A stretch of 46,340 nt of DNA, taken from Betaproteobacteria bacterium (lineage in GTDB: Bacteria; Pseudomonadota; Gammaproteobacteria; Burkholderiales; SG8-41). The first letter of the stretch is position 1, and every line of letters starts with the position of its first letter. The position numbers were made by a program, and so were the translations under genes. This document shows positions 1 through 46,340 of this stretch, piece by piece. Location of the stretch: the NCBI GenBank assembly GCA_947486575.1, contig CANKUB010000025.1, forward strand, positions 1 through 46,340. The letters are read 5' to 3'. The notes beneath the pieces were generated by a model. The model was not told the origin of the DNA. It was given only the letters and a program-made list of their open reading frames with translations, and searched no databases.

Positions 1-726
1 GATTTTCAGTCCTTGCGCAAAGTCATCTGCGGCGGTGAAAAGCGTAACCGTGAAGTAGCGCAATTGTGGTTCGACAAATTCGGTCTGCGCGTGCTTGAAG
101 GTTACGGTGCCACAGAGTGCGGCCCGGCGATGTCGCTTAACACGCCACTGGTCTACAAGGATGGCACGGTCGGGCGTTTTCTTCCCGGCATTGAATCTCA
201 GGTGGCGCCCGTTCCGGGGATTGCCAGTGGTGGCGCGCTGTTTGTGCGCGGGCCGAATCTGATGAGCGGCTATTTGCATTACGACCAGCCAGGCGTGCTG
301 GCGCCGCCGCAATCCGCAGCGGGCGAGGGCTGGCACGACACCGGCGACGTGGTGGAGATCGATGCCGAGGGGTTTGTCACTATCGTCGGGCGCACACGAC
401 GATTTGCCAAGGTTGCGGGCGAGATGATTTCGCTGGATGCGATTGAACGTGTCGCGTATCTTGCGTCGCCTGCCTATCGGCACGCCGCATTACTTCAGCT
501 CGTGCCGGGGCAGGGCGAAAGCACGGTATTGTTTACCACGGATGGCGCACTAACCCGCTCGGCCCTGCTGCGCGCCTCACGCGAATTGGGCGCATCTGAT
601 TTGACTACGGCGCGCAGCATTGTGGTTCTGTCGGTACTGCCCTTGCTGGGCAATGGAAAAACAGATTACGGCACGCTGGACCAGCGTGCCATGGAGCTTG
701 CGGCTGCAGCGATAGTGCGTGCGTGA
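1..726 (+). CDS. aas: Aas, acyl-ACP synthetase C-terminal part (5' truncated by window edge)
   Basis: This is the C-terminal third of the bifunctional 2-acylglycerophosphoethanolamine acyltransferase/acyl-ACP synthetase, an inner-membrane enzyme that re-acylates lysophospholipids. The frame is open from the first base, so the start lies outside the window. Adenylate-forming motifs are visible in order: LEGYGATECGP, GWHDTGD, GRTRRFAKVAGEMISL and the C-terminal GNGKTDY, whose Lys is the usual adenylation lysine. From memory, E. coli Aas carries close equivalents (ILEGYGVTECAP, GWYDTGD, RFAKIAGEMVSL, LLGSGKPDF). The gene ends with TGA and is followed by a 100 bp gap holding one copy of the dispersed AT-rich element. 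The N-terminal acyltransferase and any LplT-like domain cannot be judged here. Confidence 0.9.
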   Translation, partial: DFQSLRKVICGGEKRNREVAQLWFDKFGLRVLEGYGATECGPAMSLNTPLVYKDGTVGRFLPGIESQVAPVPGIASGGALFVRGPNLMSGYLHYDQPGVLAPPQSAAGEGWHDTGDVVEIDAEGFVTIVGRTRRFAKVAGEMISLDAIERVAYLASPAYRHAALLQLVPGQGESTVLFTTDGALTRSALLRASRELGASDLTTARSIVVLSVLPLLGNGKTDYGTLDQRAMELAAAAIVRA

Positions 727-795
727 TATTCTCTGACGGTTGCACAGTGCCGCAATACTTGCGCTGGCCAGCGTACAGCCAGATTTAAAGTTATT

Positions 796-814
796 CAATA
801 AAAACAATTAGTTA
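796..814 (+). repeat. Dispersed 19-bp AT-rich element, copy 1
   Basis: CAATAAAAACAATTAGTTA fits the window consensus YAATAAAAWCAAWYRSTTA at every position. It lies between aas and the spermidine-synthase-like gene, ending 12 bp before the ATG. It differs by one base from the IHF consensus WATCAANNNNTTR. Confidence 0.75.
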
Positions 815-826
815 GGTAATTCCGGC

Positions 827-2854
827 ATGCCGCTTTACGCCGCGACTATTTTCCTGAGCGCGTTCCTGCTGTTTCTGGTGCAACCGATTATCGCCCGGCA
901 AATTCTGCCGTGGTTTGGCGGCGCGGCTTCGGTGTGGGCAGTGTGTCTGGTATTTTTCCAGAGCCTGTTGCTCGCCGGTTATGCCTATGCCGACTGGACG
1001 ACACGCCATATGTCGCCACGCACGCAGGCCAAAATTCATATCGCATTACTGGCAGCAAGTTTGCTGCTGCTGCCTATCTTGCCCGATGTGCGCTGGAAGC
1101 CTGGCGGCGAATCAGAAGCTGCGCCAGTGCTGGCGATCCTCGGTTTGTTATTCGTCACCATCGGCTTGCAGTATTTTCTGTTGTCCGCTACCAGTCCGCT
1201 GCTGCAAAGTTGGTACTGGCGGCACTTTAAACATGCGGTTCCGTACCGCTTGTTTGCATTGTCTAACTTTGCGTCGTTGCTCGCGTTGCTGGCGTATCCC
1301 TTGGCGATTGAGCCGTGGCTGCGCAGCACGGTGCAGTCTTACAGTTGGTCGACGCTCTACGTGGTGTTTGCCGCGCTGTGCGCGTTGACGGCCTGGGTAA
1401 GCGCGCGCGCAGCTGGGGATAACACTGCATCGGCCGCCGTCGCAGACGCCGAAGATGCGCCGGTGCCCGCCTTGGGTGATCGTGTATCGTGGGTTGTTTA
1501 CGCTGCGATGGGCTCGTGTTTGCTGCTCGGTGTGACCAATCACCTGACGCAGAATATCGCTTCGATTCCATTTTTGTGGCTGGCGCCGCTGGCGCTTTAT
1601 CTGGTCACGTTTATTCTGTGTTTTGATCATCCGCGCTGGTATGTGCGCCCGGTATTTATCGTGCTGATGGCGGCTGCATTGCCGACGATGGCGTGGTTCA
1701 GCGAATCGCTGGATTTGCAATTCGCAGCGCCGCTCTACGCAGTCGGGCTTTTCGTCAGTTGCATGTTCTGTCACGGCGAGTTGTACCGGGTGCGCCCGGC
1801 GCCACGTTATCTGACCACGTTTTATTTGATGATTTCCATCGGCGGCGCACTGGGCGCGTTGCTGATTGCGATTGGCGCGCCGTTGCTGCTCAAAGGTTAT
1901 TTTGAGCTGGGTATCATTCTCGCGGTGTGCGCGTTGCTGCTGTTCTGGAACGCGCTCGCACATGCACGCTGGATAGCCGTGCTGGGTTTTGTGGTGGCGA
2001 GTGTGACGACAGGTTTAGTGATCAAGAACATCACCGAGTATTCAACCGATGTGCGGGTGATGGTGCGCAATTTTTATGGCGTGGTACGCACCAAGGATTT
2101 CCCCTCGCCTGCGCCTTTCCGGGTGATGTATCACGGTGCCATCAACCACGGCGGGCAGTTGCTCGGTGCTGATGTGCGTCGCAAGCCCTCGACCTACTTC
2201 GGGCCAGGCAGCGGCTACGGACGCACCTTTGCCAGCCTGCCGCAAACCGCGCGCCGGGTGGGTGTGATCGGGCTGGGCGCGGGTGCTATTGCAGCATATG
2301 CGCGCAAGGGTGACTTGTTCCGTTTTTACGAAATTGATCCGCAAGTGGCTGCAGTGGCCATGCTGGAATTCTCTTTCCTGAAGGACAGCCCGGCGCAAAT
2401 TGAAGTGGCGCTCGGCGACGGCCGCCTGAGCCTGGAACGTGAAGCACCGCAGCGCTTTGATTTACTGGCGATCGATGCGTTTACGGGGGATTCAATTCCC
2501 ATGCACCTTCTGACGCGCGAAGCAATGGCGACCTACGTAAAGCATCTCGCGCCGGATGGCGTAATGGTGTTTCAGGCGACCAATCGCTATGTGAATATAG
2601 CGCCGGTAGTGGCGCGGCTCGCCAGCGAGTTTGGCATGAGCGCAGTGATGGTGACGGATGAGCCCGAAAACACCTACACCGCAGGCATTGATTACTGGTT
2701 GTCCTCGACGGATCAAATTATTGTCACCAGGAATCAGGCGATTCTTCAGGCGCCCGAGTTGCGCTACGCCGCCCACACGCTATCGCATGACCCGCAATTC
2801 CGTCTGTGGACAGATGATTTTTACAACTTGCTGAGTGTTTTGAAGTGGCAATAA
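827..2854 (+). CDS. Fused polytopic membrane protein/spermidine synthase-like protein
   Basis: A 675-residue protein. Roughly residues 1-430 form many hydrophobic segments, beginning MPLYAATIFLSAFLLFLVQP, typical of fused MFS/spermidine synthase proteins. Residues from about 470 carry a Rossmann methyltransferase-like aminopropyltransferase domain. GVIGLGAGAIAAYA is the nucleotide-loop equivalent, followed by FYEIDP, LGDGRL and DLLAIDAFTGDSIP, the last containing the aspartate that corresponds to the catalytic Asp of SpeE. Polyamine synthesis by these fused proteins is poorly supported in general, so the substrate is uncertain. The protein should sit in the inner membrane with the enzyme domain in the cytosol. 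It stands alone, separated from aas by the AT-rich element and from the next genes by about 500 bp of non-coding DNA. Confidence 0.88.
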   Translation: MPLYAATIFLSAFLLFLVQPIIARQILPWFGGAASVWAVCLVFFQSLLLAGYAYADWTTRHMSPRTQAKIHIALLAASLLLLPILPDVRWKPGGESEAAPVLAILGLLFVTIGLQYFLLSATSPLLQSWYWRHFKHAVPYRLFALSNFASLLALLAYPLAIEPWLRSTVQSYSWSTLYVVFAALCALTAWVSARAAGDNTASAAVADAEDAPVPALGDRVSWVVYAAMGSCLLLGVTNHLTQNIASIPFLWLAPLALYLVTFILCFDHPRWYVRPVFIVLMAAALPTMAWFSESLDLQFAAPLYAVGLFVSCMFCHGELYRVRPAPRYLTTFYLMISIGGALGALLIAIGAPLLLKGYFELGIILAVCALLLFWNALAHARWIAVLGFVVASVTTGLVIKNITEYSTDVRVMVRNFYGVVRTKDFPSPAPFRVMYHGAINHGGQLLGADVRRKPSTYFGPGSGYGRTFASLPQTARRVGVIGLGAGAIAAYARKGDLFRFYEIDPQVAAVAMLEFSFLKDSPAQIEVALGDGRLSLEREAPQRFDLLAIDAFTGDSIPMHLLTREAMATYVKHLAPDGVMVFQATNRYVNIAPVVARLASEFGMSAVMVTDEPENTYTAGIDYWLSSTDQIIVTRNQAILQAPELRYAAHTLSHDPQFRLWTDDFYNLLSVLKWQ

Positions 2855-2953
2855 ATTGCGGCATAAAAGCAAGTGCCTGATGGAATGACGTAGTTGCACT
2901 TCAGGGTTACTGCAATCCGGTCATGGCGCGATGGAGAGGCTGCCTGCGCGTGC

Positions 2954-2962
2954 TGATCCACA
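2954..2962 (+). promoter_or_regulatory. Outlying DnaA-box-like 9-mer
   Basis: TGATCCACA differs from the DnaA box TTATNCACA at one position. On its own it would mean nothing. It is listed because three further boxes lie about 100 bp downstream in the same non-coding stretch. Confidence 0.3.
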
Positions 2963-3053
2963 CCTGCGGTGATCGCTTGTCGCTGGCGCTTAAAAAATAG
3001 GCGCTTGAGCATAAATTCATACAAAACCGCGTTGCACAACCCGATTCGTAAGC

Positions 3054-3088
3054 TTGTTCACAAGGTTATCCACAGAAATTGTGAATAG
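3054..3088. promoter_or_regulatory. Cluster of three DnaA boxes
   Basis: Three 9-mers match TTATNCACA within 35 bp: TTGTTCACA at 3054-3062 (+, one mismatch), TTATCCACA at 3066-3074 (+, perfect) and CTATTCACA at 3080-3088 (-, one mismatch). The outer two also form a dyad, TTCACAA (3057-3063) with TTGTGAA (3079-3085). The DNA to the right (3085-3137) is AT-rich and holds an exact IHF consensus at 3125-3137. The flanking genes are not dnaA, dnaN or gidA, so a regulatory DnaA-binding locus is more likely than the chromosomal origin. That reading is inferred from sequence only. Confidence 0.55.
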
Positions 3089-3118
3089 TTTTCTGTTGCG
3101 CATGAAGTAATTTTAACT

Positions 3119-3137
3119 AAATTAAATCAATGTCTTA
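3119..3137 (+). promoter_or_regulatory. IHF-like site / divergent copy of the 19-bp element
   Basis: AAATTAAATCAATGTCTTA matches 15 of 19 positions of the dispersed element. Its last 13 bases are an exact match to WATCAANNNNTTR, with an AT-rich 5' flank as at known IHF sites. It lies 30 bp right of the DnaA-box cluster. Confidence 0.45.
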
Positions 3138-3300
3138 CGGTCATCAATGCAATGTGTCTTTAGCTTTGTCATTGATTCGACGCGGAATTTTCTTAACCGT
3201 TTTTTGCAGTCGTTGTCACTTGCGTGTCGTACGCGAGAGTTGGCATTAAGTCATGACGTTAATAGTTTGTTAAAACAGCATTTTCGCCTTCGATCAGAAC

Positions 3301-3328
3301 TTGTATACGTATTCGCCAATGGTAGAAT
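3301..3328 (+). promoter_or_regulatory. Putative sigma70 promoter for the small Arg-rich ORF
   Basis: TTGTAT (3301-3306) and TAGAAT (3323-3328) are separated by 16 bp. The -10 matches five of six consensus bases and the -35 matches three. The start codon of the small ORF lies 45 bp downstream. Confidence 0.35.
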
Positions 3329-3372
3329 TCCCGCCGAAGTGAACGTCGAGATAATATTGCCTGGGACAGAAC

Positions 3373-3510
3373 ATGACCGAAGAACGCAGAAATAGGGTGG
3401 GTGGTCGTCGGAAAAATGATGATCGCCGCAAAGGCCGCAGCGCCCTTTACGCCGGCCCGGAGCGCCGCGCGGTCGATCGGCGTAATGGTGTAGGCCGCCG
3501 CGCGAGCTGA
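3373..3510 (+). CDS. Small Arg-rich hypothetical protein (45 aa)
   Basis: ATG at 3373 opens a 45-codon frame ending in TGA. The product is very basic, with spaced Arg pairs: EERRNR, GGRRKNDDRRKG, GPERRAV, DRRNG and GRRAS. Such RR-repeat tracts resemble the low-complexity ERR/DRR tails seen in some proteobacterial proteins, but I recognise no family. A putative sigma70 promoter sits 45 bp upstream. The Shine-Dalgarno is weak (TGGGACAG). The regular arginine spacing and position behind a promoter favour a real gene; the short length and poor ribosome site argue against. A nucleic-acid-binding role would be a guess. Confidence 0.4.
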   Translation: MTEERRNRVGGRRKNDDRRKGRSALYAGPERRAVDRRNGVGRRAS

Positions 3511-3655
3511 CGCCGCACAAACGCTACTGCCCAATCTGTTGTTCGTTGCGTGGCGGTATCCGTGCACGCCTGCATGAATGCTAACGTTGTGCATGAGTTT
3601 TAACCTTGCGCCCGGCGCGCTACGTTCGCGCAGTTATCACCGCGATGTCGCCCAG

Positions 3656-3667
3656 CCCCCCCCCCCC
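3656..3667. repeat. C12 homopolymer tract
   Basis: Twelve consecutive C residues lie eight bases upstream of the TTGACA of the putative promoter at 3676. Such a tract is prone to slippage and to sequencing error. Confidence 0.8.
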
Positions 3668-3675
3668 GGATTTTA

Positions 3676-3704
3676 TTGACAGAAGCGGGTGCTGAACCTA
3701 GCAT
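3676..3704 (+). promoter_or_regulatory. Putative sigma70 promoter for the long catabolic gene block
   Basis: A perfect TTGACA (3676-3681), a 17 bp spacer and TAGCAT (3699-3704, four of six bases). It lies 53-74 bp upstream of the candidate starts of the first gene of the co-directional block. The C12 tract is just upstream of the -35. Confidence 0.45.
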
Positions 3705-3777
3705 CCGGTAGCCCTTCATTGCGCGCTTGGCGATGACGGGGAACCTCTGAATTCCCGTGGATGTACGATTCATCGCA

Positions 3778-4656
3778 ATGATAAAACTTGCTCTGATTTC
3801 TGAAGGCGTAAACACCTGGCCGGTGTACGTGGCGCAGGCGCTGGGCCTGTGGCAGCGCGCTGGCGTTGAGGTTGATCTCACCGTCACCGGTTCGTCGATA
3901 CAGCAACTGGATGCGCTGAAAAAAGGCGCGTTTGATATCGGTTTTCAGCAAGTTGATCACATTGTTCGCGGCGTTGAGTTGGGTGCGGATTTGTTCATAT
4001 TTATGGGGCAATCGCACGCGCCGGAGCTTTCGCTGATGGTGTCGCCAGACATCAATGGCGTAGCGGATCTTAAAGGCAAAACCATTGTGGTTGACGATGC
4101 GCGAACGGGCTATTCGTTGTTGCTTAAAAAACTCTTCGAGCAGCATGGTCTGCGAGAAATGGATACGCAGTTTAAAAATGTGGGCGGTTCGCAAGAGCGT
4201 TTTGATGCGATGAAAAACGGCGAGGGCTCGGCGTGTTTTATCAACCCGCCATTTGATCGCAATCTCGTCGCAGCGGGGCTGAAGAATCTGGGGGCGTCGA
4301 GCGATTTTTTTCCGACCTATCCAGGGCCGATCGCTGCTGCGCGCCGCGCGTGGGCGCGCGATCACAAGGCCGAATTGATGGCGTTTATTCGGGGCTTCAA
4401 TCAAGCCTACGCGTGGTTGCAGGATGGGACGAACAAATCCGCAGCCGTGCAACTGCTGCCAGCGCGACTCAATATGGCGGCTGATGCGGCGGGCCGCGCT
4501 TTGGAGCGCGTGTTCTGTCAGCCGCGTCCGCAAATCACTGAAGACGGCGTGCGGCAGGTGATGGATCTGGTCTGGGCAGCAGAAAAATTTACTGCGGCCA
4601 AAACCGACCCCGCCAAGTACATGGATTTGAGTTACCTGCGCGAAGCGGGCGAATAG
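3778..4656 (+). CDS. NMT1/THI5-type substrate-binding protein without signal peptide
   Basis: A 292-residue periplasmic-binding-protein II fold of the SsuA/NMT1/THI5 group. The N-terminus, MIKLALISEGVNTWPVYVAQ, leads straight into the first beta-strand, and an in-frame TGA at 3748 leaves no room for a signal peptide. A GTG at 3757 would add only seven residues. Neither start has a convincing Shine-Dalgarno; ATG 3778 is preferred because the fold begins there. Family features include LGLWQRAGVEVDL, a ligand-loop-like GAFDIGFQQVDHIVRG and DLKGKTIVVDDARTGYS. No ABC ATPase or permease is nearby. The protein may be a cytosolic binding or THI5-like protein rather than a transporter receptor. It is first in the long block, 20 bp before the hydrolase. 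Confidence 0.75.
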   Translation: MIKLALISEGVNTWPVYVAQALGLWQRAGVEVDLTVTGSSIQQLDALKKGAFDIGFQQVDHIVRGVELGADLFIFMGQSHAPELSLMVSPDINGVADLKGKTIVVDDARTGYSLLLKKLFEQHGLREMDTQFKNVGGSQERFDAMKNGEGSACFINPPFDRNLVAAGLKNLGASSDFFPTYPGPIAAARRAWARDHKAELMAFIRGFNQAYAWLQDGTNKSAAVQLLPARLNMAADAAGRALERVFCQPRPQITEDGVRQVMDLVWAAEKFTAAKTDPAKYMDLSYLREAGE

Positions 4657-4676
4657 AAAATCCGGGAGAGCATGTC

Positions 4677-5738
4677 ATGCCCGATTCAAGGGTAGAAGCC
4701 GCGATACACCATTGGGCGCCGCGCTTTGTCGCGAATGGCGTAGCGCTGACGGATTTTCAGGAAGTCACAGCCGGCCTTGAGCACTGGCCTGACTGGTGCG
4801 CGGCCTGGAGCAAACGCGCAGCCGTGCATGAGGCGCTGGGTGACGCGGTGTTTGCGCAAGGTCATACCTTATCGGCGGGAGAGCACTGGAACCGCGCAGC
4901 CGTGTGTTACCACTTTGCCAAATTCGTGTTTGTCGAAGATCTTGCGCAGATGCGCGCCGCGCACACGAAAGCGGTGCAATGCCGTAGCAAGGCGTTGCCC
5001 TATTTGCAGCCTGCGGGCGAGCGCGTATCGATTCCGTTTGAAGGCACCTACTTTCACGGCATATTGCGTAAGCCGCCGGGGGTTGAGAATCCGCCGCTTG
5101 TGATCATGTGCATGGGCCTGGATTCCGCGAAAGAGGAAACCGATGCCTACGAGCAGCCATTTCTCGCGCGTGGCATGGCAATACTGGCGTTTGATGGCCC
5201 GGGGCAGGGCGAATCCGAATACGAACTCGGCATACGTGGGGATTACGAAGTCGCTGTTCGTGCGGTGGTGGACTGGGTGGAAAAGCGCACGGATGTAGAC
5301 ATCAAGCGCATCGGTTTGTGGGGCGTGTCGATGGGCGGCTATTACGCGCCGCGCGCCGCCGCGTTTGAACCGCGCATCAAGGCGTGCATTTCGCTGTCAG
5401 GCCCGTTTGATTGGGCGGCGAATTGGGGCGCACTGAACGAACTCACGCGCGAGACGTTTCGCGTGCGTGCACGGCAAAAAACGCAGGAAGACGCCCGCCA
5501 GTTTGCCACAACGTTGACGCTAAAAAATTGCGCGCACCAGATTACCTGTCCATTGTTTATTGTCGCGGGCAAACTCGATCGCATTGTGCCGTGGCAGGAC
5601 GGCGAACGTCTCGCGAAATCCGCCAAAGGGCCGGTGGAATTTTTGTTGCTCGACGATGGCAACCATGTAGCGAATAATCGCGGTTACCGCTGGCGCACGC
5701 AGTCGGCGGACTGGATGGCGCGGCAGTTGAGTGCGTGA
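4677..5738 (+). CDS. Alpha/beta hydrolase, DUF1100/2,6-dihydroxypseudooxynicotine hydrolase-like
   Basis: A 353-residue cytosolic serine hydrolase. Residues 1-115 form a helical N-terminal domain and the rest is the alpha/beta-hydrolase core. The nucleophile elbow is GVSMGGY (Ser218), the acid is likely Asp301 in AGKLDRIVPW and the His is His330 in DDGNHV. FDGPGQGESE (172-181) is the strand 4/loop motif of the FrsA/DHPON hydrolase group. In that family the characterised pseudooxynicotine enzyme cleaves a C-C bond in nicotine catabolism; the substrate here is unknown. It follows the SBP by 20 bp with GGGAGAG near the ATG and precedes a Bug receptor, consistent with hydrolysis of an imported ketone, ester or amide. 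Confidence 0.83.
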   Translation: MPDSRVEAAIHHWAPRFVANGVALTDFQEVTAGLEHWPDWCAAWSKRAAVHEALGDAVFAQGHTLSAGEHWNRAAVCYHFAKFVFVEDLAQMRAAHTKAVQCRSKALPYLQPAGERVSIPFEGTYFHGILRKPPGVENPPLVIMCMGLDSAKEETDAYEQPFLARGMAILAFDGPGQGESEYELGIRGDYEVAVRAVVDWVEKRTDVDIKRIGLWGVSMGGYYAPRAAAFEPRIKACISLSGPFDWAANWGALNELTRETFRVRARQKTQEDARQFATTLTLKNCAHQITCPLFIVAGKLDRIVPWQDGERLAKSAKGPVEFLLLDDGNHVANNRGYRWRTQSADWMARQLSA

Positions 5739-5752
5739 AATGTATAAATAAT

Positions 5753-5771
5753 TAATAAAAACAAATGCTTA
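5753..5771 (+). repeat. Dispersed 19-bp AT-rich element, copy 2
   Basis: TAATAAAAACAAATGCTTA fits the consensus at every position. It fills the gap between the hydrolase stop (5738) and the Bug ATG (5785), upstream of that gene's GAGGG ribosome site. Confidence 0.75.
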
Positions 5772-5784
5772 GTGAGGGTGCATC

Positions 5785-6750
5785 ATGAAAGCTGGAAAAC
5801 TTGCCGCGTGCGTATGTGTGCTGGTGTGTGGCGGTGCCGCGCAGGCGCAGGAAAAATTTCCCAGCAAGAATATTCGCATGCTGGTGCCGTTTGCGGCCGG
5901 TAGCCAGACGGATATTCTGGCGCGCTGGATCGGTGAGAAATTTCTCGAAAGCTGGGGCCAGCAGGTGGTGGTGGACAATCGACCGAGCGCGGGTGGCACC
6001 ATTGCCTCGCAATATGTGCTCGACGCCAATTTCGATGGACACACCATGATGATGGTGTCCACGGGGCATGCGGGCAATGCCACGCTCTATTCCAAGCTGC
6101 CGTACGACACCATCCGCGATTTTGCGGGCGTGTCGCAGGTGGCGAGTGTGCCGAATCTGCTGGTGGTGGCACCAACGCTGGGGCCAAAAAACGTGAAGGA
6201 GCTGATTGCATTCATGAAGGCCAAGCCGGGCACCATGAATTTCAGTTCAGCGGGTATCGGCAGTGGCACGCAAATCAACGGCGAGATGTTCAATCTGGCA
6301 GCGGGCGTCAAGGTGGCGCATGTGCCGTACAAGGGTGCGCCGGATGCGCTGAACAACGTGATCGGCGGCAACGTGCAATACAACTTCGCGCCGATATTGG
6401 TGGCAGCGGGGCAGGTCAAGGCCGGGCGTGTGCTCGCGCTGGGCGTTTCCACGGCGGCGCGTTCGCCTTTGTTTCCGAATGTGCCGACCATCGCCGAAGC
6501 GGGGCTGCCGGGCTTTGAATACGATCAATGGTACGGTTTGCTGCTTGCCGCGAAGACGCCGCGTCCCGTCGTGAACGCGGTGAATAGAGAGGTAGTGCGC
6601 ATACTTAGCACGCCGGAAATGAAGGAACGCATGCTGACGCAGGGGGCGACACCAAAGCCGACTACGCCGGAAGCATTCGACGCGTTTATTCGTGCCGAGG
6701 TGAAAAAATTTGCGCCAGTGATTATTGCTTCGGGTGCGAAGGTTAACTGA
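5785..6750 (+). CDS. Bug (TctC-like) tricarboxylate-type solute receptor 1
   Basis: A 321-residue periplasmic receptor. The signal peptide is MKAGKLAACVCVLVCGGAAQA with cleavage after AQA. The Bug fingerprint follows: FPSKNIRMLVPFAAGSQTD with ligand-loop Asp, VVVDNRPSAGGT, LPYDTIRDFAGV, KPGTMNFSSAGIGSG and HVPYKGAPDAL. Bug proteins capture carboxylates, and some capture amides or nicotinate-like acids, for TctAB transporters or for signalling. Start ATG 5785 has GAGGG at an ideal distance. The second Bug gene begins about 30 bp downstream, so the two are co-transcribed. No TctAB lies nearby; the only copy in the window is 23 kb away. Confidence 0.92.
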   Translation: MKAGKLAACVCVLVCGGAAQAQEKFPSKNIRMLVPFAAGSQTDILARWIGEKFLESWGQQVVVDNRPSAGGTIASQYVLDANFDGHTMMMVSTGHAGNATLYSKLPYDTIRDFAGVSQVASVPNLLVVAPTLGPKNVKELIAFMKAKPGTMNFSSAGIGSGTQINGEMFNLAAGVKVAHVPYKGAPDALNNVIGGNVQYNFAPILVAAGQVKAGRVLALGVSTAARSPLFPNVPTIAEAGLPGFEYDQWYGLLLAAKTPRPVVNAVNREVVRILSTPEMKERMLTQGATPKPTTPEAFDAFIRAEVKKFAPVIIASGAKVN

Positions 6751-6781
6751 CATGTGTGCCGTATTGAATGTGAGGTGTATA

Positions 6782-7738
6782 TTGAAAAAGTTGCTGTTGA
6801 TGATTTGTCTTGCGCCAGTGCTGGTGTTTGCACAGGGCACGGACCCGTACCCGAATCGCCCGATACGTATCATGGGCGGTGGTGTGGGCAGCACGGCTGA
6901 CTATCTGTCGCGCTTCATCGGCCAAAAGCTCAATGAAAAATGGGCGCAGCCGGTGGTGGTGGATAGCCGTTCCGGCGCGGGTGGCACGTTGTCTGCGGAT
7001 GTCGTGGCCAAGGCAGCCCCCGACGGTTACAACCTCGTGATGGGGCATGCCGGGCCAATGGTGAGCGCAGTAGCGCTGTATAAAGACCTGCCCTACGATC
7101 CGGTAAAGGATTTTGCACCCGTTTCACGCATGACCACCGGCGTGGTGGTGCTGGTGACGCATCCGTCGATACCAGTTAGCAATACAAAGGAATTGATTGC
7201 CTATCTCAAGCAGAAAAGTGGTTTGAGTTACGCCTCGGCGGGTAATGGTTCGATGAGCCATCTTGCGGGCGAATTGTTTAACCGCATTGCAGGTGTCAAT
7301 GTGCTGCACGTGCCGTACAAAAGCGCGGGCTTTGCGCTAACGGCGCTGTTATCATCCGAAACTCAGATTTCGTTTTTGTCGCCCGTGACGGCGCACACGC
7401 AACTGAAAGCGGGCCGCGTGAAGGCGCTGGCGGTATCGAGCAAAACACGCTTTGCGGGCACGCCAGAAATACCGAGTGCGGTGGAAGCCGGCATACCGGG
7501 TATGGATGCACAACTGTGGTTCGGTTTGTTCACCACCGCTAAAACGCCACGTGTGGTGGTTATGAAATTGAATCAACAGATCACCGAAGTGTTGAACCGG
7601 CCCGACGTAAAAGCAATGTTGCTTGCGCAAGGTGCAGAGGCAGCGCCCTCGACACCGGAGGAGCTTGGCGATTTTGTGAAGAGCGAGCTTCTGCGCTGGG
7701 TGCCGATTATCAAGGCCGCAGGAATTAAAGCAGGCTGA
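6782..7738 (+). CDS. Bug (TctC-like) solute receptor 2
   Basis: A periplasmic receptor of about 318 residues. A TTG start at 6782 is preferred because it gives a compact signal peptide, (M)KKLLLMICLAPVLVFAQ, and has GAGGTG just upstream. ATG 6752 would add ten residues before the basic region and lies 1 bp after the previous stop. Bug features are YPNRPIRIMGGGVGSTADYL, VVVDSRSGAGGTL, LPYDPVKDFAPV, SYASAGNGSMSHLAGE and HVPYKSAG. GGGVGSTAD departs from the usual PFxxGGxxD in the first ligand loop, suggesting a distinct ligand. The gene is paired with receptor 1 and precedes the M24 gene by 43 bp. Confidence 0.88.
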   Translation: MKKLLLMICLAPVLVFAQGTDPYPNRPIRIMGGGVGSTADYLSRFIGQKLNEKWAQPVVVDSRSGAGGTLSADVVAKAAPDGYNLVMGHAGPMVSAVALYKDLPYDPVKDFAPVSRMTTGVVVLVTHPSIPVSNTKELIAYLKQKSGLSYASAGNGSMSHLAGELFNRIAGVNVLHVPYKSAGFALTALLSSETQISFLSPVTAHTQLKAGRVKALAVSSKTRFAGTPEIPSAVEAGIPGMDAQLWFGLFTTAKTPRVVVMKLNQQITEVLNRPDVKAMLLAQGAEAAPSTPEELGDFVKSELLRWVPIIKAAGIKAG

Positions 7739-7751
7739 TAATGGCCGTCTG

Positions 7752-7770
7752 TAAGTGTTTGTTTTTATTG
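7752..7770 (-). repeat. Dispersed 19-bp AT-rich element, copy 3 (inverted)
   Basis: On the minus strand this reads CAATAAAAACAAACACTTA, within one base of consensus. It occupies the gap between Bug 2 and the M24 gene and overlaps that gene's TGAGGA ribosome site. Confidence 0.7.
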
Positions 7771-7781
7771 AGGAAAATGTA

Positions 7782-9140
7782 ATGGCACGGAAATCCAGAA
7801 AAGTCGAACCGAAAAATATCAAGGCCGCGAGCATTGATCCGATTCGTGGTGTTGCGTCCGCGCCGGATGGTTTGTACGACCCGGCGAATCCGGGTCATCG
7901 CTGGGATCTGCCGTTACAGGCACCGGGCCGCATGCAGGTTGATTTTGAGGAACGTGTCGATTTTCGCCGTCTGCATAACTACCGGCTCGCGCGCACACGC
8001 AACGCGCTGGCGCAATCTGATCTCGGCGCGTTGTTGGTATTCGATCAATATAACATCCGCTACATTTCCAGCACGGTAATCGGCGAGTGGGCGCGCGACA
8101 AACTGACGCGCTGGTGTTTGCTCACTGGCAACGGTGAACCGTGGGTGTGGGATTTTGGTTCTGCCGCACGCCATCACAAAATTTACGCGCCATGGCTCCC
8201 GAAGAACCATTGCCTCGCGGGCAACGTCGGTTTACGTGGCGCGATCAATCCCAAAGTGGGCTTGTTTGAAGAAGCCGCCAAGGAAATTTACGACGTGCTC
8301 AAGGCCGAAGGGGTGGCCGATATGCCGATTGGCATCGACGTGTGTGAGCCGCTGTTCCTGTTCGCACTGCAAAAGCTGGGCCTGAACGTGGTGGACGGGC
8401 AGCAGGTGATGCTGGATGCACGTGAGATCAAAAGTCACGACGAAATTACGCTGCTCAATATGGCCGCAGCCATGGGCGATGGCGTCTATCAGGATATTTT
8501 CGAGGCGCTGAAACCGGGCATACGCGAGAGCGAAGTGGTAGCGCTGGCGACCAAGCGTTTTTATGAAATGGGATCGGATTGCGTCGAAGCAGTGAACGCG
8601 ATTGCTGGCGAACGCTGTAGCCCGCATCCGCATAATTTTACCGACCGGCTGATACGCCCCGGCGACCAGGCGTACTTCGATTTGATTCAAACGTACATGG
8701 GTTACAAGACCTGCTACTACCGCACGTTTACAGTAGGCAGCGCTACACCCGCGCAGCACGACGCCTACAAGAGGGCGCGGCACTGGATGGATAGCGCGAT
8801 TGCCATGCTGAAGCCCGGTGTATCGACCGAGAAAGTGGCGAAGGCGTTTCCGAAATGCACGGAGATTGGTTTCGAAACCGAGATGTCCGCGTTCGGCTTG
8901 AACTTCTGTCACGGTCTGGGTATGGGGCTGCATGAGCGCCCGCTGATTTCACGGCTCAATTCATTCAAAGACCCGTATGAATTGAAAGCCGGCATGGTGT
9001 TCGCCGTGGAAACCTTCTGTCCCGCGAAAGACGGTGTTTCGGCGGCGCGTATCGAAGAAGAAGTGGTGCTGACGCCGAATGGCGCGAAGATCATTACGTT
9101 GTTCCCGGCACAGGAATTACCGATAGCCAACAAGTATTAA
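7782..9140 (+). CDS. M24 (pita-bread) peptidase/creatinase-like protein with altered metal site
   Basis: A 452-residue protein of the Xaa-Pro dipeptidase/creatinase superfamily. The N-terminal creatinase-like domain spans about residues 60-200 and the pita-bread catalytic domain about 215-440. ATG 7782 follows TGAGGAAA at good spacing; an in-frame upstream GTG at 7755 lacks this. In the catalytic domain the first ligand Asp (AYFDLIQTYMGY) is present, but the second sits as Cys (GYKTCYYRTF where peptidases have GYxxDxTRTF). His (NFCHGLGMGLHE), Glu (FAVETF) and Glu (RIEEEVVLT) remain. It may therefore be a creatinase-like C-N hydrolase or a lyase rather than a metallopeptidase. It precedes E1alpha by 8 bp. 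Confidence 0.85.
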   Translation: MARKSRKVEPKNIKAASIDPIRGVASAPDGLYDPANPGHRWDLPLQAPGRMQVDFEERVDFRRLHNYRLARTRNALAQSDLGALLVFDQYNIRYISSTVIGEWARDKLTRWCLLTGNGEPWVWDFGSAARHHKIYAPWLPKNHCLAGNVGLRGAINPKVGLFEEAAKEIYDVLKAEGVADMPIGIDVCEPLFLFALQKLGLNVVDGQQVMLDAREIKSHDEITLLNMAAAMGDGVYQDIFEALKPGIRESEVVALATKRFYEMGSDCVEAVNAIAGERCSPHPHNFTDRLIRPGDQAYFDLIQTYMGYKTCYYRTFTVGSATPAQHDAYKRARHWMDSAIAMLKPGVSTEKVAKAFPKCTEIGFETEMSAFGLNFCHGLGMGLHERPLISRLNSFKDPYELKAGMVFAVETFCPAKDGVSAARIEEEVVLTPNGAKIITLFPAQELPIANKY

Positions 9141-9148
9141 GACTGACT

Positions 9149-10150
9149 ATGGATACCAGCAAACCCATGATACTCGGCAACGACATCCGCCTTGAGCTGT
9201 ACAAGATGCAGCTTGATCTGCGCTATTGCGAAAAGCGTGCTTATGATTTGTTTTTGCAAAACCTGATCAAAGGAACCAGTCATCTCTCGTTGGGGCAGGA
9301 GGCGATTGCCGCCGGTTTCGGCGTAGCGATGCGCCCTGACGATTACACCTTCTGCACCTACCGTGGCCATGCGCACACACTGGCGCGCGGCGCGTCGATG
9401 GAAGGTGTGCTGGGCGAGTTAATGGGGCGGCAGTGCGGCTTGCTCGGTGGCAAGGGCGGCTCGATGCACTTGACCGATGTGACCAAGGGCGCAATGGGTA
9501 GTTACGCCATCATCGGCGCCCATTTGCCCGTGGCTGCTGGCGCGGCCTGGAGTGCGCAGTATCGCGGCACCGAGCAGGTGGCGGTGTGTTTCTTCGGCGA
9601 TGGCACCACCAACATCGGCGCGTTTCACGAAGCGCTGAATTTCAGCGTGATCTGGAAGCTGCCGGTGGTCTATGTATGCGAGAACAATCTTTACATGGAA
9701 TACACGCCGATACGCAGCGTGACAGCGGTCGATCATCCGGCAGCGGATCGTGCCAGCGCGTATGGCCTTGAAAAAATCGTGGTTGATGGCAACGATGCCG
9801 ATGAGGTGTATCACACGGCAGTGAAATACATGGAGCGCGCGCGCAAGGGGGGGGGGCCGGCCTTGATCGAATGTATGACCTACCGCCACAGCGGACACTC
9901 GCGCGCTGATCCGGGCGCTTATCGCCCCAAAGGCGAGTTAGAGCGCTGGCTCGAACGTGACCCGATCAAAATTTATCGTGAACGTTTGTTAGGGCTGGGC
10001 ATTGTTGAAGCGACGCTCACGGATCTTGAAGTTGAATCCATGCGCAAAGTGGATGTGGCGACGGAAACGGCGAAAGGGTCGCCCGTGCCATCGCTGGATC
10101 AGATCGATAAAAATGTGTGGGCAGACGGGAGCACAGCATGGCGGAACTAA
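9149..10150 (+). CDS. Thiamine-dependent 2-oxoacid dehydrogenase E1 alpha subunit
   Basis: A 333-residue E1alpha of the pyruvate/acetoin/branched-chain dehydrogenase group, acting in the cytosol with E1beta and E2 on a 2-oxo acid or acetoin. The ThDP motif begins at GDG (150-152) and closes with CENN near 177-180. YRGHAHTLARG (71-81) and YRHSGHSRADPGAYR are the conserved active-site and phosphorylation-loop regions. The length is that of AcoA-like subunits. It ends inside the start of E1beta (13 nt overlap), so the two are translationally coupled. A run of ten G at 9847-9856 encodes part of RKGGGPAL. The substrate is not readable from sequence; acetoin dehydrogenase is the closest simple label. 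Confidence 0.9.
   Translation: MDTSKPMILGNDIRLELYKMQLDLRYCEKRAYDLFLQNLIKGTSHLSLGQEAIAAGFGVAMRPDDYTFCTYRGHAHTLARGASMEGVLGELMGRQCGLLGGKGGSMHLTDVTKGAMGSYAIIGAHLPVAAGAAWSAQYRGTEQVAVCFFGDGTTNIGAFHEALNFSVIWKLPVVYVCENNLYMEYTPIRSVTAVDHPAADRASAYGLEKIVVDGNDADEVYHTAVKYMERARKGGGPALIECMTYRHSGHSRADPGAYRPKGELERWLERDPIKIYRERLLGLGIVEATLTDLEVESMRKVDVATETAKGSPVPSLDQIDKNVWADGSTAWRN
9847..9856. repeat. G10 homopolymer within E1 alpha
   Basis: Ten consecutive G residues inside the E1alpha coding sequence (residues about 233-236). Loss or gain of one G would abolish the C-terminal third of the protein. Confidence 0.8.
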
Positions 10151-11115
10151 CCTATCGCGAGGCAGTGGCTGCAGGCATCGCGCAGGAAATGCGGCGCGAT
10201 GAAAATGTGGTGTTTTTAGGTGAGGACATCGGCGCAGCGGGTGGCGTATTCAAGGCAACCGTCGGGCTGTTCGAGGAATTCGGGCCGCGCCGTATACGTG
10301 ATACGCCCATCTCGGAGCAGGCGATTCTGGGCGCGGCCATGGGCGCCGCGATGACGGGCTTGAAGCCCATCGCCGAAATCATGTTCTCGGATTTTCTCGC
10401 GGTATGCTGGGATTTGGTTGCCAACGAAATTGCTAAAACACGTTACATGACCGACGGCCAGATTACGTTGCCGCTGGTGATCCGCACCGCCAATGGCGCA
10501 GGATCGCGTTTCGGCGCGCAGCATTCTCAGTCGGTGGAAAACTGGGCGATGGCGATTCCGGGCATCAAGGTGATTGCACCGGCGTTTCCGGCGGATGTCA
10601 AAGGCCTGATCGCAGCGGCAATTCGCGACCCGGATCCGGTGCTGGTGTTCGAGCAAAAATCGCTGTACGCGTTCAAGGGCGAAGTGCCGGACGGCGAACA
10701 CGTAGAGCAGATCGGCAAAGCCAAAGTGCTGCGTCACGGCACCGACTGCACCATCGTTGCACTGGCGTTGATGGTGCATCGTGCATTGGCCGCGGCAGAG
10801 ATACTTGAAAAAGAACACGGTATCTCCTGCACCGTGGTGGATGTGCGCTCGCTGGTGCCGCTGGATACGGTGACCATACTGGCGGAAGTGGCGAAGACCG
10901 GTCGCCTGGTAACCATCGAAGAAAATCCGCGCCTGTGCGGCTGGGGCGCTGAGATTGCGTCAATTGTGGCTGACGAAATTTTCTGGGATCTGGATGGCCC
11001 GATCATCCGCATCACCACGCCGCACATTCCGCTGCCGTCGGCGGATTTGCTGGAGGACAACACCATTCCGTCGGTTGAACGGGTGGTGCGCGAGATACGC
11101 GAAAAGATCGATTAG
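10138..11115 (+). CDS. Thiamine-dependent 2-oxoacid dehydrogenase E1 beta subunit
   Basis: A 325-residue E1beta (transketolase pyrimidine-binding plus C-terminal domains). ATG 10138 is preceded by GGGAG and overlaps the E1alpha stop by 13 nt; an upstream in-frame start at 10117 is inside E1alpha and less likely. Recognisable segments are MAELTYREAVAAGIAQEM, FLGEDIGAAGGVFKAT, DTPISEQAILGAAMGAA, ANGAGSRFGAQHSQS, the C-terminal VDVRSLVPLD, and TIEENPRLCGWGAEI. It forms the alpha2beta2 E1 with its upstream neighbour. The amidohydrolase follows after 13 bp. Confidence 0.92.
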   Translation: MAELTYREAVAAGIAQEMRRDENVVFLGEDIGAAGGVFKATVGLFEEFGPRRIRDTPISEQAILGAAMGAAMTGLKPIAEIMFSDFLAVCWDLVANEIAKTRYMTDGQITLPLVIRTANGAGSRFGAQHSQSVENWAMAIPGIKVIAPAFPADVKGLIAAAIRDPDPVLVFEQKSLYAFKGEVPDGEHVEQIGKAKVLRHGTDCTIVALALMVHRALAAAEILEKEHGISCTVVDVRSLVPLDTVTILAEVAKTGRLVTIEENPRLCGWGAEIASIVADEIFWDLDGPIIRITTPHIPLPSADLLEDNTIPSVERVVREIREKID

Positions 11116-11128
11116 AAGGAGCCAGGTT

Positions 11129-12781
11129 ATGTGTCGTAAGTATTTGTTTTTATTAATATTATTATTAACCTTGGATGTGCAGGCTGTAGACACGATTTTA
11201 GTCAACGGCAAGATCGTCACGGTTGATGATCGCTTCACCATCACGCAAGCGTTGGCGATCAAAAGTCAGCGCGTGGTTGCGACGGGCAGCAATGCGGAAA
11301 TACGCAAACTGGCAATAGCCGATACCAGGGTGATCGATCTCAAAGGCCGCACAGTAATACCCGGGCTCATCGACAATCACTCGCACTGGATACGCGCCGC
11401 CGAGCATGATGAGTTGCGCTTTGATGGCGTGACCTCTCGTGCGCAAGCCGTGCAAATGTTGACATTGCGTGTGCGCAGCGCAAAGGTGGGTGAGTGGGTG
11501 AGTGTGCTGGGCGGCTGGTCGGAAGAGCAATTCACCGATGATCCGCGTGGCTTTTCCCTGGCTGAACTCGACAAGCTTGCGCCCGATACACCGTTGGCGG
11601 TGCAATCGATCTACAACCACACCTATCTCAACACGGCAGGCTTGCGCGCTGCAAAAATCGACGAGAGTTCGCCCAATCCTCCCGGTGGCACGATTGAAAA
11701 AGACGCCAGTGGAAAACTCACTGGTGTCGTGCGCGGTGCAGGCGGCGTAGCTTTTGTTGCGGAGAGAGTGCCCAAGCTCGAAGCGGCAGCGCGCATGGCC
11801 AATGTTCGCAAGTTGGCCACTTATCTGAATTCAATGGGGATCACCGCGTGGGGCGATGCCGGCGGGCGCGGCATGGCGGCGGGGCACTACGCGCCGTATC
11901 GTGAGCTGGCCGACAAAGGCGAGCTTACCGTGCGCGTATTCTGGACCACCATTCGTCAGCCTTCCACTCCAGAGCAGGTGGATCAGGTGCTCGCCGAAGT
12001 GGCAACGGTCAAGCCGTTTCAGGGCAATGACACCATGGATCATATCGGTTGGGGGGAGTCGGTCTATTCGCCGATAACTACGCAGTTGTTGCGCGCCCAA
12101 AAGGAAGTCAATCCGAACGGCATCAGGCAAATGCAGCGTATTGCGGGCGCACTCGCGCAGCGCGGCGTGTATCTTAATTCCCATGTTGAAATGAACGGGC
12201 CGATTGAGCAATTTGTTACGGCCTACGAAGAACTCAACAAAACCACGCCGATCAAAGGCCTGCGCTGGTCGTTCTCTCATCTCGATCAGATTGATGAGCA
12301 GCAGTTGCAACGCATGAAGCGCCTTGGTATGACCGCGCAAATTCATAGCCGTCCGCTGATTCAGGGCGTACTGATGCACAAGGTGCATGGTGACGCCGCA
12401 TGGGATATGCCACCATTTCGTCGCGTGCAGGACAGTGGCATCGTGTGGGGCCTGGGCTCCGACGCGACGGCGGTGACGACATCCAACCCATTTTACACAT
12501 TGGGGTTTGCAGTGACTGGCAAAATGGTTGGCGGGCACCACGTCAATCGTCAGAGCATCACGCGCGAAGAAGCGCTGATTGCGCATACGCGCAGCAATGC
12601 CTTTATCCTGTTTCAGGAAGGTAATCTGGGTTCGCTGCAAAAGGGCAAGTACGCTGATCTGCTGGTATTGGATCGGGACTACCTGACGGTGTCAGCAGAT
12701 GCCATCAAGGATTTGAAGCCGATGATGACGATGATTGGCGGTAAAGTAGTTTATGAGAGCATGAGCGAGGCGAAGAAATAG
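11129..12781 (+). CDS. Exported amidohydrolase (YtcJ/amidohydrolase 3 family)
   Basis: A 550-residue metal-dependent hydrolase. The leader MCRKYLFLLILLLTLDVQA is a plausible signal peptide, so the protein may act in the periplasm. The small beta domain begins DTILVNGKIVTVDD, followed by IPGLIDNHSHW with the HxH metal motif (His84, His86), further His in LNSHVEMNG and FSHLDQ, and Asp in WGLGSDATAVTT. The C-terminus, YADLLVLDRDYLTV, is typical of the family. ATG 11129 has AAGGAG upstream. The first codons are supplied by an inverted copy of the AT-rich element. The gene sits between E1beta (13 bp) and E2 (1 bp gap), an odd place for an exported hydrolase. The substrate is unknown; amide or cyclic amide hydrolysis is usual. 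Confidence 0.87.
   Translation: MCRKYLFLLILLLTLDVQAVDTILVNGKIVTVDDRFTITQALAIKSQRVVATGSNAEIRKLAIADTRVIDLKGRTVIPGLIDNHSHWIRAAEHDELRFDGVTSRAQAVQMLTLRVRSAKVGEWVSVLGGWSEEQFTDDPRGFSLAELDKLAPDTPLAVQSIYNHTYLNTAGLRAAKIDESSPNPPGGTIEKDASGKLTGVVRGAGGVAFVAERVPKLEAAARMANVRKLATYLNSMGITAWGDAGGRGMAAGHYAPYRELADKGELTVRVFWTTIRQPSTPEQVDQVLAEVATVKPFQGNDTMDHIGWGESVYSPITTQLLRAQKEVNPNGIRQMQRIAGALAQRGVYLNSHVEMNGPIEQFVTAYEELNKTTPIKGLRWSFSHLDQIDEQQLQRMKRLGMTAQIHSRPLIQGVLMHKVHGDAAWDMPPFRRVQDSGIVWGLGSDATAVTTSNPFYTLGFAVTGKMVGGHHVNRQSITREEALIAHTRSNAFILFQEGNLGSLQKGKYADLLVLDRDYLTVSADAIKDLKPMMTMIGGKVVYESMSEAKK
11137..11155 (-). repeat. Dispersed 19-bp AT-rich element, copy 4 (inverted, inside coding start)
   Basis: The minus strand reads TAATAAAAACAAATACTTA, an exact fit to consensus. 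It covers codons 3-9 of the amidohydrolase, so the element encodes part of the signal peptide (RKYLFLL). Confidence 0.75.
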
Positions 12782-12782
12782 T

Positions 12783-14060
12783 ATGAACATTATTATGCCG
12801 CAGCTTGGCGAAACCGTTACCGAGGGTACTGTCACCAAGTGGTACAAAAAAGTTGGCGATGCGGTCAAGGCCGACGAAACGTTGTTCGATATTGAAACGG
12901 ATAAAGTCAGCACGGAAATTCCTTCGCCGGTGGCCGGCATGGTCAGTGAAATTTGCGTTGAGGCTGGCGTTACCGCGAAAGTCGGCGTGACGCTGGCTGT
13001 AATTGCTGAAGTCGGTTCGGCCGCCACAGTACAGAAAATCGTGGTCGCTGCGGCAGCCACTGCACCTGTAATGTCAACCGCTGTGGGCGAGCCGGTACGG
13101 ATTGCGCCTCGCGTGAGCGCTGCTGAACGGCTGTCGCCGGTGGTGCGGCGGTTAATCGCCGAGCGCGATCTGGATGTCGGGCTGATCATGGGCACGGGGC
13201 GCGATGGGCGTGTGACGCGGGACGACGTGGTGGAATTCATCGCCAATGGTGCTGTGCCTCCTGCTGTGACCACGCCCACAAAACCCGTTGTTGCAGTGGC
13301 GTCGGCGGCAACCGCGCCGGCAGTGCCCGCCGCAAAAGCGCAGCCCTTCGCAGACTTGTTGCCGCTCAACGCCATACGCAAGCGCGTGGCGGAAAACATG
13401 GCGAAGTCGTGGGCCGCCGCGCCGCACGTTTTACAGGTGGCCGAGGCCGACTTCTCGCGTGTGGTGCAGGTGCACCGCGAGTTCGGCGAGGCGTGGAAGG
13501 CCCGCGAAGGCTTCCTGCTGACCTTCATGCCCTTTGTCACGCGTGCGATATCGGTGGCGCTGGCGAAGTATCCCAAACTCAATGCGACCTATAGCAGTGA
13601 AGGGCTGCGCCTGATGAAGCGCATCAACATCGGCATTGCAGTGGACCTGAATTTCGATGGGCTGATGGTGCCGGTATTGAAGGATGTTCCGAATAAATCC
13701 CTGCCGCAAATTGCGCGTGAAATCAATGACTTGGCATTGCGTGCGCGCGCGGGGAAATTGAAGCCGGATGATCTGACGGAAGGCACCTATACCATCAGTA
13801 ACAATGGCAGTTTTGGCACGGTGATAACCGCGCCCATTATCAACGTGCCGCAGGTGGCCATCATGTCTACTGATGCGGTACGCAAGAAGCCCGTCGTTGT
13901 GGAAACGCCCGAAGGCGATACCATCGCCATTCGTCCGGTAGGTGTGTTGGCGCAAACCTTTGACCATCGTGCGTTGGATGGCGCGTATGCGGCGGCGTTC
14001 CTGCGCGAGGTTAAAACAATCATCGAAACACGGCAATGGGCGCAGGATTTGCAGGCGTAG
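12783..14060 (+). CDS. Dihydrolipoamide acyltransferase E2
   Basis: A 425-residue E2 core component. One lipoyl domain occupies residues 1-78 with the lipoylated Lys41 in ETDKVST. An Ala/Val/Thr-rich linker follows, then a peripheral subunit-binding domain at about 105-155 (RLSPVVRRLIAERDLDVGLI, GRVTRDDV), a second linker and the catalytic domain from about 195. The active site is DHRALDG with His395 and Asp399. The start overlaps the end of the amidohydrolase region by close packing (1 bp gap). It works with E1alpha/E1beta upstream. No E3 (lipoamide dehydrogenase) gene is present in the window, so a housekeeping E3 must be shared. Confidence 0.93.
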   Translation: MNIIMPQLGETVTEGTVTKWYKKVGDAVKADETLFDIETDKVSTEIPSPVAGMVSEICVEAGVTAKVGVTLAVIAEVGSAATVQKIVVAAAATAPVMSTAVGEPVRIAPRVSAAERLSPVVRRLIAERDLDVGLIMGTGRDGRVTRDDVVEFIANGAVPPAVTTPTKPVVAVASAATAPAVPAAKAQPFADLLPLNAIRKRVAENMAKSWAAAPHVLQVAEADFSRVVQVHREFGEAWKAREGFLLTFMPFVTRAISVALAKYPKLNATYSSEGLRLMKRINIGIAVDLNFDGLMVPVLKDVPNKSLPQIAREINDLALRARAGKLKPDDLTEGTYTISNNGSFGTVITAPIINVPQVAIMSTDAVRKKPVVVETPEGDTIAIRPVGVLAQTFDHRALDGAYAAAFLREVKTIIETRQWAQDLQA

Positions 14061-14105
14061 TATTTCAGTCACGATTGAAGTTTCGGAGAAAGTGAGAAAA
14101 CCATC

Positions 14106-15044
14106 ATGAGCGTACGCATCGGATACCTCCTGCCCACCCGTGAATCCATTATGGAAGGTCGGCCCGAGGCCGAGCCGCTGCTGAATCTTGCCGAGCGCGC
14201 AGAAAAGCTCGGCTACGATTCGGTTTGGGTCGGAGATTCGCTGATAGCGCGCCCGCGCCACGAGCCGATTACGCTGCTGGCGGGTGTTGCGGGCCGCACT
14301 AAACGCGTGAAGCTAGGCACCGCGGTGCTGCTACCTGCGCTGCGCAATCCTGTGCTGCTGGCCCATCAGATTGCGACGCTGGATCAAGTCAGTGCGGGGC
14401 GCGTGATTCTCGGCTACGGTATTGCCAGCGATGTGCCCAATGTGCGCGCGGAGTTTCGTTCTGCCGGCGTGCCGTTCGACAAGCGCGTGGGTACGCTGAT
14501 GGAAGGCATGCGCCTGTGCAAGGCGCTTTGGAGCGGCAAGCCCGTGGATTGGGATGGCCGCTGGCATGTCGAACAAGGCGTACTCGGCCCTGTGCCACAT
14601 CAGCCGGGCGGTCCGCCGATCTGGGGCGGCGGTTCTGCGCCTGCTGCACTGGAGCGAGCAGGCAAGCATTTCGACGGCTGGTTTCCGACGGGGCCCGATG
14701 CCAAAGGCTGGGGCGAGCAATGGCGCAAGGTGCAGGGCATAGCGCGCGAGGCCGGGCGCAAAGTGGATGCGCTGGAGGCGGCCGTTTATCTGACGATTGC
14801 GGTTGATGAAAACGCCGCTACAGCCGAAAAGCGTATTGATGATTTTCTACAGGCTTATTATGGCCGCCGCCCCGACATTCTGAAAAAACATCAGGCCTGC
14901 TTCGCAGGTTCGGCCAGCGCAGCAGCAGATTGGCTCAACAGCTATGTGGAACAGGGCGCGCGTTATCTGGTGCTGCGGTTTGCTGGAGAGCATGAGCGGC
15001 AATTGGAAGTTTTCGCGAAGATACGGGAAACCATTCGCGCCTGA
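14106..15044 (+). CDS. LLM-class (luciferase-like) flavin-dependent oxidoreductase
   Basis: A 312-residue TIM-barrel oxidoreductase of the bacterial luciferase-like group, using FMNH2 or F420. It begins MSVRIGYLLPTRESIMEG and contains AEKLGYDSVWVGDS, RVKLGTAVLLPALRNPVLLA, TLDQVSAGRVILGYG and PPIWGGGSAPAALERAG, all family signatures. It is 45 bp downstream of E2 with GGAGAAAG before the ATG. No flavin reductase is nearby. Members act in monooxygenation of amines, alkanesulfonates or cyclic compounds; the substrate here cannot be assigned, but it suits the catabolic context. Confidence 0.85.
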   Translation: MSVRIGYLLPTRESIMEGRPEAEPLLNLAERAEKLGYDSVWVGDSLIARPRHEPITLLAGVAGRTKRVKLGTAVLLPALRNPVLLAHQIATLDQVSAGRVILGYGIASDVPNVRAEFRSAGVPFDKRVGTLMEGMRLCKALWSGKPVDWDGRWHVEQGVLGPVPHQPGGPPIWGGGSAPAALERAGKHFDGWFPTGPDAKGWGEQWRKVQGIAREAGRKVDALEAAVYLTIAVDENAATAEKRIDDFLQAYYGRRPDILKKHQACFAGSASAAADWLNSYVEQGARYLVLRFAGEHERQLEVFAKIRETIRA

Positions 15045-15120
15045 TTGTTCCAAATGCTGTTTTGCATCATTATCGTCATCAAATGATGTTAATATTCGTG
15101 CTTTTTGTCGAGGGTATTCC

Positions 15121-15321
15121 ATGCGAACCACTGTCAATCTGGATGAAAGCTTGTTGGATAGGGCCATTAAGCTCACGGGGCCGCTTGACCGCTCGGCTTT
15201 GTTGCATGAGGGCCTGAAAGCACTGATCGAACGCGAGAGCGCCAGACGCCTGGCAAAACTGGGCGGAAGTCAGTCGGATCTGAAATCCGCGCCGCGTCGG
15301 CGCCAAGAAATCGCCACTTGA
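15121..15321 (+). CDS. vapB: VapB-type antitoxin
   Basis: A 66-residue antitoxin. The N-terminal ribbon-helix-helix-like segment MRTTVNLDESLLDRAIKLTG and GLKALIERESARRLAKLGG match the short VapB/DUF2191 group paired with PIN toxins. The C-terminus is basic and probably the toxin-neutralising tail. ATG 15121 has GAGGG at good spacing. Its TGA overlaps the TTG start of VapC by three bases, giving tight translational coupling. It sits inside the long metabolic block between the luciferase-like oxidoreductase and the beta-hydroxyacid dehydrogenase. VapB normally represses its own operon with VapC. Confidence 0.87.
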   Translation: MRTTVNLDESLLDRAIKLTGPLDRSALLHEGLKALIERESARRLAKLGGSQSDLKSAPRRRQEIAT

Positions 15322-15680
15322 TTCTGGTTGACACATCCGTGTGGGTAGACCATCTTCGCGCCGGAGACGCGCGGCTGGCCTGTTTGCTTGAAGACAATGC
15401 AGTGGTTATCCATCCGTTTGTAGTGGGTGAGATCGCTTGTGGCAATCTGGTCGATCGCGGGCTGATGCTGGATCTGTTGCAGCATCTGCCTGTGGCAGAA
15501 GTGGCGGAATATGCGGAGGTTCTGGGCTTTATCGAGCATCATGGTTTGTACGGCAAAGGCATCGGTTACGTTGATGCGCACTTGCTGGCTTCTGCAGCCA
15601 TTAGTGGGGCAGCGCTCTGGACGCGGGACAAGAAATTGCTTGTGGTAGCCCGCGAATTGGGTTGTGCCGCGCCGCATTGA
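15318..15680 (+). CDS. vapC: VapC-type PIN-domain ribonuclease toxin
   Basis: A 120-residue PIN-domain endoribonuclease. All four acidic active-site residues are visible: Asp5 in MILVDTSVWVDHL, Glu38 in VVGEIACGNL, Asp86 in GYVDAHLLAS and Asp104 in WTRDKKL. Characterised VapC toxins cleave tRNA or rRNA with Mg2+. Translation starts at TTG 15318, overlapping the antitoxin stop. The length is normal and nothing appears broken, so the toxin is probably functional. A perfect 15-bp-stem hairpin follows 10 bp after the stop. Confidence 0.9.
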   Translation: MILVDTSVWVDHLRAGDARLACLLEDNAVVIHPFVVGEIACGNLVDRGLMLDLLQHLPVAEVAEYAEVLGFIEHHGLYGKGIGYVDAHLLASAAISGAALWTRDKKLLVVARELGCAAPH

Positions 15681-15690
15681 ATGTTGCAAT

Positions 15691-15723
15691 TTCCGCCAGG
15701 TGCGCACCGCGCACCTGGCGGAA
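15691..15723. terminator. Perfect 15-bp hairpin downstream of vapBC
   Basis: TTCCGCCAGGTGCGC (15691-15705) pairs perfectly with GCGCACCTGGCGGAA (15709-15723) around a three-base loop ACC. It lacks a T run on either side, so it is not a textbook intrinsic terminator. It may be an RNA-processing or stability hairpin, or a protein-binding palindrome. Confidence 0.5.
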
Positions 15724-15767
15724 TCGCAATTGCAGTTACAAAAGATTTCTTAACCAGGAAAACAAGC

Positions 15768-16691
15768 ATGGCAAATCTGAAGCAACACAAACTCGGCTGG
15801 ATCGGCATCGGGCGCATGGGCTACGCCATGGCGGAGCGGCTGGCTAAAGCCGGTTGTGACATTTCGGTTTGGAACCGCACCAAATCCAAGGCCGAGCCGC
15901 TGGCGAAATCCGGTGCGAAAGTCGTCGACAATCTGACCGACCTCGCGGGCTGCGATATCGTTTTTACCATGGTTTCTACGGGCAAGGATGTGAAGGAAGT
16001 GCTGTTTGGACCGAATGGCGTGATGTCCAAGGGCGGTGCGCCGAAAATGGTGGTGGACAGCACCTCGATTTCCCTGGAGGAATCTGCGGAGATCCGCCAG
16101 AAACTCGCGGACAAACATATCAAAATGCTGGCGGCGCCGGTATCGGGAAACGCCAAGGTGATCAAGGCTGGCAAGCTGACTGTGGTGGCTTCGGGGCCGA
16201 AGGATGCGTTTGACGCCGTGTCACCCTATTTGAATGCTATTGGACGCGGGTCGTCATACGTGGGCGAAGGCGAGCTCTCGCGCATCGCGAAAATCTGCCA
16301 TAACGTCATGCTCGGTGTGGTGATTCAGAATCTGTGCGAAATCACGGTGCTGGCCGAGAAGGCCGGGATGCAACGCCACGCATTTCTGGATTTTCTGAAC
16401 AAGAGCGTGATGGGGTCGATGTTCACGGCGTATAAAGCACCAGCTTTGTCGAATCTGGATTTTCATGTGACGTTCACGCCGCAGTTGTTGCTGAAGGACA
16501 TTGATCTCGGGCTGTCGTCAGGGCGGACATTTGGCGTGCCGATGCCGACGACGTCTGCCGCACGTGATCAGGTGCAAACCCTGATAGGTCATGGCTATGA
16601 TCAGGATTTTTCACAATTGCTTCTGTTGCAGGCCAAAGCCTCAGGTGTTGAATTGAAATCTGAAAACGTCAATGTTGGTGACGGGCTGTAG
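15768..16691 (+). CDS. Beta-hydroxyacid dehydrogenase (3-hydroxyisobutyrate dehydrogenase family)
   Basis: A 307-residue NAD(P)-dependent dehydrogenase of the HIBADH/GarR/GLYR1 family. The Rossmann motif is GWIGIGRMGYAMAERLAKAG (10-29), then VWNRT, VDSTSIS (97-103), substrate motif APVSGNAKVIKAGKL and the catalytic lysine Lys175 in RIAKICHNVMLG. The length matches the family. ATG 15768 has CAGGAA upstream; an in-frame extension to 15681 would translate the hairpin and is rejected. It would oxidise a 3-hydroxy acid or reduce a semialdehyde. The RidA gene follows after 5 bp. Confidence 0.88.
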   Translation: MANLKQHKLGWIGIGRMGYAMAERLAKAGCDISVWNRTKSKAEPLAKSGAKVVDNLTDLAGCDIVFTMVSTGKDVKEVLFGPNGVMSKGGAPKMVVDSTSISLEESAEIRQKLADKHIKMLAAPVSGNAKVIKAGKLTVVASGPKDAFDAVSPYLNAIGRGSSYVGEGELSRIAKICHNVMLGVVIQNLCEITVLAEKAGMQRHAFLDFLNKSVMGSMFTAYKAPALSNLDFHVTFTPQLLLKDIDLGLSSGRTFGVPMPTTSAARDQVQTLIGHGYDQDFSQLLLLQAKASGVELKSENVNVGDGL

Positions 16692-16696
16692 CCAAA

Positions 16697-17092
16697 GTGT
16701 CGGCTCTAATCGAACATCTCGAAGGCACGAATTTCCAGAAAAGCCGCGCGTTTTCGCCCGCCGTGATCACGCAAGGTGGCAAGACGGTGTGGCTGGCTGG
16801 ACAGACGGCAACTGTCGATGAGGCGGGCCAGGATATTTCAGGCAACTTTGATGCACAGGCGCGCACGATCTTTGCCTTGATAGACCAGACACTGAGTCGC
16901 GCAGGTGGAACGCTGGCCAATCTGGTGACAATGACGGTGTTTATCAACGATCCGCGTTACGGCGACAGCTTCGTGAAAATCCGCAACGAGTTTTTCAGGG
17001 ACGGAAAATATCCGGCGAGCGCGCTGCTGACGATTGCGCATTTTGCACGGTCGGGCATGTTGATCGAAATACAAGGTGTTGCAGTAATTTAG
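16697..17092 (+). CDS. RidA/YjgF-family protein
   Basis: A 131-residue Rid-family protein. GTG 16697 lies 5 bp after the previous stop. Family features include KTVWLAGQTATVDEAG, DAQARTIFALIDQTL, GGTLANLVTMTVFINDP and ALLTIAHFARSGMLIEIQGVAVI. RidA proper deaminates reactive enamine/imine intermediates and has a key Arg near the C-terminal third; here R is found in HFARSGM. Rid homologues in catabolic operons often hydrolyse imine or carbamoyl intermediates, which supports a nitrogen-containing substrate for this block. The TAG stop abuts AT-rich element copy 5. Confidence 0.88.
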   Translation: MSALIEHLEGTNFQKSRAFSPAVITQGGKTVWLAGQTATVDEAGQDISGNFDAQARTIFALIDQTLSRAGGTLANLVTMTVFINDPRYGDSFVKIRNEFFRDGKYPASALLTIAHFARSGMLIEIQGVAVI

Positions 17093-17111
17093 CAATAAAA
17101 ACAAATAGTTA
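17093..17111 (+). repeat. Dispersed 19-bp AT-rich element, copy 5
   Basis: CAATAAAAACAAATAGTTA fits the consensus exactly. It begins directly after the RidA stop and ends at the A of the upstream duplicated ATG before the aldo/keto reductase. Confidence 0.75.
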
Positions 17112-17138
17112 TGAAATACAGACCATGAAATATAGACG
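17111..17138 (+). repeat. 14-bp imperfect tandem duplication at the aldo/keto reductase start
   Basis: ATGAAATACAGACC (17111-17124) is followed directly by ATGAAATATAGACG (17125-17138), differing at two of 14 bases. The first copy opens a five-codon ORF whose TGA overlaps the real ATG. Confidence 0.7.
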
Positions 17139-18108
17139 TCTGGGCCGCAATGGCCCGCAGGTTTCCGCGATCAGCATGGGGCGTGGCGCTGCAGCCATTA
17201 ATTTTGAGTCGCCCGAAGTGGACGATTTCAACGCTGCAATTCATCGCGCGCTGGATGTGGGCGTTAATTTTTTTGACAGCTCGGATGCCTATTGGGGCAC
17301 GCGTCACGAGGTGCTGCTGTCACGCGCGCTGAAGGGGCGCCGCAATGCTGTGATGATCGCCACCAAATTCGGCAACATTGATATGCCGGACGGCAAGAAG
17401 GGCACCAATGGCAGGCCCGAATATGTGCACAAGTGCTGCGACGAGAGCCTGAAGCGCATGGGGCTGGATGTGATCGACATTTATTTTCTGCACCGTGTCG
17501 ACCCCGGCGTGCCGATCGAAGACACCGTGGGTGCGATGAGTGAATTGATTTCGCGCGGCAAGGTGCGGTTTATCGGCATCTGCGAAGCGTCGGTGAAAAC
17601 ATTACGTCGTGCGCATGCGGAGCATCCGCTGACCGCGTTGCAGACCGAATACTCACTGTGGTTTCGTGAATCCGAGAAAGACATTTTGCCCGCGTGCAAG
17701 GAACTGGGCGTCGGTTACATCGCCTATGCGCCACTCGGCCGTGGACTGCTGACGGGCAACATCAAGCGCGTCGAGGATATTCCCGAAACGGATCGTCGCC
17801 GCCGTCATCCGCGATTTTTCCCGGAGAATATCGCACGTAATGTTGCGTTAGTGACTGAACTTGAAACGATGGCCAGACGTTACGATGCCAGCCCCGCACA
17901 GATTGCACTCGCCTGGATACTGGCGCAATGGGAAGGCGTGGTGCCAATCCCCGGCACCAACAGCGCAAAGAATGTCGAGCAAAATGCGGCGGCGGTGGAC
18001 ATCAAAATCAATGTTAAGGATATCGCCCGGCTAAGTGAAATTTTCGCCATAGGCGCTGGCGCTGGCGAGCGGTATATGCCGGGCGCGCTTAAAGGTGTCG
18101 GCATTTAA
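17125..18108 (+). CDS. Aldo/keto reductase
   Basis: A 327-residue NADPH-dependent TIM-barrel oxidoreductase. The catalytic tetrad is visible: Asp51 and Tyr56 (FFDSSDAYWG), Lys81 (IATKFGN) and His123 (YFLHRVDP). The C-terminal cofactor motif VVPIPGTNSAKNVEQN is typical. Its length and the YSLWFRESEKDILPACKELG segment resemble the yeast/plant-like AKR13 group. No Shine-Dalgarno precedes the ATG; instead a five-codon duplicate of the start region ends in an overlapping TGA, so initiation may depend on coupling. The substrate is unknown. The FMN oxidase follows after 23 bp. Confidence 0.88.
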   Translation: MKYRRLGRNGPQVSAISMGRGAAAINFESPEVDDFNAAIHRALDVGVNFFDSSDAYWGTRHEVLLSRALKGRRNAVMIATKFGNIDMPDGKKGTNGRPEYVHKCCDESLKRMGLDVIDIYFLHRVDPGVPIEDTVGAMSELISRGKVRFIGICEASVKTLRRAHAEHPLTALQTEYSLWFRESEKDILPACKELGVGYIAYAPLGRGLLTGNIKRVEDIPETDRRRRHPRFFPENIARNVALVTELETMARRYDASPAQIALAWILAQWEGVVPIPGTNSAKNVEQNAAAVDIKINVKDIARLSEIFAIGAGAGERYMPGALKGVGI

Positions 18109-18131
18109 TTTTTTGTGGAAAGCAAGGCATT

Positions 18132-19280
18132 ATGGCAAAAGCTAAAAAAGAAATTGGCAAAAAAAAGGACGTCGAACTCACCCGCGACGCCAGCCGTGAA
18201 GATCACTCGCGCCCGTTCAATACGCTGCAAGAGATGGTGATGCATGCGCGGCAGAATCTGTCGCGCTTTCAGTGGGATACTTTATGTGGGGGCTCGGATT
18301 CCGAAACCACGCTGCGGCGCAATCGCATGGCGCTCGATTGCTTGGCGCTGCGTCAGCGCGTGCTGGTGGATGTATCCAGGATCGACATGACAACCACGCT
18401 GCTCGGTGAAAAGTTGAAGCTGCCGGTGTTTATTGCGCCCGTGGGTAATTTTTTGCAGATTGCCGATCCCGCTGGCGCGGTGGCGGTAGCACGGGGCGCG
18501 ATCGCGGCAGGCACCACGGCATTTATCAGCACGGCGGCCAAGCCCAGTATTGAGGAGGTCGCTAAAAGCGTTGATCACCCGCTGCTGTTTCAATTGTATG
18601 TGCGCAGTGATCGCGCCTGGATGCGCGGCTTTCTGGATCGCGCCAAGGCTTCAGGTTACCGCGCGATTTGCGTGACCGTGGATCGCGCATATTACAGTCG
18701 GCGCGAGCGCGACATCATCAATGGTTACTTGCAGCGTGCCGATTCTGGTGATCCGCGCCATCAGGCCAGTCTCACCTGGGACGATGCAGTATGGATCAAG
18801 CAGCACACCAAGTTGCCGTTGATACTCAAGGGCATTGCGACAGCCGAAGATGCCAAACTCGCCGTGGAGCATGGTGCGGATGTGGTGTATGTGTCGAATC
18901 ACGGTGGTCGTCAATTGGATCACGGTCTGGGAACAATCGAAACGCTGCCGGAAATTGTAGATGCGGTGAATGGCAAAGCTGAAGTGTTGTGGGACGGCGG
19001 GGTCACGCGTGGCACTGACGTGGTCAAGGCCATTGCACTGGGCGCGCGCGCAGTGGGCGTGGGCAAGTTGCAAGGGTGGGCGTTGGCGGCAGCGGGCGAG
19101 CAGGGAATCGTGCGCATGTTTGAGCTGCTGGCGCAGGAAATACACACCACGCTGGGGCTGATGGGGGTGAAATCGCTGAAGGAATTGAACCCGTCGTGGG
19201 TGCGACCGGCCCTGCATACCGGCAAGTTTGGTACTACCAGCAATTATCCGGTGTTCGATGAGATGTTTAAAAATAACTAA
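18132..19280 (+). CDS. FMN-dependent alpha-hydroxy-acid oxidizing protein
   Basis: A 382-residue flavoprotein of the lactate/glycolate/mandelate oxidase family. After a Lys-rich head (AKAKKEIGKKK) the barrel begins. Lys233 (LILKGIA), His257 and Arg260 (VSNHGGRQLD) form the expected catalytic set, and WDGGVTRGTDVVKAIALGARAVGVGK is the FMN phosphate region. The usual APTAM loop is replaced by APVGNFLQIADPAGA. It would oxidise a 2-hydroxy acid to a 2-oxo acid, which could feed the E1/E2 complex encoded upstream; that link is inference. Its TAA stop is the first base triplet of element copy 6. Confidence 0.87.
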   Translation: MAKAKKEIGKKKDVELTRDASREDHSRPFNTLQEMVMHARQNLSRFQWDTLCGGSDSETTLRRNRMALDCLALRQRVLVDVSRIDMTTTLLGEKLKLPVFIAPVGNFLQIADPAGAVAVARGAIAAGTTAFISTAAKPSIEEVAKSVDHPLLFQLYVRSDRAWMRGFLDRAKASGYRAICVTVDRAYYSRRERDIINGYLQRADSGDPRHQASLTWDDAVWIKQHTKLPLILKGIATAEDAKLAVEHGADVVYVSNHGGRQLDHGLGTIETLPEIVDAVNGKAEVLWDGGVTRGTDVVKAIALGARAVGVGKLQGWALAAAGEQGIVRMFELLAQEIHTTLGLMGVKSLKELNPSWVRPALHTGKFGTTSNYPVFDEMFKNN

Positions 19281-19296
19281 TAAAAACAATTGGTTA
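19278..19296 (+). repeat. Dispersed 19-bp AT-rich element, copy 6
   Basis: TAATAAAAACAATTGGTTA fits the consensus exactly. Its first three bases are the stop codon of the alpha-hydroxyacid oxidase. It runs into TATAAT at 19295-19300, so it could also carry a -10 box for the deacetylase gene. Confidence 0.75.
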
Positions 19297-19348
19297 TAAT
19301 TTACCTGGGACAGTGAGCCCGCACGCCATCCCCATCAGGCGCGAAACG

Positions 19349-20677
19349 ATGCTGACGCGATGGACGGGGGCTGTCATTGTTTTTATCATCGCATTGTCTG
19401 GTGCTGTAACGGCCCGTGCGGCGATTCCCGCTATTGCCAATGAGTTGATTCAAAACCAGCGCAGACTGCTGGTGTTGTCTGAAGCATCCTCGCAAAACCG
19501 TGGCGAGGCGCGCCGTGCGGGGCATTATCTCTTTGTGCGCAATCAAAATCTGATACGCGAATTGGTGCAGGAAGTTCAGGGCACACCGACTTCGCTCCCA
19601 ATTCAAAATACGCAACGCAATAAGAGTGCTGCCAGTATGGTCAGTGCACGTTACCGTGAATTTTCGCGCGCCGCAGATCTCGCCGTGCGTGATGAGGGAG
19701 ACACCCTCGTGTTGCGGGGGCCGTTGCGCGCTTTGCAGAATGTCCTGCAGGGCGTTGACCGCGACGATGCCCAGCGCCGTCTGACTGCGATTGGCGCAGT
19801 TCGTCGTCGCTATGGCGCGGACATTGATGAGGCGCTGTTACAGCCAGCGGCAACGTCGGGCAAGCTTGTGCGTCCGCTGTGGGATGCGTATGTGCGTGCC
19901 TTGGTGAAAGAAATACCCCCAGAGCGTGTGATCGCTGGGCTGGATAACGAGATTTTTGGCGCCTTTCCGGATGCCGGTGATTTTAGCGAGGCGGCTGCCC
20001 GGGCGCGCTTTCTCGAATGGGATGGCACCGAACTGCCGCCGCGCAGCGTGCTGCTGACCTTTGATGATGGTCCGCATTCCAGCAACACACCACGCGTGCT
20101 CGACATATTGCAGGCCAACGGCGTGCATGCCATTTTTTATATGGTCGGGCGCAATCTGGGCTCCCTGCAGGCGGGTAAGCCAGTGCCCGGCGCCAACGCG
20201 GATCTGGTGAGGCGCATGGTGGTGGAAGGGCACGCTGTCGGCAATCACTCCTACTCGCATCCGGTGTTGCCCAAGCTTGATAGCGCCCATCTGAGGCACG
20301 AGGTTGAAGATACGCAGCGGCTGATTGAAGTCATGGCGCCGCCGGGTCCGGCGCGTACTGGCACGCTGCGCCCGCCATTCGGCGCGCGCAATGATCGTGT
20401 GCTGGCAGAGATCGACAGCCACCGTTTGCGATCAGTGATGTGGAATATTGATTCACTGGACTGGGCTGATCCGGTGCCGGAATCCATCGTGCAGCGCGTT
20501 TTGCGCGAAGTCGAGAAAGAGGGGGGCGGCATCATTCTCATGCACGATATTCATGCGCGGACGGCCGACGCCTTGCCGCGCATCATCACGGGTTTGAAAC
20601 AGCGTGGGTACGTGTTTGTGCGGTGGGACGGCGCGCGGCTGACGCGTGATGGGGAATCCGAAAGCAAGGCACCGTAA
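19349..20677 (+). CDS. Polysaccharide deacetylase (NodB domain), exported
   Basis: A 442-residue exported protein from ATG 19349, with signal peptide MLTRWTGAVIVFIIALSGAVTARA; an in-frame GTG at 19313 would only lengthen the pre-sequence. An N-terminal region of about 190 residues has no recognised domain. The NodB domain carries TFDDGPH (metal and base Asp), GNHSYSH (two metal His), RPPFGARND and IILMHDIHA (catalytic His), so it should be an active carbohydrate esterase 4 member. It ends the long plus-strand block and is convergent with a Bug gene 18 bp away. Its cell-envelope role seems unrelated to the catabolic genes. Confidence 0.87.
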   Translation: MLTRWTGAVIVFIIALSGAVTARAAIPAIANELIQNQRRLLVLSEASSQNRGEARRAGHYLFVRNQNLIRELVQEVQGTPTSLPIQNTQRNKSAASMVSARYREFSRAADLAVRDEGDTLVLRGPLRALQNVLQGVDRDDAQRRLTAIGAVRRRYGADIDEALLQPAATSGKLVRPLWDAYVRALVKEIPPERVIAGLDNEIFGAFPDAGDFSEAAARARFLEWDGTELPPRSVLLTFDDGPHSSNTPRVLDILQANGVHAIFYMVGRNLGSLQAGKPVPGANADLVRRMVVEGHAVGNHSYSHPVLPKLDSAHLRHEVEDTQRLIEVMAPPGPARTGTLRPPFGARNDRVLAEIDSHRLRSVMWNIDSLDWADPVPESIVQRVLREVEKEGGGIILMHDIHARTADALPRIITGLKQRGYVFVRWDGARLTRDGESESKAP

Positions 20678-20695
20678 GCGTTACCTGTTTTTGCA

Positions 20696-21685
20696 TTACT
20701 CCATACGCATGCCTGTGGCTTTCACCGTTTTTTCGTTAGCACGAAACTGCTGGCGCAGATATTCTTCGTATTGTCCGGCATTCAGATAGGCGTTGACCAG
20801 TCCGGCCCTGGTCAGGCCTGATTTCACTTCGGGCGTGTCCAGCGCACGTGCGAACTCCGCACTCAGGCGGTCAATAGAGGATTTGGGTGCCCCCACGCGC
20901 GTGACGGCGCCAAACCAGTTAGTCGCTTCGTAACCGGGGTAACCCGATTCGTGCACGGTGGGCACGTCTTTCATCACGTCGCTGCGCGTGAGCGAGGTAA
21001 CAGCGATGGCGCGCAGCCGTCCGGCTGCGACATAGGGTGCTGCCTCGGATACGTTGCCGAAGTTGATGGTGGTGTGTCCGCCCATCACCGCGATGGTTGC
21101 AGGCCCGCCACCCTGGTAGGGCACGTTAACGATATCAATTTTCGACAACAGCTTGAATTGCTCCGCTGCCAGACGCTGAAAACCCGTGGGGCTGGCTGTG
21201 GCGTAGGTCAATTCGCCAGGTTTGGTTTTTGCCAGCGTGACCAGTTCCTTCATGCTGCGCGCGGGAAGCGACGGATGCACTGAAAACAGCAACGGGTTGG
21301 CCGCAAGTCGCGCGATGCCCGCGAAGTCGCGTTCAGTGTCGTACGGCAGCTTACGTGCGAATAAATTAATGGTGTAGCTCGGCCCCATCAGCAGGATCAC
21401 ATGCGCGTCGGCTGGCGCGCGCGCAACCAGCTCAGTGGCAATTACCGTACCGCCGCCAGGGCGGTCTTCAACCACGATCTGCTGGCCCAGCACCTTACCC
21501 ATCGATGGCGCAAGCAGGCGTCCGATGATATCGATTGTGCCACCAGCAGCGAAAGGTACGACGAAACGGATTTGCCTGGACGGAAAGGGCGGGGCTGAAC
21601 CTGACGCAGGAGCCTGTGCGTTTGCAGAAGCTGCCAACACCATCGCTCCGAATGTGCTAATGGATCGTAAGTATTTGTTTTTCAT
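20696..21685 (-). CDS. Bug (TctC-like) solute receptor 3
   Basis: A 329-residue receptor with signal peptide MKNKYLRSISTFGAMVLAASANAQA. Signature segments are FPSRQIRFVVPFAAGGTIDI, IVVEDRPGGGT, LPYDTERDFAGI, KPGELTYATASPTG, NVPYQGGGPATI and LRAIAVTSLTRSD. The first six codons are encoded by an element copy that includes the start codon. It is the downstream member of a minus-strand pair with receptor 4, 95 bp apart. Ligand unknown. Confidence 0.92.
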   Translation of the reverse strand: MKNKYLRSISTFGAMVLAASANAQAPASGSAPPFPSRQIRFVVPFAAGGTIDIIGRLLAPSMGKVLGQQIVVEDRPGGGTVIATELVARAPADAHVILLMGPSYTINLFARKLPYDTERDFAGIARLAANPLLFSVHPSLPARSMKELVTLAKTKPGELTYATASPTGFQRLAAEQFKLLSKIDIVNVPYQGGGPATIAVMGGHTTINFGNVSEAAPYVAAGRLRAIAVTSLTRSDVMKDVPTVHESGYPGYEATNWFGAVTRVGAPKSSIDRLSAEFARALDTPEVKSGLTRAGLVNAYLNAGQYEEYLRQQFRANEKTVKATGMRME

Positions 21686-21686
21686 G
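21668..21686 (-). repeat. Dispersed 19-bp AT-rich element, copy 7 (spans a start codon)
   Basis: The minus strand reads CATGAAAAACAAATACTTA, with two mismatches to consensus. The ATG is the start of Bug receptor 3, so the element supplies MKNKYL. Confidence 0.65.
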
Positions 21687-21746
21687 AATTATCTTAAACT
21701 AACGGAACAGGGGCGACGCAGAATTTATCGCGCGTAAGATGGGTAA

Positions 21747-21760
21747 CGGTCTTCGGACCG
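21747..21760. other. Small UUCG-type hairpin between two Bug genes
   Basis: CGGTC-TTCG-GACCG forms a five-bp stem with a stable tetraloop, with GGG and CCC further out. No T run follows, so termination is doubtful; it may separate expression of receptors 4 and 3. Confidence 0.3.
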
Positions 21761-21780
21761 CCCCCAGCCCCAATATCTAA

Positions 21781-22752
21781 CTACTGCACCTTGATGCCGC
21801 GTTCCTTCACGACTTTGGTCCAGCGTTCGTATTCACCGCGAATGCGTTCGTTAAATTTGGCGGGGGTGCCGCCGGTGGCCATCATGCCTTGCTGCTCTAG
21901 ATTTTTCTTCATTTCGGGATCTTGCAGAATCTTGTTGATGGCGCCATTCAGCGCATCGACTATCGGCTGCGGCGTATTGCGCGGCGCCATGGCACCGAAC
22001 CAAAGCTCAACCGCATAACCGGGGAGCGTGTCGCCAACCGTGGGCACGTCGGGCAGCGCGTACCAGCGTTTTTCCGTGGTGACTGCAAGCGCGCGCAGCT
22101 TGCCGGTGGCTACATGCGGCACTATCGGCAACAGGCTGCCCACGATGATGGGTGCTTGCCCAGCCAGCAGATCAGTCATTGCGCCGCCAGTGCTTCGATA
22201 ATGCACGCCTACCATTCGCGTGCCGGTCATGCTGAGTATGAGTTCAGTGGCCATGTGCGTCAGGCCGCCCAATCCGCTGGTGCCATAAGTCAGATCACCG
22301 GGCTTGGCTTTGGCCAGTGCAATGAGTTCTTTGGTAGATTTCACCGGCATCGATGGGTGTACGGTCAGCACAAATGGCGTAATGCCAAACTCGGCAACGC
22401 CCGGCAACGAATTGACCGGATCAAACGCAGGCCTGTGCGTCGCGGCCGAGGCCGAGAAGCTGCCTGACACCATCAGTATCGTGTAGCCATCAGCAGGCGA
22501 TTTTGCGGCTATTTCCATGCCGACAATACCACCGGCTCCCGCGCGGTTTTCGACGATGAACTGCTGCTTGAATATTTCAGAGAGCTTGGCCGAAACCTGG
22601 CGTGCGGTGATGTCACTGCCGCCGCCGGGGGCGAATGGCACCATCACGCGCACCGGCTTGGTGGGATACGCTTGCGCGGCGGCGAGCGCCGGGCAGAGTG
22701 CAGCGAGTACTGCGCCGCAGGTGGTCAATCGCTTCAGGGTGGTGGATGTCAT
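21781..22752 (-). CDS. Bug (TctC-like) solute receptor 4
   Basis: A 323-residue receptor. Translation from ATG 22752 is supported by GAGGAG seven bases upstream and gives signal peptide MTSTTLKRLTTCGAVLAALCPALAAAQA. It shows YPTKPVRVMVPFAPGGGSDI, FIVENRAGAGGI, KPGDLTYGTSGLGGLTHMATE, GVHYRSTGGAMTDLL and RALAVTTEKRW. GVHYRST replaces the common HVPYKG, so its pocket probably differs from the others. It lies upstream of receptor 3 and downstream of the MaoC-like pair, all on the minus strand, so the four genes may be co-expressed. Confidence 0.92.
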   Translation of the reverse strand: MTSTTLKRLTTCGAVLAALCPALAAAQAYPTKPVRVMVPFAPGGGSDITARQVSAKLSEIFKQQFIVENRAGAGGIVGMEIAAKSPADGYTILMVSGSFSASAATHRPAFDPVNSLPGVAEFGITPFVLTVHPSMPVKSTKELIALAKAKPGDLTYGTSGLGGLTHMATELILSMTGTRMVGVHYRSTGGAMTDLLAGQAPIIVGSLLPIVPHVATGKLRALAVTTEKRWYALPDVPTVGDTLPGYAVELWFGAMAPRNTPQPIVDALNGAINKILQDPEMKKNLEQQGMMATGGTPAKFNERIRGEYERWTKVVKERGIKVQ

Positions 22753-22883
22753 TTTGTATCTCCTCGGTTTTGTTTGCATATTTTAACCGGAGCGGACACA
22801 TTCGGCGTGATCGCACCTCCCGGATAGCGCAATACACGCCGATTACACGCTCAATGGGAGCTCCCACCAGCGCCGCGCGCTTT

Positions 22884-23333
22884 CTACTCTTCCGCTGGCA
22901 AGTATCCGCTGGGTACGATGCAGGCACCTGAACCCGCTGCGGTGACTGCGCCTTTCTGGTTGGTGCCGGTTACTTCCACGCTGACGCGCGTGCCATCGGC
23001 TTCCTTGTTGGTGCCAGTGACTTTGCCCGTAAACGTAACCGAGTCTCCCGGACGCACCGGGCGCAGGAAGCGCAAATCCACCATGCCTCCACCGTTGTAG
23101 ACGTCTGCGCCGAAATAGCGGCGCAACAGTTCCGTGGCAAACGTCAGTGACATGCGACCGGATGCAACGGTGCTGGCTGTGCCTAAGGTGCTCTTGGCGG
23201 TTTCCAGATCGGTAAATTGACTGGGGCCTTTTGCGCCGCCGCTTTTTTCGAAAGCATTGATCGCATCTTGCGTCATATGCTTGGTCAGAGGCGGCAATGC
23301 GTCGCCCACGGTGTAGTTGCGTACTATTGCCAT
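22884..23333 (-). CDS. MaoC-like hotdog protein
   Basis: A 149-residue protein with the MaoC/hotdog C-terminal signature: ASGRMSLTFATELLRRYFGAD, VDLRFLRPVRPGDSVTFTGKV and VTGTNQKGAVTAAGSG. MaoC hydratases act on (R)-3-hydroxyacyl-CoA or enoyl-CoA. The canonical hydratase motif D-x-N-P-x-H is not found; GPSQFTDLETA stands in its place, so activity may differ or reside elsewhere. It overlaps the stop of the upstream partner gene by 10 bp, implying a heterodimer of two hotdog folds. Confidence 0.8.
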   Translation of the reverse strand: MAIVRNYTVGDALPPLTKHMTQDAINAFEKSGGAKGPSQFTDLETAKSTLGTASTVASGRMSLTFATELLRRYFGADVYNGGGMVDLRFLRPVRPGDSVTFTGKVTGTNKEADGTRVSVEVTGTNQKGAVTAAGSGACIVPSGYLPAEE

Positions 23334-23749
23334 TTTTTTCCAACCTCCGAAGGCTGCTTGAGTTCATGAGTGATGACGCGATCCAGCAGACGCCCATCCT
23401 CGTCTACCGAGACCGCCTGAGTGACGATGTAGTTTTTACCACGACGCGCGTATTTATCGGCAATCCATGCTTCGACCGTGATACGTTTGCCGGGGATGGG
23501 CGGGTTGTAACAATAAAACGCGCAGCGCGCGTTTACTGAGCCATCATCGTGATACACCAGATGATACGGACGCACATCCACTTTTTGTGAGATGGTCGGG
23601 AACGCCGCCTCGGGATCCATCACCCCTTTGCGAAATTCGTCGATCATTTCCTGCGTTAATACATACGATAGCGTGGGCAGCCGTTCGCCGATTACCAGCG
23701 CGTTCCAATCCAGCAATTTTGTTTTGTGTTCTCCGTGCGTTTCCGACAT
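23324..23749 (-). CDS. FAS1-like/MaoC-like N-terminal hotdog protein
   Basis: A 141-residue hotdog-fold partner of the following MaoC-like gene. It resembles the FAS1-like dehydratase domain found beside MaoC subunits: LTQEMIDEFRKGVMD, DVRPYHLVYHDDGSVNARCAFYCYNPPIPGKRITVEAWIADK in sequence order, and DEDGRLLDRVITHELK. No catalytic D-x-N-P-x-H is present. ATG 23749 has AAGGAAGT nearby. The gene begins the minus-strand group 23749 to 20696 (two hotdog subunits, two Bug receptors) and is divergent from Bug receptor 5. Confidence 0.72.
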   Translation of the reverse strand: MSETHGEHKTKLLDWNALVIGERLPTLSYVLTQEMIDEFRKGVMDPEAAFPTISQKVDVRPYHLVYHDDGSVNARCAFYCYNPPIPGKRITVEAWIADKYARRGKNYIVTQAVSVDEDGRLLDRVITHELKQPSEVGKKWQ

Positions 23750-23909
23750 GCTGACTTCCTTTCATTGAGCGGCTAAGCCGATTAGAAAGCGTTATAGTAA
23801 ACTATTCACGGTGCGCGCAGAACAGCCAATGCATGCGTGGTGTCACATGATGGCTGATGCTGATGGATCCCGGGCGCTACGCTGGCGGCGGGACCGACAA
23901 GGAATTGAT

Positions 23910-24911
23910 ATGAAGACTGCAATCACTGAAATGTTCTGCGGGGTGATTTTCGCTGCATCCGAGGTTGTGCTGATGTCTGGCAGCGCAGCGCTGGCGCAGG
24001 AACGAACGGCGGGAGCGACGAGCTATCCGCTTCGTCCCATCCGCATTATCGTTACGGTAGCGCCGGGGGCTGGCGCTGACGCGATTGCGCGCGCCGCAGG
24101 GCAGATATTGAACGAGCGTTTGGGCCAAACCGCGGTGGTGGATAACCGACCCGGCGGTTCCGGCGTCATCGGTTCCGAACTGGTTGCCAGAGCACCGCCT
24201 GATGGCTACACGATATTGAGTTACGCGGATGGACTGATGTTGCTCAGTGCGACCAAACGCGTGCCGTTCGACGTGCGCACAACATTTGATCCCATCGTCA
24301 ATATGACGGCTCAACCGTACATTCTTATCGTGGGCTTGAATTTGCCTGCCAAAAATATCAAGGAGCTGGTTGCCTACTCAGCCACGCAAACGCTGACGTA
24401 TGGCAGTTCCGGCGTGGGGGGCACGGTGCATCTGGGCATGGAACAACTGGCGATGCTCACTGGCGGCAAATTCATGCACGTGCCGTACAAGGGCACAGCG
24501 CCTTCCATTGTGGGCGTGATGGGCGGCGAGATACATATGGTTGCCGGCAGCGCAATTGCTGCGAGCAGCGCAATCAAGACGGGCAAGGTGCGCGGGCTGG
24601 CGGTGATGGGATTGACGCGCGTACCATCAATGCCGGATTTGCCGACTGTCGCCGAACAAGGTTGGCCCGGCTACAAGCTCACCAATCGCTATGGCCTCTT
24701 TGCACCGGCCGGTACACCCCGTGCGATTCTTGCTACGCTCAACCGCGTGGTCAGCGATGGTATGCATTCGCCACAGATGGCGCAACGGCTCGCGGCGGAG
24801 GGCGCGCAACCCGGTGAGCGCAAAACGCCTGCTGAATTAAAGACAGAATTTGCGCGCGAATATGTGGAGACGGAGCAACTGGTGAAGCGGCTCAACGTCA
24901 AGCTTAACTAA
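23910..24911 (+). CDS. Bug (TctC-like) solute receptor 5
   Basis: A 333-residue receptor from ATG 23910, which has AAGGA six bases upstream; the in-frame 5' extension lacks a leader and is rejected. The leader runs MKTAITEMFCGVIF to SAALAQ. It shows YPLRPIRIIVTVAPGAGADAI (VAPGAGAD rather than VPFxxGGxxD), AVVDNRPGGSGVIGSE, GSSGVGGTVHLGMEQL, HVPYKGTAPSIV and KVRGLAVMGLTR. It closely resembles receptor 6 along its whole length, including SSGVGGTVHLGME, PYIL and TNRY, so they are recent duplicates. Its TAA falls inside element copy 8. Confidence 0.92.
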   Translation: MKTAITEMFCGVIFAASEVVLMSGSAALAQERTAGATSYPLRPIRIIVTVAPGAGADAIARAAGQILNERLGQTAVVDNRPGGSGVIGSELVARAPPDGYTILSYADGLMLLSATKRVPFDVRTTFDPIVNMTAQPYILIVGLNLPAKNIKELVAYSATQTLTYGSSGVGGTVHLGMEQLAMLTGGKFMHVPYKGTAPSIVGVMGGEIHMVAGSAIAASSAIKTGKVRGLAVMGLTRVPSMPDLPTVAEQGWPGYKLTNRYGLFAPAGTPRAILATLNRVVSDGMHSPQMAQRLAAEGAQPGERKTPAELKTEFAREYVETEQLVKRLNVKLN

Positions 24912-24923
24912 TTGATTTTATTG
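24905..24923 (-). repeat. Dispersed 19-bp AT-rich element, copy 8 (convergent junction)
   Basis: The minus strand reads CAATAAAATCAATTAGTTA, a perfect consensus fit that contains an exact IHF consensus. It covers the stop of Bug 5 and nearly fills the 18 bp gap to the convergent Fe-ADH gene. Confidence 0.75.
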
Positions 24924-24929
24924 AATTAA

Positions 24930-26126
24930 TTACCACATCTGATTGAGTAGTTCAGTCAGTTCGGATTTGTGCTTAATCTTGCGCGCGTTCTGGTGCAGGT
25001 AAAAATCACCCATCGCGTCTTGTGCAATCTGATCGATGCCGCTTTGCGGAATGTTGGCGTCGCGCAGACGCACGGGCATACCCAGCTTGCGGTAAAAATC
25101 TTCGATGAAATCCGGCGCACATTTCGCCGCTTCTTTTTCCTGCAGGCCGCTGCCAACGCTGAGCGCATGCGCCAGCCGTGCCAGGCCACCAGCCGTTTGT
25201 TCGAGATTGAATCGCATGCACCAGGCCGTGGTTAACGAGCTGCAATCGCCGTGGCTGATGTTTGGGTAGAGCGTGTCGATCACATGTCCCAGCGACGAAA
25301 TCAGCCCGAACGCACGTCCGCGCATGCTATCCAGCGCGCGGTTGCTGAGGAATGATGCCGCAACCAGATTCATGCGTGCAGTCGTGTTGTTCTGATCAGT
25401 GCGCATCAGCGGCAAGCTCTCCAGCGAGAGTCGCAGCGCGTGCAGCAAATCAGACAGTGACAATGGATTGATGCGTGGCGATGCGACGCTGGCCATGATG
25501 CCGCCCAGCGCTGAAGCCGCCGTATTTAAAAAAAGATCAGCCGGGGCGCTCAGCAGCGCATCGTCGTCCCAGATCATTGCAAAGGGACGGGTCTTCGGAT
25601 CGAACAACTCCAGGCGGTGACTGCTCTCCACATCCTTGACGGCGGTACCGGCACGCGTCATCGCTGTACTGGGTGTGGTGAGCACCAGAATGTTCGGAAT
25701 TTTTGGTGCCATCAGTTTCGGGCTGACCGGTGGTTGGCCGGGAGGATATTGCGTGCAGATGTCGTGGATATCGCCCTTTTCGGCCAGCAGAATAATCATC
25801 GCGCGCGCAGTCACCATCGCACTGCCGCCACCAACAGCTACGATGATGTCTGCGCCAGCTTCACGCGCGGCCGCCGCCCCGGCGCGCACCGACGGTAGCG
25901 GTGACGATGTTTCCACACCATCGAAAACACCTGCAAATTTATCACCGAGGTTCGCTTTGACGCGCGCAATTAAATCGGTTTTGTTTGCCACCGATTTGCC
26001 GCACACCACGAACGCGCGCTTGGCTTTGGCGCGATCCACCTCGCCGCGTAATTCATTCAGCGCGCCTTTGCCGGCGTGCAGGCTCAAGGGGAATGAACGG
26101 TGTCGAAAGGGAGCGGAGGATTCCAT
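24930..26126 (-). CDS. Iron-containing alcohol dehydrogenase-like protein with eroded metal site
   Basis: A 398-residue protein of the Fe-ADH/maleylacetate reductase superfamily. The dinucleotide motif is AVGGGSAMVTARA (98-109), with Thr where the family usually has Asp (GGGSxxDxAK). The four metal ligands of the family are normally one Asp and three His. Here the first two appear lost: SALGGIM (205-211) stands where DALxHxIE is usual, giving Ser and Gly. Later histidines remain as His281 (GHVIDTLY) and His292 (ISHGD). C-terminal residues DANIPQSGIDQIAQDAMGDF are family-like. It could be a metal-independent reductase, as reported for some maleylacetate reductases, or inactive. It is divergent from the CoA-transferase. 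Confidence 0.82.
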   Translation of the reverse strand: MESSAPFRHRSFPLSLHAGKGALNELRGEVDRAKAKRAFVVCGKSVANKTDLIARVKANLGDKFAGVFDGVETSSPLPSVRAGAAAAREAGADIIVAVGGGSAMVTARAMIILLAEKGDIHDICTQYPPGQPPVSPKLMAPKIPNILVLTTPSTAMTRAGTAVKDVESSHRLELFDPKTRPFAMIWDDDALLSAPADLFLNTAASALGGIMASVASPRINPLSLSDLLHALRLSLESLPLMRTDQNNTTARMNLVAASFLSNRALDSMRGRAFGLISSLGHVIDTLYPNISHGDCSSLTTAWCMRFNLEQTAGGLARLAHALSVGSGLQEKEAAKCAPDFIEDFYRKLGMPVRLRDANIPQSGIDQIAQDAMGDFYLHQNARKIKHKSELTELLNQMW

Positions 26127-26250
26127 GTTGTGTTACTCGCAAATGTATCGGTGACTAAGGCGCACATGATACGTGGACGCGCACCCTTAGGAAAGTCAGA
26201 AGTCAGTGCGAGTGTCCATCCGCAGTATGAACGACTGTTGCATCACGATC

Positions 26251-26297
26251 CTACTCGTCGTACATTCCCCGCTGATCACACGCACGTGTACGAGTAG
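26251..26297. promoter_or_regulatory. Long-spaced inverted repeat in the Fe-ADH/CoA-transferase divergent region
   Basis: CTACTCGTCGTACA (26251-26264) and TGTACGAGTAG (26287-26297) pair over eleven bases with a two-base bulge and a 22 bp spacer. A second, shorter dyad (TGTAAT/ATTACA, 26322-26339) follows. Both lie between two divergent genes, where operators would be expected. Confidence 0.35.
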
Positions 26298-26325
26298 TTC
26301 GCAAATTTTTTGGAGATAGTTTGTA

Positions 26326-26388
26326 ATGGAACAATTACACCGTTTGCACGTTAATAAAACTAAAAACTGCCACGGACTCGCGTCATGA
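26326..26388 (+). CDS. Putative 20-aa leader peptide coupled to the CoA-transferase
   Basis: ATG 26326 opens MEQLHRLHVNKTKNCHGLAS, ending in TGA that overlaps the CoA-transferase start as ATGA (26385-26388). GGAG lies 10 bases before its start, whereas the CoA-transferase ATG itself has no Shine-Dalgarno. The arrangement suggests translation of the CoA-transferase by coupling. The peptide has three His and two Lys but no run that would indicate classical attenuation. It could also be a chance ORF. Confidence 0.4.
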   Translation: MEQLHRLHVNKTKNCHGLAS

Positions 26389-27599
26389 GCAAGCTACCGC
26401 TTGAAGGTATGCGCGTGGTCGAATTCGGCCAGATCATTTCGGGGCCGACGGCGGGTTTGATTTTTGGCGACATGGGTGCTGATGTCGTCAAGGTGGAGCC
26501 TATTGATGCAGGGATGCCGAGTCGGCCGAACAACCTGCGCAATGGTTCCTTTTTCTACTTTAATCGCAACAAGCGTGGTGTGGCGGTAAATATCGCCACA
26601 CCTGAAGGACTTGAAGTGGCGCTGCGCTTGATCAAGCGCGCGGACATTCTGATCGAGAACATGGCGCCGGGTACGATGGACCGTCTGGGGCTGGGCTACG
26701 CGAAGATGCGTGAACATAATCCGCGACTCGTCTATTGCAGTATTAAAGGTTATCTCACGGGCCCCAATCAATCACGGCCTTTGATGGATGAGCCGGGACA
26801 AATGGCGTCGGGCCTTGCCTATATGACAGGGCTTCCTGGCCAGCCGTTGCGCGCGGGTGCATCCGTGGTGGATATTGGTGCGGCTACTTACGCTGTGATT
26901 GGCGTGATGGCCGCGCTGCTGGAGCGGCAAACCACGGGCAAAGGGCAGCACATCACCGGCGGGTTGTTCGAGACCGCGTTGTTTTATGTGGGTCAGCACA
27001 TGTCCAACGCGCAACTCTCTGGTGAGGAACCGGTGCCGATGTCAACCGCGCGATCTGCCAAGGGCGGACGCACGGCGATTTATGACCTGTTCAAATGCAA
27101 GGGTGGCAAGCAGGTATTCATCGGCATCATGAGCGATCCGCAATGGGTACGTGCATGCGCCGTGCTCGGCATGGAAGACCTGGTGAACGATCCCGCTTTG
27201 AAGTACAACGCGGGCCGTGGTGCGCAGCGTGACATGCTGATGGCGCGCATCAGTAAAGCCGTGGCTGATCGTGAGAGTAAAGAGGTTGTGGATGCGCTGG
27301 TGAAAGCTGGCGTGACTGTCGCGCCGGTGAACACGCCACTCAGCGTGATGGATGATGAGCATGTGTCCGCAGAGGGACGCACACTGCCTGCAGAGATCGG
27401 CGGCAAGCGCGGACGCCTGCCGCCGCTGCCCTACGAAAGCAGTGAGTATAAATTCTCGGTGCGCCACCACGCGCCTGCAGCGCCGGGCAAGCACACGGGA
27501 GAAGTGCTGCAGGAGCTGGGTTATACCGTCGCAGAGATTGAAGCGATGGCACACAAAGGGCTGGTGCGCGGGCCAGACTTGCCCAATAAGGCCCAATAA
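26385..27599 (+). CDS. Class III CoA-transferase (CaiB/BaiF family)
   Basis: A 404-residue CoA-transferase that moves CoA between carboxylic acids via an aspartyl-CoA thioester; Asp135 in PLMDEPGQMASGL is the expected nucleophile. Family segments are PLEGMRVVEFGQIISGP, LGDMGADVVKVEP-like FGDMGADVVKVEP, NKRGVAVNIATPEG, DILIENMAPGTMDRLGLGY and GKGQHITGGLFETAL. It would activate an imported acid for the MaoC or lyase steps encoded around it. It starts at ATG 26385 overlapping the leader stop. A 10-bp tandem duplication at the 3' end has changed its last residues to PNKAQ. Confidence 0.92.
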   Translation: MSKLPLEGMRVVEFGQIISGPTAGLIFGDMGADVVKVEPIDAGMPSRPNNLRNGSFFYFNRNKRGVAVNIATPEGLEVALRLIKRADILIENMAPGTMDRLGLGYAKMREHNPRLVYCSIKGYLTGPNQSRPLMDEPGQMASGLAYMTGLPGQPLRAGASVVDIGAATYAVIGVMAALLERQTTGKGQHITGGLFETALFYVGQHMSNAQLSGEEPVPMSTARSAKGGRTAIYDLFKCKGGKQVFIGIMSDPQWVRACAVLGMEDLVNDPALKYNAGRGAQRDMLMARISKAVADRESKEVVDALVKAGVTVAPVNTPLSVMDDEHVSAEGRTLPAEIGGKRGRLPPLPYESSEYKFSVRHHAPAAPGKHTGEVLQELGYTVAEIEAMAHKGLVRGPDLPNKAQ

Positions 27600-27600
27600 G
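27581..27600 (+). repeat. Perfect 10-bp tandem duplication across the CoA-transferase stop
   Basis: GCCCAATAAG occurs twice in direct succession. The second copy is read in another frame and provides the TAA stop at 27597-27599. Without it the frame would read on as PNKVADESE and end at 27630. Confidence 0.85.
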
Positions 27601-27668
27601 GTTGCCGACGAATCGGAATGACGTCTTAAGCGGTAGCGGTAAGGACTAAGTGCACGTGTAACGCAGGG

Positions 27669-28679
27669 ATGAGAAATATCGTGATCCGGAAATCGAGTCG
27701 TCGATCAACACCCGCATGGCTCTGCTACTTCGCGCTCAGTGCGCTCTGCATCATGAGCACGACAGTGCATGCGCAGGACAAACCGCCAGGCTACCCGGTG
27801 CGGCCCATACGAATCATCATCGGCGTGGCGCCTGGCGCCGGCAGCGACATGGTTGCGCGCGCAACCGCGCAGCTATTGATTGATCGTTGGGGCCAGAATG
27901 TCGTGGTCGATCCGCGGCCCGGCGGTGGCGGCGTGATTGCTTCGGAGTTAGCGTCCAAAGCGTCGCCAGACGGATATACCTTGTATCAGTCTGGTGATGG
28001 ATTGCTGTTTCAAGGCGCGACGAAACGGGTTGCTTTCGACATACTCAAGACTTTCGATCCCGTTGTCAGCTTGACTCAGCAGCCTTATATTCTGCTCGCC
28101 AATTTGAGTATTCCCGCCAAGACGATCAAGGAGCTTGTCACGCTTTCAGCAGCCAAGCCGCTGACGTATGCCGGAAGCTCTGGTGTTGGCGGCACGGTTC
28201 ATTTGGGTATGGAAAAGTTCGCCAAGCTTTCTGGCATGCAGTTAAAGCACGTTGCATACAAAGGGAGTGCACCATCACTGCTTGCGCTGATGGGTGGAGA
28301 GGTCAATTTAGGTGTGACCAGTGTGATGTCGGCCACTGCTGCGATACGCAGCGGCAAGGTGCGCGGCGTGGCTGCACTGGGCTTGAAGCGCGCATCGTCG
28401 CTGCCTGATTTGCCGACGCTTGCTGAACAGGGCATTCCCAATTTCAAGATTACCAATCGTTACAATCTGTGGGTGCGGTCGGGAACGCCGCGCCCGATTA
28501 TCGTGGCAATCAACCGCGTGTTGAGTGAGGGTATGCATACACCGCAGATGGTGCAGAAGCTGGCGGCCGATGGCAGCGAGCCTGCGGAGCGCGCGACACC
28601 AGAGCAACTCAAGGCAAATCTTGCCCGTGAATATGTTGAACTGGAGCGCCAGGTGAAGGAACTGGGCCTGAAGTTCTAG
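27669..28679 (+). CDS. Bug (TctC-like) solute receptor 6
   Basis: A 336-residue receptor with a long Arg-rich leader, MRNIVIRKSSRRSTPAWLCY, ending HAQ. It shows YPVRPIRIIIGVAPGAGSD, VVVDPRPGGGGVIASE, SSGVGGTVHLGMEKF, HVAYKGSAPSLLALMGGE and VRGVAALGLKR. It pairs with receptor 5 as a near duplicate; the two flank the Fe-ADH and CoA-transferase. It is the receptor nearest to TctB-TctA (290 bp upstream), so it is the best candidate for the cognate receptor of that transporter, though a small opposite-strand gene may lie between. Confidence 0.92.
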   Translation: MRNIVIRKSSRRSTPAWLCYFALSALCIMSTTVHAQDKPPGYPVRPIRIIIGVAPGAGSDMVARATAQLLIDRWGQNVVVDPRPGGGGVIASELASKASPDGYTLYQSGDGLLFQGATKRVAFDILKTFDPVVSLTQQPYILLANLSIPAKTIKELVTLSAAKPLTYAGSSGVGGTVHLGMEKFAKLSGMQLKHVAYKGSAPSLLALMGGEVNLGVTSVMSATAAIRSGKVRGVAALGLKRASSLPDLPTLAEQGIPNFKITNRYNLWVRSGTPRPIIVAINRVLSEGMHTPQMVQKLAADGSEPAERATPEQLKANLAREYVELERQVKELGLKF

Positions 28680-28697
28680 CGAAGCGCGTTACTTACG

Positions 28698-28874
28698 TTA
28701 CGGCTTCTTGGTTAGATGATCGTTCTGAATCCGGGTGAGATTCATGCCTTCAGTACTGGCATGCGGAAACAACCAACCGGCTGTGCATAGAAACACGAGA
28801 AAGCGGCTTAAGCGGCCCAGTCTGCGCAGTAACGTGGGGGGCGATGACGTGGTTGATTCAGTGTGATTCATCAT
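28698..28874 (-). CDS. Putative small membrane protein (58 aa)
   Basis: ATG 28874 opens a 58-codon frame. The product has a polar Thr/Ser/Pro head (MMNHTESTTSSPPT), a basic stretch (LLRRLGRLSR), one hydrophobic segment (FLVFLCTAGWLF) and a polar tail ending LTKKP. This Arg-then-hydrophobic order suits a single-pass inner-membrane peptide. GAGG lies ten bases upstream and TATAAT overlaps the start region on the minus strand, so any transcript would have a short leader or the true start may be later. I recognise no family. It fills an otherwise empty gap between Bug 6 and TctB on the opposite strand. Confidence 0.4.
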   Translation of the reverse strand: MMNHTESTTSSPPTLLRRLGRLSRFLVFLCTAGWLFPHASTEGMNLTRIQNDHLTKKP

Positions 28875-28968
28875 TGCATTATAGCCTCAGACAAGCGGCT
28901 TGCCGGGTTTGCAGTAAGCTAAAGATTCATCCATTCGAGTCTGGTTCGAGTCAAGTAGGGGAGGCGCC

Positions 28969-29442
28969 ATGCAGCTGAAAATCAAGAATCCTCAGGATTT
29001 TTGGTGCGGGATACTGTTTATTGTGTTTGGAGGGCTGGCGATTTACCTGTCACGCGATTATGAGATGGGTAGCGCCTTGCGCATGGGGCCTGGTTATTTT
29101 CCGACCTGGCTGGGCGGTATCCTCATGGGGTTCGGTGTGATTATCGGCAGCTTGGCTTTCAGAATAGAGGGCGAAGAGAATCAAGGCTTGGGATTGGGTG
29201 AGTGGGCGTGGCGGCCGTGGCTGGTCTTAACCGCCACGCTATCGCTCTTTGCCGTGCTGATGGAAGTGGAATTTGGCTTCGTGCCTTCCCTTATCGTGCT
29301 GATTATCGGCTGCGCACTGGCACATAAAGATGTGCATTGGCGCGAGACTATCCTGCTCAGCCTGTGCGTCACTGCCGGTGCGGTTGCCATCTTCTCGTAT
29401 GGTCTTGGCATGCCGTACCTGTTGTTCTGGTGGAGCAAGTAA
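28969..29442 (+). CDS. tctB: Tripartite tricarboxylate transporter small membrane subunit TctB
   Basis: A 157-residue protein with four hydrophobic segments. It begins MQLKIKNPQDFWCGILFIVFGG and contains RDYEMGSALRMGPGYFPTWLGG, the TctB fingerprint. It is the small permease subunit that works with TctA and a Bug receptor to import carboxylates using a cation gradient. GGGGAGG precedes ATG 28969. The TAA overlaps the ATG of TctA by one base (TAATG), giving tight coupling. It is the only TctB in the window. Confidence 0.92.
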   Translation: MQLKIKNPQDFWCGILFIVFGGLAIYLSRDYEMGSALRMGPGYFPTWLGGILMGFGVIIGSLAFRIEGEENQGLGLGEWAWRPWLVLTATLSLFAVLMEVEFGFVPSLIVLIIGCALAHKDVHWRETILLSLCVTAGAVAIFSYGLGMPYLLFWWSK

Positions 29443-30953
29443 TGGAACAGCTCCTGCAAAACCTGCTATTGGGATTCAGCGTGGCGTTGACGCTGCAAAA
29501 CCTCGCGTATTGTTTTTTCGGGGTTTTTCTCGGCACCATGATTGGTGTGCTGCCGGGCATCGGGCCGTTGGCCACCATGGCCATGCTTTTGCCTTTGACT
29601 TACACCTTGCCGCCAGTGTCGGCGCTGATCATGTTGGCCGGCATTTACTACGGGTCGGATTATGGCGGCTCAACCACGGCAATACTGGTTAATTTACCCG
29701 GCGAAGGGTCGTCGGTCGTCACCTTGCTCGATGGTCACCCAATGGCGCAGCAAGGCAGAGCAGGTCCTGCTTTGGCGATGGCCGCGATAGGCTCGTTTTT
29801 CGCGGGTTGCGTAGGCACGTTAATCATTGCGCTGGTGGGGCCGCCGCTCGCCAATATTGCGCTCAAATTCGGCTCGCCCGAGTATTTCTCGCTGATGGTG
29901 ATGGCGCTGGTATGCGCCTCGGTGGTGGGAACAGGGTCTTTGCTTAAGTCGCTTGCCATGGTGGTGGCAGGGCTGCTCATAGGCATTGTCGGCACGGATG
30001 TGACTTCAGGCAAATCGCGTTTCACGTTTGGCGTGCCTGAGTTGAGTGACGGCGTTGGTATCGCTGTCGTGGCGATGGGCTTTTTTGGCTTGACGGAGAT
30101 CGTCAAAAATCTTGGCAGCAAGCAAATAACACCTACCATTCTGCAGGGCAAAATCAAAGGCTTGATGCCGCGCTGGGAGGATCTGAAAATCTGCTTTGGC
30201 CCCATGTTGCGTGGCAGTTCCATCGGCGCTATTTTCGGGCCGCTGCCGGGACTGGGTGGCACTATCAGTGCGTTTACGTCTTATATGGCAGAAAAAAAAC
30301 TGGCCAAGGATCCATCGCGTTTTGGCAAAGGCGCCATCGAAGGAGTGGCCGGCCCCGAAACCGCCAACAACGCCTGCGCGCAGACTACTTTTGTACCGAT
30401 GCTGACGCTGGGCATTCCGGGCAGTGCCTCAATGGCGTTGATGCTGGGGGCGATGATGATCCACGGCATTACGCCGGGGCCGCAAGTCATGACAGCGCGG
30501 CCCGACTTATTCTGGGGACTGATCGCAAGCATGTGGATCGGCAATTTGATGCTGCTGATGCTTAACTTGCCGCTGATCGGTATCTGGGTCAGGCTGCTGC
30601 AGGTGCCCTACCGCCTGCTGTTTCCGATCATCATGACCATGATGGGCATCGGCATCTATAGTCTGAACAGCTCCGGCACGGACGTATTGCTGATGGCGTT
30701 TTTCGGCTTTATTGGCTACATCCTGGTGAAGCTCGGCTGTTCGTTCCCGCCCTTGATTCTTGCGATGGTGCTGGGGCCGCTGATGGAGGAGAACCTGCGG
30801 CGCTCCATGCTGCTATCGGATGGTGATCCAACGGTTTTCTTTACGCGGCCGCTGAGTGCCGGGTTTATGCTTGCTACCGGAATTTTACTGCTGCTGTTCA
30901 CGCGGCCGGCACTGCGAAAAAAGCGTAAAGAAGTCCTCACGGAAGAAGGGTAA
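29442..30953 (+). CDS. tctA: Tripartite tricarboxylate transporter large permease TctA
   Basis: A 503-residue polytopic membrane protein with about 11-12 hydrophobic segments. TctA motifs are GTMIGVLPGIGPLATMAMLLP, YYGSDYGGSTTAILVNLPGE and, in the second half, GPLPGLGGTISAF and PLTLGIPGS-like LTLGIPGSASMALML. ATG 29442 has GGAG upstream and overlaps the TctB stop. In-frame sequence back to 29337 lies inside tctB and is not the start. The C-terminus is Lys-rich and cytosolic. It provides the translocation path for a Bug receptor, of which there are eleven nearby but only one TctAB. Confidence 0.94.
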   Translation: MEQLLQNLLLGFSVALTLQNLAYCFFGVFLGTMIGVLPGIGPLATMAMLLPLTYTLPPVSALIMLAGIYYGSDYGGSTTAILVNLPGEGSSVVTLLDGHPMAQQGRAGPALAMAAIGSFFAGCVGTLIIALVGPPLANIALKFGSPEYFSLMVMALVCASVVGTGSLLKSLAMVVAGLLIGIVGTDVTSGKSRFTFGVPELSDGVGIAVVAMGFFGLTEIVKNLGSKQITPTILQGKIKGLMPRWEDLKICFGPMLRGSSIGAIFGPLPGLGGTISAFTSYMAEKKLAKDPSRFGKGAIEGVAGPETANNACAQTTFVPMLTLGIPGSASMALMLGAMMIHGITPGPQVMTARPDLFWGLIASMWIGNLMLLMLNLPLIGIWVRLLQVPYRLLFPIIMTMMGIGIYSLNSSGTDVLLMAFFGFIGYILVKLGCSFPPLILAMVLGPLMEENLRRSMLLSDGDPTVFFTRPLSAGFMLATGILLLLFTRPALRKKRKEVLTEEG

Positions 30954-30961
30954 CGTAGCGT

Positions 30962-31951
30962 TTACTGTTCCAGTTTGATTTTCGCGGATTTGATGATGTT
31001 GGCGTATTTGGCGTGATCGGTTTTGATCAGCGCAGCAAATTGATCTGGCGTGGAAATGAATGGATCCATGCCCTGGCTCGACAGTTTTTCGCGGATATCG
31101 GGCAGCGATAATATTCGCGTAATTTCCGTACTGAGTTTGTCGATCACCGGTCGTGGCGTGGCGACCTGCGCGAGAAATCCATACCAGACGTTGAGTGCAA
31201 ATCCCTTTAAACCGGCTTCACCGGCAGTTGGTACCGCAGGTAGTGCTGTCAGGCGCGAGTCACCTGTGCTTGCCAGTGCGACGAGCCTGCCGCTCTTGAT
31301 GTGTCCGATGGCAACGATGGGCGGGCTGTAATACATGTGTATCTGGCCGCCCACGGTGTCGGTGAGCGCGGGTATCGATCCTTTGTACGGTATGTGCTGC
31401 GTTTTGACGCCCGCCTGCATATTGAAAAACTCGCCCGCCAGATGTGTCACGGTACCGCTGCCGCCAGAACCGTAATTCAGTTGCCCCGGTTTGCTTTTGG
31501 CGAGCGCAATCAGTTGTTGAAGATTCCTCGCGGGCAGAGATGGATGAATCACCAACACCAGTTGCGTGTTGGCAATGGTGGCTACAGCGGCAAAATCCTT
31601 GATGACATCGTAGGGTGTAGGCGCAAGATTCGGCACGATCACGTGCGAGCTGAGTATCGACAGCAGCGTGTAGCCATCCGCGGGCGATTTGACCATCGCT
31701 TCGGTGCCGATGACGGTGTTTCCGCCGGGCCGGTTGTCGACGATGACCGGCTGACCCCAGGCTTCGGTGAGTTTTGGGCCGACCAGCCGCGCCATGATGT
31801 CGGTGGTGCCGCCAGCAGGGTAGGGGCTAACAATGCGAATCGGCTTTGATGGATAAATCGTCTGCGCATCGGCGGACGCTGACAAGCCCAGCAGCAGGCC
31901 TGCGCTGATATGCCGCGTCAGTGCGGCGCATCGGTTCGATTTGACGGTCAT
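30962..31951 (-). CDS. Bug (TctC-like) solute receptor 7
   Basis: A 329-residue receptor starting at ATG 31951 with AGAAGGA upstream; the in-frame extension beyond lacks leader character. Leader MTVKSNRCAALTRHISAGLL ends ADAQ. It shows YPSKPIRIVSPYPAGGTTDI, VIVDNRPGGNTVIGTE, LNYGSGGSGTVTHLAGE, HIPYKGSIPALTD and GRLVALASTGDSR. It is convergent with tctA (9 bp) and divergent from receptor 8 across 158 bp. GGNTVIGTE links it with receptors 8 and 10. Confidence 0.92.
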   Translation of the reverse strand: MTVKSNRCAALTRHISAGLLLGLSASADAQTIYPSKPIRIVSPYPAGGTTDIMARLVGPKLTEAWGQPVIVDNRPGGNTVIGTEAMVKSPADGYTLLSILSSHVIVPNLAPTPYDVIKDFAAVATIANTQLVLVIHPSLPARNLQQLIALAKSKPGQLNYGSGGSGTVTHLAGEFFNMQAGVKTQHIPYKGSIPALTDTVGGQIHMYYSPPIVAIGHIKSGRLVALASTGDSRLTALPAVPTAGEAGLKGFALNVWYGFLAQVATPRPVIDKLSTEITRILSLPDIREKLSSQGMDPFISTPDQFAALIKTDHAKYANIIKSAKIKLEQ

Positions 31952-32109
31952 GGCACCATCCTTCTGAAGTAATCCTGAAGTATTCCGATACCGATGGCCG
32001 TAGTCAACCCATGATCGTTGAAGCGTTTTTGCCCATTGGCTGGCGCTTGGCAAGCGCGCTGCGACTCTGTAGGCTTCGCCCACAAAGACTGGCCTGAGGA
32101 GGCAACCGG

Positions 32110-33096
32110 ATGAGTTTCTCCACCATGATCGTACGTGTCATATCGCTTGGCTTGCTGTTTGGTGCGGCGAGCAGTGTTTTTGCTCAGCAGTCCAATGCCT
32201 ATCCCACCCGGCCCGTTCGCTACATCATTCCGTATCCCCCCGGCGGAAGCACGGACCCGCAGGGGCGCATGATCGCCACCAAGCTGACCGAGATGTGGGG
32301 GCACTCGGTGGTTGTGGACAATCGGCCCGGTGGCAACACCGTCATCGGCACCGAGGTTCTGTCGAGGGCTGCGCCTGACGGTTACACCATCGGCTGGGCG
32401 GGTGCTGCATTGTTCAGCACGCCCAGCCTGATTCCTAAATTGCCGTACGACGTCTTAAAGGATTTTGTCGGCGTGGCGACCATCAACAAAGCGCGCAATG
32501 TTCTGGTCGTTCATCCCACCGTGCCCGCCAACAATTTGCAGGAGTTCATTGCAATGGTCAAAGCCAAGCCGGGGGAGTTCAACTTTGCCTCGTCGGGCGT
32601 CGGCACCAATACGCATTTGTCGGGCGAGCTTTTCAATCAGTTGACGGGCACGAAAATGATACACATCCCCTACAAAGGGTCGGGCCCGGCCACCACTGAT
32701 TTACTCGGCGGCAGGGTGCAGCTTTCGTTTCAGGTGCCGATCACGGTAATCCCGTTTATCAATGCGGGCAGACTGAAGGCCATTGCAATCAGCGGCGAAA
32801 CGCGGCTGCCCGCTTTGCCTCAGGTGCCCACGTTCAGTGAAGCGAATCTGCCGGGCTTCGGGCTGACGAGCATTACCGGGATCATCGCCCCTGCCAGGAC
32901 GCCGCAGCAAATACGGGGCAAAATCGCCAACGATGTCGCGACGATTCTGGCGCAACCCGCCACTCGGGATTTCATGGCCAGGCAAGGCGCAGAGCCTTTC
33001 GTGTCGACGCCCGAGCAGACCACGGCGGTAATCCGCGAAGAGGTTGCCCGCTACAGCAAGATCATCAAAACTGCTGGCATTACGCATCAGCCGTAA
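32110..33096 (+). CDS. Bug (TctC-like) solute receptor 8
   Basis: A 328-residue receptor. The leader, MSFSTMIVRVISLGLLFGAA, ends VFAQ; GAGGAGG is eight bases before the ATG. It shows YPTRPVRYIIPYPPGGSTD, VVVDNRPGGNTVIGTEV, LPYDVLKDFVGVATIN, NFASSGVGTNTHLSGE, HIPYKGSGPATTDLL and LKAIAISGETRLP. It is divergent from receptor 7 and followed by about 180 bp of AT-rich DNA before the EamA gene. Confidence 0.92.
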   Translation: MSFSTMIVRVISLGLLFGAASSVFAQQSNAYPTRPVRYIIPYPPGGSTDPQGRMIATKLTEMWGHSVVVDNRPGGNTVIGTEVLSRAAPDGYTIGWAGAALFSTPSLIPKLPYDVLKDFVGVATINKARNVLVVHPTVPANNLQEFIAMVKAKPGEFNFASSGVGTNTHLSGELFNQLTGTKMIHIPYKGSGPATTDLLGGRVQLSFQVPITVIPFINAGRLKAIAISGETRLPALPQVPTFSEANLPGFGLTSITGIIAPARTPQQIRGKIANDVATILAQPATRDFMARQGAEPFVSTPEQTTAVIREEVARYSKIIKTAGITHQP

Positions 33097-33166
33097 CGCG
33101 TTCGAGCTTTTAATCGCGTTGAATCGCGGCAAAGCTATGCGTCAGGCTTTATCGGTGAAATGCATT

Positions 33167-33185
33167 TAAGTTATTGTTTTATATA
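33167..33185 (-). repeat. Degenerate copy of the 19-bp AT-rich element
   Basis: The minus strand reads TATATAAAACAATAACTTA, matching 15 of 19 consensus positions. It lies between Bug 8 and the EamA gene, again at a gene junction. Confidence 0.45.
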
Positions 33186-33275
33186 GATATTATTCTTGCA
33201 CTATGAGAGTTACGCTCAGCCGCCAAGGGCGTTCCTGACTAACTGAAATCGGCCGTTCATTGCACGGGAGATGCG

Positions 33276-34205
33276 GTGGAAGTTAGCTGGATCTGGATAC
33301 CGATTTCGATTTTCGCTGCGCTGATGCAGTCGGTGCGCACTGCCGCACAGAAAACCCTCAACCAAAGCCTGTCGACCATGGGCACGACTTATGTGCGCTC
33401 GCTGTTTGGCATGCCGCCGTTGATTGTGTTCCTGGGTGTAGCCATTGCCTGTACCGGTCTCGGATTTCCTGAATTCAATCCGCGCTTTCTATTGCATACC
33501 GCGGTGGCCGCGCTGACGCAGGTGCTGGCAACGGCGCTGTTGATTTACATGTTCCGGCTAAAAAATTTTGCCATCGGCACGATGTTGACCAAGAGTGATC
33601 TCATCATGACGGCGCTCATGGGTACGCTGTTGTTCTCGGAGCATCTGTCAGGATTGGGCTGGGTGGCGATGGTTATCGTTGTCTGCGGTGTCATACTCAT
33701 GTTGGTTGGCAAGATGGGCACTGTCGCATTCCGCGCGAGTGGCGAAACCTTGTCGGGACTGCTTTTTGGACGCCCGGCGCAGGTTGCCCTGTTGTGCGCT
33801 TTCTTATTTGCGCTGTCTTACTTATTTCTGCGGCAAGCCACACTCGATCTCGGCCCGCAGCACCATTTCATGTGGCGAGCCGGCTGGACCGTGGTGCTGG
33901 CGACGGGATTGCAAACCATTTGCCTGGGCATCTGGCTGGCGATCAGAGAGCCGACAGTGTTCGGGCAAATGTGGCAAGCAAAAGGTATCGGCAGTTTTAT
34001 CGGGCTGACCAGTGCGCTGGGTTCGATAGGCTGGTATTCGGCTTTCGCGCTGCAGAATGCGTCTTATGTTCGCGCGGTTGGCCAGATCGAAGCAGTGTTC
34101 ACGCTCGCAGTCTCGTGGCTTTATTTTCACGAGAAGATCACGCTTATGGAACTGATGGGTATCGTGGTTACGGTAGCAGGCGTGCTGATGTTCAGGCTCG
34201 TGTGA
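33276..34205 (+). CDS. EamA/DMT-family transporter
   Basis: A 309-residue inner-membrane protein with about ten hydrophobic segments in two EamA-like halves, beginning MEVSWIWIPISIFAALMQSV. GTG 33276 is preceded by GGGAG. Typical DMT features are FAIGTMLTKSDLIMTALMGTLLFSEHL at the end of the first half and YVRAVGQIEAVFTLAVSWLYFHEKITLMELMGI near the C-terminus. Members export or import amino acids, metabolites or nucleotide sugars; the substrate is not readable. It is transcribed away from receptor 8 and converges on the CoA-binding protein gene with a Bug relic in between. Confidence 0.88.
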   Translation: MEVSWIWIPISIFAALMQSVRTAAQKTLNQSLSTMGTTYVRSLFGMPPLIVFLGVAIACTGLGFPEFNPRFLLHTAVAALTQVLATALLIYMFRLKNFAIGTMLTKSDLIMTALMGTLLFSEHLSGLGWVAMVIVVCGVILMLVGKMGTVAFRASGETLSGLLFGRPAQVALLCAFLFALSYLFLRQATLDLGPQHHFMWRAGWTVVLATGLQTICLGIWLAIREPTVFGQMWQAKGIGSFIGLTSALGSIGWYSAFALQNASYVRAVGQIEAVFTLAVSWLYFHEKITLMELMGIVVTVAGVLMFRLV

Positions 34206-34245
34206 CGCGAATACCGCTGTTGATGATGGCAATGGAACGGCAGCG

Positions 34246-34329
34246 TTACTGTTGCGGGATGCGCGCATCCTTGGTCACCCGCGCCCACAGCGCGGTCTCC
34301 GCGCGTATAAACTGATCGAATTCCTCGCG
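34246..34329 (-). pseudogene. Relic of a Bug receptor C-terminus
   Basis: Twenty-seven codons plus TAA on the minus strand read REEFDQFIRAETALWARV then TKDARIPQQ. This matches the conserved C-terminus of Bug receptors, for example TPEAFDAFIRAEVKKFAPVI in receptor 1. The body of the gene is missing. The relic stays in frame behind the stop of the CoA-binding protein gene, with only GCTACGAACTGC between. It implies that a Bug gene once lay here and was deleted when the present neighbour came in. Confidence 0.75.
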
Positions 34330-34341
34330 GCAGTTCGTAGC

Positions 34342-34791
34342 TTACGCCGCAGCGCGCTTTGGCTTATGCGGATTAGCCGGGCCCATGCCCAAGCGTGGCA
34401 TATCAATGGCGGGGCAGCGATCCATGATGACTTTCAAGCCGGCTGCTTCGGCGCGTTTGGCGCCTTCTTCGTTGATTACACCCAATTGCAGCCACACGGA
34501 TTTGGCGCCGATTTCTATTGCTTCGTCACACAGCGGCCCGGCGGCATCGGAGGTGCGGAATACATCCACCATGTCCACCGGCTCCTTGATATCTTTCAGT
34601 GACGCGAAAACTTTCTGGCCGAGGATTTCTGTTTCGTTCGGGTTGACTGGAATGACGCGGTAGCCGCGATCCATCATGTAGTGCATGACGGCGTGGCTGG
34701 CGCGTTGCGGATTCGGACTCGCCCCCACCAGTGCGATGGTTTTGGTGCTGGTGAGTATTTCGCGAATACCTTCGTCTGTATTGATGGGCAT
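34342..34791 (-). CDS. CoA-binding protein, YccU type
   Basis: A 149-residue single-domain Rossmann CoA-binding protein, cytosolic. Family motifs in order: [65 protein letters not shown] and [19 protein letters not shown]. Its role is not established for the family; it resembles the CoA-binding part of acyl-CoA synthetases (ADP-forming). A Lys/Ala tail closes it. Upstream (right) is 378 bp of non-coding DNA. Downstream the in-frame Bug relic suggests a deletion junction. Confidence 0.88.
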
Positions 34792-35169
34792 TGTCGTGCT
34801 CCTGTGCGGTTAGTTCTGATTTTCAAACTTGCTGGTTTTTAATGTAGCGCAGTGGGGCCAGCCAGCGCAACTATTTGTGGACTGCACAGCAGATTCGTGC
34901 AGCAACCTTGCATCAAGTATCTTATTGATTTTATAGAACTATTTTTAATGTGCTCCGCAACGTGGAAGGTCTCGAAAAAATGAACCGTATCCGAATTGCA
35001 GCGCCATGAGCCTGTGCTATTCTTTGGTTTCGTTTTCCCGCTGACACGTGATGCAGGTGAACAGCGCCCATCGCCACTAGAGGGGAAGCCCCTGCACTTG
35101 TTAGATGTTGCAGATTGAGTAGCACCGATTTTCCCATCCCCCGATTCAATTCACTTCAAGGAGCCCACC
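34792..35169. other. Non-coding divergent region between YccU-like and HMGL-like genes
   Basis: No ORF is supported. The stretch holds an imperfect relative of the AT-rich element with an internal insertion (about 34914-34936). A clear ribosome site AAGGAG precedes the HMGL-like ATG. Candidate -10 boxes are weak and I do not call a promoter. Confidence 0.5.
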
Positions 35170-36333
35170 ATGGCCGGATTTCCCAAGATACTTCATACCG
35201 AAGAAGGTATGCGTGACGGTTTGCAAATAGAGAATGCCAATATTCCCATCGCTGCAAAGATTCGTCTGCTCAATGCGTTGTCCGAAACGGGGCTGCGCGA
35301 GATCAACGTCGGTTCTTTTGTCAGCCCGAAATACACGCCGCAAATGGCCAAGGTGGACGAGCTCATGCAAGGCTTCACACCGAAACCCGGCGTGAAATAT
35401 ACCTATACCGCTTTGAATGACAGAGGTAACGAGCGTGCGAAGGAGTACACCCCGCCGCTCAGCCCCAAGGTGAGTGAGCTGTGGACACGCGTCGATATGT
35501 GCGATGTGTTTGCGCAACGTAATACCAATCGCACGCAGGCGCAGCAGATGGCGGTGTGGCCAAAGACCATCGAGAAGGCTGTGGCGAAGGGCGTGACCGA
35601 AGGCGGCATGTCCATCAGCAACGTGTGGGGCTCTAACTGGATTGGTGAAGCGACTTTTGAACAGCACATGTTGATGTTCGACAAAATGTACCGGATGTGG
35701 GATGAAGCCGGGATCAAGGTCACCAAGATCGGCATGGCTGATGCCACCAGCTGGTGCATGCCGCATCAGGTTGAGCGCACCGTGGCAGGCATCAAGGAGC
35801 GCTGGCCCTCGATTAAAGATTTCAACTTGCATTTGCACAATGGCCGCGGCGTCGGGCTGGCGTCCATCTATGCCGCGATGAGGCATTTTGATGGCAATGA
35901 CACTATGCGTCTGCAAACCACCATCGGCGGTATGGCCGGTTGCCCGTATTGCGGCAATGGCCGCGCTGCCATGATGATCGCCACCGAAGACGTGATGCAT
36001 ATGTTCGAAGAGATGGGTATCGACACTGGCGTCGATCTCTACAAACTGATTGAGGCAGTGTGGCTTGCCGAAGAAGTTGTCGGGCACTCGCTCTACGGCT
36101 TTGTTTCCAAGGCCGGCCCGCGGCCGCATTTTGACAAGCTGTACGCGATGGACATGCCGCACATTGAAACGCTGGAGCAGGCAAAGCATTTCATCAAAGG
36201 CCCGAAAGCCTATGAAGGCGCGCACTCACCATGGCAGGAGCCAATCACCAGCTTCATGCGCCCTGAAGCGCCGGGCTACAAAGAGAAGCTGGCCAAGGCT
36301 GCGGCTGCACCGCAGCTCAAGGCCGTCGGCTAA
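35170..36333 (+). CDS. HMG-CoA lyase-like (DRE-TIM) enzyme
   Basis: A 387-residue DRE-TIM metallolyase-like protein. The active-site strand reads EEGMRDGLQIEN, with the family RDGLQ. HLHNGRGVGLAS stands at the metal-ligand HxH position, and GGMAGCPYCGNGRAAM is the glycine/cysteine loop of HMG-CoA lyases. It is about 80 residues longer than bacterial HMGL, with extra sequence at the C-terminus ending AAPQLKAVG. It would cleave an HMG-CoA-like or citramalyl-type acyl-CoA to acetyl-CoA and a keto acid. AAGGAG precedes the ATG. It is monocistronic, closed by a strong terminator. Confidence 0.86.
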   Translation: MAGFPKILHTEEGMRDGLQIENANIPIAAKIRLLNALSETGLREINVGSFVSPKYTPQMAKVDELMQGFTPKPGVKYTYTALNDRGNERAKEYTPPLSPKVSELWTRVDMCDVFAQRNTNRTQAQQMAVWPKTIEKAVAKGVTEGGMSISNVWGSNWIGEATFEQHMLMFDKMYRMWDEAGIKVTKIGMADATSWCMPHQVERTVAGIKERWPSIKDFNLHLHNGRGVGLASIYAAMRHFDGNDTMRLQTTIGGMAGCPYCGNGRAAMMIATEDVMHMFEEMGIDTGVDLYKLIEAVWLAEEVVGHSLYGFVSKAGPRPHFDKLYAMDMPHIETLEQAKHFIKGPKAYEGAHSPWQEPITSFMRPEAPGYKEKLAKAAAAPQLKAVG

Positions 36334-36360
36334 TGGCGTAGCGGGATAGTTGCAAACGCC

Positions 36361-36392
36361 AGCGGCGCATCTTCGGATGCGCCGCTTTTTTT
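36361..36392 (+). terminator. Strong intrinsic terminator
   Basis: AGCGGCGCATC (36361-36371), loop TTCG, GATGCGCCGCT (36376-36386), then an uninterrupted T run to 36392. A perfect 11-bp stem with a UUCG tetraloop, 28 bp after the HMGL-like stop. The convergent MmgE/PrpD gene ends 7 bp beyond. Confidence 0.93.
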
Positions 36393-36398
36393 ACGCGA

Positions 36399-37760
36399 TC
36401 AAACCGTCAGTGTGTCGATCAGCGCTTTGGCGGTTGTCATATTTTCCAGATTTTCCAGCGCTGCGATGGATTTCTCAAGTCGATCGCCCTTCAATACGCG
36501 CGATGCGCAGCTGCGGTACTTGCCCAGCAATTGGTCGCGGCTCATGGGATTGCCGGGGCTGCCGAGCACCTTATCCACCTGCTTGGTCAATTTGCGGCCA
36601 TCCTTCAGGGTGATGGTGACTGGCGATTTGCGGCGCGATGCGGCGTCATCCGGCCATTCGGTGTGCGTATTGATCTGCACTTTGTCGAGCGAGGCGCGCA
36701 TGCCCGGCGCGTTGCAGTAGGCGTCGGAAAATGAATCCAGATCAACGCGGCCATCGAGCAGCATCGCCGCCAGCACGTAATCGAGTGAGAACTTGCCGCG
36801 AAAGCCCTGTGTGGGCTTGTGGAAACGAACGGTGCACAGCAGATCGGGATGCACATCGACTTCGAGTTTTGCCACGTCGTTGAACTTGATGCCGTGCTCT
36901 TCAAGCAAACCGCGCGCGGCATCGAGTGCACGCAGGTTGCCACCGCAGCACGGATAGTTCTTTACGGTGAGGCCGGGATCAACAATCGACCAGTGCGTGC
37001 CCAGACCTTCGGCTACCTTGCCGAGGTTGTAATTACCCGGTCCGTGGAACGCCGAGAAAAAGCCATAGTCGCCATCGATACCGTCCGGATCGGCGAAATA
37101 GCCCTTCTTTGCGAGCAGCACTGAGCTTACGCCGGCGCGTGCGGCGTTGCCGGCGTGTATGCCTTTACCCCAGGTGCCGAAATGTTGTGTGAGGCCGCCT
37201 GCATTGGCCGCAGCAAGGCCGATGGCGACGGCCATCTGTGACGGGTTCAGCTTGACGATGCTGCCCGCTGCCGCCGCTGCTGCGGAACAACCGTAAAGTG
37301 ATGTCGGATGAAAACCGCGTTTACGCAATACCGGTTCATGCTGACGACCGGAGAGTGACAGGCGTTCGAACACTTCCAGCCCCACGCACACCGCGTTGAC
37401 CAGATCCGCACCACTGGCGCCGGACTCTTCGGCAAACGCCAGTGCGCCCGGCAGTATGCAAGCGGTAGGGTGTGAAAATCCGGTGTCGTCGTAATCGAGC
37501 AGATGCGATAGCGCGCCATTGGCCCACGCAGAAGCTACCGCGCTGGTACGCAGATTGCTGCCGAGGACGCGCGCCAATGGCGCGCCACCTTCTTCACGCG
37601 TGATATCGAGGATGATGCGTCCCGCTGGTTCTGCGGTCGCGGCCAGCCCCACGCCAGCGCAATCAAGGATGTGCCGCTTGGTGGCAGCGATAGCCTCGGC
37701 ACTGAGGTCGGTGATGCGCGTTTTGCTGGCAAATTCGGAAAGTATGGTTGTGGCACCCAC
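36399..37760 (-). CDS. MmgE/PrpD family protein
   Basis: A 453-residue protein of the 2-methylcitrate dehydratase/cis-aconitate decarboxylase/iminodisuccinate epimerase family. A GTG start at 37760 is preferred because it has GGGAG upstream and begins at the conserved head (VGATTILSEFASKTRITDLS). Family segments are WANGALSHLLDYDDTGFSHP, CVGLEVFERLSLSG, GFHPTSLYGCSAAAAAAG, GTWGKGIHAGNAARAGV and KNYPCCGGN. Activity is likely dehydration, epimerisation or decarboxylation of a dicarboxylate. It is convergent with the HMGL-like gene and lies downstream of Bug receptors 11-9 on the same strand. Confidence 0.9.
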   Translation of the reverse strand: MGATTILSEFASKTRITDLSAEAIAATKRHILDCAGVGLAATAEPAGRIILDITREEGGAPLARVLGSNLRTSAVASAWANGALSHLLDYDDTGFSHPTACILPGALAFAEESGASGADLVNAVCVGLEVFERLSLSGRQHEPVLRKRGFHPTSLYGCSAAAAAAGSIVKLNPSQMAVAIGLAAANAGGLTQHFGTWGKGIHAGNAARAGVSSVLLAKKGYFADPDGIDGDYGFFSAFHGPGNYNLGKVAEGLGTHWSIVDPGLTVKNYPCCGGNLRALDAARGLLEEHGIKFNDVAKLEVDVHPDLLCTVRFHKPTQGFRGKFSLDYVLAAMLLDGRVDLDSFSDAYCNAPGMRASLDKVQINTHTEWPDDAASRRKSPVTITLKDGRKLTKQVDKVLGSPGNPMSRDQLLGKYRSCASRVLKGDRLEKSIAALENLENMTTAKALIDTLTV

Positions 37761-37800
37761 GTGTGTTTCTCCCTGTGTTAAATGATGAATTTTACCCAAG

Positions 37801-38802
37801 TCACTGCGAAGTGATATTGGCGTCCTTGATAATTTTCGCGTATTTGATGACATCCGCACGCAGTAGTTTGGCGGTTTGTTCCGGGTTGTTGAAAAACGGC
37901 GAGAAGCCCTGTACCTCCAGCTTGTCTTTGGTGCCGGGCGCGGCCAGCAACGTCGAAATTTCAGCGGCTACTTTGTCGAGTATGGCCTTCGGCACTCCCG
38001 TTGGCGCGCCGATGCCTTGCCATGAGGTCAATTCTACGCCGGGCAGTCCCGCTTCGGTGAACGTTGGCACCTGCGGCAACGCGGCGATGCGTGAGGATCC
38101 TGAAATGGCGATAGCCCGCAGGCGGCCATTCTTGATTTGCCCGACAACGTTGATCGGCGGGGACATCATGAATTGCACCTGACCGCCGATCACATCGGTT
38201 ACCGCTGGCCCACCGCCTTTGTACGGAACGTGCTGGGTTTTAATGCCAGCAATGTTGTTGAGCAACTCCGGCGCGAGATGGGTAGAGCCCCCCGCGCTCG
38301 ATGAGGCAAAATTGAGTTGGCCCGGTTTGGCTTTGGCCAGCGCAATAAACTCCTTAAGATTGCTGGCAGGCAACGACAGCGTGACCACCAGCAGATTTTC
38401 ATAACTGGAAACTGTGGCAACGGGCGCAATGTCTTTCAGCGCGTCATAGGGCGTCTTGGTGAGCGTGTGATTACCGGGCAGCGCGCTGCCGATGTACAGC
38501 AGCGTGTATCCATCTGGCGTTGCCTTCACGGCGAGATGAGTGCCGATGATCGTGTTGGCACCGGGCCGGTTGTCGATAATCACCTGCTGGCCCCAGGCTT
38601 CGGTCAGGCGCTGGCCGACCAGGCGTGAGGTAAACGTTGTGCTGCCACCCGGCGCGTAGGGCACGATAATGCGTATGGCTTTGTTGGGATAATCCTGCTG
38701 CATCTGTTGAGCCAGGCACGCACTGGCGATGCTGATCAATACGGCGCAGCCGCATACGCGCAATCCAGCGGCAGAATCCACAAAATACGGTTTGGGCTTC
38801 AC
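37801..38802 (-). CDS. Bug (TctC-like) solute receptor 9
   Basis: A 333-residue receptor, the last of three in tandem. Leader MKPKPYFVDSAAGLRVCGCA runs to SACLAQ. It shows YPNKAIRIIVPYAPGGSTT (Thr replaces the usual ligand-loop Asp), VIIDNRPGANTIIGTHL, LNFASSSAGGSTHLAPE, HVPYKGGGPAVTDVIGGQ and RLRAIAISGSSRI. It lies 40 bp upstream of the MmgE/PrpD gene, suggesting that receptor and enzyme share a substrate. Confidence 0.92.
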   Translation of the reverse strand: MKPKPYFVDSAAGLRVCGCAVLISIASACLAQQMQQDYPNKAIRIIVPYAPGGSTTFTSRLVGQRLTEAWGQQVIIDNRPGANTIIGTHLAVKATPDGYTLLYIGSALPGNHTLTKTPYDALKDIAPVATVSSYENLLVVTLSLPASNLKEFIALAKAKPGQLNFASSSAGGSTHLAPELLNNIAGIKTQHVPYKGGGPAVTDVIGGQVQFMMSPPINVVGQIKNGRLRAIAISGSSRIAALPQVPTFTEAGLPGVELTSWQGIGAPTGVPKAILDKVAAEISTLLAAPGTKDKLEVQGFSPFFNNPEQTAKLLRADVIKYAKIIKDANITSQ

Positions 38803-38816
38803 GGGGCGCGCTCCCC

Positions 38817-39794
38817 TCAGTTGATTTTAATATTGGCGGCTTTAATGACCTTCAGATACAGGGTCATTTCCGTCTTGATCATAGCGCCGAATTGCTCAGG
38901 CGTCGAAATCATGGGCGTTGTACCCAACGTGTCGAGCTTTTCCTTCACACTGGGCATTGCCAGCATGGCGCCTATTTCTGTGGATAGCTTGTCGATGATC
39001 GCTTTAGGCGTGCCTGCGGGTGCGGTGACGCCGTTCCAGGTTTTTTCGTCGAAGGTTGGCAGTCCGGCTTCAGCAAAGGTGGGCATTTGCGGCAGCGCGG
39101 TCAGCCGTGATTTGCCGGTGACGGCGATGGCTTTGAGTTTGCCACTCTGCACAGACGGAAATATATTGAGCGGCACGGAATAGAACATCTGCACGTGCCC
39201 GCCAATCAGATCAATGACGGCTGGCCCGCCGCCCTTGTAGGGAACATGCTGCGTTTTGACGCCCGCGATCATGTTGAACACTTCGCCCGCGAAATGCGAT
39301 GTACCACCGGTGCCGGCAGACGCGAAGTTGAGCTGCCCCGGCTTCGATTTCGCCAGAGCGATGACTTCCTGCACCGTGCTGGCCGGCACGCCCGGATGCA
39401 ACACCAGCACTTGCGGCGCGACGCCGATGGTGGCAACCGGCGCGAAATCCCTGATCGGATCGTACGGTGTCTTCATCAAACTGGATAGTATCGAATGCGT
39501 AACGGGGGTGAGCAGTATCGTGTAACCGTCCGGCGGAGACTTCGTCAGGAGTTCGGTACCGATCACCGTGTTGCCACCGGGCCGGTTGTCGATAATCACA
39601 TTCTGGCCCCAGCGTTCAGTCAGGTGCTGGCCAACGAGGCGGGCCATGGCAGTGGTGCTGCCGCCGGGGGCGTAAGGCGTGATAAAACGGATCGGACGGC
39701 TCGGATAGTTCAGTTGGGCAGCAGCACTGCCAGCGAGCGTCAGCAGCATGCCTGCGGCCAGTATTTGCATAGACCCGTTACACAACTTGAGCAT
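38817..39794 (-). CDS. Bug (TctC-like) solute receptor 10
   Basis: A 325-residue receptor starting at ATG 39794, with GGAGG five bases upstream; the in-frame extension to 39842 lacks this. Leader MLKLCNGSMQILAAGMLLTL ends AAAQ. It shows YPSRPIRFITPYAPGGSTTAM, VIIDNRPGGNTVIGTE, LNFASAGTGGTSHFAGE, HVPYKGGGPAVIDLIGGHVQ and KLKAIAVTGKSRL. The gap to receptor 9 is 14 bp. APGGSTT and KGGGPAV(I/T)D mark receptors 9-11 as one paralogous group. Confidence 0.92.
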   Translation of the reverse strand: MLKLCNGSMQILAAGMLLTLAGSAAAQLNYPSRPIRFITPYAPGGSTTAMARLVGQHLTERWGQNVIIDNRPGGNTVIGTELLTKSPPDGYTILLTPVTHSILSSLMKTPYDPIRDFAPVATIGVAPQVLVLHPGVPASTVQEVIALAKSKPGQLNFASAGTGGTSHFAGEVFNMIAGVKTQHVPYKGGGPAVIDLIGGHVQMFYSVPLNIFPSVQSGKLKAIAVTGKSRLTALPQMPTFAEAGLPTFDEKTWNGVTAPAGTPKAIIDKLSTEIGAMLAMPSVKEKLDTLGTTPMISTPEQFGAMIKTEMTLYLKVIKAANIKIN

Positions 39795-39884
39795 GAATCC
39801 TCCGATTGCTTGCATTTGTTTGCATTGCCCGTCAGGAAACACCGGTTTCGTGCTGGCATAGATTCGCCCACTTATCTGTAGTGC

Positions 39885-40862
39885 TCAGTCAGCTTTGATG
39901 TTCGCCGCTCTAATGACTTCGCCGAAGCGTATGGTATCTGCTCTGAGAAGTGCGGCGAACTGCTCCGGCGTGGTACTGAAAGGCATCATCCCCAGACTGG
40001 ACAGACTCTCGATGGTATCGGGCATGGCCAGGATTTTGGTGATCTCAATCGCTAACTTGTCGATGATCGATTTGGGTGTGGCGAGCGGCGCAAGGATTCC
40101 GTGCCACGATTTTACGTGGAAGTCTGTCAGACCAGACTCTGCAAAGGTGGGTACATTGGGCAGCGCGCGCATGCGCCGTTCTCCGGTGACGGCAATGGCC
40201 TTGAGTTTGCCGCCTTGCACGTAAGGTACGATACTGCTGGGGCTGTTGAAAAACATCTGCACCTGGCCCGCCATCAGATCGATGACAGCCGGCCCCCCCC
40301 CTTTGTAGGGCACGTGCTGCATTTTGATGCCGGTACGCATGGCGAGCATTTCTGCAGACAGGTGATTGCCGCTGCCCTTGGCCGATGAGGCGTAATTGAG
40401 TTGACCCGGTTTAGCTTTCGCCAATGCGATGAATTCCTTCAGGGTGTTGGCCGGCAGGGCGGGATGAACCACCAGCACGTAATCGCTGCTATCGATGGTG
40501 GTTACCGCAGCGAAGTCGTTGACCGCGTCGTACGGTGTGGGCATCAGTAAGGGTGTAATGATATGGGTGCTGGATGTTGCCATGATGGTGTAGCCATCAG
40601 GCGGTGACTTGAGCAAGATCGTGGAGCCAATGATGGTACTCGCGCCGGCGCGATTGTCCATGATCGTCAGTACACCGAGCGTATCGGTCAATTTTTTACC
40701 GACAATCCGTCCCAGAATGTCGTTACTTGCGCCAGGTGGGAATGGGATGATGATGCGGATAGGCTTGCTGGGATAAGCCTGCTGCGCAGCGCCGGGACCC
40801 GCCAGTGTGATCAGTAAACCAAGGGTCAACAGTTGCAAAGCAGTCACAGGTGTTTTCATCAT
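39885..40862 (-). CDS. Bug (TctC-like) solute receptor 11
   Basis: A 325-residue receptor, first of the tandem array, starting at ATG 40862 (ATGATG) with GGAGAAG upstream. Leader MMKTPVTALQLLTLGLLITL ends GAAQ. It shows YPSKPIRIIIPFPPGASNDI, TIMDNRAGASTIIGST, LNYASSAKGSGNHLSAE, HVPYKGGGPAVIDLMAGQVQ and KLKAIAVTGERRM. A nine-base C run (40293-40301) encodes its GGG and could slip. Upstream lie about 200 bp with AT-rich element copy 9 and the stop of the MOP transporter. Confidence 0.92.
   Translation of the reverse strand: MMKTPVTALQLLTLGLLITLAGPGAAQQAYPSKPIRIIIPFPPGASNDILGRIVGKKLTDTLGVLTIMDNRAGASTIIGSTILLKSPPDGYTIMATSSTHIITPLLMPTPYDAVNDFAAVTTIDSSDYVLVVHPALPANTLKEFIALAKAKPGQLNYASSAKGSGNHLSAEMLAMRTGIKMQHVPYKGGGPAVIDLMAGQVQMFFNSPSSIVPYVQGGKLKAIAVTGERRMRALPNVPTFAESGLTDFHVKSWHGILAPLATPKSIIDKLAIEITKILAMPDTIESLSSLGMMPFSTTPEQFAALLRADTIRFGEVIRAANIKAD
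40293..40301. repeat. C9 tract in Bug receptor 11
   Basis: Nine C residues on the plus strand encode the GGG of KGGGPAV on the minus strand. Paralogues encode the same residues with interrupted codons, so the run is not forced by the protein. Confidence 0.75.
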
Positions 40863-41031
40863 CGCTTCTCCATCGATTGATGTTGTGCGGGCAAACAGGT
40901 GCATATCACTGAAATCGCTATAACGCACCAGCCCTTGGCAAGTTAATCGGACATCGGTCTCGTGCACTGGCCCCGCCAGTATGCTTGCGGAAAGTCAGTC
41001 GCTCAGCGTTGCCGGATGTTTATAAAATATT

Positions 41032-41050
41032 CAATAAAATCAATTACTTA
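41032..41050 (+). repeat. Dispersed 19-bp AT-rich element, copy 9
   Basis: CAATAAAATCAATTACTTA fits the consensus exactly and contains an exact IHF consensus. It lies between Bug 11 and the stop of the MOP transporter gene. Confidence 0.75.
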
Positions 41051-41064
41051 TATAAATTATGATG

Positions 41065-42378
41065 CTACGTTTCGCGGGGAAAAATAGGCCCCGCACTGCG
41101 GCTGTATAGCCGCACTCGCCAGCCGAGTATCAGCACTTCGGCCATGAATGCACAGCCAACCGCTGCGACGCCCACCGCTGCGCCGTTGAGGTCCGGTTTG
41201 AAGAGGGTGACGCTGCCCACGGCGACAACTACCAGTAGCCGGATCACGGCACTGCCCGCGATCACCTGCGTTTTGCGCATGGCGGAAAGCAGGCCGCGAA
41301 ACAGCGACGAGTAGCCCCACACAATCACCACCAGCAGCAGCATCTGCACACCTGGCGCAGCGTAGCTGCTGAGTGTTGCAGGCAGTCCCATGATGCCGTT
41401 GAGGATGAGCTCACGCAGGGGCGTATAGAACAGGATGAGTACCAGCACTGAGTAGGCAATCGCCAGCCGATGGGCGAATATCAGCATCACTCGCATATCT
41501 GCTCGATTGCGCACCAGCGCCTGCGCCGTTTGCACCAGGTTGCGCAGGGGTGAGGCGACGAGTGAATTGAGCGCGTTGACTACGCCAAACGCAGCCAGTG
41601 CTAGATCAGGGTTTGCCAGTCTGCCCAGAAAGAGATTGATGACGAATGTGACACCGTTTTCGGTGATCTGGGTAATCATCAGTGGCCACGAAAAATTCCA
41701 CATCTGGCGGTATGAGGCCTGCTCGCCGCCGGTGGCGGTAAGCTGGGCATAGAACTGTCGGCTCACCCAGTACATGTACAGGCTTTCGACGGCCATGCAG
41801 CCGACCAGCGATGCTGCGCCTGCCACCGCGCCTTCCATCCAGAATGGCAGCACCATCAGCATCAATGCCTGTGAGATCAGCCGCACCAGGGTCGAGTGAG
41901 AAATCAGCAGGGTGCGCCGATGCATCATGCACAAAGACGTTGCGAGATTTCGCACCTGGTTAGGAATGATCCACAGGCCCATGACGGCCGAGGATAGCTT
42001 GGCGAGGCGCGTGACTTCGGGGCTTGCGCCCATCAATTGGCTGAAGACCCAGTCGCCGATTGAAGTCAGCGCGACGGTTTCAATCAGCAGGAACGGCACG
42101 ATGCAGATGAAGAAATAAAAGCGCGCGATACGCCAGAATGAACGCTTGTCGGTGATGTAGGACATGCCGGCCTGCGTGGCGACACTCATGATGCCGCTGA
42201 AGGTGGTGTTGAAGGCAAATGCGATGCTGAATGCCGCCAGCGTGGTGGTCGGGTCACCCAGCCGCGCGAGAAAGCCATGTACGAGCGAATGCGAAAGCTG
42301 ATGCAGCTCGGTGGTCAGTATCAGCGGTACAAAAAACAGTACAGCAGTACGTACGGTCAGTGCCGCATGGGCTTGCAT
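41065..42378 (-). CDS. MOP-superfamily (ANKH/MATE-like) membrane transporter
   Basis: A 437-residue inner-membrane protein with about 12 hydrophobic segments in two halves. It has the MOP flippase layout: VLFFVPLILTTELHQLSHSL at the start, WNFSWPLMITQITENGVTFV opening the second half, and MRKTQVIAGSAVIRLLVVVA near the end. Comparing from memory, the order of motifs (second-half SFWWPL, a LKKT-x-IxRxxV segment near the C-terminus, NGAAVGVAAVG) resembles animal progressive ankylosis protein ANKH and its bacterial relatives more than NorM or MurJ. The substrate is unknown; ANKH exports small anionic metabolites. It has no partner gene and is divergent from the family 5 SBP. Confidence 0.78.
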   Translation of the reverse strand: MQAHAALTVRTAVLFFVPLILTTELHQLSHSLVHGFLARLGDPTTTLAAFSIAFAFNTTFSGIMSVATQAGMSYITDKRSFWRIARFYFFICIVPFLLIETVALTSIGDWVFSQLMGASPEVTRLAKLSSAVMGLWIIPNQVRNLATSLCMMHRRTLLISHSTLVRLISQALMLMVLPFWMEGAVAGAASLVGCMAVESLYMYWVSRQFYAQLTATGGEQASYRQMWNFSWPLMITQITENGVTFVINLFLGRLANPDLALAAFGVVNALNSLVASPLRNLVQTAQALVRNRADMRVMLIFAHRLAIAYSVLVLILFYTPLRELILNGIMGLPATLSSYAAPGVQMLLLVVIVWGYSSLFRGLLSAMRKTQVIAGSAVIRLLVVVAVGSVTLFKPDLNGAAVGVAAVGCAFMAEVLILGWRVRLYSRSAGPIFPRET

Positions 42379-42610
42379 GAATTTCCGGCAGGTTCTAGCG
42401 ACACGGGTTGGACGTGGATAGCGATACTTCGCAGTTCATGCATGATATTACGGGTTCTTATAATGGACTTGCAATAGATGCCATCGAATCTAACAGCATA
42501 GCGCACCAGCCACGATCAAGAAAGTGTGTTGTAGTGGCGCGCAGGCTGCGCGGGATTTGTTATGCTGCTCGTGCTAGTGGCGATCAATAACTATTCAACG
42601 GAGGAGAGCC

Positions 42611-44194
42611 ATGCAACAGCGTTCCCTGATAAAGCCGGTGGTGATGGCTTTTATACTTTTACTATCGATGCAGGCGTTGGCGCAAAAGGCGGGTGGCGTA
42701 TTGCGGCGTGCGAACGACGAAAACCCGCCCAGCGCTTCTTTGCATGAAGAAGGTTCAAACATCGTCACCACACCGTTTGTGCCGGTGTTCAATAATCTGG
42801 TCACCTTTGATTCCACCAAGAGCATCAGCAAGCCCGATGCGCTGGTGCCCGATCTCGCAACGAGCTGGTCGTGGAGCGCTGATAACAAGACACTGACCTT
42901 CAAGCTGCGCCGTGGCGTGAAATGGCATGATGGAAAACCGTTTTCAGCGGCAGACGTCAAATGCACGTGGGATACCGTAAGCGGCAAGCGGGACGGAGGT
43001 TGGCGCAAGAGTCCGCGCAAAGCGTGGTATGCAAACCTGCAGGAAATTGTCGTCGATGCGGACGATCAGGTGAGCTTCAAGCTGGGGCGACCGCAGCCGT
43101 CATTTTTAGGTTTTTTTGCGGCGGGCTGGTCAGTGGTGTATCCCTGTCATATCGATGGCAGACAGATGCGGCAGAAGCCAATTGGTACCGGCCCGTTCAT
43201 GGTGAGCTCCTTTGAGCCAGGCAAGATGATTCGTCTGGTGAAAAACCCCAATTACTTCAAACCGGGGCGGCCTTATCTCGACGGGATTGATATGCCGATC
43301 ATTTCGTCACCCAGTACCCGCAATCTGGCCTTCGTCGCCGGTGATACCGATATTTACACACCGAGCGCGACGCTATTGGCCGAAGTCAAGGCGAAGCGTG
43401 CCGATGCCATTTGCGAGGTGGGATTGAGTTATGCCTACACGCAACTGATCATCAATCGTACTGTGGCGCCATTCAACGACGTGCGCGTGCGGCGCGCGAT
43501 GGCGCTGGCGGTAGACCGCGAGGCAGTCATTAAGGTCAAGGGAGCAGGGCTGGACCGGCTGGGAGGCGAATTGATGCCGCCGCCGGAAGGTGCCTGGGGA
43601 CTGGATAAGGCAGAACTTGCGGCGATTCCTGGCTACGGCGCAGACATTGAGAAGCGACGCGAAGAGGCACGCAAGCTGATGCGCGAGGCGGGCTACGGCC
43701 CGGACAAGCCGCTGAATCTGGTACTCAGTACGCGTGATGTGGCGCGCTACCGCGACACCTCAGTATTGATCCTCGATCATCTTGCCAAAATCTATGTCAA
43801 GGGTGAGATGAAAACCATAGACACGGCGATCTGGACCAATATGGTTGCCAAGCGTAACTACACTGTAGCCGTGCGCTCGCGCGGGCAGGCAATTGATGAT
43901 CCCGACGTGTCATTCTACGAAAGTTTTTCATGTACTTCGCTGAGTAACGTGGATGGTTATTGCAACAAGGATATGGAGGCGCTGTTCGAAAAACAGTCAG
44001 CCATGGTCGATCAGAATGAGCGCAAGAAACTAGTCAAGGAGATCGACAGGCAAATGCAGATGGATGTGGTGCGACCGACAATTACGTTCGCTGCTCTTCC
44101 GTATTGCCGTCGCCCCTACGTAAAAGGCTATGTGCCGAGCCTGAACAACCAATATAGCAACCTTCGCATGGAAGACGTGTGGCTCGACAAATAG
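42611..44194 (+). CDS. ABC transporter substrate-binding protein, family 5
   Basis: A 527-residue exported SBP of the dipeptide/oligopeptide/nickel family. Leader MQQRSLIKPVVMAFILLLSM ends ALAQ; GGAGGAG precedes the ATG. Family features are VPDLATSWSWSADNKTLTFKL, RRGVKWHDGKPFSAADVK, GTGPFMVSSFEPG, LVKNPNYFKPGRPYLDGI and FNDVRVRRAMALAVDRE. The usual permease (DppB/DppC) and ATPase genes are absent, so it is an orphan receptor. A TATAAT box at 42459-42464 lies about 145 bp upstream. The next gene is on the opposite strand. Confidence 0.92.
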   Translation: MQQRSLIKPVVMAFILLLSMQALAQKAGGVLRRANDENPPSASLHEEGSNIVTTPFVPVFNNLVTFDSTKSISKPDALVPDLATSWSWSADNKTLTFKLRRGVKWHDGKPFSAADVKCTWDTVSGKRDGGWRKSPRKAWYANLQEIVVDADDQVSFKLGRPQPSFLGFFAAGWSVVYPCHIDGRQMRQKPIGTGPFMVSSFEPGKMIRLVKNPNYFKPGRPYLDGIDMPIISSPSTRNLAFVAGDTDIYTPSATLLAEVKAKRADAICEVGLSYAYTQLIINRTVAPFNDVRVRRAMALAVDREAVIKVKGAGLDRLGGELMPPPEGAWGLDKAELAAIPGYGADIEKRREEARKLMREAGYGPDKPLNLVLSTRDVARYRDTSVLILDHLAKIYVKGEMKTIDTAIWTNMVAKRNYTVAVRSRGQAIDDPDVSFYESFSCTSLSNVDGYCNKDMEALFEKQSAMVDQNERKKLVKEIDRQMQMDVVRPTITFAALPYCRRPYVKGYVPSLNNQYSNLRMEDVWLDK

Positions 44195-44273
44195 GCCCCT
44201 TGTCTCAGGTCTTGCCGGCGTGGGTTCTGCATACACGCCTGATTGGTGCTATCGATATTTGTGTGCCCGTGGA

Positions 44274-44747
44274 TTACCCCGGTGGGTGATCCTGCCGCCA
44301 CGCCCAGGTAATCACCCATTCATTGCCTTCGCCTTCGATGCACACGGCGGTGCCATTGCCAGGCTTGAACTCGACCACTTTGCAGGCCTCGTTGCCGCAC
44401 ACCAGCTGCGAGGCTGTGCGCAGCAGATAATCCACGTGACCGCACATCATAATGTCGCCGCCTGCTGCGGCGATTTCCGCCAGGAACGGCGCCAGCGGAT
44501 CGCCCGTGTTAACGGGATAGGCGGCCTTCACCGCCTTGCTTTGCATGCCCAGCCCCGCCGCAATACGCTGCGCAGTTTCAAGACTCCATTGTAATTCGCT
44601 GTGCAGCAGGCGCACGGGTGCGACGCCCAGTGCCTTGAAGCGCGCAGCCAGTCGTTCGCATTCGCGCTGGCCTTGCGGACTCAGGTGGCGCTGTGGGTCT
44701 TGGGCTGGCGTCAGCACGTCAGCGTGGTGCACCAGATATACTTTCAT
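44274..44747 (-). CDS. SixA-like histidine phosphatase family protein with degenerate active site
   Basis: A 157-residue protein of the histidine phosphatase (SixA-like) family. It begins MKVYLVHHADVL: His8 is the phosphorylated His position, but the preceding Arg of the RHG motif is His7 and the Gly is Ala9. The second conserved Arg (SPxxRAxQTA) is replaced by Trp54 in SELQWSLETA. The later catalytic-region His104 (MCGHVDYLL) remains. LSPQGQRECERLAARF is a normal family helix. Two phosphate-binding arginines are thus lost, so phosphatase activity is doubtful; it may bind a ligand. It is downstream of the aldolase on the same strand, with element copy 10 between. Confidence 0.8.
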   Translation of the reverse strand: MKVYLVHHADVLTPAQDPQRHLSPQGQRECERLAARFKALGVAPVRLLHSELQWSLETAQRIAAGLGMQSKAVKAAYPVNTGDPLAPFLAEIAAAGGDIMMCGHVDYLLRTASQLVCGNEACKVVEFKPGNGTAVCIEGEGNEWVITWAWRQDHPPG

Positions 44748-44755
44748 CGTTTATT

Positions 44756-44774
44756 TAAGTATTTGGTTTTAAAG
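44756..44774 (-). repeat. Dispersed 19-bp AT-rich element, copy 10 (degenerate)
   Basis: The minus strand reads CTTTAAAACCAAATACTTA: the 3' half CAAATACTTA matches and the 5' half has drifted. It lies between the aldolase stop and the SixA-like ATG. Confidence 0.55.
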
Positions 44775-44779
44775 GGATT

Positions 44780-45583
44780 TCAATACCCGCCTTTATCGGG
44801 CGCGCCCACCGGTACCAGTGGCGTCCAGCCGCTTAAACGTCCGATTTCTGCTTTGAAAAAACTGGCCATGCCACTGCGGTCGGTGCCGAGCATCACCATC
44901 TGAAAACCCTGATCGAGATAGCGCTGCGTGAATTTCGAGCTGGCAGTGTGCATGCCTGCAATTTTTTTGTGACGCTTGCAGCTTTCAAGAATCTTGTTGA
45001 CTGTAGCCACGTGTATCGGCTCGTCATTGTCCATCACCGGTGCCAGGCCGAGTGCCAGTGCAAGATCGGTCGGCCCGATGTAGGCCGCATCCACGCCCGG
45101 TGTGGAAATAATTTCATCCATTTTCTCAATGCCTTCGGGCGTTTCGATCATCACCACGCAGGCCACTTCATCGTTCGCGTGCTTCTGGTAATCAGCGCCG
45201 GCATATTGCATCACGCGGTTGGGGCCGTTGCTGCGCATGCCCACCGGCGGATAGCGGCACGCAGCGACGGCACGTTCAGCTTCCGCGCGGTTGCTCACCA
45301 TCGGCACGATTACGCCGTAAGCGCCTGCGTCCAGAACTTTCATGATCATTGACGGTTCGTTCCACGGCACGCGCACAAATGGCATGACGTTGGTGGTGGA
45401 AATCGCCGTGAGCATCGGCACTACATCAGAGTAGTCAATGCAGCCGTGCTGCATATCGACACACAGCCAGTCAAGTCCGGTATGGGCCATCACTTCAGCC
45501 GGAAAGCAGTGCGGTATGGATAGCCAGCCGCCAACAGCCGGTTTGCCTTCACGCCAGAGTTTTTTTACACGATTGATACGCAT
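44780..45583 (-). CDS. HpcH/HpaI aldolase family protein
   Basis: A 267-residue class II aldolase from ATG 45583, preceded by GGGAG; the in-frame extension to 45679 adds 32 unrelated residues. Family features: GGWLSIPHCFPAEVMAHTGLDWLCVDMQHG, PFVRVPWNEP with the catalytic-region Arg, GVIVPMVSNRAEAERAV, the metal Glu in VVMIETPEGIEKMDEI and the metal Asp in AYIGPTDLALALG. Such enzymes cleave 4-hydroxy-2-oxo acids to pyruvate (or an analogue) and an aldehyde. It could supply a 2-oxo acid to the E1/E2 complex, but no direct link is visible. It is followed by the SixA-like gene. Confidence 0.9.
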   Translation of the reverse strand: MRINRVKKLWREGKPAVGGWLSIPHCFPAEVMAHTGLDWLCVDMQHGCIDYSDVVPMLTAISTTNVMPFVRVPWNEPSMIMKVLDAGAYGVIVPMVSNRAEAERAVAACRYPPVGMRSNGPNRVMQYAGADYQKHANDEVACVVMIETPEGIEKMDEIISTPGVDAAYIGPTDLALALGLAPVMDNDEPIHVATVNKILESCKRHKKIAGMHTASSKFTQRYLDQGFQMVMLGTDRSGMASFFKAEIGRLSGWTPLVPVGAPDKGGY

Positions 45584-45851
45584 TTGGATTTTTCTCCCAG
45601 AAGTTATGTTGCGATTTAAGCCGGTATTCATTTTACAGCCTGAATGCGGGATTAGGGACGGCGGTGTTGTGTTGCGCACTACGTACCGCGCATGCCCACG
45701 TAAAGAAACTGACAGCTACGCCAGTTAGCCCTGGAAGTCATTGGATGGCGCAAGCAGATATTGGATTGGGCTCGGAATTGCGGTCTGAACAGAAATCCGA
45801 AGTCCGCAGGACTCCGCGCTGACGCCCGTGATCACGCGGCGATAGGCAAAA

Positions 45852-45883
45852 AAAATACCAACCGGAGAATCGGTTAGTATTTT
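45852..45883 (-). terminator. Bidirectional hairpin terminator
   Basis: AAAATACCAACCG (45852-45864) pairs with CGGTTAGTATTTT (45871-45883) with one mismatch. Read leftward, the stem is followed by an eight-T run, so it would end a minus-strand transcript entering from the right. Read rightward, it has only four T. Confidence 0.55.
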
Positions 45884-46246
45884 CAATTGGGGCGGCGTCT
45901 ACCGAATACTTGGTCTAACTATTTGAGTTAATGTGACTGTTTCTTTAGCGCATTACGAGGTTGCCCCCATAGCTGCCCCTGCCTTGTTGGCGTGATGCAT
46001 TTCCCAAACATCGTATGGAACGGAGACCCAAAACGCACCCGCGCGTTTGCGCGCGTCGCCCAAATAAAGCTAATACTGTGCGGTACGGTCTTGTGCGCAT
46101 TGCAGCCGCTGGTGGCTCCGGAGGCCGACACCCACAGCGGCCGATGAACCGACCGATAGCAACGACCGTTGTTCGGCCTGAGCCGCCATAGCCCATCTTT
46201 AACATGATTTCGTCATAAGTGGTCTTTTTGGGCGATTATTAAACTG

Positions 46247-46265
46247 TAAGTCATTGATTCTAAAT
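46247..46265 (-). repeat. Possible degenerate copy of the AT-rich element
   Basis: Fourteen of 19 positions match on the minus strand, and the 13 bp at 46247-46259 are an exact IHF consensus (AATCAATGACTTA). It lies in the gene-free right end. Confidence 0.3.
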
Positions 46266-46340
46266 AACTCACGTTTTTGAGTCGTTTTGTTGTGCCATAA
46301 TATTTTTCGTGGCCCAGTCTCCCCCCTTGCTTTTCGCGTA

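Follow-up and report, generated by a model that had tools for sequence, protein, structure and literature searches.

A dispersed 19-bp sequence in this DNA is the core of a larger element, and on its sequence each copy of that element is very probably a strong site of about 35 bp for the cell's own IHF. The host belongs to a bacterial group that is known mainly from metagenomes. The number of sites extrapolates to about 1,300 per genome, or about one per 4 kb, and probably exceeds 1000. On balance, we infer that IHF binds these sites and that they form a selected, genome-wide architectural array that partly replaces HU.

The window, which is the whole stretch of 46,340 nt that was analysed, contains 11 matches to the pattern YAATAAAAWCAAWYRSTTA with at most three mismatches, where 0.07 were expected and where 100 shuffles gave at most one match. 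With at most two mismatches, 709 matches were identified in the 5.35-Mb genome against three with the pattern read backwards. The initial annotation had judged the recurrence unlikely by chance, and both counts bear it out. All nine copies that it had called good were recovered. Eight of them have no mismatch, and they are located at 796-814 (+ strand; matrix window 787-819, matrix score 36.9), 5753-5771 (+; 34.2) in a 46-bp spacer, 7752-7770 (-; 29.9), 11137-11155 (-; 38.3), 17093-17111 (+; 37.0), 19278-19296 (+; 37.4) where the element overlaps the stop codon of the upstream frame, 24905-24923 (-; 34.6) at a convergent junction, and 41032-41050 (+; 38.0). The ninth, at 21668-21686 (-; 34.1), has two mismatches. 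A further copy with three mismatches at 34918-34936 (-; 25.4) was absent from the earlier list.

The window holds 13 sites at a matrix score of at least 17.8. Among 30 order-1 Markov sequences, the highest score reached was 13.5. The weak sites at 3119-3137 (+; 18.4), 33167-33185 (-; 18.2), and 44756-44774 (-; three mismatches; 17.8), which had been listed as weaker copies, are recovered but are not certain because the reversed window holds one match at 22.7. The weaker copy listed at 46247 is no site (4.8). A matrix scan of the genome had been proposed as a check, and the 33-column matrix at a score of at least 18 gave 207 sites in 846 kb (245 per Mb) against five in the reversed sequence.

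The motif was aligned from 55 copies taken from 446 kb of the genome, and it is longer than 19 bp, with the 19-mer sitting within a motif of about 35 bp. Positions -7 to -1 are A-rich, position 0 is T, the 19-mer is near CAATAAAAACAAATAGTTA, and a weak A/T-rich tail follows. The layout is a left A-tract at about -7 to -2 and a right core AWCAANNNNTTA. Nothing is conserved outside the motif within 50 bp on each side of the 55 copies. The generic pattern AAAWWWN9AWCAANNNNTTR, which leaves nine letters free between the A-tract and the core, still gave 404 matches in this genome against eight in the control, so the 19-mer represents one form within a broader family. Those nine letters vary freely. 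The pattern [AT]A[AT]CAANNNNTT[AG] fits 94 of the 115 copies. Strict WATCAANNNNTTR fits 13 of the 115 copies, and this rises to 94 once the third position is allowed to be A or T. At least five of the six A-tract positions are A or T in 113 of the 115 copies, which places an A-tract at IHF spacing on the left arm. At position 9 of the motif, 84% of copies have A, whereas the E. coli IHF consensus has T. An IHF site is described as 35 bp with the consensus WATCARNNNNTTR on the right and a left A-tract in most of the strongest sites, and E. coli is given around 300 consensus IHF sites in the same source (PMC8421141).

The probable assignment to IHF is based on this layout and on a scan of phage lambda, in which matrices that were built from these elements only picked IHF zones among 96,920 windows. 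The best match lies near pL and is one letter off the element consensus. The second match falls in the cos region, which includes the IHF site cosB I1 (PMC4856287). The third match (at about 23,070) is outside any IHF zone known to us, the fourth is in attP, and the fifth is again near pL. Thus four of the top five matches fall in three IHF zones (pL, cosB, and attP), which were fixed only after the matches of the first scan had been seen. Of 500 column-shuffled matrices, none placed four matches in the zones, 13 placed three, and 15 placed both top matches there. The attP match is displaced by about 9 bp from the register of the H2 core. With the full 33-column matrix, the attP cores H2, H', and H1 ranked 25, 410, and 2107. 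With the A-tract and core columns alone, H2 and H' ranked 1 and 2 of 96,920 and H1 ranked 136. The lambda sites at pL, cosB I1, and attP are alike to the element in the left A-tract, the right core, and the length of about 35 bp. The element differs from known IHF sites in its extrapolated number of about 1,300 copies, its location mostly in gene spacers, its over-even spacing, its conservation, and the A at position 9.

That A, together with the small share of copies that fit strict WATCAANNNNTTR (13/115) and the low ranks of the attP cores with the full matrix, would suit a site of another nucleoid protein or a xenogeneic silencer that resembles an IHF site. We consider this improbable since an IHF site has the same conserved positions and the same A occurs in the two best lambda matches, at pL and cosB. 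The A in place of T at the third position of the core, which the initial annotation had pointed out, is thus shared with these two phage matches. As regards a silencer, examples of the element are found in core operons such as atp.

The genes of both IHF subunits were identified. IhfA and IhfB (L160 and L161) both score above the NCBIfam equivalog cut-offs and have 1ihf chains A and B as PDB relatives. The gene of IhfA adjoins pheT and that of IhfB adjoins rpsA, with the neighbours named by eye. Across the nine family genomes compared, site-rich and siteless alike, the IhfA and IhfB arms hardly differ, which speaks against an altered IHF specificity. The earlier suggestion of an IHF-type site is thus backed by the architecture of the element, the lambda scan, the conserved IhfA and IhfB, and the restriction to a lineage described below.

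The genomic placement of the sites was examined with genes called by a simple in-house script whose starts are approximate. At a score of at least 16, 121 sites in 446 kb comprise 84 in junctions, 35 inside called genes, and two at the ends of stretches. The element had been reported only at gene boundaries. It does lie mostly at junctions, but 38 of the 207 matrix sites in 846 kb have their centre within a called gene, 30 bp or more from its edge. Within the window, the copy at 11137 falls by translation in the first codons of the frame starting at 11129, and the copy at 21668 contains the start codon and first codons of a frame. The commonest place is the tandem spacer of 40-60 bp, where 16 of 30 are occupied in the 446 kb and 25 of 58 in the larger set of 846 kb. 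No site is carried by the 54 overlapping tandem gene pairs in the 446 kb. The density per kb is lowest in divergent junctions (0.88), followed by convergent (1.13) and tandem junctions (2.7).

The sites could instead act locally at gene ends on read-through, mRNA 3' ends, or the supercoiling between neighbours, like RIB/BIME. Among 61 tandem sites, 40 are closer to the stop and 19 are closer to the start, which puts sites in short spacers near stop codons, and the elements in tandem junctions of G000 slightly favour the gene strand (73 along, 50 against). Known IHF-binding repeats are located "at the 3' end of transcription units" in the words of a title cited in PMC2817692. A local role does not, however, predict the mutual avoidance over 2 kb described below, and the occupancy per junction with a gap of at least 15 bp is alike in convergent and tandem junctions (0.33 and 0.34). 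Elements also occur between adjacent same-strand genes of core operons, such as atpB-atpE, and their flanking sequence is not conserved. We therefore regard a local role as rather unlikely. RIB/BIME-1 of enterobacteria are likewise high-copy intergenic repeats that bind IHF, and RIBs are placed at the 3' end of transcription units (PMC2817692). The element here differs in its over-even spacing and in having no REP palindromes, as follows from the absence of any conserved flank within 50 bp of the 55 copies. A function in RNA was also considered, and the counts of 73 and 50 on the two strands speak against it.

The sites avoid one another within about 2 kb, and over-even spacing is clear in two genera. 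The null for spacing was obtained by permutation, with each site reassigned to a junction that matched in type and gap class. The junction sites of G000 have a CV of 0.67 against 0.90 in the null, and 8.9% of their gaps are below 1.5 kb against 21.4%; none of 2000 permutations was as low in either measure. G062, of another genus and represented by 500 kb in one contig, has a CV of 0.62 against 0.91 (P 0.0005) and no gaps below 1.5 kb against 10.5% (P 0.0015). The CV is not significant in G001 (P 0.21), where gaps below 1.5 kb amount to 9.3% against 24.8% (P 0.008), nor in G012 with its 21 sites (P 0.48; gaps below 1.5 kb, P 0.08). In G000, the pair correlation rises from 0.29 in the 0-1 kb bin to 0.57 in the 1-2 kb bin and stays near 1 at larger distances. 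In the three bins up to 3 kb, G062 has values of 0, 0.16, and 0.32 (P 0.12 at 0-1 kb and 0.006 at 1-2 kb), and G001 has 0.48 and 0.59 at 0-1 and 1-2 kb (P 0.19 and 0.04). Avoidance through deletion between nearby direct repeats is unsupported, as the G000 pairs below 2 kb comprise 24 in the same and 14 in opposite orientation. Successive sites do not alternate in orientation in the three sets compared (same/different 108/89, 27/32, and 26/25). DNA uptake sequences, too, are numerous and evenly spaced.

Within the family, the only genera rich in sites are those in which the search found no HU gene. Among 74 family genomes, the source included, 38 have at least 14 copies at one mismatch and 34 have none or one; G009 and G014 have 10 and nine. 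Genomes with at least 14 copies make up 13 of 14 in genus g1, 21 of 21 in g7, the single member of g6, and all three of g8. A low-copy genome, G093, has 11 generic sites against none in the control. G009, which belongs to the genus of the source, has 28 copies against nine in the control and no HU-type gene. A PF00216 match over profile positions 1-90, taken as HU-type, was found in 21 of the 34 low-copy genomes and in none of the 40 others among the matches listed (about 1e-26 or better); this criterion is ad hoc and modelled on eight HU genes beside lon, and the related genomes are not independent. Two site-rich genomes of g7 (G063 and G078) each have a third DNABII match beyond the two examined.

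The HU gene was also searched at 22 lon loci. hupB was identified in G060, G033, G022, G085, G028, G015, G023, and G017, all of which are siteless, and was not found at the other 14 lon loci. The contig stops short of ppiD in six of these 14 (G000, G001, G003, G009, G014, and G018), in G000 146 bp after lon. In the other eight, the contig reaches ppiD and the interval from lon to ppiD has no hupB; five of these are site-rich (G020, G019, G025, G010, and G006) and three are siteless (G024, G016, and G021). The two PF00216 matches of G000 are IhfA and IhfB. The site-rich lineage thus seems to have lost HU. G024 and G016 (g4) have only two DNABII matches, no hupB at lon, and no sites. G021 (g9) has no hupB at lon, yet it carries four DNABII matches, of which three were examined. 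The Lon tree has 22 rows, and eight of its 19 inner branches are well supported; G014 stands inside the HU-bearing g2 at 88/83, which is below that mark. G014 has 25 copies against one and 15 generic sites against none, and if its placement in the Lon tree is right, it is possibly an independent loss of HU with a small rise in sites.

Outside the family, the largest outlier among 399 genomes of the order is G415, which has 167 generic sites against two and an HU-type gene among seven DNABII matches. An HU-type gene is also present in G443 (70 sites against six), G228 (53 against eight), and G160 (28 against 13) of another family. Loss of HU is not a sufficient cause, as g4 lost HU and gained no sites, and it is not a required or general cause, as G415 of another family has an HU-type gene plus many sites. 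The loss of HU is therefore a correlate within the family and not a rule.

In the explanation that we favour, the sites would arise by point substitution, mostly in spacers, in a Burkholderiales group without a found HU gene. Selection would maintain them across the genome as an array of sharp bends at fixed places, with a density of about one per 4 kb, and a second site within about 2 kb would be disfavoured. The bound IHF would pin the tips of supercoiled loops and so structure the nucleoid, partly in the place of HU. In the simulations reported in PMC9519438, the apices of plectonemes are pinned by IHF, which can also separate topological domains. The low density of sites per kb in divergent junctions is in line with this explanation. 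The even spacing over tandem and convergent junctions, with the interiors of operons included, suggests that an architectural role fits better than local regulation. We propose only tentatively the stronger form, in which IHF became a site-anchored organiser of the chromosome after the loss of HU and a selected, even grid of programmed bends writes the fold of the nucleoid into the DNA.

Most discussion of IHF treats it as a protein that bends DNA locally, at some hundreds of places. In the open-access literature, we recognised no description of IHF sites as evenly spaced repeats or of a loss of HU with IHF kept. If true, a genome with more than 1000 strong IHF sites that are conserved and avoid one another would offer a natural test of whether bends at specific sequences can set the fold of a bacterial chromosome. 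A comparison with the HU-bearing members of the family would likewise allow a test of how HU and IHF divide their labour.

The element could also be a DNA uptake sequence, with copies favoured since competent cells take up and recombine the DNA that carries them, and we consider this quite improbable. To our knowledge, known DNA uptake sequences do not resemble IHF sites, and the motif here has the layout of an IHF site and picks IHF zones in lambda. In being numerous, present in both orientations, confined to a lineage, and fairly evenly spaced, the element does match known uptake sequences, such as those of Pasteurellaceae and Neisseriaceae with their many copies and relatively even spread (PMC7811141). 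A ComEC match was found in 25 of the 27 genomes examined and was missing from G009, the one site-poor member of its genus. However, the site-rich G062 (91% complete) gave no ComEC match, and all seven siteless family genomes examined have one.

The sites are kept among related species and turned over among genera, as comparisons of orthologous junctions indicate. Between G000 and its named relatives, whose loci are among the matches listed in the scan of named genomes, 29 orthologous junctions comprise 25 with the element in neither, four with it in both in the same orientation, and none discordant. The named loci were chosen for holding an exact copy, so that only the G000 side of these 29 junctions and the unascertained pairs are unbiased. 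Over all loci, 54 of 62 pairs were kept (eight were dropped as the same assembly or at least 96% identity), and these partly ascertained pairs comprise 43 neither, 10 both, and one discordant. The unascertained pairs gave 10 neither and two both for G000-G012, 12 neither and one both for G001-G012, four neither and none both for G062-G001, and five neither and two discordant for G000-G001, the latter at a mean identity of 44% and perhaps paralogues. Across genera, the G000-G062 pairs comprise 41 neither, three both, eight with the element in G000 only, and one in G062 only. The element thus keeps its place and orientation at junctions of related species, with turnover between genera.

A small mobile or duplicated junction repeat, as the initial annotation had offered, would account for hundreds of dispersed copies that lie chiefly between genes. 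The conservation of positions between species and the nine freely varying letters between A-tract and core count against such a repeat. The spacer between atpB and atpE, readable in 24 of 29 loci (G015, G017, G020, G022, and G026 gave none), bears on it as well. The element is present there in one orientation in 11 of 13 genus members and in G018 (g6), was not found within three mismatches in G004 and G009, and is missing from the spacers of nine other genomes (G033, G016, G024, G019, G025, G030, G062, G031, and G021). Six of these nine element-free spacers are 36-45 bp and three are longer, whereas the element-bearing ones are 36-55 bp. The similar length of most element-free spacers and the lack of a common flank past the site do not support a mobile repeat, which we regard as scarcely credible. 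From their sequences, the sites appear to arise by substitution and not by insertion. The Correia (NEMIS) elements of Neisseria are also dispersed repeats with an IHF site, and their 155-bp form is reported as almost exclusively intergenic (PMC2229807). They are mobile-type elements of 105-155 bp, whereas only the IHF footprint is common to the copies here, and neither the flanks of the 55 copies nor the atpB-atpE spacers exhibit a fixed-length insert with terminal inverted repeats. The atpB-atpE spacer of G014 contains an IHF-like sequence that was seen by eye only.

The genome G415, which belongs to another family, carries 167 generic IHF-type sites compared with 2 in the control. The same genome (loci L284, L292, and L302-L306) has seven matches to the DNABII (HU/IHF) family, and all four sites in the 100 kb that was viewed have T at position 9. 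G415 represents a second expansion of such sites, apparently independent of the first one. Genomes of g4 (L202 and L204) and g9 (L206) that do not exhibit the IHF-site expansion have no hupB adjoining lon. G009 is the sole site-poor genome in its genus; it has an extra IhfB-like gene, and the search for ComEC in this genome returned no match. The element is also present in several assemblies titled Bordetella parapertussis (L054-L056, L058, L079, and others, among the matches listed), which may be misnamed members of this group.

Two elements in the window also serve as coding sequence for a protein start, in the frames at 11129-11260 (translated start MCRKYLFLLILLL...) and 21551-21685 (MKNKYLRSIS...). 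Both starts look like signal peptides when judged by eye, and in both frames a predicted IHF-type site would be translated as protein. Tricarboxylate-type receptors of the TctC family (PF03401) account for 4 of the 10 window proteins scanned, with TctC regions at 5785-7738, 21781-22752, and 39885-40862. Related DNA repeats recur across the window.
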